DNA from: Onthophagus taurus
Taxonomy: Eukaryota > Arthropoda > Insecta > Coleoptera > Scarabaeidae
Direction of reading: 5' to 3'
Assembly: GCF_036711975.1 (NCBI RefSeq)
Contig: NC_091968.1
Location: 22,878,001-22,942,000, forward strand
Length of the DNA: 64,000 nt
Part shown: positions 1-64,000 of the stretch, one piece after another
How positions within the stretch are numbered: position 1 is the stretch's first letter
Layout: the number at the start of each line of letters is the position of its first letter
Notes under the pieces: model-generated
Told to the model about the DNA's origin: nothing
The model's input: the letters and a program-made list of their open reading frames with translations, nothing else
Database searches by the model: none
Position numbers and translations under genes: made by a program

Positions 1-1
1 C

Positions 2-2491
2 GAAAAGGTCAAGAATTTTAAACTTTGCATCAATTGCCTTAAACCCGGTCATATACACGAAAACTGTAAACTAGGTAATTGTAAGAAATGTAACAATGCT
101 CATAATACCTTGTTGCATTTTGAAAAAAGTGACTTTTCTACTGCACGTTATTCTAATCCTCCAACGACAAGTGTGGTATCTGCACATACGATGAACAATA
201 ACAGTGAATATGTTTTATTGCCTACAGCTCTATTATGGGTAAAAAATGCAATGGGAAATTTAATCAGATGTCGGGCTTTAGTAGACTCCTGTTCACAATC
301 AAATTTTATTACCACTGAACTTGCATCTAAATTGAATTTACAAAAAACTAAGGTTTTAGCATCCATTAACGGAGTTAATCAGTCGAACTTTAATGCATCT
401 ACTAGAACACAGACAGATATTTATTCATTAAACAAGCATTTTAACAAAAAATTGTCATTTTTAATAATTGATAAAATAACGGATAAGTTACCACAACAAA
501 AAATTGATAAGGAGCGATTACAAATTCCTGAAAAATTACAACTCGCTGATCCTGATTTTCATAAACCCAACAGCGTAGATATTTTGCTAGGTGCTTCAGT
601 TTTCTTTGAACTACTGTCAATAGGACAAATCAAATTGAATGGTAATGACGGACCCATACTCCAAAAAACAAAACTGGGTTGGATAATAGCAGGGAATATC
701 CCATTTTCGTTGAATTGTAACTCTTGTTTTCTGATCACTCGTAAACCCATTAATGAGAATACTGCATTATTAAAACCTTTGGAAAAATTTTGGGAAATCG
801 AGAAATCACCGAAGGTTAACCATTTATCTCCTGAAGACTTGGAGGTTGAGACTCACTTTCGTAATACTTATCAAAGAGAGACGGATGCTCGTTTTCAAGT
901 TTCGTTGCCATTGAAGGACAATCCCCAAATTTTAGGTGAATCCTATGATATTGCAAAGCGACATTTAATCTCATTGGAAAACAAATTCCCAAAAAATTCA
1001 GAATTGGAGAAGAGTAAAAGGCTATTGGTCAAATTGGCTCAAGAACAAGAATTTAGCGAGGATATATCCAATTTAAAGGCCAAGGGAATTAAACTGACTA
1101 GTAAGTTGAAAACTTTAGATCCATTCTTAGACGAAGATGGTCTTTTGAGAGTGGGTGGTAGATTGGCAAACACTGATTTACCATTTTCACGTAAACATCA
1201 AATAATTTTACCCTCTAAACACAAATTAACTGAATTAATCATTCGACATAAACATTTGGAAAATTTACATGCTGGCGTTCAAACTCTTCTTTCGATTATA
1301 AGACTTGAATATTGGCCTGCAGACGGAAAAAATGTGATTAAAAAGATATTACGTTCATGCACAATTTGTTTTCGAGTAAAACCTAGATTCATTTTTCCAA
1401 AGATGGGTATGTTGCCCAAAGAACGAACAACACCAGTACGACCATTTACGAATGTAGGTGTGGATTATACCGGTCCTATACTAATCAAGGATGATAAATT
1501 AAGAAAGCGAAGGTTTATTAAGTCCTACGTTTGTTTATTTGTTTGTTTACCTACGAAGGCATTGCATTTAGAGTTGGTAACTGATTTGACATCTGACACA
1601 TTTCTGAATGCATTTAAAAGATTTATGGATAGACGAGGTTTGTGTCGATGCTTATATTCCGATAATGCTACTAATTTTAAAGGGGCTAAGAGTGTAATGT
1701 ATACTAATTTAGAAGATCTAGCTAAGGATCCTGATATTTCAAATTATTTTCGTGACAAAGGGGTCATTTGGCACTTCATTCCCGCAAGAAGCCCTCACTT
1801 TGGTGGGATTTGGGAAGCTGCGGTTAACCGGGTTAAGTATCATTTAATGAGAACAGTTGGTGATGAAAGACTAACCTATGAGACCTTTTCCACAGTTTTA
1901 ATCCAAATTGAGTCAATCCTAAACTCAAGACCTTTACTTCCTTTATCCTCTGACCCTCAAGATTTAGAATTATTGACTCCAGGACATTTTTTGATTGGCA
2001 CGGCCTTATTGGCAGTTCCTGAAGTAGATGTTTCAGAAATTCCTGCTAACCGATTAACAAATTACAAACAAGTCCAAAAATTACACCAATCATTTTGGAA
2101 AAGGTGGTCATTGGGGTATTTGCATACTCTACAACAAAGGACGAAGTGGAGATTCTACCGAGAAGATCTTGTCAAAATTGGAAGTATGGTTCTGCTTAAA
2201 GATGACAACCTCCCCCCAATGCAGTGGAAAACAGGAAGAATAGAAGAACTCCATCCTGGTCCAGACGGAAAGGTTCGTGTGGTGAAGATCCATACTTCAG
2301 GTGGAACTGTGTCTAGAAGTGTATCTACATCGAGTTTGTGTTTTACCAATAGAAGGACAGTAACTGACTTTATATATTATAGTTTCTTAAGTTTCTTCAT
2401 GTGTTGTTTTTTTTATCTTTTGAAAGATAACTCTTTCAAGGCGGGAGTTATGTTGCGACTCTCGTTCATAGATGTAGTTAGTGAGAGATAG
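2..2491 (+). mobile_element. BEL/Pao-type LTR retrotransposon polyprotein, RT/RNase H deleted, 5' end outside window
   Basis: The reading frame is open from base 2 to the stop at 2491, so the first Met at 110 is internal. Order seen: a Gag-type zinc knuckle (Cys-rich, CINCLKPGHIHENC, bases 32-73), then a Pao-type aspartic protease region (LVDSCSQSNFITTELASKL) with a downstream ILLGASVFF / TKLGWIIAG block. The linker that normally leads into reverse transcriptase follows (SYDIAKRHLISLE). It then jumps directly to the pre-integrase segment (LDEDGLLRVGGRL), an HHCC zinc finger (HKHLENLHAG, CTICFRVKP) and the DDE integrase core (VDYTGPI, YSDNATNF, HFGGIWEAAV). The whole reverse transcriptase/RNase H region is missing, yet the frame is unbroken. 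Family order is known for BEL/Pao; the deletion is read directly here. Confidence 0.88.
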
Positions 2492-2643
2492 AAGGGCACA
2501 CGTGTCGAGTTGTTACCCGCGAAAAAGGATCAGTCCGTTACGAGCAGCGATGACGGACGCTTCCAAGCATTATATTTGAGTTAAAGAAAATAAATTAAAA
2601 CAAAAATAGAAGCTTTTCATTCAACTACATACAGTCCACAACA
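2451..2643 (+). repeat. 3' LTR of the BEL/Pao element
   Basis: Starts TGTTGCGACT just after a purine-rich tract (aaggcggga) that looks like the polypurine primer, overlaps the end of the polyprotein frame, contains AATAAA near 2588 and ends ...TCCACAACA. The TGT...ACA ends fit BEL-type LTRs. The 5' LTR lies outside the window, so the boundary is inferred. Confidence 0.6.
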
Positions 2644-2999
2644 ATGGGATAAAAAATATACGGGGTGGCTCGTCTGAGATGGAAGACCCTGTATAAGAAT
2701 ATGATAAGCTTGAGCCAAGAGTAATAATCTTCGTTCAATATATTTTTCTCTGTGTAGTCATACAATGAATAATGATTATTAAGCTATCTATAAGATACAA
2801 TTTATCTCGTAGATAACAGGGTCGTGCGTACTACCACCTCCATTTATCTCATAGTTAAGAAATCCTTGAGATAACCAAGGAATCTAGGGATTTTTTGGTC
2901 TATTATGTTAAATTGACAGCTCTATGTGGTCAAAAGACCTACTATTAGGTATTTTGACGATATTCTAACCTGTTTAAATCTTAAAATTAAAATTTGGAA

Positions 3000-3113
3000 A
3001 TGGAGACTGAGAAAAGGCGACAAACCGAACATCTTCTTGAATTTGTTATCAAACATAAAAACGTAATAGAAAACAAAAAAAGTGATGCAGTTACATGGCA
3101 AAGAAAGCAAAAT
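3000..3113 (+). pseudogene. Myb/SANT-like DNA-binding protein fragment of the Harbinger element
   Basis: From ATG at 3000 the frame gives METEKRRQTEHLLEFVIKHK, then N-V-I-E-N-K-K-S-D-A-V-T and a GTATGT splice donor at 3114. This resembles the first helices of the zeste-type Myb/SANT-like domain that accompanies insect Harbinger transposases. No downstream exon is recognisable before the converging transposase remnant begins, so it is a truncated copy. Confidence 0.5.
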
Positions 3114-3149
3114 GTATGTATATCTCGTATTATTGTATGTTAAAATGTG

Positions 3150-3565
3150 ATGGTAAACAATAATGGCACAACTAACATGATGAACGACTGAAGATGCCAA
3201 TTGTACACTCACTCCTGCAAAATCTAGCAACATGTTACTTATTGCATAAAACCGAAGAGTCAGCAACAAACGGTTTGAAGGAGGTACAGCATTATTACTA
3301 AAATTTTGATGAATTTTACATTAAATAATAGCAATCAACAAATTGCTTACGTCATGGATGGAGGTTTTATTACATCTTCTATTTGATTCAAAAGGTGATG
3401 AAAACTTTTTTTCGAGAGACGAAATCTCGTCATAAATTCAACATCTCAATGAATATTTAAATAGCCCTTATTATCCTTAATTCTAAAGTCGTTATAATAA
3501 TTCGTTGATTTCTTCAAAAATTTGTTCTTCATCTCCAATGTCGAAGAAATTATCCATGATGATTT
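3150..3565 (-). pseudogene. Harbinger transposase N-terminal fragment
   Basis: Minus strand from about 3555: MDNFFDIGDEEQIFEEINEL, then stops and a frame change, then FMTRFRLSKKSFHHLLNQIE. A probable intron (GTAAGC...TTTTAG) leads to NNAVPPSNRLLLTLRFYAIS and further to ...FAGVSVQLASSVVHHVS. These blocks match, in order, the start of insect Harbinger transposases (the RFRLSK and LLLTLRFYA motifs). The DDE catalytic region is missing and the frame is broken. Confidence 0.65.
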
Positions 3566-3836
3566 CATCTAATGTTAATTATTAATAGTTTTTTATTTAA
3601 GTTTATATTACTTTTCTTATTTTAACTGAACTAGTAAAACGCTCGAATTTTATACGTCAGTATAAATTCTATTTGAGGTTAGGTATCCGCAGTTATCCGT
3701 TAGATAGCAACGTATCCCACACCCAATGCACGGGTTACAGATATTTCAAAAGTTATCTCTTGGATAGCGGTATCTATAAGATAAATACAGTGGTAGTAAA
3801 ACTTTAACTATGAGTGGTAGTAGTGGGCCTGTTCAA

Positions 3837-4164
3837 ACATTCGAATAAATTTCTTTATGGTAATTCGATTATGCCCATCACTATTCTACAGTATGTTCAT
3901 TAAAATAAATTTTTAATAATTTTAATTATTAATAAATCTCAATTTGGTTGTTTTCACAAAATTAACTATTAAAATGTTTATATCATTTATTTTAAAAATT
4001 AGTAAAACCTTCCTTCATTTCACAGAATTAAAAATTAAAATCATTAATAATTTAGTATTTAACTTAGTTCTCACTGAATCCATTCGATTAATTCGATTAC
4101 CATTATTAATAAGTTCCTTATAAAAGCACCCGAACAAATTAAATTAACAAACGTTTCTTACAAT
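3837..4164 (+). promoter_or_regulatory. Upstream region of the odorant receptor with a TATA-like box at 4118-4126
   Basis: AT-rich, no coding. A TATAAAA-like motif (ttataaaag) sits about 40 bp before the receptor ATG at 4165, compatible with a start site near 4145-4150 and a very short 5' UTR. The promoter role is inferred from position only. Confidence 0.35.
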
Positions 4165-7100
4165 ATGTCAAAACAGCAAGATAAATTTTTCGATTTTAAT
4201 AAATTTTGGTTTAAATGTTTTGGATTATGGGTCCCAGACGAAAAAGAGAAATCCTACAAACTTTTAATTTACACTTACAACGCGATTATAGTATCGTACT
4301 CGGTTATTTTATTCACGATCGCGCAAATTATAAGTATTCTCGATATTAATAACGACCGCGCGACGTTTATCAAAAATATAAACCTCGTCTCGAGTTTTTG
4401 CGTTACGAATTATAAAGTGTACATTTGGTTTTCGCGCAGAAAAGAGTTTCTGAGATTGTTTGAATTTGTCGAGGATAGTTTTAGTATTTTCGAGGAACAC
4501 GACGATTTTAAACCGAGCGATATAATCGCGAAAAGACAACGTTTTAAAGATAATTTTCTAAAAGGATATTTGGGTTTGTCTTATTTCATATCATTTTTTT
4601 GTTTACTCAACGAGGTAACTCAAGTTTTATTGTCTGGGGAGAAATATTTCGTTTATTCCAACGAAACTGTAAGATTCGATTGTGATGTTGAGATACCATT
4701 TCAATGTTGGCTTCCTTTTGATCCTTTCCAATCGAAAATTAAACATTTTTTTGGGGTTTTTATGCAAGTTGTCGCCGTTATTCTTGGTGGATCGATTACA
4801 GTTTGTAAGAAATAAATATTTTTTTTATTTTTATGATTTATTTGATTTTTTTTAAGGTGTGGATACTTTGTATATGAGTGCCGTTTTGGGAGTTACAATT
4901 CATTTTGAGTTGTTACAAGGTGGGTTTAGAACAATTCGTGAAAATTGCGCTAAAAAGCTCGGGATAAGTGGCGATTTTATTCGGGATCCCCCCGAATTAA
5001 TCGAAATGACGGATAATAAAATGAAAAAGTTAGTTATTCATTTACAAAAAGTCTTAACGTTTTGCGACTTACTCGAAGATCTCTACACTATTACGATTTT
5101 ATCGCAACTTTTAATTTCAATGGTTGCTCTTTGTACCTGTTTATTTTTAGTATCTGAAGTAAGTTGAAATTAAAAAAAAATTATTTACAGTTGCTCACAA
5201 AATTGAATATACAGGGGAATAGAAGATGGGAGAAAGTTTGTGATGTATATGTTACCGTGTAAAACCGAAATCTGGTAATTGTTGACATCCTTAGTAAATG
5301 TGGACAATCAGGAAGTCGATTTAGAAGAAACAAGATTCCGACGAAGGACTATAATATGTAAAAGAATATATCAAAAGTGCATGGTCTAAAAAGGGACATT
5401 CGCAAAATCAAGGTCATATATTGCAGAAACGGAAAATGAAGATTTGAGAAGAAATAGAAGACATCTCCAAAGACTACCAAATTGACAAATCGGCGAACAG
5501 ATCTCGGATGGTCCGAGCGAACCTCAATATATGGAAGAGGCCGAAACCAAGACAAATATAGATGAAGAAATATAGAGTTCCATTAAAGTTAAGACTTTGT
5601 TAAATAAATTATAGTGTGGACGAAGTATGGATGTACCGTGGTAGGTCTGTATGTTAGGCAACTAAATGTGCAATATGCATATGTATAAAACAAGCTGTAA
5701 CTTGTAACAGTGATAAATAAAGAAGTGTCGTTCAAGGCGACAACAAACATACATATCGTAACCGACGAGGAGGAAAATTCAAGTCAATTCTTGAGAAGAG
5801 GTATGAGGAGTCGCAGTATCCATTGACCAACCTGAACAGGAAGCGAACATCACTGATAGATGATATGACATATGATAGATTTGGCAGACAGACAAATAAT
5901 CTGTATAAGAATGACGGAACCGATAGGAAAGGTGTTTCAGAAACCTAATCTGAACTCTCTCTATTCTATTAACATAATCATCATAGTGAGGATTCTAAAC
6001 AGTACTTCAGAAACATAAAATACTATTTACAAAGGATAGAAATTATAAACAATGCGTTAGTAAAAGATTCGGACGAACGCATTACAAATAATAATAATAA
6101 TAAACTTTATTTTTCGCAAATTTTACAAAGACAAAGATAATCACATAATGTCACACGATTTTCAAGCCGAACCCATACAGAAAAAAGAAAGAAGGGCAAA
6201 GAAACTATGCCATAATAGCGTGATCCGTGGTGAACCAGCCTCTCATGTATGTAAACTCGCACATCGACATAAGTAATATGACAAATAATATAATAACAAA
6301 AGCGCAAGAAAGGAAGATAGTGATAAAGAATAATAAAAAGTCAAAATAATGTTTTCCGAGAAGAAAGAAAATTAAAATCAAATCCCAGAACGCTCATAGA
6401 GGAAGCACTTGTATTTCCGCTTAAACACCACTACCGGTAGACTTTTTAATTCCTCCGGCAGAGAATTATATACATTCACAATCTGATATGAAAAACCTCG
6501 TTTGAAAAATTGATTCCTGTGTTGTGGAATTTCACAGAGTCCCCTCTGTCGCAGATTCAGATTGTGAATGTCACCTAATTTTGTTGTACAAGTAACCAGG
6601 CAGCCTAGATGTTATAATTTTGTGAAATATAGTAGAACAATGAAGTAAACGTCTGGTGTACATGTTGAGGAAAAAGGACCATAAAGGACCACGCTCCGAC
6701 CCAAAAAGCATCGCCGCACATTTGGTCGGACTCAGACATAAGCAGTGTTCCCTTGAAAAGGATGACACAGCTTCGAGATCACTATTAATGATTTCAGTAG
6801 CCACCAGAGCGTCAGATGGGTAGAAGGAGTAATAAATTTGTGTATTACAACCTAGCATCCTATTAGCTCTAGTCACAACTTCATCAACGTGTTTGTGAGA
6901 GACGTGGTACTAAATCCGAATGTTTCTAGTTCTCGGTCTAGTGCTAGTTTTAATGGCAGTGGTAGGTAGCGCTGGTTAGCGTAAGATATTACTATGTTGT
7001 ATACTTTTATTGAACTAAAACTAGAACAAGAACTAGAAATATTCGGGTTTAGTCGTGAAAAAAACTGTCAGTTGTTAAGGTCAACTTAAATTTTTGTATT

Positions 7101-9870
7101 ATATTCGTAATCTTCATAAAATAACCTTTAAAATGAGGCCAAACATGACGCAATATCTCAAAAAAACAAAAAGTTCGAACTTTCACTATTAATTTTGAAA
7201 TATTTGTCAAGTTCATAAAAAATCCTTTAAAATGAGTCCAAACTCGACATATTTAACATTGATATTAATGGAAATACGATCACTTCCGGTTTGAAACGTC
7301 AACATCAATTTTGACATATTTGTCATCTTCATTAAAAAACCTTTAAAATGAATCCAAAGATGACGCACTTATCTCAAAAAACAAAAAAGTTAGAATAAAA
7401 TACATTAAACCCGAAGTTAGCAACAATGAAGATAGCAATTTAATTTTTAAATATTAATACCAACCTTAATTTTTTATTTTTTTTATTATATTTTTGTGAC
7501 TAATATTAAGACATTTTATAAAAATTAAGAATATCTCAAAATGACATTGACATTTCAAACCGGAACTTGCTTATGTCTTGAGTAATATTGGAATTAAACG
7601 TATGTTTGGACTCATTTTAAAGGATTTTTCACGACGATTACAAATATGTCAAAATTGACGTTGACATTTTAAACCTGAAGTTAGTTGTCATATGATAGAC
7701 AAATGGACAACTTCATGGTGTTCTTTCATGATGTATTCTTTATTAAAAAACCTTTAAAATGGGTCCAAACATGACGCATTTAACTCAAAAAACCAAAAAG
7801 TTCGAACTTTCAACTATTAATTTTGACATATTTGTCAACTTCATGAAAAATCCTTTAAAATGAATCCAAACTCGACATGTTTAACTTTGATATTAATGGA
7901 GATACAATCACTTCCGGTTTGAAACAAAAAAGTTAGAATAAAATACATTAAACCCGAAGTTAGCAACAATGAATATAGCAATTTAATTTTTAAATATTAA
8001 TACCAACCTTAATTTTTGATTTTTTTTTATTATATTTTTGTTTTTGTGACAAATATTAAGACATTTTATAAAAATTAAGGATATGTCAAAATGATATTGA
8101 CATTTCAAACCGGAAGTTGCTTATATCTCGAGTAATATTGGAATTAAACGTATCATGTTTGGACTTATTTTAAAGGATTTTTCACGACGATTACAAATAT
8201 GTCAAAATTGACGTTGACGTTCTTAACCGGAAGTTGACCATAATTTCATTAATATTGAAGATAAATATGTCGTGTTTGTACTAATTTCAAAGGATTTTTA
8301 ATGAAGATTACAAATATGTCAAAATTGAGGTTGACGTTTTAAATCTGAAGTTAGTTATCGTATAATAGACAAGCAGACAACTTCATGGTGTTTTTTCATG
8401 ATGTATTCTTTATTAAAAAAACCTTTAAAATGAGTCCAAACAAGACGCACTTATCATAAAAAACAAAAAAAGTTACAATAAAAAAGATTAAACCCGAAGT
8501 TAGCAACAATGAAGATAGCAATTTAATTTTTAAATATTAATACCAACCTTAATTTTTTATTTTTTTTTATTATATTTTTATTTTTGTGACAAATATTAAG
8601 ACATTTTATAAAAATTAAGGATATGTCAAAATGATATTGACATTTCAAACCGGAAGTTGCTGATATTTCGAGTAATATTGGAATTAAACGTATCATGTTT
8701 GGACTCATTTTAAAGGATTTTTCACGACGATTACAAATATGTCAAAATTGACGTTGACATTCTTAACAGGAAGTTGACCATAATTTCATTAATATTGAAG
8801 ATAAATATGTCGTGTTTGTACTCATTTTAAAGGATTTTTAATGAAGATTACAAATATGTCAAAATTGAGGTTGACATTTTAAACCTGAAGTTAGTTATCA
8901 TATAATAGAAGTTTTATAACTGAAGTTAATCTAGTGTTAGTCACTTTTCCGCACTTTCTTTTTATTTTTAACGTGTTTTTTGGGTCATTTCACATTGATT
9001 AAAGAAAAATCGTCGATGTTTAAGCCACATGATCGAACTGACCAAGCGGATTCTGTGCTTGTGATGGCTGTCATCAAACAATTTTCAATGATTTGAGCCT
9101 GTCTATTCTGAGAAGTCATATTTTTAGAGAGATGAAAACGAAAATCCCGTTTTTCTCAACATTGTCGCATCATTTCATTTGACGCTTAGTCAAGTGATGC
9201 ATAACGCGATCCAATTCATCATTAGTAACGTAGTAATGAATGGTCGCTTCTCTGGTTTTAATGGGACAATCAACATTTCTGACCGGAGAATGTTGACATT
9301 CACGAATTTCGGTGATTTACAGTAACATATATATATCACAAACTTTAGAATAAATTAATAATTATTTGAAAAATTCACAATTATCTATCTTCTATTCCCG
9401 TGTATACTCAATTTTATGAGCAAACTGTATTTAATAAACGATTTTTTTAGGTACCTATGAGTTCCGAGTTAATACCACAAATATTTTATTTATTATGCGT
9501 TGAAAATCAAATCGCTCTGTATTGTTACGCAGCTAATGAACTAACATTAAGCGTAAATAATAGGAAGAAATCGTTAAATTTAAGTTAATAATTAAGAATT
9601 TTTTAGGCTTCGCTGATTCCTCAATCTCTTTACGAGTCAAATTGGTTATCAACGAGTAATAATTTCAAAAATTCTATAAGATTAACAATGTTAAGGATGT
9701 CGGAACCGGTTTATTTAACGATCGGGAAATTTATGCCGTTAACTTTGAGCACGTTTGTAAGCGTAAGTATTCATTTTATTTATTTTTGTAATCAATAATT
9801 AACATTGTATCTCTTTTTTTTATAGATTGGACGAATAAGTTATTCGTTATTAGCCGTTTTAAAGCGTTAA
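4165..9870 (+). CDS. Odorant receptor (insect 7tm_6 family), five exons, 414 aa
   Basis: Joined exons: 4165-4804, 4857-5158, 9451-9552, 9607-9762 and 9826-9870. Introns begin GTAAG/GTAAAT and end AG, and phases agree throughout (1245 nt, stop TAA at 9868). The protein starts MSKQQDKFFDFNKFWFKCFG, has several hydrophobic spans, and closes with the conserved C-terminal exons of insect odorant receptors: ...LIPQIFYLLCVENQIALYCY, then ASLIPQSLYESNW..., then a short last exon SYSLLAVLKR. Length is typical. These receptors are inverted seven-pass membrane proteins that pair with Orco in sensory neurons; the ligand cannot be read from sequence. Intron 2 is 4.3 kb of nested transposons while the others are about 50-60 bp. 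No frame damage is seen. Confidence 0.88.
5340..5760 (+). mobile_element. Ty3/gypsy retrotransposon 3' fragment (integrase C-terminus and possible LTR)
   Basis: Bases 5408-5470 read RSYIAETENEDLRRNRRHLQ, a sequence typical of the last part of gypsy-type Pol, just after integrase. Stops follow. The next bases from about 5615 (tgtggacgaag... with AATAAA near 5716) could be LTR, but I cannot define its ends. Confidence 0.5.
6083..6876 (-). mobile_element. Non-LTR retrotransposon (jockey/CR1-like) 3' end
   Basis: Minus strand 6876-6571 reads a reverse-transcriptase segment (INSDLEAVSSFSREHCLCLS, then KCAAMLFGS). After a gap, 6600-6400 reads the usual C-terminal block (GDIHNLNLRQRG ... YNSLPEELKSLPVVVFKRKY, then KCFLYERSGI stop). 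A 3' UTR follows and ends in a (TTA)n tail at 6085-6103. The piece is 5'-truncated and frameshifted. Confidence 0.7.
6910..7052. mobile_element. MITE with inverted ends ctaaatccgaatgtttctag
   Basis: Starts ctaaatccgaatgtttctag and ends with the inverted copy ctagaaatattcgggtttag. The same family recurs at 13654-13796 and, scrambled, at 23750-23905. No coding. Confidence 0.6.
7053..9210. repeat. Tandem-repeat element, family 1 copy a (CCGGAAGT/TTTAAAATGAGTCCAAAC repeats)
   Basis: Built from units of about 540 bp that each contain the motif tttaaaatgagtccaaac in both orientations, plus accggaagt and aaacccgaagttagcaac. The right end carries a TIR, gcttagtcaagtgatgcataacgcg (9184-9208), matching the ends of the 16441 copy. 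No open frame. Related copies are at 12920, 16441, 20001 and 51394. Confidence 0.7.
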
Positions 9871-10398
9871 TTATTTAAGTTGATACAACTTGACACCTAA
9901 TGAGTAGATAACATTTCTAGACATAAAATTATAGTTTTTCTCAAAAAAAATAAAAATCTAAATTTTATATCGATTGTACGGATTCAATCACGTCATATCT
10001 GAGAGGTGAAACGAACTCACATCAAATTATAAAATACAGTGTGTTAATTAATTATAAACCAATATCGCGATTTGCGCATTGCAATACCAATACTGTGATA
10101 TTGGTTGCATACTTGCAATGATGACGTTGGGTACGATAATTAATTAACACACTGTATAAATAATAATAAAATTCACCCACACAAAATAAAAACTTACAAA
10201 TTGATATATAAAAACATTAAGCATTTTAATACCCTCTAGTTATATTTAGTTATTGAAGGTAATAAACAGTACATTCACAATTGTTCTATTTTATTGATAA
10301 TTTCAACGAGATTTTGAGTTGTTTCCGATACTCAATTCCAATTTCCATCTCATCGTTTTAATTAAAAAGTATTATTATAGTTTTATTTCATATTTTTT
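9871..10398. other. Gene-free stretch after the odorant receptor, with one MITE
   Basis: AT-rich. A MITE lies at 10037-10154. No coding or RNA gene recognised. Confidence 0.5.
10037..10154. mobile_element. 118-bp palindromic MITE, Tc1/mariner-like, TA target
   Basis: Ends CAGTGTGTTAATTAATTAT and its inverse, flanked by TA on both sides (10035-10036, 10155-10156). The interior holds two inverted stretches (ccaatac/gtattgg type). A 165-bp relative is at 27074-27238 and a partial copy is near 21765. Confidence 0.75.
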
Positions 10399-10411
10399 TA
10401 ATTATCCTTTA

Positions 10412-11647
10412 CATTACATTACATTACATAGAATACATATCGGGTAGGCGGACCAACCAACCTTGCACCGCGACCCTAAGGATCTATTGTACCCCGACAG
10501 ATATCGTTATCAAATTTCACCGTGCAGTCCAATGCTCTTAACGAACATTAATACCTTGCTCGGCGAAAGGTCATTCAGATCTTTTGAGGAGATAAACTGC
10601 GACCCAAAAATCGAGAATCTGATACGGTTAACGGCAGGGCAGTGGCATAAAACATGCTCAACCGTCTCTGCTTCCTCCGCACATAGTCGGCATTCAACAT
10701 CGTCGGCTAAACCCAACAAGTTGAGGTGTGCTTTTAATCGGCAGTGCCCAGTAAAAACACCCATTAGAACTTTTATGCTACTACGGGCAAGTCCTAAAAT
10801 ATTCCCGGGTTTGACAGTGGCGATGTTAATAAACACCTTAGCATGTCTCATTCCAGGAGAACTGGTCCACAGTAGGCGAAGTCTCTCTTCAGCCCACAGT
10901 CCAATCCTATATTTGGCCATCGCAAATGATACACCAACTGCTGGTTCCGGTCCCACAAACGCTTCAGCGCTGCCATCTAGCTAGCTTATCTGCCGCTTCA
11001 TTGCCAGCAACACCAGAGTGACCTGGGACCCAGATCAGAGAGACTCTGTTATCACAACTCAGTGTGTTTAATGTTCTCTTACAATCATTAACCAGAGCCG
11101 ACACCGTTTTCACGGCTTGCAGCGCCTGGAGAGCGGCTTGACTGTCTGAGAAAATTCGTACTGTCATGTTCTTCACCCCTCTTTCAAGAAGGATTTTAGC
11201 ACCCATTTCAATAGCAAATACTTCCGCCTGGAATACAGTACAGTACGTACCCAGGCTGTAGGCTTGCTTAATTCGAGGTGTCTGGCAGTATACTCCTGCT
11301 CCTACCCCTTCAGGCGTTTTTGATCCATCTGTGTACAAGCAAATGTCTGCCCGAACCAGAGAATTTTCATTTTCGATCCAGGACTGCCGCTCAGGCAGTA
11401 CAATCTGGTATCGAGCATTAATCACTGATAGTGATACCGCCAAATCTGACGGCATTGATAGCACAGTATCAGTGCTTATAATGTCTTCCGCAGCCCATTG
11501 GTAGGACATGTCGGAACAGTTTTGAGCATATTGCTTAAATCTGTAAATGGTTGTTCTAGCCACTTTCTCTATATGCAAATGCAGAGGAGATAGGCCAAGC
11601 AGAACCTCCATTGCTAGAGTTGGCGTTGTGCCTATCGCACCAGAGAC
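10412..11647 (-). mobile_element. 5'-truncated non-LTR retrotransposon with RNase H (I/R1-like), flanked by a 13-bp target duplication
   Basis: Minus strand. The direct repeat taattatccttta flanks the insertion exactly (10399-10411 and 11648-11660). Coding runs from the post-RT linker (MEVLLGLSPLHLHIEKVART) through a ribonuclease H domain with its acidic residues visible (CLYTDGSKT, FQAEVFAIE, IFSDSQAA, WVPGHSGVAGNEAADKLA). A one-base frameshift near 10957 precedes a C-terminal CCHC-type motif (CRLCAEEAETVEHVLCHC). The 3' end is an (ATGTA)n-like tail at 10411-10430. Clean duplications with one frameshift suggest a fairly recent but dead insertion. Confidence 0.85.
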
Positions 11648-11745
11648 TAATTATCCTTTAAATAAATATCTGCAAATTCATATTACATATAATAGTACAC
11701 CCAAACTGGATTATATTTGTTTAATTCTCTACAAGCATTTCTACA

Positions 11746-11945
11746 AGATATGATGCTGTCAGAGCGTTAGAAAATGTTATGGCAATACTACAAAGTTTTA
11801 GTGAGAATACAAATGAAAATAATTTAAAAAAGCTAGAAAAAACAATTTTAACAGTGTTTTGGGAGGAAATCTTCTTAGAGAGATTTAATGCAATTGGCAA
11901 AAAGTTGCAAATCCCAAGCTTAGACATACGTAAAGGAGTGAGAAT
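11746..11945 (+). pseudogene. hAT-superfamily (ZMYM1-like) transposase fragment
   Basis: Reads RYDAVRALENVMAILQSFSE, then LEKTILTVFWEEI, FLERFNAIGKKLQIPSLDIR. The pattern matches the stretch of ZMYM1-like hAT proteins that follows the TRW motif. It is partial and followed by unrelated sequence; no intact domain. Confidence 0.45.
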
Positions 11946-12239
11946 TACTCTTATCTTCTTACTGTTTATTTCATGTGATAGCGCATTATACAATTTCACG
12001 ACTAGGTAGTGGTAAGTTTTTGTGATTTTGCCACTCTGTGAAACGGAATTACAATATCTTCCTTGTAGCAGGTGTTGTGATCGTGTTTGTCTGGATTGTT
12101 TTGTAGCGAGTCTTTTTTGTTGTGAATATACTCAAGGCAGGTAAGTATAAAACAGCATGGGAAGGTGATTTATCGAGATTTATCGGTTACCTCATCATTT
12201 TGTTTTGTGTAAAAGGTTATGGAAAACCAGTGCTCTCCC

Positions 12240-12930
12240 TTTTCAATGTTTTGTTTTTTCTTCAAGCTTCTTGATGTCACTACTTCTTGTAACGAAAGAT
12301 GTGTCATCCGCAACAACGGTAAGGCCTAGAGGTTTGCGAAAAAAAATCCATATAGGCAACGTGGGCAGGAGAAATAGCTGGAAATTATTTTGAAGTTCGT
12401 AATTCGACCGCTAGGAGGCGTAACTGCCATAGAGAATCATAAAATTCCCGCTATCTCAGAAAGTTAAACGATGGGCTAAAGCTTTAACAACATGATTTAG
12501 TAGCATTTAGTATTTCACAGATCCTTGGTCACCATAAAATTTGCTAAATGTTAGTGAAAACCGCATCTCGATATTTCCATCCATTCTCGAATTATAGAAG
12601 AAAATGTCCTGTATATGAAGAATAATAGCGGTCCCAAAATCGAACCCTGGGGTACTCGGTACTCCTACTGCCACTTCTCTCTAAGATAATTGTTGACCTC
12701 GCGAAAAAACTGATTGTTTTCTTCCTTGCAAATATGATGCTAGAAATTTCAATGCATTTTCTCTTACTCCATATTTTTGTAGTTTGCCCAATAACATTGA
12801 ATGGTTCACCAAATCGAAGGCTTTGGTTAAGTCGCAGAATGCAATTTGAGTGAACTTTTATTGATCAAAACCGTGGATAGCTTCTATTACGCTGAGTAGG
12901 GCAGTTATTGCAGACCTTGACATATCTATA
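12240..12930 (-). mobile_element. Jockey-like non-LTR reverse transcriptase fragment, itself interrupted
   Basis: Minus strand 12918-12600 reads reverse transcriptase: FCDLTKAFDLVNHSMLLGKL, then QKYGVRENALKFLASYLQGR, then a degraded GVPSTP...G block. After unrelated sequence (about 12400-12560), 12360-12240 reads VVADDTSFVTRSSDIKKLEE, the catalytic VADD region. Stops and frame changes show it is dead. Confidence 0.65.
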
Positions 12931-13653
12931 TGTAATCTTCATTAAAAATCCTTTAAAATGAGTACAAACACGACATATTTATCTTCAATATTAATGAAGT
13001 TATGGTCAACTTCCGGTTAGAAATGTCAATGTCAATTTTGACATATTTGTATTAAAATTGTCGTGAAAAATCCTATAAAATGAGCCCAAACATGATACGC
13101 TAAATTCCAATATTAGTCGAGATGTAAGCAACTTCCGGTTTGAAATGTCAATGTAATTTTGATAAATTCTTAATTTTTATAAACAGTCTTAAAATGTATC
13201 ACAAAAACAGAAATACAACAAACTAATAAAAAATTAAGGTTGGTATTAATATTTAATAATTAAATTGCTATCTTCATTGTTGCTAACTTCGGGTTTAACG
13301 TTCTTTTATTCAATCGTTTTTGTTTTTTGAGATAAGTGCGACATGTTTGGACTCATTTTAAAGATTTTTTAATGCAGATGACAAATATGTCAAAATTGAC
13401 GTTGACGTTTCAAACCGGAAGTGATTGAATTTCCATTAATATTAAAGTTAAATATGTCGAGTTTGGACTCATTTTAAAGGATTTTTTATGAAGTTGACAA
13501 ATATGTCAAAATTAAAAGTTGAAAGTTGGAACTTTTTGGTTTTTTGAGATAAATGCGTCAAGTTTGGACTCAGTTTAAAGGTTATTTTATGAAGATTACG
13601 AATATAATAATAAAATTAAAGTTGACAGTGACAACAGAAAGTTTTTTTCACGA
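12920..13653. repeat. Tandem-repeat element, family 1 copy b
   Basis: Same motif set as the copy at 7053 (tttaaaatgagt, accggaagt, cttcgggtttaa) in reverse orientation relative to that copy. It ends directly against the MITE at 13654, the same junction seen at 7052/7053. Confidence 0.65.
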
Positions 13654-13796
13654 CTAAACCCGACTGTTTCTAGTTTTGGTACTACTTTTAGTTCAATAAA
13701 AATATAGAACATAGTAATATCTTATGCTAACTAGCGCTATCTACCACTTCCTCTGCCACTAGAACTAACACTAGACCTAGAAATATTCGGGTTTAG
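13654..13796. mobile_element. MITE, same family as 6910-7052
   Basis: Begins ctaaacccgactgtttctag and ends with the inverse, ctagaaatattcgggtttag. 143 bp, the same length as its relative at 6910. Confidence 0.6.
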
Positions 13797-15402
13797 CCAT
13801 GCGTATTCAGACTTTTCACTTACCTTGCTTATAATTTCATCCATTTACCCATTTTGAATTAAATACAACCTTTAAATCCAGTTAATTATGTGTTTTTCAT
13901 TAAAAAAACTTAAATTCAACGGCAATTTTGATAAGCACCTGCAATATTTGGATCGTAATCACCATGGTAACCGAGTCAAATTGGATAACCTAACAATAAT
14001 AAATTTATAACTGTTAATATTTCGCGTCAATTCTCCAATGACGACACAGCAAGGCCTTTGCGGGGGGATACGTTCATAATATATGGAGTTGGATAACCTT
14101 ATACAGTATGTTTACTCAACGGATCTTGGATTCAACGCTTGAGTAAACGAGTACAAAAATAAATAAATAAATTTTGACAAAACTCTCAGTGAAATAATTA
14201 ATATTATCTTTAAACTTTGTAGTTAATTCGAAGTAAATTAATTAACCAGTTTTAATAATTGAATTTTACCTAAAGAAATTATAATAACATAACCAAACAA
14301 AATAATAACACAAATTAATCCTATTTAAGGTAAGTGAAATTTTAAATGAAAAATCAAAATAAAAACAACGAATAATAATAAAATTGAAAACTATAACTTA
14401 GCTTAATTTTGTAGATTACTGATGTACTCGGATAAGGAAACTTGGACTCTTCAAAAGGAATCGGTAACAATGATTCTTGATTGGAATAATTCTTCGGAAT
14501 GGTATACTGGATTAATTGGTTCAGGAGCCTGTTAATTTTCTTGTTTATTATTAAAGGTAAATAATTTTAATTCAAATAATCTTATTTAACTTATTAAATA
14601 ATAAGTTTACTACTAATAAGTTTTGAGGTTATGTCACAATGGTTATTGATAAGTAACCTAACTTTTGTGTTGTATTTTTAAATAATAAGCGTGCGCTCCT
14701 CATCACGTTCGAAATCACACTAAAATTTACCAGTTTCGTTTGTTTAATGCTACAACCTCTTAAATAACGTCTTCTGATTGGTTAAATCCTTCAACTTGAA
14801 ATTCGTAATTTAAATTTTTCCGGTATGGCCAACTTCGCAATGTCAAATGTCACCAATTAAATTTTATCAAAAATTTTTTAAATTTCTATATTAATAATAT
14901 TTATGTATGAAATGTCGTGGTTTTGTTGCTTTAATTTTGTTTGTGCTGATTTCGTAACATTTTCTTTTAGATTTCAACGTCCAGCTTCAAAAATACATTA
15001 AATTATTTAACCCACAGATTTTCGTCCAATTCTTCATCAAAACTCCCATATGATGGATGATTTTCGTTCTTGACATGCTAAGATTATCGTTTTCAATCGT
15101 TTTAACCGGACAAACATGAATTACAATAAGAAATTAATGAAAAATGAAATTTGAGGTTATGTTGCTGTCAAAATTCTACAAAATTACTTCGTATTAACTT
15201 TGGATGGATTAAATACAATAGAAAACGTAAACGGCCAACAATACATAAAGAATTTATTACATAAAGAACATATTTACAACATTTTAAAACTCTATTACAT
15301 TATTAAAAGTGAGGTTATGTTTTAAAATCTTGTAAAATAAAAGTTTTATATAATAATCAAGTTTATTTGAAACATTTTAGGCTTAAGCATAAATAAATAT
15401 AC
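13797..15402. other. Gene-poor stretch with one possible micro-ORF
   Basis: AT-rich, no recognisable protein or RNA gene. A possible spliced transcript (donor GTAAGT at 14331, acceptor TTTTGTAG ending 14414) would carry a 37-codon ORF, MYSDKETWTLQKESVTMILD onward, at 14422-14535. There is no support beyond that. Confidence 0.3.
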
Positions 15403-16328
15403 TTAAATATGCTTATTTAACCATGAAATATATTTAGAAACTTCACAATAAGCCGTAGGAGATCCATTCAAATCGCAGGGATTAACAGCGAAGGAAACAA
15501 CCCCTAAAATCGTCCCATTTTGCACCAAGGGGCCACCACTATCACCTTGACAAGCATATGTATCATCCCCTTTAGTGCAAATATTGTTATCATCTAATGG
15601 ACCAAACGTTCCAATTGCATAAAGAAAGTCACTTTTGCATTCTAAAAGAGGAAAAATTAATCCATTTTGAAGCAAAATTAATATTTTTACCATCTAAATT
15701 AATCAAGCTCATCTCTGCGAACATCAAATTATTTGAATAACTAGGAATTAAGCTCTTTCTTCTTCCCCAACCTGTTAAAAGAGCTTTTCCAGTAAAAGTT
15801 TCATTCTCAAGTGGTAATTTGATTGGTTGGATTCCATCAGAAAACAATAAATCTTGTTCTAATCGCAAAATGGCTAAATCGTGCGATGTTACAGTTCCAT
15901 TTTCGCTTTAAAATTGCAAATAATTAATTTATTTTTGAGTTAAAAAGACTTACTCGTTGTAATTGGGATGAATAATAATTCGTTGAACTTTAACGGTTTC
16001 TCCTATACTTAAAGAATCGTTTAGATGTAAAATACCAACTCGAATTTGTAAATTATCGGTTTGAATACAATGAGCGGCGGTTAAAACGTGGTTTTTATTT
16101 AAGATGGTCCCCCCACAAAAATGTTCGAAGACGTTTTTTGGTTGTAAATGTTGTTGTACAGAGACTTGGTAAGGAAATTGGTTTGTCTTGGCGAATTTGC
16201 CGTTAATAATTCGGTGGTGAGCTTAAAATTGATTATTTTTAATCGAATAAAGTAAAATATAAATAATTACCTAAAGAAATTGTTAAAAATGTTGAAATTA
16301 TAAAGATTTTAGTTAAAGATTTCATCAT
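15403..16328 (-). CDS. Chymotrypsin-fold (S1) serine protease, four exons, 259 aa
   Basis: Exons on the minus strand: 16328-16271, 16221-15954, 15905-15691 and 15641-15403. All introns are GT-AG and phases agree (780 nt). A signal peptide (MMKSLTKIFIISTFLTISLA) is followed almost at once by the activation site R|IING, leaving a propeptide of about three residues. The catalytic triad is complete: TAAHC (His), HDLAIL (Asp) and GDSGGP (Ser). The residue at the S1-pocket position 189 reads Tyr (DDTYACQGDSGG), not the Asp of trypsin, so substrate preference is not trypsin-like; exact specificity is open. The secreted single-domain form without a clip domain suggests a gut enzyme. A polyadenylation signal lies about 35 bp past the stop. 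An alternative Met one codon downstream exists. Confidence 0.9.
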
Positions 16329-16440
16329 GGTTTGGAGAAGTTTATAAAACTGGGAACTTGAGAATGAGGATTCCTAAAAAATGCCGTTATCTTTATTTTA
16401 GGAAAGTTTATACCGGTTTTTTATTGCATATTTTAATTTG

Positions 16441-18811
16441 ACCGCGTTATACATCACTTGACTAAGCTAAATTTTATTGTTTTTAGAGATTTTCATGCTG
16501 TCTGGTAGGTAAATCTTAGAAAAAATGCATTTATCTCAAAAAACCAAAAAGTTCGAACTTTCAACTATTAATTTTGACATATTTGTCAACTTCATTAAAA
16601 ATCCTTTAAAATGAGTCCAAACTCGACATATTTAACTTTGATATTAAAGGAGATACAATCACTTCCGGTTTGAAACGTCAACGTCAATTTTGACATATTC
16701 GTCATCTTCATTAAAAATCCTTTAAAATGAGTCCAAACAAGACGCCCTTATCTCAAAAAACAAAAAAGTTAGAATAAAATATATTAAACCCGAAGTTAGC
16801 AATTTAATTTTTAAATATTAATACCAACTTTAATTTTTGTTATTTTTTTATCATATTTGTGTTTTTGTGACAAATATTAAGACATTTTATAAAAATTAAG
16901 AATATGTCAAAATGACATTGACATTTCAAACCGGAAGTTGCTTATATCTCGACTAATATTGGAATTAAACGTATCATGTTTGGACTCATTTTAAAGGATT
17001 TTTCACGACGATTACAAATATGTCAAAATTGACGTTGACATTCTTAACCGGAAGTTGACCATAACTTCATTAATATTGAAGATAAATATGTCGTGTTTAT
17101 ACTCATTTTAAAGGATTTTGAATGAAGATTACAAATATGTCAAAATTGAGGTTGACATTTTAAACCTGAAGTTAGTTGTCATATAATAGACAAATGGACA
17201 ACTTCATGGTGTTCTTTCATGATGTATTTTTTATTAAAAAATACATTTAAAATGAGTCCAAACAAGACGCACTTATCTAAAAAAACAAAAAAGTTCGAAC
17301 TTCCAACTATTAATTTTGACATATTTATCAACTTCATAAAAAATCCTTTAAAATGAGTCCAAACTCGACATATTTAACTTTGATATTAATGGAGATACAA
17401 TCACTTCCGGTTTGAAACGTCAACGTCAATTTTGACATAGTCGTCATCTTCATTAAAAAAGCTTTGTAATGAGTCCAAACAAGACGCACTTATCTCAAAA
17501 AACAAAAAAGTTTGAATAAAATACATTAAACCCGAAGTTAGCAACAATGAAGATAGCAATTTAATTTTTAAATATCAATACCAACCTTAATTTTAAATTT
17601 TGTTTATTATATTTTTATTTTTACGATAAATATTAAGACAATTTATAAAAATCAAGAATATGTCAAAATGACATTGACATCTCAAACCGGAAGTAGCTTA
17701 TATCTCGAGTAATATTGGAATTAAACGTATCATGTTTAGACTCATTTTAAAGGATTTTTCACGACGATTATAAATATGTCAAAATTGACGTTGACATTCT
17801 TAACCGGAAGTTGACCATAACTTCATTAATATTGGAGATAAATATGTCGTGTTTGTACTCACTTTAAAGGATTTTTAATGAAGATTGCAAATATGTCAAA
17901 ATTGAGCTTGACATTTTAAACCTGAAATTAGTTGTCATATAATAGACAAATGGACAACTTCATGGTGTTCTTTCATGATGTATTTTTTCTTAAATAACCT
18001 TTAAAATGAGTTCAAACATAAGGCATTTATCTCAAAAAAACAAAAAATTCGAACTTTCAACTATTAATTTTGATATATTTGTCAACTTCATAAAAAATCT
18101 TTTAAAATGAGTCCAAACTCGACATATTTAACTTTGATATTAATGCAGATGCAATCACTTCCGGTTTGAAACGTCAATTTTGACATATTTGTCATCTTCA
18201 CTAAAAAACCTTTAAAATGAGTCCAAAGATGACGCACTTATCTCAAAAAGCAAAATAGTTAGAATAAAATACATTAAACCCGAAGTTAGCAACAATAAAA
18301 ATAGCAATTTCATTTTTAAATATTAATACCAACCTTAATTTTAAATTTTTTTTTTATTATATTTTTGTTTTTGCGACAAATATTAAGACAATTTATAAAA
18401 ATCAAGAATATGTCAAAATGACAGTGACATCTCAAACCGGAAGTTGCTTATATCTCGAGTAATATTGGAATTAAACGTATCATGTTTGGACTCATTTTAA
18501 AGGATTTTTCACGACGATTACAAATATGTCAAAATTGACGTTGACGTTCTTAACCGGAAGTTGACCATAACTTCATTAATATTGAAGATAAATATGTCGT
18601 GTTTGTACTCATTTTAAAGGATTTTTAATGAAGATTACAAATATGTCAAAATTGAGGTTGGCATTTTAAACCTGAAGTTAGTTATCATATAATAGAAGTT
18701 TTATAACTAAAATTAATCTAGTGTTAGTCGCTTTAGTCGAGATGAAAACGAAAATCCCGTTATTCTCAACATTGTTCATTTGTCGCTTAATCAAGTGATA
18801 TAAAACGCGGT
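16441..18811. mobile_element. TIR-ended tandem-repeat element, family 1 copy c (most complete)
   Basis: The left end accgcgttatacatcacttgactaagc is matched by the inverted right end (gcttaatcaagtgatataaaacgcggt). The interior holds three units of about 745 bp marked by aaacccgaagttagc near 16786, 17527 and 18280, each with both orientations of tttaaaatgagtccaaac. No coding potential; non-autonomous. Confidence 0.7.
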
Positions 18812-18993
18812 ACAATTATAAATATTCAAAATTTATTGCGTTACAAAATACAAATAAAATTTGTTTACACAATCATTTTTTTTGCATAATCGACAAAAAA
18901 AGAAAAAATACTTTAATCAACAAATTAAAATGTAACAATTCGATTTGATAGCAATAAATTTGGTTTAATTTTCAAGGAGTTAACATCCAAAAA

Positions 18994-19902
18994 ATGAGTC
19001 TCAAATTGATTTTAATTCTTATATTTGTCTCCAAAACTTATGGAAACGAAACAACTCCAAATCCCGATCATCTCGAAATCGAAGAATTTTGCAAAAATGT
19101 TTGTTCGAACCCAAACTGGGATTTTACGTGCGAAAAAAAAACTTCAACGTGTATTTGTTGGGTCGATAACAACTTAGATGGTAAATCAAATTAATTTTAA
19201 TTAAAAAAAAAAATTTTAAATGTTAAAACATCTTTTACAGATATAGACGCAAAAGCTATGCAAAAACAAGCCATAAATCAAGGAATTATTTTATGGGTGA
19301 TTCGAAAACGAGATAGACTCGCTCGAGATCTCAACAACACCACAAATAACGACACGGAAAATACCACCGAACAAAGTACAATCGAAATAAAACCACGAAT
19401 TAACGAAGAAAACGAAGAAAAATCCCCAAAATCAATTTTAAAAAAATATAAACCAACCGAAAAATCAACAAAATCAGATCCAATTGTTGGAGATGCCCCA
19501 AAATCGATTTTACCACGATTAAATCATAAAGGTTTGGTCGCAAATTTAAAATCGTGCAACACCGAAACGATTAAATTGAATTTGCAAAATGTAAAGGCGC
19601 ATTTAAATCGGTTATTAGAACGATTTGAGCACCCCCAAGTAAACTGTGGGCTACTCACGAGCGAATTGGAAGGGATAAAATCAAATTTGCAACAATTAAT
19701 TGTTAGGGTTGGTGAGAAAAAGGATTTAAATGAACGGCCGAGGTTGATTGATCAACTTCGTGGAAGGGAAAAGGAGAGGCACGCTAAGTTTCAATCGAGA
19801 TTTGGACAATTAGATTTGCATAAGAAGAAAAATATCCTTGGGAGTGCCAAAAATGATGATGTTATTACCCAACCTAAAGAATTTATTGATAACAAAAAAT
19901 AA
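18994..19902 (+). CDS. Secreted orphan protein, two exons, 282 aa
   Basis: Exons 18994-19180 and 19241-19902, intron GTAAAT...TTACAG, phase consistent. The signal peptide MSLKLILILIFVSKTYG precedes a short Cys-rich module (five Cys: CKNVCSN, FTCEKKTSTCIC). A polar linker follows with two copies of a PKSIL motif (SPKSILKKY, APKSILPRL). The C-terminal half is charged, helical-looking and Leu-rich (LVANLKSCNTETIKLNLQNV, HLNRLLERF), with two more Cys. AATAAA follows at 19915. I do not recognise the family. The Cys-rich start could be a toxin-fold or chitin-binding-like piece, but spacing fits no domain I know. Its 3' end is duplicated near 21850. Confidence 0.6.
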
Positions 19903-19937
19903 TTAATTGTTAAAAATAAAAGTATTTTTAAATGTTT

Positions 19938-20000
19938 TTTTATCGTCTTCCGTTTTTTATTCGTCCTTTACCACCATCGCTCGCTTGGCTTGACAAGACT
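19938..20000 (-). pseudogene. Duplicated fragment of the SRP19 3' end
   Basis: Bases 19938-19996 (cgtcctttaccaccatcgct...) are a diverged copy of the last coding bases of SRP19 at 22087-22136. The fragment has no upstream exon and lies directly after the orphan gene's polyadenylation signal, mirroring the real junction at 22082. Confidence 0.6.
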
Positions 20001-21115
20001 TATATGATAACTAACTTCAGGTTTAAAATGTCAACCTCAATTTTGATATATTTGTAATCTTCATTAAAAATCCTTTAAAATGAGTACAAACACGACATAT
20101 TTATCTTCAATATTAATGAAGTTATGGTCAACTTCCGGTTAAGGATATCAACGTCAATTTTGACATATTTGTAATCGTCGTGAAAAATCCTTTACAATGA
20201 GTCCAAACATGATACGTTTAATTCCAATATTACTCGAGATATAAGCAACTTCCGGTTTGAAATGTCAATGTCATTTTGACATATTCTTAATTTTTATAAA
20301 ATGTCTTAATATTTGTCGCAAAAACAAAAATATAATAAAAAAAAATCTAAAATTAAGGTTGGTATTAATATTTAAAAATTAAATTGCTATTTTTATTGTT
20401 GCTAACTTCGGGTTTAATGTATTTTATTCTAACTTTTTTGCTTTTTGAGATAAGTGCGTCTTGTTTGGAGTCATTTTAAAGATTTTCTTTAATAAAAAAT
20501 ACATCATAAAAGAACACCATGAAGTTGTCCATTTGTCTATTATATGACAACTACCTTTAGGTTTAAAATGTTAACCTCAATTTTGACATATTTGTCATTT
20601 TCATTAAAAATCCTTTAAAATGAGTACAAACACGTCATATTTATCTTCAATATTAATGAAGTTATGGTCAACTTCCGGTTAAGAATGTCAACGTCAATTT
20701 TGACATATTTGTAACCGTCGTGAAAAATCGTTTAAAATGAAGCCAAACAAGATACGTTTAATTCCAATATTACTCGAGATATAAGCAACTTCCGGTTTGA
20801 AATGTCAATGTCATTTTGACATATTCTTAATTTTTATAAAATGTCTTAATATTTGTCGCACAAACAAAAATATAATAAAAAAAATCTAAAATTAAGGTTG
20901 GTATTGATATTTAAAAATTAAATTGCTATCTTTATTGTAGCTAACTTCGGGTTTAATGTATTTTATTCAAACTTTTTTATTTTTTGAGATAAGTACGTCA
21001 TCTTTGGACTCATTTTAAAGGTTTTTTAATAAAGATGACAAATATGTCAAAATTGACGTTGACGTTTCAAACCGGGAGTGATTGTATCTCCAGTAACATC
21101 AAAGTTAAATATGTA
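20001..21115. repeat. Tandem-repeat element, family 1 copy d (inverse orientation)
   Basis: Begins tatatgataactaacttcag, the reverse complement of the right-hand end of the other copies. It contains two units with acttcgggtttaatgtatttt and repeated aaaatgagt/actcattttaaa. No TIR seen. Confidence 0.65.
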
Positions 21116-21124
21116 TTAATGAAG

Positions 21125-21152
21125 GCGATTAATTATCGAGATAATTAATCGC
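21125..21152. repeat. Short hairpin, 12-bp perfect arms
   Basis: gcgattaattat-cgag-ataattaatcgc, a near-perfect palindrome at the end of the repeat element. Function unknown; it may mark an element end. Confidence 0.5.
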
Positions 21153-21424
21153 ATTTTAATATACGAGTTACTTACAATATTTTTCCGTCGACTGTCTTTT
21201 CAACAAAATAGAGAAGATCCATCGTTGAAAAATCACCCAATTTTATCACTGGCAAACTTTAAGAAAATCATCCGACCGAACTAATATAGTAGTCAATTTA
21301 GTAAATATTCTCGAATGAAATCTGTAATACCGACCCAACCGACCACTATATCTATTCGGTAAGATTACAATAATAAGTTTTGACTTTTGACACATTAAAA
21401 GTGAGGTTCTGTAAACAAAAATAA

Positions 21425-21496
21425 TTATAAAGATACAAAATTTGCAGTTTCCGCAACTTCTGGTGGAGTTAACGTATAATATTCGTCGATATTCAT
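21425..21496 (-). pseudogene. Isolated first-exon-like fragment (LTPPEVAE motif)
   Basis: Minus strand ATG gives MNIDEYYTLTPPEVAETANF, then V-S-L and a stop. The TLTPPEVAETA string resembles the start of proteins from tyrosine-recombinase-type insect transposons. Too short to be sure. Confidence 0.25.
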
Positions 21497-21849
21497 TTAT
21501 TCGATGTTTTTATAACACTTTATAAACACTATAACACAATTTTCGAAATTTAAATCTTGATTGACATTTGACAGATATACGCCACGCCACCTCGCGTTGT
21601 TTTGGATGTTTTCCGAACCCTTTCTAAACTATTTTACTTGAAATTTTTGCCTATATGTAACACATATTATTAAAATTGAGTGATTTTTAAACAAATTTCA
21701 ACATCCCACGATTTTTTATGACATGGCTCACGAGATTCTGTGTGTAACCTGGCAATCCTGATTGCAAGTACGATTACTGTGATATTGGTTGCATACTCAC
21801 TCAACGACATTACAACTTGGCTATTGCGCGGTGAAAAAAAAAAGATTTT

Positions 21850-22084
21850 ACAGGATTAAATTAAACTTGCAACAATTGTTAGTGAAAAAAAGGATTTAAA
21901 CGGCCCAGATTGATGGATCAACTTCTTGGATTGGAAAAGGACGCTAAGTTTCAATCAAGATTTGGTCAATTAGATTCCCATAACAAGAAAAACATCCTTG
22001 GGACAACCAAAAACGACGTTATTACCCAACCTAAAGAATTTATTGATAACGAAAAATAATTAATTATTCAAAATAAAAGTATTT
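21850..22084 (+). pseudogene. Duplicated 3' fragment of the orphan secreted-protein gene
   Basis: Diverged copy of 19670-19925: aggattaaattaaacttgcaacaatt..., ctaagtttcaatcaagattt, ccaacctaaagaatttattg and the AATAAAAGTATTTTT tail. Small deletions disrupt the frame and no upstream exon is present. It sits immediately 3' of the intact SRP19. Confidence 0.8.
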
Positions 22085-22596
22085 TTATCGCCTTCCTTTT
22101 CCCTTTCGTCCTTTACCACCACCACTAGCTTGGCTTGGTTCTGGACTCGGCTTAACCTGCCTTGTCTTTAATTTTGGAATCATTTCCCCCAAATGCAACA
22201 TAACACTATCTCTACTAGCAAACTTGGCAACACATGAAGTTCCATCTTCATTTTTAATCTGAACCCGAATTCTACCTCTAAATAACGCTTCTTTACTCCG
22301 TTCGCGACTGTACAATTTGTTTTCGACTCCAACTTTTAATCCGGCCGCTGATAAAACGTCCCTAATCTCTTGATGGGTTGGATTCTCAACGCACTTTTCT
22401 TTAGGAATTCGTCTCCCTTGCGCTAAAGTCTTTTTACTGTTTATATAAGCTGGGTAAATACAAATCCAACTAAAAAAAAATTTTTAGGTTATGTTATTTT
22501 TAAGATAGTTATTTAATTATTTATTTACCGCTCTGGATCGCTATGTTTTTTATTGGGGTTCCACGCTAAGGGTTGTTGCGATGATGAATGAGCCAT
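22085..22596 (-). CDS. SRP19: Signal recognition particle 19 kDa protein, two exons, 150 aa
   Basis: Exons 22596-22529 and 22469-22085, intron GTAAAT...TTTTAG, phase consistent (453 nt). The protein begins MAHSSSQQPLAWNPNKKHSD and continues RWICIYPAYINSKKTLAQGR RIP, the conserved SRP19 core, then KCVENPTHQEIRDVLSAAGL and the basic ERSKEALFRGRIRVQIKN segment. It ends in a Gly/Lys/Arg-rich tail (GGGKGRKGKGRR). SRP19 binds helices 6 and 8 of SRP RNA and enables SRP54 loading for co-translational targeting. Length is normal. The start of a neighbour on the other strand (carbonic anhydrase, ATG 22788) is only 191 bp away, so the two may share a bidirectional promoter. Confidence 0.93.
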
Positions 22597-22787
22597 TATC
22601 GTGGGATTTAATTAATTTTAGTTGAAAATCAAACATACGTTCTTATTTGTTGACGTTTACGCTTTTTTTTAAAGGAATCTTCTTTACCGACATTAAATGG
22701 CGGAAATTTTAACATTTTCATCCGTCAATTAGTTGTCACAATCACCATGCGACACTTTTTGAAAGAGTTTTTGATGTCCATGATACC
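22597..22787. promoter_or_regulatory. Short divergent intergenic region between SRP19 (-) and carbonic anhydrase (+)
   Basis: 191 bp separate the two start codons, so promoters of both genes must lie here or overlap first exons. No clear TATA box or other element was recognised; the bidirectional role is inference from spacing. Confidence 0.4.
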
Positions 22788-25700
22788 ATGGAAGGCTTAA
22801 AATATTTCTATTTACTCATATTGTACTCGTTTATTATAAATTTAAACATTCATAAATTTATTAAAGCGTCTGGCGGGAATGAAACCACCGCCTCTGAGCC
22901 TATTTCAGAAACAGGTAATTTTTGGTTAATTTAGATTAAAAATTCAAATTTGATGGTTTTAATTGCAGAAAAAAACATTTTGGAAGAAAGTAACGTTCTT
23001 TGCGACCCGAAACGACCGAATATCTTTGTAGATAGAAATAATTTACTTGGTAAAAATCATCCAGAGAAACAAAATTACAAATTAGCCGAGTTTACTTACG
23101 GAAATGGGCCAAACGGTTGTGAATATCGTCAATTAGAATCGAATAAACGCGATTTAATATCGTTTGAATTTTAGGACCAGCACATTGGGCGAAAATTTAT
23201 AAACAATGCGGTGGAAAACATCAATCGCCTATAGATATAGATCTATCAACGTTAAAAAACGTTCACATGCAAAAATTAACTTGGGATAGTGTCTATAGTC
23301 AAATGCCGGAAATGATTACAGTCTCGAATAACGGAAGAACTGGTAAAAATTAATTAAAATCGCCTAATTAAAAATTAATGATTTTTTTTTTAATTTTAAA
23401 GTTGTGATTAAACCGAAGTATGCAACCGGAAAGCAAGCAGGTATACAGGGTGGCCCGTTAAGTGCAATGTACATTTTGGATCATATCCATTTCCATTGGG
23501 GATCCAGCGATCATAAAGGTAGCGAACATACGATAAACGGAAAAAGTTTCCCGATGGAAATGCACGCTGTTCATTTAAAAGAACATCTTACTTTAGAACA
23601 AGCTGCTAAAGTCTCAGATGGGATTGCAATTGTTGGGTATTTCTTTGAAGTAAGAATTTTATTGATTATTTCAACCCATTTATAATTAAGTAATAAAAAT
23701 AGTTATGTTTGTTATAAGTTTGAAGGCTTTTACAGCCAGGTGTTAATAGAATTAAAACTAGGACTAACACTAGATGTAGAACTAGAAATATTTTAGCTCT
23801 CAAGTTGGCTAAACCCGAATGGTTCTAGTTCTAGGTCTAGTGTTAGTTCTTATGATAGTGTAAGTATGAATTCTAGCTATTAGAAGTAACACTAGCACTA
23901 ACATTACACTTTAGCGGATCACAAGCATATGTCATTGTAGCAGACATGACAAAGCAGGCAGAATTAAGAATCCCCTCACTCACTGATTGCTGCTATTTTT
24001 GTAGACACATCAGCGAAGAGGGTGACGAAATCAAAACAAATATTGGAAATAGAGAGGATCTTTTCAACTAAACAATATCATACGTAATGCATATGAATCA
24101 AGCTGTCCCATAAAACACAAGTGAGAACAATTCAATGTGCCTTGGTGGAATAAGGACCATGAACTATAGAAGACTATATAATAAAGTCAGGTATTATAAA
24201 CTCAAACATACATGAGGCTTCTATAAGAAAGCTCTAACAGAGTACAACTTGGCTATTCGAAAAGCTGGCGCAGCTTCTTGGCCACCTATGTAAACAAGAC
24301 GGCAAATATACAGGAGAATCGCTGGAGTTCTTATTGAGCACACACTTACCTACCTCAGAAGTCTGCTCTAATGTGGACGCCGATCTTAAAGTAATGGATT
24401 AAGGTGGGCTATTTCTAATTTTAAGCCCCTAAAATCACCTGGAGGAACATCCCTATATATAACCAGCTACATATAATATCAGCTATACACCTACATTATG
24501 GAGGAAAGTAACGGTGATCTGTATACCTAAAGGTGGTAGGCGTTCAAACGCCGATTCCAAGGCATACAGACCAATTAGCTTAACTTAATTTCTCCTCAAA
24601 GGGATGAAAAAGGTAATCGATCAATACCTTAGGAATGGAGTGCTGGTCACTAATTTACTCCATCCAACTCAACATGGTTATCAGAAAGTAAAATCAACAA
24701 TTACTGCTCTCCATGCTTTGACAAGCATTTTAGAGGAGACAACGAATCCATAGAGAAAGCTCTAAATCTAAAAGAGTTTGCAAAAGAGTTAAAAGAGTGC
24801 ATAGCCATGCTGAAAAGTCGACAGATCACAGCTACTCTGGGAGGAGAGTCGTTGACTATTAAAAAATGAATTAATGACAAAGATCTGCAGCGAATGGCTC
24901 ACATAGTGATCACATTCACTGATTCGTTGCCTTCATTCGTTAATAGTTATTATGACTCATGTTGTGTGGTGTTCTTTCTTAAGTTACTGTATTGTTGACT
25001 CCGAATGGCTCACATGTCAAATTATATTAATCGATTCGCTGTTACTATATTTCTTTCATTCGTCAATAGAAGTGTGAATCTATCGAATATTTTAGACAAT
25101 TTTGTATAAGTTTAGCCAAATTTAGATAACTCTGTAGCGACATTTGAGAGAGAGACGCCTCCTGCTTGATGTTGTAGAACAACACTACACCATATTGAGC
25201 GAATCGTTGTTGAATGTTTCATTCGGGTGAATGAAACCATTTATGCAAGTCTCTGATTCATGATTCAGAGGTATACTGATGACCTGGTAATCACAATCCG
25301 AGACTCAACTACTGCAGAAAGCCCTACTATTCAACTAGCACTTGGTGCAGAAACAATGGGCGTCACTCTTAGGAGGAAGCTATAATTGATACCACCCTCC
25401 ATTGAAGGCAGAACTATTAATCTTAAAACAGAAGTCAAATACCTAAACTGGAACTTCCACATAGTTCATTACGGCTAACCAGATCTTCCGAAGGAGCTGG
25501 GGTGTTAAACCAGGAATGGCTCACTAGACCTATGTAGCAATAATCAGACCTATGGTTGCCTATGTCTCATTGGTTTGGTGGCCAAAAACAAAGACAGCAC
25601 AGAGAGAAGAAGAAGTGAAGTCCTACTCGGTCTCACACCACGTCATTTATACATACAAAAGGAGGCTATATCACTGAAAACATGTTCTTTACTCAAGTTG

Positions 25701-27592
25701 ATGCAGGGTAACCTCAGAGAACACCTCGAACTCCTCAATAACCTACGTCTAAACCACTGGATTGAAATTAAAAGCTCGGATATAACCATTTTTCAAGCAG
25801 AATTTCTTACTATAAACTTCTGCAACGCTTTGAACCTAGAAGAGGGATAGAAAAGGGCATCGATAAACATTTTCAAGAACAGTTGGGCCGCCCCAAAAGC
25901 AATTCAGGCCTACACCTTTGACACTGCACTGATCAGAAAGTGTACCAGTAACCTGAGAGAACTGGGTAGGGGTAATGATGTTACTCTATGATCACAAAGA
26001 CATTGAGGCAAATGGGATCTAAGGTCTATACGCTCCTAGAATACCACCTCTTCCATATTGGACAAGCTAAGGATCAAACTTGTCGACTTTGCAACGACGA
26101 GTCAGAGATTGCTGAACATACAGGGTGTCTCACGTAACTGGTTCGTTAGACTTTTTAAGTTCCACTATTCGTAGTGGTTTGAAATTTTGGTAACATGGGT
26201 TGTTCATTCGAAACTTACTAAAATAATTTCAAAATGGCCGCCACTTCCTGTCAGACCACAATTTCGTTTTTTGAAAATGCTCCTTAAAACCACATATCTC
26301 AAGCAACGTTCATTCAAAAAAGTTCTAAATTGGCACGATTACTCTTCAGATGTTGTCAAATAGATTATCATTTGTTATATTAAAGTATCTTATACAGGGA
26401 GGTCAAAAATTGATTATGCCTATTTATTGCAATTTCTCTGATATTAGATAATTTAATACAACAAATGAAAATCTATTTGACAACATCTGAAGAGTGATCT
26501 TAAATAATAATAATAAGACTTAGACCTAAAACTAGAAACATTTGTGATTTATAGTGATTTTAGTGATTTATTGGATAAAATAATAAACAAGGTAAATATC
26601 GTTGAAATTTTTACATCAAAACAATTTCTTTTCAGATCGAAGAGACTTGCAATCGAGCGATTCGAGATATCCAAGAAGATTTTGAGCAAATTGAAAGTGA
26701 CGTGGGGATGGCGCAACCTTTAAGAACCATGTTTCCGATTAGTGAACTTACTGAGAGTTTTTGTAATAATTATGTGACGTATAAAGGATCGTTAACGACG
26801 CCTCCTTGCCCCGAATCGGTTATTTGGATAATTTCCCCCTACACCATAGGATTATCGAAAAATCAACTTTTAAAGTTTCGGAAGTTGTTTGAAACAACCA
26901 AGGGGTTAATGAATAATTTTCGGCCTATACAACAATTACACGGGCGTCCTATTCATTTCGTAACTTAATTTATTTTATATTTATTTGATATTTATGCTAA
27001 TAAAAATAAATGATTAAGTTAAATTATATTTTATTTATTTCAATTTTATTAATATTAATTATAAATTTGTATACAGTGTGTTAATTAATTATCGTACCCG
27101 ACGTCATCATTGCAAGTATGCAACCAATATCACAGTATTTATTTTATAACCCGCGATTTGCGTATTGCAATACCAATACTGTGATATTGGTTGCATATGT
27201 AATGATGACGTCGGGTGCGATAATTAATTAACACACTGTACATATAAATTTTTTTTTAGATAGAATCTCATTGTCATAAAGCGATTCAATACATCCAACA
27301 AGTTTTTGGATTAGCCACTTTAGATGTTGGTTTAGATGTGCCATTAACGAATTTATTTCCTCTAAGAAATTTGGCTGAAGAATTCGGACCCGGATATGTA
27401 ACTTACAACGGTTCATTAACCGAACCACCTTGTACGGAGCACGTCATTTGGATTTTATCCCCTTTTTACGTGGGGATTACGGTAAATCAATTAAAAAATT
27501 TCCGGAAATTATACGATTCATCGAAAGGACTCGTAAATAATTTCCGGCCTTTGCAACCAAACAATAATCGAACCGTCGTCTTTGTAGTTTAA
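22788..27592 (+). CDS. Alpha-carbonic anhydrase with two alternative terminal exons
   Basis: Exons 22788-22914, 22969-23115, 23175-23342 and 23402-23649, then either 26636-26968 (isoform A) or 27260-27592 (isoform B); both give 340 aa. A hydrophobic N-terminus (MEGLKYFYLLILYSFIINL) suggests secretion. Zinc ligands are present: HFHWG (His94, His96) and MHAVH (His119). Glu106 is in GSEHT, and the QSPIDI block is intact. The proton-shuttle His64 position reads Arg (NNGRT) and Gln92 reads His. The donor after exon 2 (GTTGTG) is weak but gives the expected GPAHW join. Intron 4 is 3 kb of transposon debris. The enzyme hydrates CO2 to bicarbonate. Confidence 0.88.
23750..23905. mobile_element. MITE relative of 6910-7052, rearranged
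   Basis: ctaggactaacactagatgtagaactagaaata is followed by the inverted aacccgaatggttctagttc, then a third partial copy (aacactagcactaacatt). Same family, scrambled ends. Confidence 0.45.
24010..26125 (+). mobile_element. Degenerate R1/jockey-like non-LTR retrotransposon in carbonic anhydrase intron 4
   Basis: Scattered in-order fragments on the plus strand: NVPWWNKDHELYRRLYNKVR (about 24135); RT start VTVICIPKGGR, KAYRPISLT, HPTQHGYQKVKSTITALHA (24500-24720); DDLVITIRDS (25280); SEVLLGLTPRHLYIQKEA (25615); and a terminal zinc motif CRLCNDESEIAEH (26088). Many stops and frame changes. An unrelated segment (about 24850-25265) with inverted gcgaatggctcac-type ends interrupts it. Confidence 0.65.
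26126..26635. other. Gene-free intron stretch with a hairpin-forming repeat
   Basis: Arms tcttcagatgttgtcaaata (26345-26364, extending to about 26385) and their inverse (26457-26496) can pair over about 40 bp with a 70-bp loop. It starts with cagggtgtctcacgtaac, a sequence style common at transposon-derived repeat ends. No coding. Confidence 0.45.
26636..26968 (+). CDS. Carbonic anhydrase terminal exon A (111 codons with stop)
   Basis: Acceptor TTTTCAG, phase 0, starts IEETCNRAIRDIQEDF and carries the active-site hydrophobic wall and Thr199 in GSLTTPPCPESVIW. It ends ...GRPIHFVT stop and is followed by AATAAA at 26999 and 27005. Together with exons 1-4 it makes a complete enzyme. Confidence 0.85.
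   Translation: MEETCNRAIRDIQEDFEQIESDVGMAQPLRTMFPISELTESFCNNYVTYKGSLTTPPCPESVIWIISPYTIGLSKNQLLKFRKLFETTKGLMNNFRPIQQLHGRPIHFVT
27074..27238. mobile_element. 165-bp palindromic MITE between the two terminal exons
   Basis: Ends CAGTGTGTTAATTAATTA and the inverse, TA on both sides (27072-27073 and 27239-27240). Same family as 10037-10154. The insertion lies 21 bp before the acceptor of exon B. Confidence 0.75.
27260..27592 (+). CDS. Carbonic anhydrase terminal exon B (111 codons with stop)
   Basis: Acceptor TTTTTAG ending 27259, phase 0, starts IESHCHKAIQYIQQVF and aligns over its full length with exon A. It has Thr199 but Glu at the Thr200 position (GSLTEPPCTEHVIW). Ends ...NRTVVFVV stop; AATAAA at 27603. 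No upstream exons of its own lie between 26968 and 27260, so it can only be expressed by splicing from exon 4, or is a dead duplicate. The open frame and acceptor favour use. Confidence 0.75.
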   Translation: MESHCHKAIQYIQQVFGLATLDVGLDVPLTNLFPLRNLAEEFGPGYVTYNGSLTEPPCTEHVIWILSPFYVGITVNQLKNFRKLYDSSKGLVNNFRPLQPNNNRTVVFVV

Positions 27593-27629
27593 TAATTGAT
27601 TAAATAAATAAATTAAAATCATTTTATTT

Positions 27630-28276
27630 TTAATAATAACTATTACTTCTAGATATTTCGGTTTTAACATCATCAATTAAATATATTTTTTGCCCCGTTG
27701 ATGATTCTTCCGATAATTTTTCCATATTCATCGCTGTTATTGGATTGTTTAAATCCAATCCTAAAGAATAAAAATCCCCACTTGGAAGTGGTATACTAAC
27801 CACAAATAAATTATTAGCATTTGGTCCATTTTTACTACGTTTTTCTAACTCTTTTAATTTAAATATAACATCCTTATTACTCGTATCAATCGAATATGAA
27901 TGACGCCTTCCGTATTTATCTGTAAAGCTAAAATGGAACATTGTTTTAACAGCAACAACTTTATCTGAATTCGGGTATCTCCCCGTCGATTTAACGGTGG
28001 CGTCAATAAGAACGTCTAAAGTTCTTGGATCCCAAGTATTGAATGATAATGGAATTTCCATGCCTTGTTCTAAAACGAGATTAGCTATAGATATCGCGGG
28101 ACTTGTTGTGTCTAAACTTTCGGTGCTTTCTTCACTGAAAGCTTTTAACATTATCATAAGTTCTTGGTTGTTGGTGTCGATTGTTATGTTGTATTTCACT
28201 TCATCGGCTCCTTTATATTCGAATGAAGAGTAAAATGGATTATAGGTGTTTTCTGGACGAGGATTATCCTCGGGAA
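27630..28276 (-). CDS. Giant gene, last exon (647 nt)
   Basis: Acceptor AACTTTGTAG. Continues ...[20 protein letters not shown] and holds about four copies of the repeat module ([60 protein letters not shown]). Ends SRSNSYY stop. A minus-strand AATAAA lies just past the stop (27623-27628), so the 3' UTR must overlap that of carbonic anhydrase exon B. Confidence 0.8.
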
Positions 28277-31200
28277 CTACAAAGTTAAAAATAATTAAGT
28301 GAATTTAATAATTATTTTTTTTTTACTTTGTGGTACAACTGAACGATATTCAAAAGTTGGCCCAGTAACCATTTCTACTGGAGGATGTTGTAGTTGTGCT
28401 GAAAAAACTTTGTTATTAATTTTAATCGATTTTTCAGTTGGTCATTTTGATTTAAACGTCAAAATCATTTTCTTGGTTAAAATATAAATTAATTTTTAAG
28501 TTTTTTTATAAATAAAATTAATTAATTTTTATTTTTTATTAAGTTTTTATATTTAATTATTTTTTAATTTATTATTTATATAGTATTTTTAAATCCTAAT
28601 AAAAAAAATAATTTTTAAGTTGGCAATTCTGACATTTGACATTTATATAAACATCACAATAATTCTTAATTTCTTTTATATTTACTTATTTTTTTAGTGT
28701 TTTAGGATTTCCACAAGAATTCTTACGAGAACCTTACCAAAGCGAACATAAGCAATTAACTAAAAGTATTCGAATAGTGGGGTTAGGAACGAGATACTTA
28801 ACAAAACTTGAGGGTTATAACGAAAGAAAATTATAAAAAAAGAACCTAATTATAAAAGATTATCATTTCCCAAATAGCATTCTTGCTAACCGATGTGAAA
28901 ACAGCACGCTAAACATAGCACGCCATTTCAGCGAGGTCACTCGGTATAATAATACAGTGAAGTCGGTTTCACACGCTCTAATTTGTAAGCAACAAAACTA
29001 CAGAAAATTCGGCGGTTATACTGATTTCAATCAATTTGAAACATAGCAATAAATACAATTGAAAAATAAATTGCCTTGTTCCGATTTCGTAAAGGCTGTG
29101 TTACATTCATATTAAAAACCGATAATAAAACCGATATAAATCTACCGATTTATCGATATAGAAGATAGTCTACCAATATACCACTTAATCTACCGATTTT
29201 CAAAATTTTAACAAAGTATTATGAAACACGTACTTAAAATCAATACAATTGCGACAAAAATTGTACCTTATGGGAATACCCTACTTATATTGCATAAAAG
29301 TATATACCAACGATATGGCAATGTCGCTTGAGCAACGTTGCCAAATCGTTGGTATATATAGTACGCGCCATAAGTAATTTGAAAACGGTTCAAAATATAA
29401 TATTGTCAAAATAGATATTGACGCATTTAAGAGTAAAAGTGCAAGAGAGTAATATTGTTAACAATAAAATTTGCTACAACTTTTATTGTAAACGTTTTTT
29501 TGTAACACCCTGCGATTCCCGAGTATTACCTTTAATAACTTAAAAAAGCTACAGATTCATCAAATTTCCATATTTTCGTATTTATCACGATATTGACGCA
29601 TCTAAGAGCAAAAGCGCAAGAGAGCAATAATGTTAACAATAAAATTTGCTACAACTTTTGTTCTAAAAGTTCTTTTGTAACATGCTTCGATTCCTAAGCG
29701 TTATTTTTAATAACTTGAAAACGCAATAAATTCATCAAATTTTCATATTTTCGTATCTATCTCAATATTGACGCATCTAAGAGCAAAAGTGTAAGAGAGC
29801 AATATTGTTATGAATAAAATTTGCTACAACTTTTGTTCTAAAAGTTCTTTTGTAGCATGCTTCGATTCCTAAGCGTTACCTTTAATAACTTGAAAAAGCA
29901 ACAAATTCATCAAATTTTCATATTTTCGCATCTATCTCAATATTGACGCATCTAAGAGCAAAAGTGCAATAGAGCAATATTGTTAAGAATAAAATTTGCT
30001 AAAACTTTTATTCTAAAAGTTTTTTTGTAACATGCTTCGATTCCTAAGCGTTACCTTTAATTACTTGAAAAAGCAATAAATTCATCAAAATTTCATATTT
30101 TTCTCAATATTGACGCATCTAATAGCAAAAGCGCAAGACAGCAATATTGTTAACAATAAAATTTGCCACAACTTTTGTGCTAAAAGTTCTTTTGTAATAT
30201 GCTTCGATTCCTAAGCGTTACCTTTAATAACTTGAAAAAGCAATAAATTCATCAAATTTTCATATTTTCGTATCTATCTCAATATTGACGTATCTAAAAG
30301 CAATAATGCAAGAGAGCAATATTGTTAAGAATAAAATTTGCTACAACTTCTGTTCTAAAAGTGCTTTTGGAACATGCTTCGATTCCTAAGCGTTACCTTT
30401 AATAACTTGAAAAAGCAACAAATTCATCAAATTTTCATATTTTCGCATCTATCTCAATATTGACGCATCTAAGAGCAAAAGTGCAATAGAGCAATATTGT
30501 TAAGAATAAAATTTGCTACAACTTTTATTCTAAAAGTTTTTTTGTAACATGCTTCGATTCCTAAGCGTTACCTTTAATTACTTGAAAAAGCAATAAATTC
30601 ATCAAATTTTCATATTTTTCTCAATATTGACGCATCTAATAGCAAAAGCGCAAGACAGCAATATTGTTAACAATAAAATTTGCCACAACTTTTGTGCTAA
30701 AAGTTCTTTTGTAATATGCTTCGATTCCTAAGCGTTACCTTTAATAACTTGAAAAAGCAATAAATTCATCAAATTTTCATATTTTCGTATCTATCTCAAT
30801 ATTGACGTATCTAAAAGCAATAATGCAAGAGAGCAATATTGTTAAGAATAAAATTTGCTACAACTTTTGTTCTAAAAGTTCTTTTGTAGCATGCTTCGAT
30901 TCCTAAGCGTTACCTTTAATAACTTGAAAAAGCAACAAATTCATCAAATTTTCATATTTTCGCATCTATCTCAATATTGACGCATCTAAGAGCAAAAGTG
31001 CAATAGAGCAATATTGTTAAGAATAAAATTTGCTACAACTTTTATTCTAAAAGTTTTTTTGTAACATGCTTCGATTCCTAAGCGTTACCTTTAATAACTT
31101 GAAAAAGCAATAAATTCATCAAATTTTCATATTTTCGTATCTATCTCAATATTGACGTATCTTAGATCAAAAGTGCAAGAGAGCAATATTGTTATGAACA

Positions 31201-34200
31201 AAATTTGCTACAACTTTTGTTTTAAAAGTTCTTTTATAAAATGCTTCGATTCCTAAGCGTTACCTTTAATTACTTGAAAAAGCAATAAATTCATCAAATT
31301 TTCATATTTTTCTCAATATTGACGCATTTAATAGCAAAAGTGCAAGAGAGCAATATTATTAACAATAAAATTTGCTACAACTTTTGTGCTAAAAGTTCTT
31401 TTGTAATATGCTTCGATTCCTAAGCGTTACCTTTAATAACTTGAAAAAGCAACAAATTCATCAAATTTTCATATTTTCGTATCTATCTCAATATTGACGC
31501 ATCTAAGAGCAAAAGTGCAAGAGAGCAATATTGTTATGAACAAAATTTGCTACAACTTTTGTTCTAAAAGTTCTTTTATAAAATGCTTCGATTCCTAAGC
31601 GTTACCTTTAATAACTTGAAAAAGCAATAAATTCATCAAATTTTCATATTTTCGTATCTATCTCAATATTGACGTATCTTAGATCAAAAGTGCAAGAGAG
31701 CAATATTGTTATGAATAAAATTTGCTACAACTTTTGTTCTAAAAGTTCTTTTGTAAAATGCTCCGATTCACGAGTGATACCTTCAATCAACAAATTGATC
31801 AAATTCTCATTTTTTCGTATTTTTCTCGATATTGACGCATCTATGAGCAAAAGTGCAAGAGAGCAATATTGTTCAGAATAAAATTTGCTACAACTATTGT
31901 TCAAAAAGTTTTTTTATAACATGCTCCGATTCCTGAGTGATACCTTCAATTACTTAAAAAAGCAACAAATTAATCAAATTCTTATATTTTCGTATTTTTC
32001 TCGATATTGACGCATCTAAAAGCAATAATGCAAGAGAGCAATATTGTTAAGAATAAAATTTGCTACATCTTTTGTTCTAGAAGTTCTTTTGTAATATGCT
32101 TCGATTCCTAAGCGTTACCTTTAATAACTTGAAAAAGCAATAAATTCATCAAATTTTCATATTTTCGTAACTATCTCGATATTGACGCATCTAAGAGCAA
32201 AAGTGCAAGAGAGCAATATTGTTAAGAATAAAATTTGCTACAACTTTTATTGTAAAAGTTTTCTTGTAATACGCTCCGATTCGTAAGCGTCATATTTAAT
32301 ATCTTGAAAAAGAAACAAATTTTCATATTTTTGTATTTTGCTTGATATTGACCCATTTAAGAGCAAAAGTGTAAGAAAGCAATATTATTAGGAATAAAAT
32401 TTGCTACAACTTTTATTTTAAAAGTTTTTCGTAACATCCTTCGATTCCAAAGTGTTACCATTAACAACTTGCCAATAGGTTAGATCCCGAAAAACAGTAA
32501 TCTTAATCAAACATTCCACAAGGCAACTTTGTAGTTTGTTGTCTTCAGGTATGCGCAATTTTTTAAAATACAACCATCCGTGTATAATTCATAACTTATA
32601 TACAGGATATATTATTTTAAGCGATTTTTCTAATAAAAAATCAATATTATATACTATAATGTTTGGATGCGGAAGATATGGGACATCCTGTATATGTATT
32701 TCTGACTTTGTATTTAAACCTACCGATTTTTTATCATTGATTCTACCGACATTTGGTCGGCATAGGTTGGCAACGCTGGTTACGTCGGGCGTACCTCAGG
32801 GCAGTCATCTTGGACCAATTTTATTCTTAGTTTATATTAACGATATTAATGAGTGTTTTCGCCACTCCAATTTTTTGCTTTACGTACACTTTTTTCCAGG
32901 ATTAGTTCCATATCAGACAGCTTGATGCTTAAGGAGGATCTTGAACGTCTGCAAGACTATTGCTTCAAAAACTATTTGTTTCTGAATTATGATATGTAAG
33001 TGCTATGATATGTATGCTTCTAAACGTGTAGGTTTTATTATTGGTGTATCTCGTTCCTTTACCAATATACGAAGTATCGTTTCCTTGTATACGGCGTACG
33101 TCGGTAGCGTTTTGCTTCATTCCATGGTGCTCTTGCGGGATGTTCGCCTTAATGTAATGTCTTATACCACACGAATAATGCCTCTTTTCAAGCTACCTGC
33201 TTCTAAATCTACTGCATACACCAATTCACCAATGCCACGTCTATTGCACTTCTACAATACTTATTGTAATAATTTTGACGTTATGTTTTGAGTTTGAGTA
33301 TTTGTCATTAATTTAATTTAATTTTGTTATTAACTCAGTTTGTAGGGTAAAACGCCAGTAATTGACCGTTGGTCAGTGTTTGACCGTTTTTGTAAAAAAA
33401 TGTAAAAAATAAGGTTCCAAGGAATATCTAAAAAAAAATAAATCTGTCCACACATAGCCACCAGTCTCTTCTCCACTTCCTACTACGCAAAAAGTCTAGG
33501 ACGATACCGTTCTTGAGTTCTTGTTGTTTAATTTGCGCTAACTACCGGCCTATTCACACCGTGCTAAAAATGGTAATTTTTATGTTTAGATATTCACCTA
33601 AACAAGGTCGTACTATTCCGCCGTTTTTGCATGTATCGTGTTTTTTTTTGTTTGCCAGTGATCTAATAATGTTTTCTATTGGTTGTATCAAAAAATTACT
33701 GCTTTAATTAATTATTTGTGAAAATAAAGGCGGTCAAAGACTAGTAGTTCTAAATTTAATTAAAAATTAGTGTTTGACCAAACGGTCAAATACTAGACGA
33801 ATTGGTTGTTGTATAATCCCACAAGTATATATATTTGATTAAAAAAATGGAAAAATGTGTAATACCTCTTTTTAAAACTTATATCTTCCTGTTTAAATTG
33901 TTTAGTATTTGTATTGTTTAAATATGCGGTCAATTACTGATTCTTCTTTTGGTCATTTATAGGACATTTTATAAATATTTAAGCCTAATATAAATATAAG
34001 TGTAAATGTTTGGTTCTTTTCTATTTTTTAAACCTTTTTTATAACAATAAAAGTAATTGAACACACTTAAGCAGTAATCAATCTGTAAAATTAAAAGGAT
34101 AAAAGGTTGGTCAAACACTGACTCTTATAGTGGTCAATTATTATCAAAAATGGAAAATCTATATGGAAAATTTAGCAAATATGACTCCAATGCAATTTGA

Positions 34201-37200
34201 AAATGGGACCACCAGCATTTTTAAATTCTGATGAAGAAACACTACTGGTTGAATGGTTGTTTCATTCAGCAGTCCTGTTACAAAAACCCAGTTGAAAAAC
34301 ATAAAATTTGGGTGAAAAGTTAAGTCAACAACATTTTACTCCATTTAAAGAGTCAAAAAATATAAACATTTTTTTGTGAACAAAATAGTATGGAAAAATA
34401 ATGAAAATGAATATTATATTAAGAATCGGTCAAACATTTACGGTTTTAAGGTCAAAGACTAGATATTATTGGCCAAATAATGTAATCAAAGTGGTCAAAC
34501 ACTAAATGCGAAATACAGTTATTCATTTTAATTTTAAAAAAATATTACTTTATGATGTTATATTTTATATGTAGGGTAAGTAACTTTAAATGAATCAGAT
34601 GTGTATTTGATCATATTTTGATCATTTTATGTAAAGGCAGAGGGATCTACAAGAAAAATAATATGACTCGGTCAAACACTGACATTAAAATATCCTTAAC
34701 AGGTCAAACACTGGTGCGTTTACCCTATTTTGATTTTTCTTTTTATTATTGCAGATTTTTTTTTTTTTATTGTTCTAATTGTTTCTAGTGGATACTTAAT
34801 TGGGGTTTTCCCTGTATGTATCCCGAATATAAATAAATAAATATTAAAAAGTACTAGCTGTTCAATAGCATGGTCTGACTTCGTAACGGCTCTTTTATTC
34901 ACCCCTACATTAATAAAATTCACCTGTGTAATTCCCAAAAATCTGATAGTACGATGTTCGACGGCGATAGTGCTATTTTTTTTATATAGGGTGAATAAAA
35001 GAGCACTTACGAAGTTAGAGCAAGTTAATTTGACCACGTTAATGAACGCTTTTTAATATATTTAGCAATTATTAGATTTTTGACGGCTGCCATAGTTAAC
35101 AAGAGACGAGGTTTTTTATGACGGTAAAAAATCCTTTACATAATCGGAGGAAAATTTATTTATCGCTATTTTTCAATTGATTGACCTTTGGAATCAATAT
35201 TTACGTCGAATTTTCTGTAGCTTTGTTGCTTACAAATTAGAACGTGTAAAACCGACTTTACTGTATACCGGGTGATCTCGCTAATATGGGTTTCACGCCA
35301 TTTCTTGGTATTACACCGATTTTAGGTTTATTTTAAAATTGTATACTTACGTTTATCATATGTCTCATATTCATGACTTTGTGTTCTCTCATCTTGTTGG
35401 ATAAAATAATCCCCATCTCGTTCATCTAAAATAAAGATTAATATAAAAAAAAATAAATTAATTTATTAACACCCAATACCTTTGTTATCATAACTTTCAT
35501 AATCAAGATCGTTTTCATTAGCATCTTCTTCATGCAAATCATCATCGTATTCATCCCCATTCAAATCATCATCATATTCTTTCTCATTAACCTCCACACT
35601 TTCCAAATACTTATCGCCATCACCACCATCCGGTTTTCTTATATCCATTTTCGTTTTAGATTTCCACGGACTCGGAGCAACGTTAAGACTTTGCGCATCA
35701 TAGAGATAATCTTCATTAATACCTGGTTTTTGATTTTGAGAAATTTGATCAGATGAAAGTTGATTGTATTCGGGGTAGTTTTTCGTTGGAGAGTAATCGT
35801 CATTTTCGTTGAATGTTTTATCGTAATCTTCGGTAGGGATTGGATCGAGATATTGTTCTTTGTATTCTGGGTCGATTTCGTTGTTATCTTCTTGATTAAT
35901 CAATTCATCTGGTTTTGTTACAGCTTTTGATAATATGTTTGAGTGAGATTGATGGGATTCTGGAGAACCAGATAATGTTTGTTGTTGATTTTGATCATTA
36001 TTGTAGTCGTTATTTTCTTGTGGGTAATCATTTTTATTATTTTCATTTATTGTATTCACATAATTCATTTCAGGATCACTTAAATCTTCAGGATTAATAT
36101 TTTCATCACCTGGATTATTATTATTATGATAATCATCAGATATACTCGTATTATCATCTGGATAATTACTTTGAAGATCAATTGACTCATCAGGATTAAT
36201 ATTTTCAGCATCAGGGTAATTATTTAGACCTTGTGGATAATCATCTTTAATATTATTTAGATAATCATAATCAGATTCTTCAGTCATAGATATTGAATTC
36301 ATGTTATCATCTGGGTAATTAATTTGAGGATCAATTTGGTCATCCACATTAATATTTTCATTATCTGGGTAATTATTAAGATCTTGTGGATAAGCATGTT
36401 CATTATTATTAAGATAATCATCATCAAATTCATCACCATTATTTATTATACTCGTATTATCATCTGGATAATTACTTTGAGGATCAATTGACTCATCAGA
36501 ATCAATATTTCCTCCATCAGAATAATTATTTAGATCTTGTGGATAACCATCTTCATTATTATTAAGATAATCATCATCAGATTCATCACCATTATTTATT
36601 ATACCATTTGGATAGTTAATTTGAGGATTAATTGGATCCTCAGGATTAATATTTTCATCATCAGCATCAATATTTCCTCCATCAGAATAATTATTTAGAT
36701 CTTGTGGATAACCATCTTCATTATTATTAAGATAATCATCATCAGATTCATCACCATTATTTATTATACCATTTGGATAATTAATTTGAGAATTAATTGG
36801 ATCCTCAGGATTAATATTCTCATCATCAGAATCAATATTTCCTCCATCAGAATAATTATTTAGATCTTGTGGATAACCATCTTCATTATTATTAAGATAA
36901 TCATCATCAGATTCATCACCATTACTTATGACACCAACATTATCATCTGGATAATTAATTTGAGGATTAATTGGATCCTCAGGATTAATATTTTCATCAT
37001 CAGCATCAATATTTCCTCCATCAGAATAATTATTTAGATCTTGTGGATAACCGTCTTCATTATTATTAAGATAATCATCATCAGATTCATCACCATTATT
37101 TATGACACCAACATTATCATCTGGATAATCAATTTGAGGATTCATTGGATCTTCAGGATTAATATTTTCATCATCTGCATCAATATTTCCTCCATCAGAA

Positions 37201-40200
37201 TAATTATTTAGATCTTGTGGATAACCATTTTCATTATTATTAAGATAATCATCATCAGATTCATCACCATTATTTATTATACCATTTGGATAATTAATTT
37301 CAGGATCAATTGATTCATTGGGATTGATATTTTCATCATCAGAGTAATTATTTAGATCTTGCTGATAACTATCTTCATTATTATCAAGATAATCATCAGA
37401 TTCTTCAGTCATAGTTATAGAACCCATATTATTATTTGGATTATTAATTTCTGGATAATCATATCCGGCATCAGGATAATTAATTTGAGGTTGAATTGAT
37501 TCGCCTGGATCATATTCATTACTTCCAGGTTGTTTTGGTCTTGTCAAAATTTCCGAAAGTACTTTCGATTGCGATTCTAGAGATTCTGGTACACCAATCG
37601 ATACTTTTTGTGGATCTTCATTATGATCATAAACAGCCGAAGATTTTCCATCTTCTGGATTATTATCAAGATAATCATCATCAGATTCTTCAGCCGTAGT
37701 TATAGAACCCATATTATTATTTGGATTATTAATTTCTGGATCAATTGGATACTCTAGATAATCATATTCGGCATCAGGATAATCAATTTGAGGTTGAATT
37801 GATTCACCTGGATCATATTCATTACTTCCGGGTTGTTTCGGTCTTGTCAAAATTTCCGAAAGTACTTTGGATTGTGATTCTAGAGATTCTGGTACCCCAA
37901 TCGATACTTTTTGTGGATTTTCATTATAATCATAAACAGCCGAAGATTTCCCATCTTCTGGATTATTATCAAGATAATCATCATCAGATTCTTCAGTCAT
38001 AGTTATAGAACTCATATTATTATTTGGATTATTAATTTCTGGATAATCATATCCGGCATAATCACCACCAGATTCATCAATTTGAGGTTGAATTGATTCG
38101 CCTGGAGATTTTTCTAGATCTTTATTTTGATTTCCCAAATATTCGTTATCGCCATACTCTTGACTGTACTCCTCTTCGCTATAATATTGACCTTGGTACA
38201 AATTAAAATTATTTTCTTCTTGGTCGTAATAATAATAACTAGGGACGAATACTTTATGGCCATGTTCGGGTTCGATTACTTTAAATTCTTGCGACGACGG
38301 ATCAATTTTATGTAATTGGCCGTATTCGTCGTATTGATAATAAATCGTTTCGTAATGATAATTATAGTTGTATTGAATATCTTCTTTGTAGGTGTATTCC
38401 AAAGAAATTTTTTTGTAATCTTCATCTTCATCAAAAAATTCCCCATCCTCATCGTCAATCTCATAAACGTAGGTGTTATATTCTTGATAGTGCTCTTCGA
38501 GATGGTGCTCATCTATTGACTGGTAATACTCGGTTTCGTACGGAATACTTTCAGTGATTACTAAAACAAAATTGAATCAAAACTGGTGATGGAACGGACA
38601 GTGATTTTGGGAAAAGCCGAATATTAGCCGGTTATCCGGCCATTATGGTTATAATTTCTGGTACATTTCTGCAACATTGTTACGATATTTGAATAAAAAT
38701 GAAATTAATAAGAAAGGTGATAAGATATGTCAACTTATTTGGATCCAAGATACAAAATGAACTTTTTTAATGCTGACGAAGTAACTTTAAAATTAATTTT
38801 ATAGCGAATTTTGAAAATTATCGACAAAAATTGGAACATCGAAAATTTTATCAAAATTTCAAATATTGCTTTCTCAAAAACTAAAAGTTATTTTTCAAAA
38901 CGGGTTGGTTCATTGGAAAAAGCACACTTTTATTAGCATTTAAGGAAATTTTCATACTCATATTCCAAGAAATCGATTTTTTACCAATTACTAAAACTTA
39001 ATCGGCGAAAATTGCGAAATTCAAAAAAATTGTCGATTATTTCAAAAATTTATTTCTCAAGAACTAAAAGTGATTTTTCAAAACGCCTTTTTGCATTAAA
39101 AAGAGGGTACCTTAATTAATAATTGGTGATATTTCCACAAGGATCCTTCAAGGAATTAATTTTATAGCGAATTTTGAAAGTTATCGATGAAAATTGCAAC
39201 ATCGAAAATTTTATCAAAACTTCAAATATTGTTTTCTCAAAAACTAAAAGTTATTTTTCAAAACGTGTTGGTTCATTGGAAAGAGTACACCTTTATTAAT
39301 ATTTTGGGAAATTTTCATACTCATATTCCAAGAAATCGATTTTATACGAATTCTTAAAACTTAATCGGCGAAAATTGCAAAATTCGAAAAAATTGTCGAT
39401 CTTTTAAAAAATTATTTCTCAAGAACTGAAAGTGATTTTTCAAAACGGCTTTTTGCATTAAAAAGAGGATACTTTAATTAATAATTGGTGATATTTCCAC
39501 AAGGATCCTTCAAGAAATTAATTTTATAGCAAATTTTGAAAATTATCGACGAAAATTGCAACATCGTAAATTTTACCAAAACTTCAAATATTGTTTTCTC
39601 AAAAACTAAAAATTATTTTTCAAAACGGGTTGGTTCATTGGAAAGAGGACACTCTTATTAACACTTTGGGAAAGTTTCATACTCATATTCCAAGAACTGG
39701 ATTTTATAAGAATTTTTAAACTTAATCGGCGAGAATTGCAAAATTCGACAAAATTGTCGATTATTTCAAAAATTTATTTCTCAAAAACTGAAAGTGATTT
39801 TTCAAAACGCCTTTTTGCATCAAAAAGAGGATATTTTAATTAATAATTGGTGATATTTCCACAAGGATCCTTCAAGAAATTAATTTTATAGCGAATTTTG
39901 AAAATTATCGAGGAAAATTGCAACAGCGAAATTTTATCAAAACTTCAAATATTGTTTTCTCAAAAACTAAAAATTATTTTTCAAAACGGGTTGGTTCATT
40001 GGAAAGAGGACAGTCTTATTAACACTTTGAGAAATTTTCAAACTCATATTCCAAGAAATGGATTTTATACGAATTTTTAAAACTTAATCGGCGAGAATTG
40101 CAAAATTCGAAAAAATTGTCGATTATTTCAAAAATGTATTTCTCAAAAACTAAAAGCGATTTTTCAAAACGGCTTTTTGCATTAAAAAGATGATACTTTA

Positions 40201-43200
40201 ATTAATAATTGGTGATATTTCCACAAGGATCCTTTAAGAAATTAATTTTATAGCGAATTTTGAAAATTATCGAGGAAAATTGCAACATCGAAATTTTATC
40301 AAAACTTCAAATATTGTTTCTCAAAAACTAAAAATTATTTTTCAAAACGGGTTGGTTCATTGGAAAGAGGACACTTTTATTAACACATTGAAAAATTTTC
40401 ATACTCATTATAGAGTATATTTATTTGAAACTCTATATTAATTAATCGTATATAAAATATTAAAAATTAAAATGGAGTATTTGATAGTCTGTTTTATGTG
40501 TGTCTATCTATTTATTTATTATTTTATAACTATAACAAAATCGCCATGGGAAAATACATTCTGCTGATATAACAACCCATGGTGATATAACATTATGTTT
40601 ATATACAGTGTGTCCGTAAAGTAACGGATATAGGCGATAAAATCATTATAAATGGTTTATGGAAAAATCGCTGAAACGGGTCTAAAGATTTAAATTTTTT
40701 GCAATTGTGTGGTGCAGATTTTAAATTTCTTCCGCCATTTTTAAATGAGTTATGACGTCATCGATATTTTTTTCAAATGGCAATCCCCCATTTTTATTAT
40801 GGAATGTGAAAGAGGATTTTTTCTGAATCTAGTACACTCAATATTACTATTGGCTACATAAGAAAATTTTCGAGAAAAATTACTTTAAAGTTTAACTGCT
40901 TCAGGTTTGTTGACATGAAAAAAATAGCAGTAGCATGAGTAACTATGGTAAAAAATTATTTTAAACAATTTCCTAAGCGTCAAAAACTGAGTTAGTATGC
41001 AGTTGACCTCTTTAATACAACATATCCTGATCGCCAACTTATTGGCCAAAGTATGGTGAGCCTAGCTGTGACTAAATTTAAAAAGGATGGGCATCTCTCG
41101 AAGCATTTCTTGGAGTCTGGCCTACTAAATGTTTCAGGAGAAGTTCAATAAACCGTGGTTTTGACTGGCTAAGAAAATCCTCATGTTACTGTGAGGAGTA
41201 TTGGGTTTAATTTGGACATTAGTAAATCAACGGTTCACAAAATTGTAAAACCCGCAAACTATCATTCCCATAAAGTAAACCTCATTCACGAGCAATGAAT
41301 CGCAATTTTTGCAATAACAATTTTGCAACGATGACGAAGACTTTGTCAAAAACATAATTTTTTCCAAGGAAGGGACATTTACATTGAGTGGATAAGCAAA
41401 TAGAAAAAGTTGTCGGTATTGCGCTACCCAAAATCCAATTTAGCCAACAAAGTCAAATATCCGCAAAAGATTTGAGAAACCTAACTGGAAAGAGATGTTT
41501 AAATTTTTTCAAAACGGTGTCATTCCTTCCATCCTGATAATGTTGACCCAACTCAATTCTAATGGCAGTTGTTCCAACAAGATGGCGCGCCACCACACTT
41601 CAAGAAGCTTTACTAAATCAGTTTTTGACACTCAGAGAATTGTTTAAAATAATTGGTTACCATAGTTATTTTTGCTATTTTTATCATTTATACAAATTTG
41701 AAGTAATTAAACTTTAAAGTAATTTTTCTTGAAAATTTTCTTATGTAACCAATATTAATATTGACTGTAATAAAAATGGGGGATTGACATTGGAAAAAAT
41801 TATCGATGACGTCATAACTCGTTTAAAAATGAAAATGAAAAAATTTGAAATTTACACCAAAAAAACACAAAAAATTTAAATCTTTAGACCCGTTTCAGGG
41901 ATTTTTCCATAAACTGTTTATTATGATTTTATAGCCTATATCCGTTACTTTACGGACACGCTGTATAAAAATAATTAGAGTGCGTGATGCGCTACTATTA
42001 TTTCAAGAAATCGATTTTATACGAATTATTAAAACTTAATCGGCGAAATTTTCAAAATTCGAAAAAATTGTCGTTTATTTCAGAAATTTACTTCTCAAAA
42101 ACTAAAAGTGACTTTTCAAAACGGCTTTTTGCATTAAAAAGAGGATACTTTAATTAATAATTGGTGATATTTCCACAAGGATCCTTCAAGAAATTAATTT
42201 TATAGCAAATTTTGAAAATTATCGACGAAAATTGCAACATCGTAAATTTTACCAAAACTTCAAATATTGTTTTCTCAAAAACTAAAAATTATTTTTCAAA
42301 ACGGGTTGGTTCATTGGAAAGAGGACACTCTTATTAACACTTTGGGAAAGTTTCATACTCATATTCCAAGAACTGGATTTTATAAGAATTTTTAAACTTA
42401 ATCGGCGAGAATTGCAAAATTCGACAAAATTGTCGATTATTTCAAAAATTTATTTCTCAAAAACTGAAAGTGATTTTTCAAAACGCCTTTTTGCATCAAA
42501 AAGAGGATATTTTAATTAATAATTGGTGATATTTCCACAAGGATCCTTTAAGAAATTAATTTTATAGCGAATTTTGAAAGTTATCGATGAAAATTGTAAC
42601 ATCGAAAATTTTATCAAAACTTCAAATATTGTTTTCTCAAAAATTAAAAATTATTTTTCAAAACGGGTTGGTTCATTGGAAAGAGGACACTCTTATTAAC
42701 ACTTTGGGAAATTTTCATACTCATATTCCAAGAACTGGATTTTATAAGAATTTTTAAAACTTAATAGGCGAAAATTGCAAAATTCGAAAAAAATTGTCGA
42801 TTATTTCAAAAATTTTTTTCTCAAGAACTAAAAGTGATTTTTCAAAACGCCTTTTTGCATTAAAAAGAGGATACTTTAATTAATAATTGGTGATATTTCC
42901 ACAAGGATCCTTCAAGAAATTAATTTTATAGCAAATTTTGAAAGTTATCGATGAAAATTGCAAAATCGAAAATTTTATCAAAACTTCAAATATTGTTTTC
43001 TCAAAAACTAAAAATTATTTTTCAAAACGGGTTGGTTCATTGGAAAGAGGGCACTTTTATTAACATTTTGGGAAAGTTTCATACTCATATTCCAAGAAAT
43101 CGATTTTATACGAATTTTTAAAACTTAATCGGCGAAAATTGCAAAATTCGAAAAAAATGTCGATTATTTCAAAAATTTATTTCTCAAGAATTAAAAGTGA

Positions 43201-46200
43201 TTTTTCAAAACGCCTTGTTGCATCAAAAAGAGGATACTTTAATTAATAATTGGTGATATTTTCACAAGGATCCTTCAAGAAATTAATTTTATAGCGAATT
43301 TTGAAAGTTATCGATGAAAATTGCAACATCGAAAATTTTATCAACACTTCAAATATTGTTTTCTCAAAAACTAAAAATTATTTTTCAAAACGTGTTGGTT
43401 CATTGGAAAGAGCACACTTTTATTAACATTTTGGGAAATTTTCATACTCATATTCCAAGAAATCGATTTTATACGAATTTTTGAAACTTAATCGGCGAAA
43501 ATTGCAAAATTCGAAAAAAATTTCGATCATTTCAAAAATTTATTTCTCAAGAACTAAAGGTGATTTTTCAAAATGGCTTCTTGCATTAAAAAGAGGATAC
43601 TTTAATTAATAATTGGTGATATTTCCACAAGTATCCTTCAAGAAATTAATTTTATAGCGAATTTTGAAAGTTATCGACGAAAATTGCAACATTTTATCAA
43701 AACTTCAAATATTGTTTTCTCAAAAACTAAAAGTTATGTTTCAAAACGTGTTGGTTCATTGGAAAGAGCACACTTTTATTAAGATTTTGGGAAATTTTCA
43801 TACTCATATTCCAAGAAATTTTTTAAAATTAAAAAAAATGGCGGGATAGGCCGGATATCCGTTCCACCACTAATAAAAACTAAATAAAAAAATTTCTTTA
43901 CCTTCCATCGGTGGTGTTTGAGTTTTAAAAACGGTGACGATTCCAGGTGGGAGAGGTGGAGGTCTCGTAACTGGCGGTAATTTCAAATTTAATTCCGAGT
44001 TGTGTTTAATTTTTTGAGCATCTCTTTTCAAATCAATCCGGAAAATTTCGAACTCGGTTCCGTGATTAATTTGCAACCAATAAGCATTGATCGAATCCGA
44101 CGATAGATTCCTCAACATCTCAACAATTTTATCATCCTTCAAATCCAAACGAACATCTCCTTCGGGGTACTTAATAATAACAACAGGAAATCCATTCCCT
44201 TGCGGCTCAAACCCCAAAATATCCTTATTCGATTGCTCGATTAACCCCCCTAATTCCTGAACGTTGTTAAAATCAACCCGAAAACCAAGAATATTCCCAT
44301 CCGTATCGGGAATTTCAATCAACGAATACGGTAGTGAAAGATCGACGTTATCAGAAATATTCCTCAACGTTTTTAACGTTTCTATATTATTTATATCGAT
44401 GGTTAATGGGGGAATTCGATTTTTACTCGGTAAGTTTGTGTATTTTATATGGGTAAAAACCAAGGGATATTGCCCGTGCGGGGGTAAAACGCGAATCGGA
44501 CACCGATAAACCGGCTGATTCAATTGGAAATTCACGAAAACCTCGGATATTTGATAAAACATTTTTAAATCGTGAAGTTCGGTTTGGACCAAGGCGATGT
44601 CGCGTTGTTTTCGGGCCATCTCCTCAAACTCAGCTTCATAATCTTGATTCAAATCTCTTTTTACGCGTCTACTTCGTCTGCGTCGCTTTGTTTCTGGTGG
44701 TGAGGTTGTTGTTGGAGGTGGGGATGAATTTTCTAATGTTGTTTCTAATATACTTCTTTCGGAGGATGAATCATTTTCGTTGCTTGAGGATGATTCATCA
44801 TCTTTGATAGTTGTTGATTCTTCGATGTTTCTTTCGGAAACTTCTTTTTCTTCTTCAATACTTCGATTTGATTCGGTTGATTCATCAGATCTTTCTACGT
44901 TATCTGTTGTTTCGTTTTCATTTGATCTTTCTTCGCCGCTTGATTCTTCATTATCAGTTCTTTCTTTATTTTCATTGCTTATATCTTCACTTTCTTCGCC
45001 ATCTTCTTCGTTTGATCTTTCTTTACCACTTGATTCTTCATTATCAGTTCTTTCTTTATTTTCATTACTTACATCTCCGCTTTCTTCCTCATCTTCTTCA
45101 CTTGATCTTCTTTTACCACTTGATTCTTCATCATCACTTCTTTCTTTATTTTCATTGCTTACATCTCCGCTTTCTTCCTCATCTTCTTCACTTGATCTTT
45201 TTTTACCACTTGATTCTTCATCATCACTTCTTTCTTTATTTTCATTACTTACATCTCCGCTTTCTTCTTCATCTTCATTATTTGATCTTTCTTCATCGCT
45301 TGATCCTTCATGATCAGTTCTTTCTTTATTTTCATCTCCGCTTTCTTCTTCATCTTCTTCATTTGATCTTTCTTTACCGCTAGATTCTTCTTCAATGATA
45401 TCAATTTCGTTATCTTCTCCAGAATCAAATTCTTCAAAACCACTTTCTATTATTTCTTCTGATTCAAACCCACTTTCTACATCTTCCCCGGATTCGGCTT
45501 CATTTTCAATGTCTTCTTCTAAATCAAACCCACTTTCAATCTCTTCTTCATCCGCATCTCTTTTTTTGCCACTCCATTCTTCGTCATCGTCTATTTCTTC
45601 CGATTCACCAGATTCAAAACCGCTTTCAACATCTTCTTCTGATTCAATTTCTTCGTCTAATTCAAATCCACTTTCTATTTCTTCTCCAGATTCATCATCA
45701 TCATCGTTTTCTTCTTCATCTTCTATAGCTGATGACTCATAATCATCGTCTTCTTCATTATCTATAGCTGATGACTCATAATCATCGTCTTCTTCTTCAT
45801 CATCTATAGCTGATGACTCATAATCATCGTCTTCTTCTTCTTCATCGTCTATAGCTGATGACTCATAATCATAGTCTTCTTCTTCATCTTCACCGTCTCT
45901 AGCTAATGCCTCATAATAATCGTTTTCTTCATCAATTGATTCGTAATTATCATCAAAATCATCATAAATTGATGTGTCTGAATCTGATATCTCTCTTTTT
46001 TTTAACAAATTGGAGTAATCACCAATCATAAACCAGTCGTCGTCGTCATCTTCGTCGTAATCATCATCATCTTCGTAATAATCATCATCATCTTCGTAAT
46101 AATCATCATCATCTTCGTAATAATCATCATTATCTTCGTAATAATTGTTATCAACCTCGTTTTTAAGATCATCTTCGTAATAATCATCATCATCTTCGTA

Positions 46201-49200
46201 ATAATTGTTATCAACCTCGTTTTTAAGATCATCTTTGTAATAATCATCATCATAAACATCCTCTTTGTAGTCATCATCATCATAGTCATCAATTTCGCTT
46301 TCCTCATCTTCATCATAATCAAAAGAAACGATATCATACTCTTCATAATCGTCTTCATAGTTATCATACTCATCTTCAAAGTAATCATTTCCGCTTTCCT
46401 CCTTATTTTCATCATCAAAAATGTTAAATTCATAATCACCACTTGCTTTATATTTATCTTTAATATATTTAAGAATGTCGTTAGATATCGAATCAGAGCT
46501 TACATACATTTCTGGTTCCTTATTATCATAATTTGGATAATTTTGATAATTTGGATACGTATAATAAGAATTATAAAGGTTATATACCGGATTTTGTGAA
46601 TAAGGATATTGATTATATTGTTGATAATATGGATATTGATTATATTGTTGGTAAAAAGGATATTGTGGATACTGATTATATTGTTGATAATAAGGATATT
46701 GATTATATTGTTGATAATAAGGATATTGATTATATTGTTGATAATAAGGATATTGGGGATAATTATTATTAATTTGATTATTATCACTATAATACAAATT
46801 ACTTAAATTACTAGAAACTTTAGTCCTTGGAGGTTCAGTTAGTTCCTGAACTTCTTGAGTAACACTTTTTTGTGTTAAATCCCCATAAAAAGTTTCTTCA
46901 AGCTCAGGAGGAACAAAATCATCGCCATTTAACCCCCGCCTATTTTGTTTGATAAAACTATAATCATTCACATCATAAAGTGGGTTATCATTATCATCAA
47001 AATTCATATAAACCTTATTATCATCATTTTCATAATCATTTTCTTCATAAACATCCTCATAATCATCATCAAAATCATATTCTTCCAAAATTTCAACATC
47101 ATCTAATCCTTCTTTGTAATTATCATAATAATCAAAATCATTTTTATCATAATCATCATCATAACCACTTCCATACTCATCAAATTCATCTAAATTAATT
47201 GAAGATGGTTGCAACCAAGGTTGAAAATCACCTTTCTCATCTTCCTCCTCAACATTAGGGATCATAACTCCAGGAATTAAAGGAATCCAAACCGGCATAA
47301 CAACGCCCCTTTTATCTCTAAGCTCAATTTCTGTTAAACTATCATCAAAAAATTTCGATAACTTCACCAACTTATTAATTACATGTTTGTTGTGAGTGTC
47401 TAAAATTAACGCGACATTATCAGGAGTTATTGCTTTAATAACTGGGTAACGATGTCTGAATGGTACAATTTTAATTGGAGATCTTTTCGTTAAAATTTGC
47501 AAACTTTCCAAAACTTTATCATCATTAAAATCTAAATAGACATGAATTTTTTCGCGTTTTCGAATAAAAAACGTAATCGTTGTAGCGTTGGTGTTATCGT
47601 TAGATCCAACTCTTTCTAATTCTCTAAGGGTTTGTTCATCATTGGGGTTAATCGTGATTGCGTACTGATTAATATCTCTTTGGACCATAATACTAAGGAG
47701 AGGTGCTCTTCCATAAGCGGGAATTACAATAATCGGGTCGATTTTAATTTGGCTTAGTGCGCTTAGGGGTTCTAAACAGTTCATGTTCATGTTTATCCGG
47801 ATTTTTTGACGATTAATGTTTCTGAAGTGGAGTTTTGGTATTGATGATGCCGAAACGGTTTTTGATGCTTCCAATGCTGAGTAAATTACGTTTCCATCGT
47901 TTGGATTTAAAGTTGCGTTAAGATTTTTTGGGGCTAATCTCCAAGGGATTGAATAAATCTGAGGAAAAAATTAAGGTACGATTCAAAATTTGGTAATATT
48001 AAAATGTTAATAGATATAAAGGTGTTTTTTAACTTGTCTATGATCGATTTATCTCTTATTTTCATTGGAAAATATTAATTATTCTTGAAAATAAAAACGA
48101 TATAACCTCAAAAAAATTGCTTATGGTGGTTGTCAATTTGATAGTACCAACTTAAGAAAAAATAAAGGTACTAAATTATATTATATTTATAAAAATAATT
48201 ATAAATAAATAATTAATTATTTAAAAAAAATAAATTAATATTTAACATTCCCTTCTAATGGCAATTTATCAATTTTAAAATAATTTAACGTATTCTAATT
48301 TTCAAGGTTGGTAATAACAACAGAAATGTCATAGTAAATTGGTTTTCAAAAAGGTTGTCTTTTTACTGTGATTACGTCAGTACGGGAGGCTTTTTATCGA
48401 GGAAATGTTTTGGTTGGAGTCTTCATTGATATTTTGTCGGCATATGATAATGTAAACATAATTTTATTAAGAAAACTTCGTCGTGATGGATGCCCTTCTG
48501 CGTCAATTATTGATCAGCTAAAGCATGATCCCAACGTGGAGTTAAAACAGTCGTGTTTGCAAACGATGTAGTTCTGATGAGGCGGTTGAAGTCATGAATG
48601 ATGCATTGAATGTGACAGCAAACTTTTTTGAGGCGTCTGGCACCGAATAAGTCCAAAGCAATGTTTTTTTAGTCACAGGAGGAGATCTGAGCCCATTCTC
48701 TTAATAAAGCTAAGGGGTGAAAATATCACAATGACTGTGAACATGGTATACTTGGACGTGCATTAGAATGCAAAATTATCATGGAAGGAACATATGAACT
48801 ATATTATAAATAGTTGTCAGAAGATCCTTAATGTACTGAAGTCTCTTTTATCAACTAAATGGTGATGTGGTCCACTGATTTCACAGAAAAAGCACTACTT
48901 CCCGCATAAAAGGTTACACAAAATAATATGGACCTTGCCAAATGGACAAACTACAAATCAGATCGATCATATTTTCAAGACAAGGATCCTATGTACTTGA
49001 CTGCAAAAGCTGTAATGGAGCGAATATTGATTCTGATCATTATCTGGTGGCAGGAACCATTAGAGCTCGAATATCTAATGCAAACAAAGGCGAGGGCGAT
49101 GATAATAAGGTATAACGTCGAAAAACAGAAAAACCTAGAAACATCAGAAGCATTCATAACCGGGGTAGAGTAACGAATAAACCGGGCAAGCAAGGAGGAA

Positions 49201-52200
49201 ATTGGACCTGTGGGAGTCGATACTGCCTGGACACTTTTAAAGAGAACACTTGCTGAATAGGCAGAAAAAGTGCTGGGACAAAGGAAAGACGAAACGATTG
49301 GTTCGACAAAAACAGAAACAGATTAAAGACGCTGATGGAACACTGATTACTGAAAAGAGTGAGATAGTGAGAAGATGGCGGAACCACTTAACACATTGCT
49401 CCACTCTGACAGTTAACAACAAGAATACGCGCAGCCAAATACAAATCAAGGCAATCACCCACCTTCAGTTCGATTATTATAAACATTTCGAAAAAAATTT
49501 TATTAGAAAGATCGCTTCATAATCATGTATTCTACAACCGTATAATGCTCTGATGCGGAAGATACGGGACACGCTGTATACGAAGAGTGTATAAATAATG
49601 GCGTATGCGGACGATATAGTGATTATAGTGAAGATCGCAGCATAAAAAATGCCGCATTAAATATAGGGCTGGTCATAAACTATCCCAAATCTAAGTGTAT
49701 GTGTACATCACGCCGACACAGAATCATACAAGGACATATAAAGATTGAAGATGAGCTATTGGAGGTGGTAAAATATTTCCAAGACAGTCAAAACGACAAA
49801 ACCAAGGAAATAAAGAAAAGAATATTCATGGCGAACAGATACTATTTTGCCCTATCCTCACAGCTAAGGTCGCGAAATCTGTCTAGGTAGACAAAATGTA
49901 AACTATACAAAACATCGATTGTATGTTTGATCGCACAATAAATACTAAATACTAAAAACGAGAGGAAGAAGCACTTAAGGTGTTAGTAAGGGAGGTGCTA
50001 CATACTATGATTGGCGGAATAAGCGAACACGGACTATGGAGAAGGATACAACGACATGGACGTGGTTAATAGCTTGAGATGGGTGGGTCATGTGATAAGA
50101 ATGGAGGAAGATAAACCCACAAAAATAGCAATATTGAACAGAGCGGTCGGAACCATCGGCCAGGGAGACCGAAACTGGATCAAAAACTAATGGGAATAAA
50201 AGCATGGCGAAGAAGAGCGAGAGACAGGGAAGACAGGAATGATATTCTGATGCAAGCCAGGGCCCACCTAGGGCTGTAGATTCAGAGAAGAAGAAAAAGA
50301 TATCTACAATTAATTGCATGAGAGTGAGACCTGGCATGTATAGTATTGGTATGGTGGTATCTCCAAATTGCAGTTGCGGAGAAATTTGTGATTTTAATCA
50401 CATTATTTTGGCTTATGAGACTTATGAGTTGCACAAGAAGTAGAAGAGGTTCCAAGGGGTATGGACTCAGCATAGAAAAGCGTAAAATGATAGGTGCGCC
50501 ATAAAGAACGTCGAACAACTTACGAAAGTATAGTCCTGATAAGAATAATTGGCGCTTATACTACCATGTCGAATGCAGCATTGCAAGTACTTTAGGATAT
50601 GCCACCAATAGATCTATATATCAAGAAGAGATTGAGCCAGAACGTGGACGAGACCAAGGACATTATTGAAAGAGAGTGGAACAAAGATGGGATAGTACCA
50701 GAGATGTGGCGAGATGGACGAAGAGGTTCGTGCCCGTTTTATATGTGTGGTTGAGTCGAGATTAGGGCGAGGCGAACTATTACGTGAGCCAGTTTATGGG
50801 GGGACACGGATGCTTCAGTGCTTCAAGTTCAGGAGAGTCTCCGATGACCGATGTATATACTGTGATAAAGAGGACGACGTAGAACATACGTTCTTTCAGT
50901 GTAGCAGGTGGGAAGACCTTCGAATGGATATGGAGAGGAAAGTGGGAAGAAGCTTGACTCCAGAAAATTGCGTGCAGACGATGATAAAAAGCGAAACGAA
51001 TTCGGTAGCAGTACAGAAATACATAAGAGAAGTTGTTAGTACAAAGGAGAAAGAGGAAAGACGCGACTAATACATAGAAAAGAGAAGCCGCCTGTGCGAT
51101 GGTGAAAACCCGCGAGGGTAAGTTCTGAGCAGGAGAAAGGCAGAGAAAAAGGGGCTGTCATTAAATTCACACTCCCGGCCGAAGAACAATATCTACTTCT
51201 TATAACAACTTTAAACCGCCAACAGTAAGTTGGGGTGCATAACACATTTTCCCCACACCAGCGCTAGAAAAAGGGTAGCAAGAAAGATTCATTCCTCTCT
51301 TTCGGAAGTTCTTTGCATTTGAGTTTTGGAAATTTATTTTACCAAAGGACTATCTAATTTGAATATAAACTGATACAAGAAAATTTGTGACTGGTGACTT
51401 GACTAAGCGATATTTTATCGTTTTTAGAGATTTTCATGCTATCTGGTAGGTAAATGTGTAACTTATCTTAGAAAAAATGCAGAATACCGAAATACCTAAA
51501 ATACTATTTGTTTTTAAGGATTTAAAGGATGTCCGATTTGCATCATACGTCTAAGAACCGACTTAGATACGACACTTAGATACACCAAGAAATTGGTGTT
51601 TATGTCTTTTATTTTATATACAATTTAAGTTTAACTAGTTTTGGCCCTTGGCCAACTTCAGAGACTCTACAAATAGATTAACTTTAATAATTAACTTTAA
51701 GTTGTCAATGTCAACTTTAATTTTATTATTATATCTTCATAAAATAACTTTTAAAATGAGTCCAAATATGATGCATTTATCTCAAAAATCCAAAATTTCG
51801 AACTTCAACTTTTAATTTTGACATATTTGTCAACTTCATAAAAAATCCTTTAAAATGAGTCCAAACTCGACATATTTAACTTTAATATTAATGGAAATAC
51901 AATCACTTCCGGTTTGAAACGTCAACGTTAATTTTGACATATTTGTCATCTTCATTAAAAAACCTTTAAAATGAGTCTAAATTGATGACGTACTTATCTC
52001 AAAAAACAAAAAAGTTAGAATAAAAAGCATTAAATCCTAAGTTAGCAACAATGAAGATAGCAATTTAATTTTTAAATATTAATACCAACCTTAATTTTTT
52101 AATTTTTTTTTTTATTATATTTTTGTTTTTGTGACAAATATTAAGACATTTTATAAAATTAAGAATATGTCAAAATGACATTGACATTTCAAACCGGAAG

Positions 52201-55200
52201 TTGCTTATATCTCGAGTAATATTGGAATTAAACGTATCTTGTTTGGATTCATTTTAAAGAATTTTTCACAACGATTACAAATATGTCAAAATTGACGTTG
52301 ACATTTTTAACCGGAAGTTAACCATAACTTTATTAATATTGAAGATAAATATGTCGTGTTTGTACTCATTTTAAAGGATTTTTAATGAACATTACAAATA
52401 TGTCAAAATTGAGGTTGACATTTTAAACCTGAAGTTAGTTATCATATAATAGAAGTTTTATAACTGAAGTAATCTAGTGTTAGTCACTTTTCTTTTTATT
52501 TTTAACGTATTACTACGTATTTTACTTGTAACATTTCGTTCTTAATTCCATTTTACAACTATTTAAACTTAAATTTTGTAAATTAGTAACTAATAACTGT
52601 CTATTCTGAGAAGTCTTATATTTTTAGAGAGGTGAAAACGAAAATTCCGTTTTTCTCAACATTATTAATTTGTCTAAATAACAATAAAAATAATACTTAC
52701 ATAATATTCAAGATGTCCATTTGGTGGTCGGATTGAAATTCTGCTAGGATAAACATTTCGAATCGATAAAGTTATAAGTTGATGAACGATTCTTTGATTT
52801 GCCGGTTGATATTTAAATAAGAAAACGGTTTTAGTTCTTGTATCCAAAACATTCGCTTGGGCCACCATCGTATTAGTTTGTGTTTCCTTCGATATCTTAA
52901 TTAATCCATCCAAAACGATGTGATCCATAAAATCTAATTGCAACTTAAGTAAATGGAACTCAACGTCCATAACGGTTAAATATAAATAATCGGGTATCTG
53001 CATTAACGGCGTTTGTTGCACGGGGCAATTTTCGGAAATTGTTTCTAAATAATTTAAAACTTTTCGATTTGTTAAAACAATATCGAGGTTTTCGATGATA
53101 ATTTCAACGGGATTTAAAATATTCGTTTCGATTACTTCGTCCAATAAATTTCTGAGATCTCCCATAAATTCCTCATCATTACTGTTAATAATGATGGGTT
53201 GGAAAGGATTATTTTGAGTTGGAATCGTTAAAATCGTAACTGGTTTATTCCCCAAAGTGCTTGAAATCTTGATAGGTTTAAACGGCTTGCTCGTGTATTC
53301 TTGAAGACTTCTCAATTTCTCAACGGTTGAATCATTTTGCAAATTAATCCGGATTTCAATTGGGTAACCATCAAAGTGGTGTAAATTAAAGAATGAATAA
53401 GGCGGTGGGATTTTTTCTTTCGATAATGTTATTAGGGTGTCATAAACGATTTTTACACTTCGATCTAAAACGATTATTTCCGTTAAATCTTCGTAGGTTT
53501 TTACCATAAATGCTATGATTGATTTATGATCTAATTGTGTCGCAACAATTTTCGATCCGGGATTCGCTTTATCTTCTAAATCAAATCTGATAACAACGGT
53601 TACTTTTAATTCATCCGGAATGTAAAGTAAGACCCCTAATTTTATTTTAGGCGTTTTCTTACTGCGTTCTAATAAATTATTAAAAACTTCGGGTTGGGAC
53701 ACGTCGAAGATATAAGTGTCGGTTCTCCCATTATCCGATTCTATTGGTAAAGTTAAAGTTGTTAATAACCCGGCGTTTAAAACCGGGAAGTTTTTCATTG
53801 CATCTCGAGGAAGTTGAATTGTACTCGATAATTTGTTTAAAGCTTTCGTTACTTCCGATTGGCTTATATCTAAGATAAAAATTTCTTTTTCTCGACGAAC
53901 GTTGATGAATTTAATTTCTAAAGGAAACGTCGCTGAAGTGTTGTGAAGCTTATTTAAGGTGTTTATAACTTCGTTATTACCCATGTCTAAAATAATTTGC
54001 AAATTATCTTTGTATGGGTCTAAAATTGTGAATGAAATAAACGGAACGTTCCCAAACGGATTTGGAACCTCCACCGGTCTAATAAAACTCGGCGTTTTTA
54101 ATTTCAACTTTTTAACCGTTAATAATTGTTCTTCATCTTTCATGTTGAGTTTAATTAATTTAACGAAATCGCGTTTATTAATCGTGAAGAGATGCGTCGA
54201 TTCTTGCAGTTTAGTTTTCGCGGAAATCTCCAAAAGCTCATCGACGACTTCTTTATTCATCAAATCTAAAATAACGATTTCGCGAATTCCCACTTTCTCA
54301 TCGGTTAATTGCATATGAATTAACGATCCGGGATCTGGGATGTATTCGACGCGAAACGCGATGTCTTTTAATCGATTCAATGATTTCTCATCATTGGTGG
54401 ATAAATAAATTTCTTTTAATTCGCCCGAAGAATTTTTTAATATTATTTTAACCCTCGAGTGAAACACGTCGGATTTCGCCGCCTCCTCGAACAGCGTTTC
54501 AACGACTTCCGGTTCGTTTAAATTGAAATGCAACATCACGGTGTGTCCGAGGATATCGACGAAACAAATTATTAATTGATCTTCGTCTTTATCGATAGGG
54601 TCGAACCAAGTGTTGCTGATATTTTCGTCGGGTGTTTCGTTTAATTCGATCATATTTCTATCTTGCTCTATTTCTTCGGGGTTTTTTGTGTATTTATCGT
54701 CTTGGTAATTTTTTGGTTTGCTCGGTTCGATTTGTGGGGAAGGATTTTTGGGTAATTCTTTCGCTGTGATTACAGCAATCGTTTCGATTATTCTTATATC
54801 GGTTAAATCGAGGTGAACCACAACGAATTTCCCATCGACGATGAAATCGACGAGAATCGCATCAGGATTTTCTGGGTCATCTAATCGTTGTAGCGTTTCA
54901 ATTACGTTATTATCAGAAATGTCTAAAATTAATTGGCCGTATAATCCATCTTCAATTTCAATTGTAAGTATTAATAGGTTATTTTTTTGTATCGGGGGAG
55001 ACATGTAAATCAAAAATCCTGATTGGAGCTCCTTAATGATGGTTTGCATTGCTAAGGGGTCGTTTAAATTGAATTTAAATCCGCCGTTGATTTCGTCATC
55101 TCCGATTAAATGCATTAAATGTACTTTTGATTTTATATCGATGATTTGGTGTAATCGATTAATTAATCCAATAACTGGGCCGTGATTCGGGTCCAACGCG

Positions 55201-58200
55201 ATCAATTTTGATTCCCCCTCAGGTTTTATTTGGATTATAATCAAAGAATTCGGATCCGGCTGGATTAAAAGAGCCCCGCAAATTTGTTTCAACCTCTTTA
55301 TAGTAACACTAAATTGCAAATCATAATAAATCGTAATTGGTTTATTCGTCAAAGGCGATAAAATATGAAAAGCAGTTCCCGGAGTCCTCCTAGTACATTT
55401 CCCCGGGATTCTCAACAACTCATTAACCACACTCCATTTAGTCACATCGCATTTAACAATTAACGTTTGAGAATTCATCTTATTAATAGGAATCAAAAGT
55501 TGTTTGGGATATTTACTCGGAATATTTGCAAGCAAAGTTTGAGGGAGTTGCGACTTCAATCCGAGTTCTTGAAGGCGATTTTTCACCAAATTATCCGAAA
55601 AATCCAAATATAACTTCTTTTTATTTCCATGACTATCGTGGAGATTAAGAAAACTACTATGATGATTCGAATATCCCGCTAATTGGATCAAAGCATCCAC
55701 GATCTTCTCGTTATTCGTGTCTAAAATAACACACCTCGATCTCCCTTGCTCATCATCCACGCTTACTATTAAATAAGGATACCCAAATTTCCCACTAGGG
55801 ATTTCTAAAACCTCCAAATTCGTTGGTGTAAAAACATTTAATTGTTCCACAATATTCAAAGTTCTTAAATCGTCCATATCGATTTTTTTAACTCGTTTAA
55901 CTCCGTTTTTATCAGGAATTGTAACCGTTACAACCCCACAATTTTCCGATTTCACATCCGGCAATTTCAACAACTCCTCCCTAACCCCCGGATTATTCAT
56001 GTTAATAATATGAGGGGGATAAATTAAAACCCCATAACCCGAATTAACATCCCCAACGATTATTTCCGAGTTTATGGCGGTCGTTAAAACCGTATGGACC
56101 ACCTGATCGTTGTCACCATCGATGCTAACGATGTAATTTTCGTAAGCTGGGCCGTTAAAAATGGCTTTCGGCGCGGTTTTAGGAGCTGAATAAGTAATTT
56201 CTTTTAAAACTTTAACAGTTTCGGGTCTTAATGTATCTAAAGTTACCCTATACAAAGTATTTTCGGAATCTTTTAAATTCAAAGTGACTAAATTCCCGAG
56301 ATTCGTAGCTGGTACTCTTGATGAAGGTATTTTTTTGGTTAATTGAATCAATTCTCTTTTCGTTTTGGGATCGTCCTTCTTTAAAAATACAATCGTGTTT
56401 TCGCCGGTTCTACTATTCAAAATAATCTTTATTGCGTCTAAATTATTAGGGTCGTTTAATGATAGAATTGTATTTCTACTTTGTGGGTCTTCTTGATCGA
56501 TACAAACCGTTGTTTTTGTTAATTCTTCTTTTTTTTGTGTAAGCTCATCGTTATTTTGTGTTGTAATACTTCTTTTTGTAATCTTTAAACTTTTTATGTT
56601 TACCTTTTTTAAATCACCTGAGTCTAAACCGCGTTTAACTCTTTTTACTAATTTTCTTTTTAAAATGGCACGTTTTCTTCTTGGCTTAATTTGAAGATTT
56701 TCACTCGAAATTTGACGTTTTCTTCTTGCTGGAACTGTTGTGGGTGAAATTGTAGTTTCCCCAGGATTTGTAACTTCATCTTTAGATGTTGCAGATTCCG
56801 TTGCTGAATCATCACTTCTTACACTTTCATTTTCAACTTCTTTAATGGTTGTTAATCCTTCAGTTGTTGTAGTAGTTTCTTCTGCACTTCTTTCTTCGCC
56901 AGATGAGTCTTCTTCATTTTCTGGGCTTGATTCATCATCACCACGTTCTTCATTTCCATTTTCTTTGTTATTTTCTTCTTCTCCAGATGATTCATTATCA
57001 TTTCTTTCTTCTCCAGATCCTTCATTATCATTTCTTTCTTCTCCAGATCCTTCATTATCATTTCTTTCTTCCCCACTTTCTTTGTTTTCGCCATTTTGTT
57101 CTGTTTCATCCTCAATACTTTTTTCTTCTCCAGATCCTTTATTATCATTTCTCTCTTCCCCACTTTCTTTGTTCTCTCCATTTTGTTCTGTTTCATCCTC
57201 AATACTTTTTTCTTCACCAGATCCTTCATCATCACCTCTTTCTTCTTCCACAGATTCATCACCCTCAGCTGTTCTTTCTTCTCCCGATTCTTCATCTTGA
57301 ACATTTCTTTCCATATGACCACTTTGATCTTCTTCATTTACGTTTCCTTCTTCTTCACCTGATTCTCCATCTCCATCAGTTTCTTCAACATCAACATTTT
57401 GTTCTTCTCCAGATTCTATGTCATTAGAAATTTGGTCTTCTCCTGATTGTTCGTCGTCTTCTTTATTTTCTTCATCTATAATAAAAATAAATTAATATAA
57501 GTATGATAAAAGCTATTAGATCATGAATTCCATTTTCTAACTCAATATTCCTTACATATAATTACATTGAATATAAGCAAATCAAGTAGAACATATGTAA
57601 AGGTCCAGCCTATTGAAAGGGTCAGAGAATATAAGTATCTGGGTACAATTGTGAATGAAGATTAGAATCGAGCAGGCAAGGAGTATATACGTAGAAATGA
57701 AGAGGCTTTTATGTTGCCAGGATTTAAACCTTGGATGGGGGCTTGGACTCTGAGAGGGATCGATGTAACGAGACTGGAGACATTTAAGATGTGGATATAT
57801 CGGAGGATGCTAACAATCTCATGGACGCAGAAGAGACCAACGTAGAAGTGATGAGACGGATGAGATAGGAGATTAATTGACACAATAAAAGAGAAGATAT
57901 AATTCAGGCAAAAATAACCAGCTATTTAGATCTGCGGTCTCAAAAGTGAGAATCACCTTAATAATAGCTAAGCTTCAAATAGCTTTTTTTGGGTACCTTT
58001 GAAGTTATGTGTGAGACGCACAATATTCTCTTTTGCTCGTATTCTATAGATCTTATGCCAGATTGCCTTTTGTGTTGAGCGTGTGATTCATCACGTTGAA
58101 GTGACCAAGCTAGCATTGATGTTTACCACTTCTCCTACATTCTTCTTTTACATTCTGTTGGAAGAAACAGCTCTTTGCTAACATCTCCTAAATTGTCAGC

Positions 58201-61200
58201 AACCCAATATAAATGAGAGTGCAACTTCACGCTTATGTTACAACCTGATTTTTTGAAGATTTTTAGCATCACATCGACTAACACCTTATAATTACCAACT
58301 CTACTATTGCCTAAGAAACCATCGGCAATTTCTTTGAAGGCGTCTCTTTCATCATATTTTCAAAATCAGCAGTTTTCATCAATAGTCGAATCGTCTTCGT
58401 TTATTTTGACATCACACTCATGTTGGGATATTTATTTGCAAGGTACTTAAAATAAGCACCATTTTTATTAAAGGTCTTTATGAACTGCTTCATTATTCCT
58501 AATTTGATATTAATTGGGGGTAATAAAACCCGACTGTTGTCCAAGAATCATGCCAGTAATTTTCAAATCTTCATATATTCTATTTCTTGTGCTGCTTATA
58601 TTTAATAGTTTCCAGATTATAATAGTCTACATTTCTGCACGAAGGCACTGACATCATTAGAATAAACATAGCTATCACCTTCAGAGAAGAACTCAATAAA
58701 TGAGTTCTCTCGATGTCTATGCTAAGAGAAGGTAGTTCCAGGAGCAATGATTCTGGAACTCCTAGACCAAATCATTTAGTGCAGTCTGATCATACAGATT
58801 AGAGTCTTCATAATCAAGTGAATTGATGTCTTCATTTTTCTTCTTCAAATATGGTGGAATTGAAGGAATATCGTCAGATTCAATGAAAAAATGACAAGGT
58901 TTCTTAACACTTACTGCACTTGGATACTTAATATTATGAGAATTTTTAGTATTAAAACCGCCAGTTTTAGTTAAACAAAAATAGCAGTTATCGTGACTGA
59001 AAGGTTCTCGTAGTACCGTTCAATAGCGCATTTTCAAGGGCAAGGATGTAAGAGATAGACTTGAACAATAAAATATTGTGCGTCAGGTACATAACTTCAA
59101 TATTAACCAAAAAAGCAGAATCCACGAATTCTTCAAATTTTCATATAATTGTGTTTTTCTCGATATTGATGCATCTGAGAGCAAAAGTGCAAGTTGCTCT
59201 CTTATAGTTTTTATTGTTAGGAAAAAAATTTGTTACAACTTTTGTTCTAAAAGTTTTTTATAACAAGCTCTCTTTGTCAAGTGTTACCATTAACAACTTG
59301 AAACAGCAACAAATTTATCAAATTTTCATATTTTTCTAGGTATTGACGCATCTGAGAGCAAAAATGCAAGAGAGCAATATTGTTACGTATAAAATTTGCT
59401 GCAACTTTTGTTCTAAAAGTTTTTTTATAACAAGCTTTGTTTCTCAGATGTTACCATTGACAACATGAAAAAGCACAAATTCATCAAATTTTCATATTTT
59501 CGTATTTTTCTCGATATTGACGCATTTCAGAGCAAAAGTGCAATAGAGCGATATTGTTAGATATAAAATTTGTTACAACTTTTGTTCTAAAAGTTTTTTT
59601 ATAACAAGCTCTCTTTCTCAAGTGTTACCATTAACAACTTAAAAAAGCAACAAATTCATCCAATTTTCATATTTTCGTATTTTTCTAGATATTGACGCAT
59701 CTGAGTGCAAAAGTGCAACAGAGCAATATTGTTAGGTATAAAATTTGCAATAACTATTGTTTCAAAAGTTTCTTTGTAATATGCTCCGTTTTCCACGTGT
59801 TACCATTAACAATTAGAAAATGCAATAAATTCATCAAATTTTCATATTTTCGTATTTTTCTCCATATTTATGCATTTGAAAGCAAAAATGCAAGAGGGCA
59901 ATATTGCTAAGAACAAAATTAGCTACAACATTCGTTCCACAAGTTTTTTTGCAATATGCTTTGTTTCCAGAGTTTCACCATTAACTTGTGAAACTACGAA
60001 TTCTTTAAATTTTCTGATTTTCGCATTTTTCTTAACATTCATACACCTAATCGTAAGAGCTAAAGTAAAAGAGAGCATGATTGATGACCTCGGATTATAA
60101 TAATTCTACGAAAAAAATTACTTCAGAAATGACTTTAACCGACAACAAAACTTTGCAGATCTATGTTATGATAATGACGAACAATATAATAAAAAATTAC
60201 CTGATTCTTCATCATCAACGAAATGTTCAACACCAAGTTCTTCGATATCATCATTTCCTGATTCAGCATCATCATCATTTCGTTGCTCACCAGATTCTTC
60301 GTATTCGAGATTTATTTCATCACCAGATTCTTCTTCACCACTTTGTTCTTCCTCTAATTCTTCTTCTTCACCACTTTGTTCTTCATCATTTTCTTCTTCC
60401 CCAGATTCTTCTTCATCAATTTGTTGTCCCCCAGATTCCTCATCTTCATCATAATTTTCTTCATCACCAGATTCTTCCTCATTATTATATGATTCATCTC
60501 CAGATTCTTCTTCATCGTTATATGATTCATCACCAGATTCTTCTTCATCGTTATATGATTCTTTTTCATCGTTATATGATTCATCTCCAGATTCTTCGTC
60601 TTCATCTTCAATTTGTTTCATTTTTCTTTTATAATGATGATCATTTCCTAATTGATGAATACCATGTAGGCCATTTCCGTGGTGTAAATCGTGCTCGAAA
60701 TCATCTTCTTCGTAATAATCATCTTCTTGGTGTTCATCTTCATAGTCTTCTTCGTAATGATATTCTGATTCATGAATACCATGTAAGAAATTATTATGGT
60801 ACTCTTCATGTTCATAACTTTCTTCTTCATAATCATCTTCTTCATAATCATCTTCGAATTCATGAGTACCATGTAAATAATTATTATGATTTAAATCGTG
60901 TTCATAACTTTCTTCATCTTCATAATAATCATCTTCATAATAATCATCATCATAATAATCACCTTCATAGTAATCACCTTCATAATAATCATAATCTTGA
61001 TAAGTTGTTTCATAATGATAACTTTTATTATAAATCGTATTTTCTTCAAAATAATAACTTTCCCCTTCATAATAATCACTTCCTTCATAATAATCATCTT
61101 CATAATTCGTTTTTTCACTTTTTGTATAAACATGAGAGTACTTTTTTTCTTCATTATAAGCATATTCACCACCATATTCTATATATAAAGTTTCAGGTTC

Positions 61201-64000
61201 GTTTGCATTTTTAGTATTTTCACGATTTTCAGTTATACCCTCTTTATTTTTTTCAAGATCATAATCATAATTTTTATTATAATCTTCATAATCACCATTT
61301 TCTTCATAATCATCATCCTCATTTGGTACATTATAATCATCAGAATCACCATAATCATAATAATTATCATTATAATCACCACTTTCTTCAAAATCTTCAT
61401 TTTTATCATCATAATATGATTCAATATAATCACCACTTTCCTCAAAATCCTCATTTTGATTAATATAATTATTATATGATTCATTTGGTACATTATAATC
61501 ACCACTTTCCTCAAAATCTTCATTTTTATTAACATAATCATAATATGATTCGTTTGGTACATTATAATCATCAATATGCTCAAAATAATAAACATAATGA
61601 GTTGTTGACTCGGTTGGAATCGAAGTGGTAAAAAGTTCACCATCCGTATTAAACTGAAAAGATTGAGTGGCAACCTCTTCATTGTTTTTTTCATAAACTT
61701 TGGGTGTTGTAAAAAATTTAAGATGTTCCTCCGGATCGACGGTGCTAACAATAAAATAATTATCATCGAATTCTTTTTTTTGATCATCTTGATAGTTATA
61801 CTCGTAATTATATTGATCGAAATCGAAATAATCCTCGATTTCTTTCTTGTTATAATCCTCGTTAATTAAATAATAATCGTATTCTTTTGTTGATTCTAAA
61901 AAGCTGGGTGTTGTAAAAGAATTCCATAAATCATCGGGATGAATCGTTGGTTTTTTTTCGTTAATAATTTCTTTTGGGGGTTCCGGGATGTTAATAAAAT
62001 CATCGGGGGATGTCATGATGTAAAAACAAATTAAAGGTAACCCTCCTTTCGGGTTAATTAATTTAGTTGGGGCTAAATCCGAGCTAGTTTTATCAACCAT
62101 TTCGATTAAACTCGGAGCATAATCATCTTCGATATAACCATTATAATAATCATAATCCATCAAAAAAGTTTTCGCCTCCCGATTTAAATCGCTGTAATAA
62201 ATCGCGTTTTTCGTCGCGGAATCTTCTCGCACATTCATCGTAATTTTCTCCATATTTTTCATCATATCCTTCGGCCCTATATGGATTAAATGGTGTTTTA
62301 ATTGCCCGATTTCGTCGGTTAAAACGACGAGAAATACGGTTCCCGGATCGGGGAGTATTTCGATTTTTGACGAGACATCTTTTAATGCTTGAATTACGTG
62401 GGGGTTATCTAATTTGCAATAAATTTCGTCGCGTTCTCTATCAGGGCGGGTTATAAAAATCGTCGCTGAATTTTTATGAGTTCCTTGACAAATATTTACG
62501 ATTTTATCGAAAACTTTTTGATCCGTACCTCGGATATATAATAACTTTTTAGTTTCATCTTCGTAAATTGGGATGGTACTTAAAGATTGTACCCCATAAA
62601 ATGATCTGAAAGAGTCGATTGGGGTGATTTTATTAAAATCGGTTATTATGACTTTATCGGGGTTAAGATCGGGTTCGGGGAGTTTCGTTAAAATTTTTGC
62701 AACCTTTGGGTTAAAAATGTTGATTTTTAGGGGTTCCCCGGATTTAAAAGGGATTGTAACTGCGTTGGTGTTGTTGGGTTCGTTAAGATGTTTTATTTTT
62801 TTATAAATGCTGGGTTTGTCGTCGAATAGAATCGGTTGCATCGGGTTTTTTGGGTCACCCCGATTCGGGATTATCATCGCAATTATCGTTTTGTTATCGG
62901 GGGTTGTTAATGAAGTGGGCGAAATCGGTTGTAAAAAGGGTTTTGAAGCTTCCGCCCATAAAAGTCGCTTAGTTAATGGGTCGTTAAAGTTGATAAAGAG
63001 GGGTTGAGCCGGCTCAATCGGCACGTTTATTATTGAGTATGGCCCCTTTAAGTTGGGATTTTCCCCGATTTTTTTTAGCTCGTTCGAAACTTCTTTGATT
63101 TCGGGTAATAAGATGGTGAAGAATTTTGAGCCGGGGGATTTTGGGGCTACGATTATGTAAGATACGTTTTTGTAATCGTTGTATTCTTCGACTTTTATTT
63201 TATCTTGGGCGATGTGCTTGATTAATTGGGGGTCCATGTCGTCGAAGTTTAAATAGAGGTAAATGTATTTACCCCTTTGATTTTTAACATAAACCGTGGC
63301 TCGGTTATCGGTGATGTTTCGGTTCTTCTCCCACGCGTTCGACATCCTTTTTATTAATTGGAGCGCGATTTGGTCGCGCAAATCGAATTCTAAAACGGTG
63401 ATTTTCCCCGTGACTAAGTTTTCGCAATAAAAAACATGCCGGGTTTCGTTAACATAGGGATCAATTAATGGATAAGTTCTTTTAATCCCCATTAATGATT
63501 TAATATTACCCTCCGAGCTTACAGTGAATGATATTTTTAAAAAACCCCCGGGTTTCGTCGCAACAGGGGTTGGCTTATTTAAGCACTCTTTCGTGCTAAA
63601 CTCATTGAGGACTTTCCAAATTAAAAATGATTTTTCCCCAAAAATAACTGAATACCAAGGTGCCCCAACAACACTAGGGAATGGTAACACATAAATATAA
63701 TCTTTAGGGGACACCACATCAATCGAAGCTTTTAATATCTCAAAAACATCCTCATAAGCGTTTAAATCAATATAAAGTTTATAACTTTTTTTATTAATAT
63801 CTCTAAACTCCACTAAAGGTTTTTCTGGGTGCTCAATCGAGCGCTTTGATAAATCCCGCAAAATAATCCAAGTGTCCTCTTTGTTAAAATCGAACTTTAA
63901 AGCTTCCATCCTTTGGAATTTCGTAGGAATAAAAATAATTAACGTCGTTACGTAAGATACATCGACGATTCTTTTATTTGTGTCGTAATTTTTGATGATA
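27630..64000 (-). CDS. Giant secreted modular protein gene, at least seven exons, 5' end beyond window
   Basis: Exons on the minus strand: >64000-60201, 57475-52701, 47958-43902, 38560-35480, 35425-35351, 28398-28327 and 28276-27630. Every junction has GT...AG and phases match (1,0,1,1,1,1), giving about 5,500 codons with no stop until TAA at 27630-27632. Content alternates blocks of a roughly 45-residue module (core hxhxLDxxNxxVhxxLxxL), acidic Tyr/Asn-rich tracts, acidic Ser-Gly tracts and polybasic furin-type sites (RRKR, RRVKR). No transmembrane segment or known domain is recognised. The Ser-Gly tracts and furin sites imply passage through the secretory pathway; the signal peptide would be upstream of the window. 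Likely a structural, extracellular proteoglycan-like protein; this role is inference. Some small exons could have been missed, though phases do not require any. Confidence 0.78.
28327..28398 (-). CDS. Giant gene, 72-nt exon
   Basis: Acceptor TTTTTTCAG, donor GTAAAA, keeps phase 1 on both sides. Encodes [20 protein letters not shown] then VVPQ, joining to IPEDNP of the last exon. Supported by splice sites and phase only. Confidence 0.6.
28399..28929. other. Gene-free intron stretch
   Basis: Very AT-rich (long runs of ttaattttt). No coding or structured element recognised before the inverted-repeat arm at about 28930. Confidence 0.5.
29303..29356. repeat. Hairpin, 19-bp arms
   Basis: tataccaacgatatggcaa and its inverse (ttgccaaatcgttggtata) with one mismatch and a 16-nt loop. 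It lies just before the satellite array. Confidence 0.55.
29400..32470. repeat. Satellite array, about 17 units of about 175 bp
   Basis: Each unit contains ttgacgcatctaagagcaaaag, caatattgttaa, aatttgctacaac, gattcctaagcgttacc and aattcatcaaattttcatat. Three-unit blocks repeat as a higher-order unit: nearly identical stretches begin at 29943, 30470 and 30977. The last units (from about 31760) are more diverged. A second array of the same monomer is at 59090-60070. No coding. Confidence 0.85.
32770..33300 (+). mobile_element. Non-LTR reverse transcriptase fragment (jockey/CR1-like)
   Basis: [20 protein letters not shown] then [16 protein letters not shown] is the RT motif around the catalytic region, with the YADD site damaged. 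Downstream [15 protein letters not shown] and [19 protein letters not shown] match the later part of such ORFs. A likely 3' UTR and tail (ttggggttttccctgtatg, tcccgaatataaataaataa) resumes at about 34728-34840, after the TIR element inserted at 33343. Confidence 0.6.
33343..34727. mobile_element. 1,385-bp TIR element rich in the motif GGTCAAACACTGAC
   Basis: Ends TAGGGTAAAACGCCAGTAAT and the inverse of the right end (tagggtaaacgcaccagtgt). The motif ggtcaaacactgac or its inverse (gtcagtgtttgacc) occurs with variants at 33372, 33770, 33925, 34110, 34427, 34448, 34490, 34671 and 34700. No protein similarity recognised. The ends do not match a superfamily I can name. Confidence 0.6.
34862..35032. 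mobile_element. MITE with arms of about 35 bp (ggctcttttattcaccc)
   Basis: tgacttcgtaacggctctttt...ttcaccc at the left pairs with gggtgaataaaagagcactt acgaagtta at the right. No coding. Confidence 0.55.
35351..35425 (-). CDS. Giant gene, 75-nt exon
   Basis: Acceptor TTATTTTAG, donor GTAAGT, phase 1 on both sides. Encodes [20 protein letters not shown] then ETYDK. Short acidic/Gln segment following the acidic exon upstream across a 54-nt intron. Confidence 0.65.
35480..38560 (-). CDS. Giant gene, Asn/Asp/Tyr-rich repeat exon (3,081 nt)
   Basis: Acceptor GTTTTAG, donor GTATTG, 1,027 codons, no stop. The start is Tyr/Glu-rich ([14 protein letters not shown]). A repeat of about 85 residues follows, with [20 protein letters not shown] twice. 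Then at least six copies of a 58-residue unit ([47 protein letters not shown]). The exon holds none of the LDxxN modules and only isolated Ser-Gly. Composition suggests an extended, highly acidic, probably calcium-binding or swelling polymer segment. Confidence 0.8.
36390..37320 (-). repeat. Coding tandem repeat, 174-bp unit, in the giant gene
   Basis: DNA-level repeat of the 58-residue unit, six good copies with some shortened by in-frame loss of the D-D-N-V-G-V part. Indels are multiples of three, so the frame is maintained. Confidence 0.8.
38770..40400. repeat. Tandem repeat, unit about 362 bp, first block (about 4.5 units)
   Basis: Marker ccacaaggatccttcaag recurs at 39135, 39498, 39860 and about 40222. 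Units also contain ttttcaaaacgggttggttcattgg and cttaatcggcgaaaattgc. The same array resumes at 42000. Confidence 0.85.
40606..41963 (+). mobile_element. Degenerate Tc1/mariner-like transposon splitting the 362-bp array
   Basis: TIRs CAGTGTGTCCGTAAAGTAAC and its inverse, TA on both sides (40604-40605, 41964-41965). Interior remnants include [12 protein letters not shown] (41571-41606), the transposase motif around the second catalytic Asp, with stops throughout. Non-functional. Confidence 0.75.
42000..43830. repeat. Tandem repeat, unit about 362 bp, second block (about 5 units)
   Basis: Marker ccacaaggatcctt at about 42173, 42537, 42899, 43263 and 43627 (last as ccacaagtatcctt). The end lies about 70 bp from the splice donor of the exon at 43902. 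Confidence 0.85.
43902..47958 (-). CDS. Giant gene, 4,057-nt exon with module blocks, Tyr-rich, acidic and Ser-Gly tracts
   Basis: Acceptor TTCCTCAG, donor GTAAAG. Order on the protein: about five LDxxN modules ([40 protein letters not shown]); an Asp/Tyr tract; six copies of QYPYYQQYN; a long D/E/Y tract ([13 protein letters not shown]); an acidic Ser-Gly tract with units like [20 protein letters not shown]; a polybasic site ([11 protein letters not shown]); then about four more modules ([38 protein letters not shown]). The frame is open throughout. It repeats the architecture formed jointly by the two upstream exons. Confidence 0.85.
46585..46770 (-). repeat. Coding repeat QYPYYQQYN, six copies
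   Basis: 27-bp DNA unit (attgttgataataaggatatt type on the plus strand) encoding a Tyr/Gln/Pro/Asn-only run. No charged residues for about 60 residues inside an otherwise very acidic protein. Confidence 0.85.
47959..48359. other. Gene-free intron stretch
   Basis: AT-rich, no features recognised. Confidence 0.5.
48360..48910 (+). mobile_element. Non-LTR reverse transcriptase fragment
   Basis: [20 protein letters not shown] then [18 protein letters not shown] is an RT segment. After a deletion, VLMRR..., [20 protein letters not shown] and MVYLGV follow from the later RT region. Internally deleted and frameshifted. Confidence 0.55.
48928..50290 (+). mobile_element. RTE-like non-LTR retrotransposon, degenerate
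   Basis: Fragments in order: [20 protein letters not shown] and [24 protein letters not shown] endonuclease end; [12 protein letters not shown] site near 49605; [17 protein letters not shown] (49672); the C-terminal block [20 protein letters not shown] then QARAHLGL (50160-50275). Numerous stops and shifts. Confidence 0.55.
50300..51070 (+). mobile_element. R1-like non-LTR retrotransposon 3' fragment
   Basis: [18 protein letters not shown] and [19 protein letters not shown] (50545-50655) precede a clean C-terminal frame at 50714-51070 with a zinc motif [18 protein letters not shown] further [14 protein letters not shown] motif upstream (50370) belongs to a second fragment. Stops in the first part; the last frame is intact but lacks RT. 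Confidence 0.55.
51394..52675. repeat. Tandem-repeat element, family 1 copy e, beside an exon of the giant gene
   Basis: The left end gtgacttgactaagcg and gattttcatgctatctggtagg match the 16441 copy. The interior has the usual accggaagt and tttaaaatgagtccaaac motifs in both orientations. The right end (cgttttctcaacattattaatttgtct) stops about 25 bp before the splice donor at 52700. Confidence 0.65.
52701..57475 (-). CDS. Giant gene, 4,775-nt exon: Ser-Gly acidic tract, furin sites, about 27 repeat modules
   Basis: Acceptor TTATTATAG, donor GTAAGT. Begins inside an acidic Ser-Gly tract ([18 protein letters not shown] repeated), then a Thr-rich stretch, then a cluster of basic sites ([29 protein letters not shown]). 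About 1,300 residues of modules follow at roughly 45-residue spacing, for example [60 protein letters not shown] and [20 protein letters not shown]. Only occasional Cys. A single exon holds almost the whole module array, so module number does not follow exon number. Confidence 0.88.
57548..57900 (+). mobile_element. RTE-like non-LTR fragment
   Basis: Reads [20 protein letters not shown], then [19 protein letters not shown] and [10 protein letters not shown], the conserved region after the RT catalytic site in RTE-type elements. Short, with stops. Confidence 0.6.
58040..58790 (-). pseudogene. Degenerate ORF of a repeated insect gene family (LPPINIKLG motif)
   Basis: Minus strand pieces: [20 protein letters not shown] (58550-58490), then [33 protein letters not shown] and [24 protein letters not shown] blocks down to 58150, in shifting frames. 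The pattern recalls a widespread uncharacterised mobile-element-associated protein in invertebrates. Not functional. Confidence 0.4.
59090..60070. repeat. Second array of the 175-bp satellite, about 5-6 diverged units
   Basis: Same marker words as 29400-32470 (ttgacgcatctgagagcaaaa, caatattgtta, aatttgctgcaac, aattcatcaaattttcatat). Divergence between units is higher than in the large array and no higher-order pattern is seen. Confidence 0.8.
60201..64000 (-). CDS. Giant gene, upstream exon (3,800 nt in window, continues past the edge)
   Basis: The frame is open from the window edge ([20 protein letters not shown]) to donor GTAATT at 60200; the Met at 63909 is internal. About 12 modules come first ([40 protein letters not shown]). 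A Tyr/Asp/Glu tract follows with repeated [17 protein letters not shown], then three copies of an Asn/His motif ([27 protein letters not shown]). The exon ends in an acidic Ser-Gly tract ([11 protein letters not shown] repeated) that runs on in frame into the next exon. Confidence 0.85.

Follow-up and report, generated by a model that had tools for sequence, protein, structure and literature searches.

A ten-exon gene of the beetle Onthophagus taurus predicted to encode a 7,639-residue, probably secreted repeat protein with acidic Ser-Gly blocks

Introduction

Large lipid transfer proteins, mucins and giants of the dumpy and titin type are giant or secreted and are repetitive in build, and the protein described here is like them in these respects. 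A giant modular secreted protein is a known kind of molecule; the modules of the present one, and the family to which it belongs, are absent from the libraries that we searched.

A second point of comparison is provided by the invertebrate chondroitin proteoglycan cores, among them the C. elegans CPG set and Drosophila Windpipe. The portions of PMC8418075 on which we draw state that the xylosylated Ser typically precedes Gly and has acidic residues nearby, give E/D-G/A-S-G as the nematode motif, and caution that motifs alone are insufficient to identify proteoglycans; they also describe information on invertebrate proteoglycans as scarce. With the cores described there, the giant protein shares Ser-Gly sites set beside acidic residues and a probable secretion. 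It differs from them in its size, in having two unmatched repeat types, and in that the strict nematode motif fits only 3 of its 60 Ser-Gly sites.

Onthophagus taurus is described as a model of horn development in the part of PMC10942260 consulted. We analyzed a 64,000-nucleotide stretch of its genome (the window; C3:22878001-22942000 in an assembly of 290.8 Mb and 33 contigs), which contains the larger part of a gene for a 7,639-aa, probably secreted protein. Coordinates beyond 64000 extend the window numbering past its end.

Gene structure

The gene lies on the minus strand and comprises 10 exons over ~55 kb, with 22,920 nt of coding sequence including the stop codon, or 7,639 codons. The product has a calculated mass of 886 kDa and a pI of 4.3. 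Each of the nine introns begins with GT and ends with AG; their phases are 0,0,1,1,0,1,1,1,1, and the spliced frame has no internal stop. From 5' to 3' the introns measure 60, 8377, 3787, 2725, 4742, 5341, 54, 6952 and 50 bp. A TATATAA lies upstream of exon 1, at 82819. In the list that follows, "paralog" and P0002 denote the homologs from O. taurus and Trypoxylus that are described in the next section.

Exon 1, 82581-82637, minus strand: signal-peptide-like start, reads MANFGIILLAIITIITASE; upstream of the window.
Exon 2, 81777-82520, minus strand: GT-AG splice sites, matching phase; upstream of the window.
Exon 3, 70567-73399, minus strand: GT-AG splice sites, matching phase; upstream of the window.
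Exon 4, 60201-66779 (6,579 nt; in the window 60201..64000), minus strand: acceptor 66779, donor 60201, phase 1/1; 2,234-aa frame, open as far as 66870; the in-window part covers the remainder of beta region 1 together with the bulk of acidic block 2.
Exon 5, 52701..57475 (4,775 nt), minus strand: 1,605-aa frame, phases match, aligned in order with both the paralog and P0002; contains the tail of acidic block 2 and multibasic sites, along with the greater part of beta region 2.
Exon 6, 43902..47958 (4,057 nt), minus strand: 1,366-aa frame; beta region 2 finishes here and is followed by acidic block 3, a multibasic cluster and beta region 3.
Exon 7, 35480..38560 (3,081 nt), minus strand: phase 1-1, 1,036-aa stop-to-stop frame; most of acidic block 4, in-frame tandem repeats.
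Exon 8, 35351..35425 (75 nt), minus strand: phase 1-1; placed by GT-AG and phase only.
Exon 9, 28327..28398 (72 nt), minus strand: phase 1-1; placed by GT-AG and phase only.
Exon 10, 27630..28276 (647 nt), minus strand: encodes beta region 4 and ends in the TAA stop, closely followed by an AATAAA hexamer (start 27628).

A sequence-only reading of the window had proposed seven minus-strand exons joined by consensus splicing, and each junction it named (60201/57475, 52701/47958, 43902/38560, 35351/28398 and 28327/28276) is indeed GT-AG with matching phase, as is a 54-bp intron that it had not listed (35480/35425). Its figure of at least 5,500 codons agrees with the 5,502 codons (16,507 nt) that we counted inside the window. 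The 36-kb extent it gave holds for that part and underestimates the gene, whose true span is 55 kb in 10 exons, with exon 4 reaching 66779. It was also right that single exons are large; their sizes, which it put at 3.8-4.8 kb, are 3.1-4.8 kb for the four in-window stretches.

The minus-strand stop-to-stop frames within the window are 1,036, 1,366, 1,605 and 1,277+ aa long. These lengths are far above chance, since 60 first-order Markov versions of the window yielded no frame longer than 225 aa.

Homologs and collinearity

We searched the genome for further O. taurus paralogs with exon 5 as the only query and recovered exon 5 itself, exon 4 of the same gene, and one other locus, at C7:26802067-26805411. 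There, C7:26794090-26809308 on the plus strand is a coding frame that runs uninterrupted for 15.2 kb, unusually long for an exon; its 5,073 aa exactly match the C-terminal end of the 6,105-aa P0001, "uncharacterized protein [Onthophagus taurus]". Six collinear phmmer blocks connect the giant protein with this frame from aa 135 to 7621. Given as giant protein/paralog frame, they are 135-1005/28-897, 1181-2040/1000-1841, 2116-2789/1954-2609, 3750-5201/2660-4106, 6124-6316/4143-4338 and 7482-7621/4395-4531. Their E values run from 1.4e-98 to 1.1e-4 in a one-sequence database, and two of the eight blocks returned were set aside, one as an acidic-composition match at E 1 and the other as a repeat cross-match. 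Identity in the best BLASTP block is 28%.

The second homolog is the 5,631-aa P0002, "hypothetical protein Trydic_g2295 [Trypoxylus dichotomus]", which aligns in seven collinear blocks from aa 52 to 7625; these are 7 of 13 phmmer rows, the other 6 being taken as repeat cross-matches. Exon 10 is part of this series, with aa 7430-7625 matching P0002 4919-5103 (E 2.7e-18). The first 2,000 residues of P0002 are also matched by P0003 (2,003 aa; 47%) and P0004 (2,024 aa; 38%), and the family therefore has further members. The names under which the paralog and the Trypoxylus protein are filed fit the earlier description of the gene as undescribed, and no description was evident in the open-licence literature, among the matches listed. 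We also considered the Tribolium flipflop orphan genes (PMC5649079) and rejected them, as they are short and unrelated.

P0001 has helical and then beta repeats in the same order as the giant protein over its full length. It likewise has a signal-peptide-like start followed by an acidic block bearing Ser-Gly, and a multibasic cluster (aa 2144-2150) between helical halves with an acidic stretch preceding it. It differs in that its final 5,073 aa are encoded in one unbroken frame, whereas the giant gene has ten exons, and in that its C-terminus runs past the last matched block. P0002 shares the collinear core, the four-cysteine signature and the beta units, and differs by extra helical repeats between its beta regions. 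The giant protein has the features that mark the family of P0001 and P0002, a collinear core of helical and beta repeats together with the four-cysteine signature.

Two exon junctions lie within aligned sequence. Junction 2/3 is inside a segment that aligns to P0001 (E 1e-13) and P0002 (1.1e-6), and junction 5/6 is inside a segment that aligns to P0001 (E 1.2e-7); searched alone against P0002, the latter segment gave no significant match, while two longer alignments do span the junction. The remaining junctions are in or beside acidic sequence, or join exon 1 at the signal-peptide-like start, and there the evidence consists of order and phase.

End-to-end collinearity of the spliced protein with two homologs would not be expected of separate neighbouring genes, and we therefore favor a single giant gene, as the sequence-only reading had proposed, with a probability of about 0.93. 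That several adjacent genes happen to have compatible splice sites is very unlikely. Six of the introns are long (2.7-8.4 kb), those in the window contain tandem repeats, and exons 7-9 are without a homologous counterpart, all of which would suit such an arrangement; against it stand the end-to-end collinearity with both P0002 and the paralog, 5,073 aa of which share one frame, and the presence of a single signal-peptide-like start and a single stop. A decayed or neutral frame without a product is more improbable still. Divergence is fast, as the low identity to the paralog indicates, but 22.9 kb stay open across ten exons, homologs exist in Trypoxylus and as P0003 and P0004, and the cysteine spacing is conserved.

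A less remote alternative, which we nevertheless regard as unlikely, keeps one gene and makes exons 7-9, which carry acidic block 4, an optional cassette or no part of it at all, so that exon 6 joins exon 10 directly. These three exons have no homologous counterpart and are placed by splice phase and composition; because each is phase 1-1, they can be skipped with the frame kept. In P0002, 11 residues separate the matches that flank them (aa 6143-6306 and 7430-7625), and in the paralog the corresponding blocks are separated by 56. On the other side, exon 7 stays open for 1,027 codons and its tandem repeats are in frame, and the repeats inside exons have a period divisible by 3 in 54 of 55 rows, compared with 15 of 25 outside exons (80 rows set against the exon coordinates; the rows overlap and hence are not independent).

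Folded repeats

The N-terminal part of the giant protein is built of a helical repeat of ~185-225 aa with four cysteines. Its signature, C-x(5-8)-C-x(22-45)-C-x4-C-x-W/H, occurs 5 times in the giant protein, 5 times in P0001, 6 times in P0002, 5 times in P0003 and 4 times in P0004. Neighbouring C-x4-C-x-W/H elements are 197-201 aa apart in the giant protein, and 185-225 aa apart in P0002 where copies adjoin. After the helical repeats comes a beta repeat of ~40-50 aa, arranged strand-strand-helix, whose core resembles L-x-L-D-L-N-D-P-x-V-x-x-L-x-x-L. We trained a profile on the two O. taurus proteins; applied to these same sequences, it found 24 units in the giant protein and 22 in the paralog frame (domain E < 0.05). 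Spacings between units often alternate between ~39 and ~50. The beta regions that reach into the window are as follows.

Beta region 1, 62044..64000 (in-window part), minus strand, aa ~2060-2790: profile matches mostly weak; collinear with paralog frame 1954-2609.
Beta region 2, 47317..56621, minus strand, aa ~3690-5210: profile matches; paralog block at E 7.6e-69; intron 52700-47959 lies inside.
Beta region 3, 43927..44619, minus strand, aa ~6110-6340: profile, paralog and P0002 matches.
Beta region 4, 27675..28262, minus strand, aa ~7430-7625: profile, paralog and P0002 matches.

Two AlphaFold models were examined. The first, of residues encoded in the window, had a mean pLDDT of 72.2 from 7 alignment rows (7 of 11 were kept; one overlapped the query and three were dropped by eye) and rendered the beta repeat as strand-strand-helix. 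The second, of a P0002 segment, had a mean pLDDT of 77.8 from 15 rows; it gave the same strand-strand-helix arrangement and made the other repeat helical. Ten-residue pLDDT blocks in the P0002 model were 78-96 in the helical part and 54-84 in the beta part (residues 201-370), which is the less certain. The helical fold of the four-cysteine repeat in the giant protein is a prediction carried over from this P0002 segment.

The sequence-only reading recognized no known domain, and library searches bear this out. No family reached the curated cut-off in a Pfam scan that covered the reading frames of exons 2-7 and of exon 10, or in an NCBIfam scan of six frames. In the same Pfam frames, the vitellogenin N-terminal and VWD domains of lipid transfer proteins and the Ig, EGF, ZP and spectrin repeats of titin, dumpy and spectrin giants were all absent at E up to 1. 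A mucin-type Pro/Thr/Ser-rich domain was not found in the giant protein: Ser+Thr+Pro peaks at 0.37 per 100-aa window (step 10), at aa 6001, and Ser+Thr at 0.22 in consecutive full 200-aa windows. Neither repeat type had a significant match in the PDB, by sequence or by fold. Two repeat types with no Pfam family or clear PDB counterpart deserve domain definition.

Acidic blocks and Ser-Gly sites

Four acidic blocks (aa 1155-1400, 2800-3654, 5215-6087 and 6345-7424) account for 3,054 of the 7,639 residues. Blocks 2 and 3 lie as follows.

Acidic block 2, 56727..62016, minus strand, aa 2800-3654: 37% D/E, 27 Ser-Gly; runs across intron 60200-57476.
Acidic block 3, 44686..47304, minus strand, aa 5215-6087: 38% D/E, 22 Ser-Gly.

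Ser-Gly is concentrated in the acidic blocks, which hold 52 of the 60 sites, and 49 of the 60 are flanked by four or more acidic residues within 6 positions. The motif [DE]SG[DE] occurs 15 times in block 2 and 8 times in block 3, where 500 shuffles gave means of 0.6 and 0.4 and at most 3 and 4, respectively; it is absent from the 4,509 residues taken as folded. Block 1 has 1 Ser-Gly and 1 [DE]SG[DE], and block 4 has 2 and 0; because these two blocks are nearly free of Ser-Gly, two of the four are not proteoglycan-like. Blocks 2 and 3 have the same layout, in which a tyrosine-rich part is followed by a Glu-Ser-Gly-rich part, a Thr/Ser-rich part and, at the end, a multibasic cluster. Tyrosines with at least 3 acidic residues within 5 positions number 221 of 462, and 195 of these are in acidic blocks.

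The homologs differ in their acidic content. Windows of 200 aa with at least 25% D+E make up 113 of 372 in the giant protein, 45 of 296 in P0001 and 0 of 272 in P0002. All seven [DE]SG[DE] of P0001 lie within its first 960 residues, and none occurs in the 5,631 aa of P0002. In the paralog frame the only acidic stretches are near 891-1110, the position of block 1, and 3241-3390, so that blocks 2-4 are particular to the giant gene among the proteins compared. Since the Trypoxylus protein is without any acidic block, the blocks were probably added to a folded core, the alternative being loss in Trypoxylus.

Secretion and candidate cleavage sites

The N-terminus, MANFGIILLAIITIITASE, is hydrophobic and, judged by eye, signal-peptide-like. 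The giant protein has 12 matches to R-x-K/R-R, of which 10 are grouped into three intermodular clusters (aa 1066-1154, 3655-3686 and 6088-6097). The other two are at aa 451, inside the helical part, and at aa 5210, alone at a border. The two clusters encoded in the window come from the motif scan and are putative cleavage sites.

Multibasic cluster, 56631..56726, minus strand: R-x-K/R-R at aa 3655, 3670 and 3683.
Multibasic cluster, 44656..44685, minus strand: R-x-K/R-R starting at aa 6088, 6091 and 6094.

P0002 has four R-x-K/R-R matches, which by eye lie inside repeats. Because these are so placed and P0002 is without [DE]SG[DE], there is no need to regard either sugar chains or convertase cuts as ancestral.

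Proposed function

From its sequence features, we consider the giant protein likely to be an extracellular matrix protein. It would enter the secretory pathway, where furin-type convertases could cut at the multibasic clusters to yield one small piece and four large ones, with predicted unmodified masses of about 123, 296, 279 and 177 kDa. The pieces may serve as extracellular matrix or lumen-filling components, in which the folded repeats would form stiff rods spaced by charged, perhaps sugar-bearing segments. The acidic Ser-Gly blocks may carry glycosaminoglycan chains, which would make the protein a proteoglycan. We rate as about even the chance that the protein is a proteoglycan and is also cut by convertases.

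The protein could instead be a giant secreted structural protein that bears no sugar chains, whose acidic tyrosine-rich blocks would bind calcium, be sulfated on tyrosine or form dityrosine cross-links, in cuticle, egg or a secretion for example. The many acid-flanked tyrosines and the near absence of Ser-Gly from blocks 1 and 4 are consistent with this reading, but the strong enrichment of acid-flanked Ser-Gly in blocks 2 and 3 is not what it would lead one to expect; we hold it to be doubtful, though a serious contender. Should the Ser-Gly blocks carry chains, as the proteoglycan reading has it, a very large core protein would join the few known insect proteoglycans.

A broader scenario, tentative and on balance improbable as a whole, is that beetles possess a family of giant secreted polyproteins with two new repeat domains, cut by convertases into several matrix proteins, and that the dung-beetle lineage gained glycosaminoglycan-carrying acidic cassettes between the modules, partly as symmetric phase-1 exons. 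The giant protein would then be among the largest invertebrate proteoglycan precursors. Comparison of Onthophagus with Trypoxylus bears on how a folded extracellular core gains or loses acidic blocks, and does so with a protein from a horn-development model beetle.

Repeats and neighbouring features

Several repeats were noted in and around the gene. Intron 6 (38561-43901) is nearly all tandem array, with a unit of ~363 bp at window 38790-43819. Arrays of a similar 175-bp unit lie in two introns of the gene, at window 29415-32471 and 59212-60032, and a 117-bp unit forms short tandem arrays in both orientations at window 8081-20825, outside the gene, and at 52164-52437, in one of its introns. 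Window 58000-58600 is an interspersed repeat with at least 64 genome matches, itself included. The telomere repeat TCAGG gave no match. Antisense to an acidic exon, a 377-aa plus-strand frame at window 60081-61214 is likely a by-product of codon composition.

Three other plus-strand features lie in the window.

2-2491, plus strand, in a frame that is open from -445: part of the polyprotein of an LTR retroelement (Pfam DUF5641, integrase zinc-binding, DUF1758).
4078-4812, plus strand: 245-aa frame, by eye like an insect odorant receptor, with no Pfam match.
26606-26965, plus strand: 3' part of a carbonic anhydrase (PF00194, E 8e-25), convergent to the giant gene, the stop codon of which lies ~0.7 kb away.
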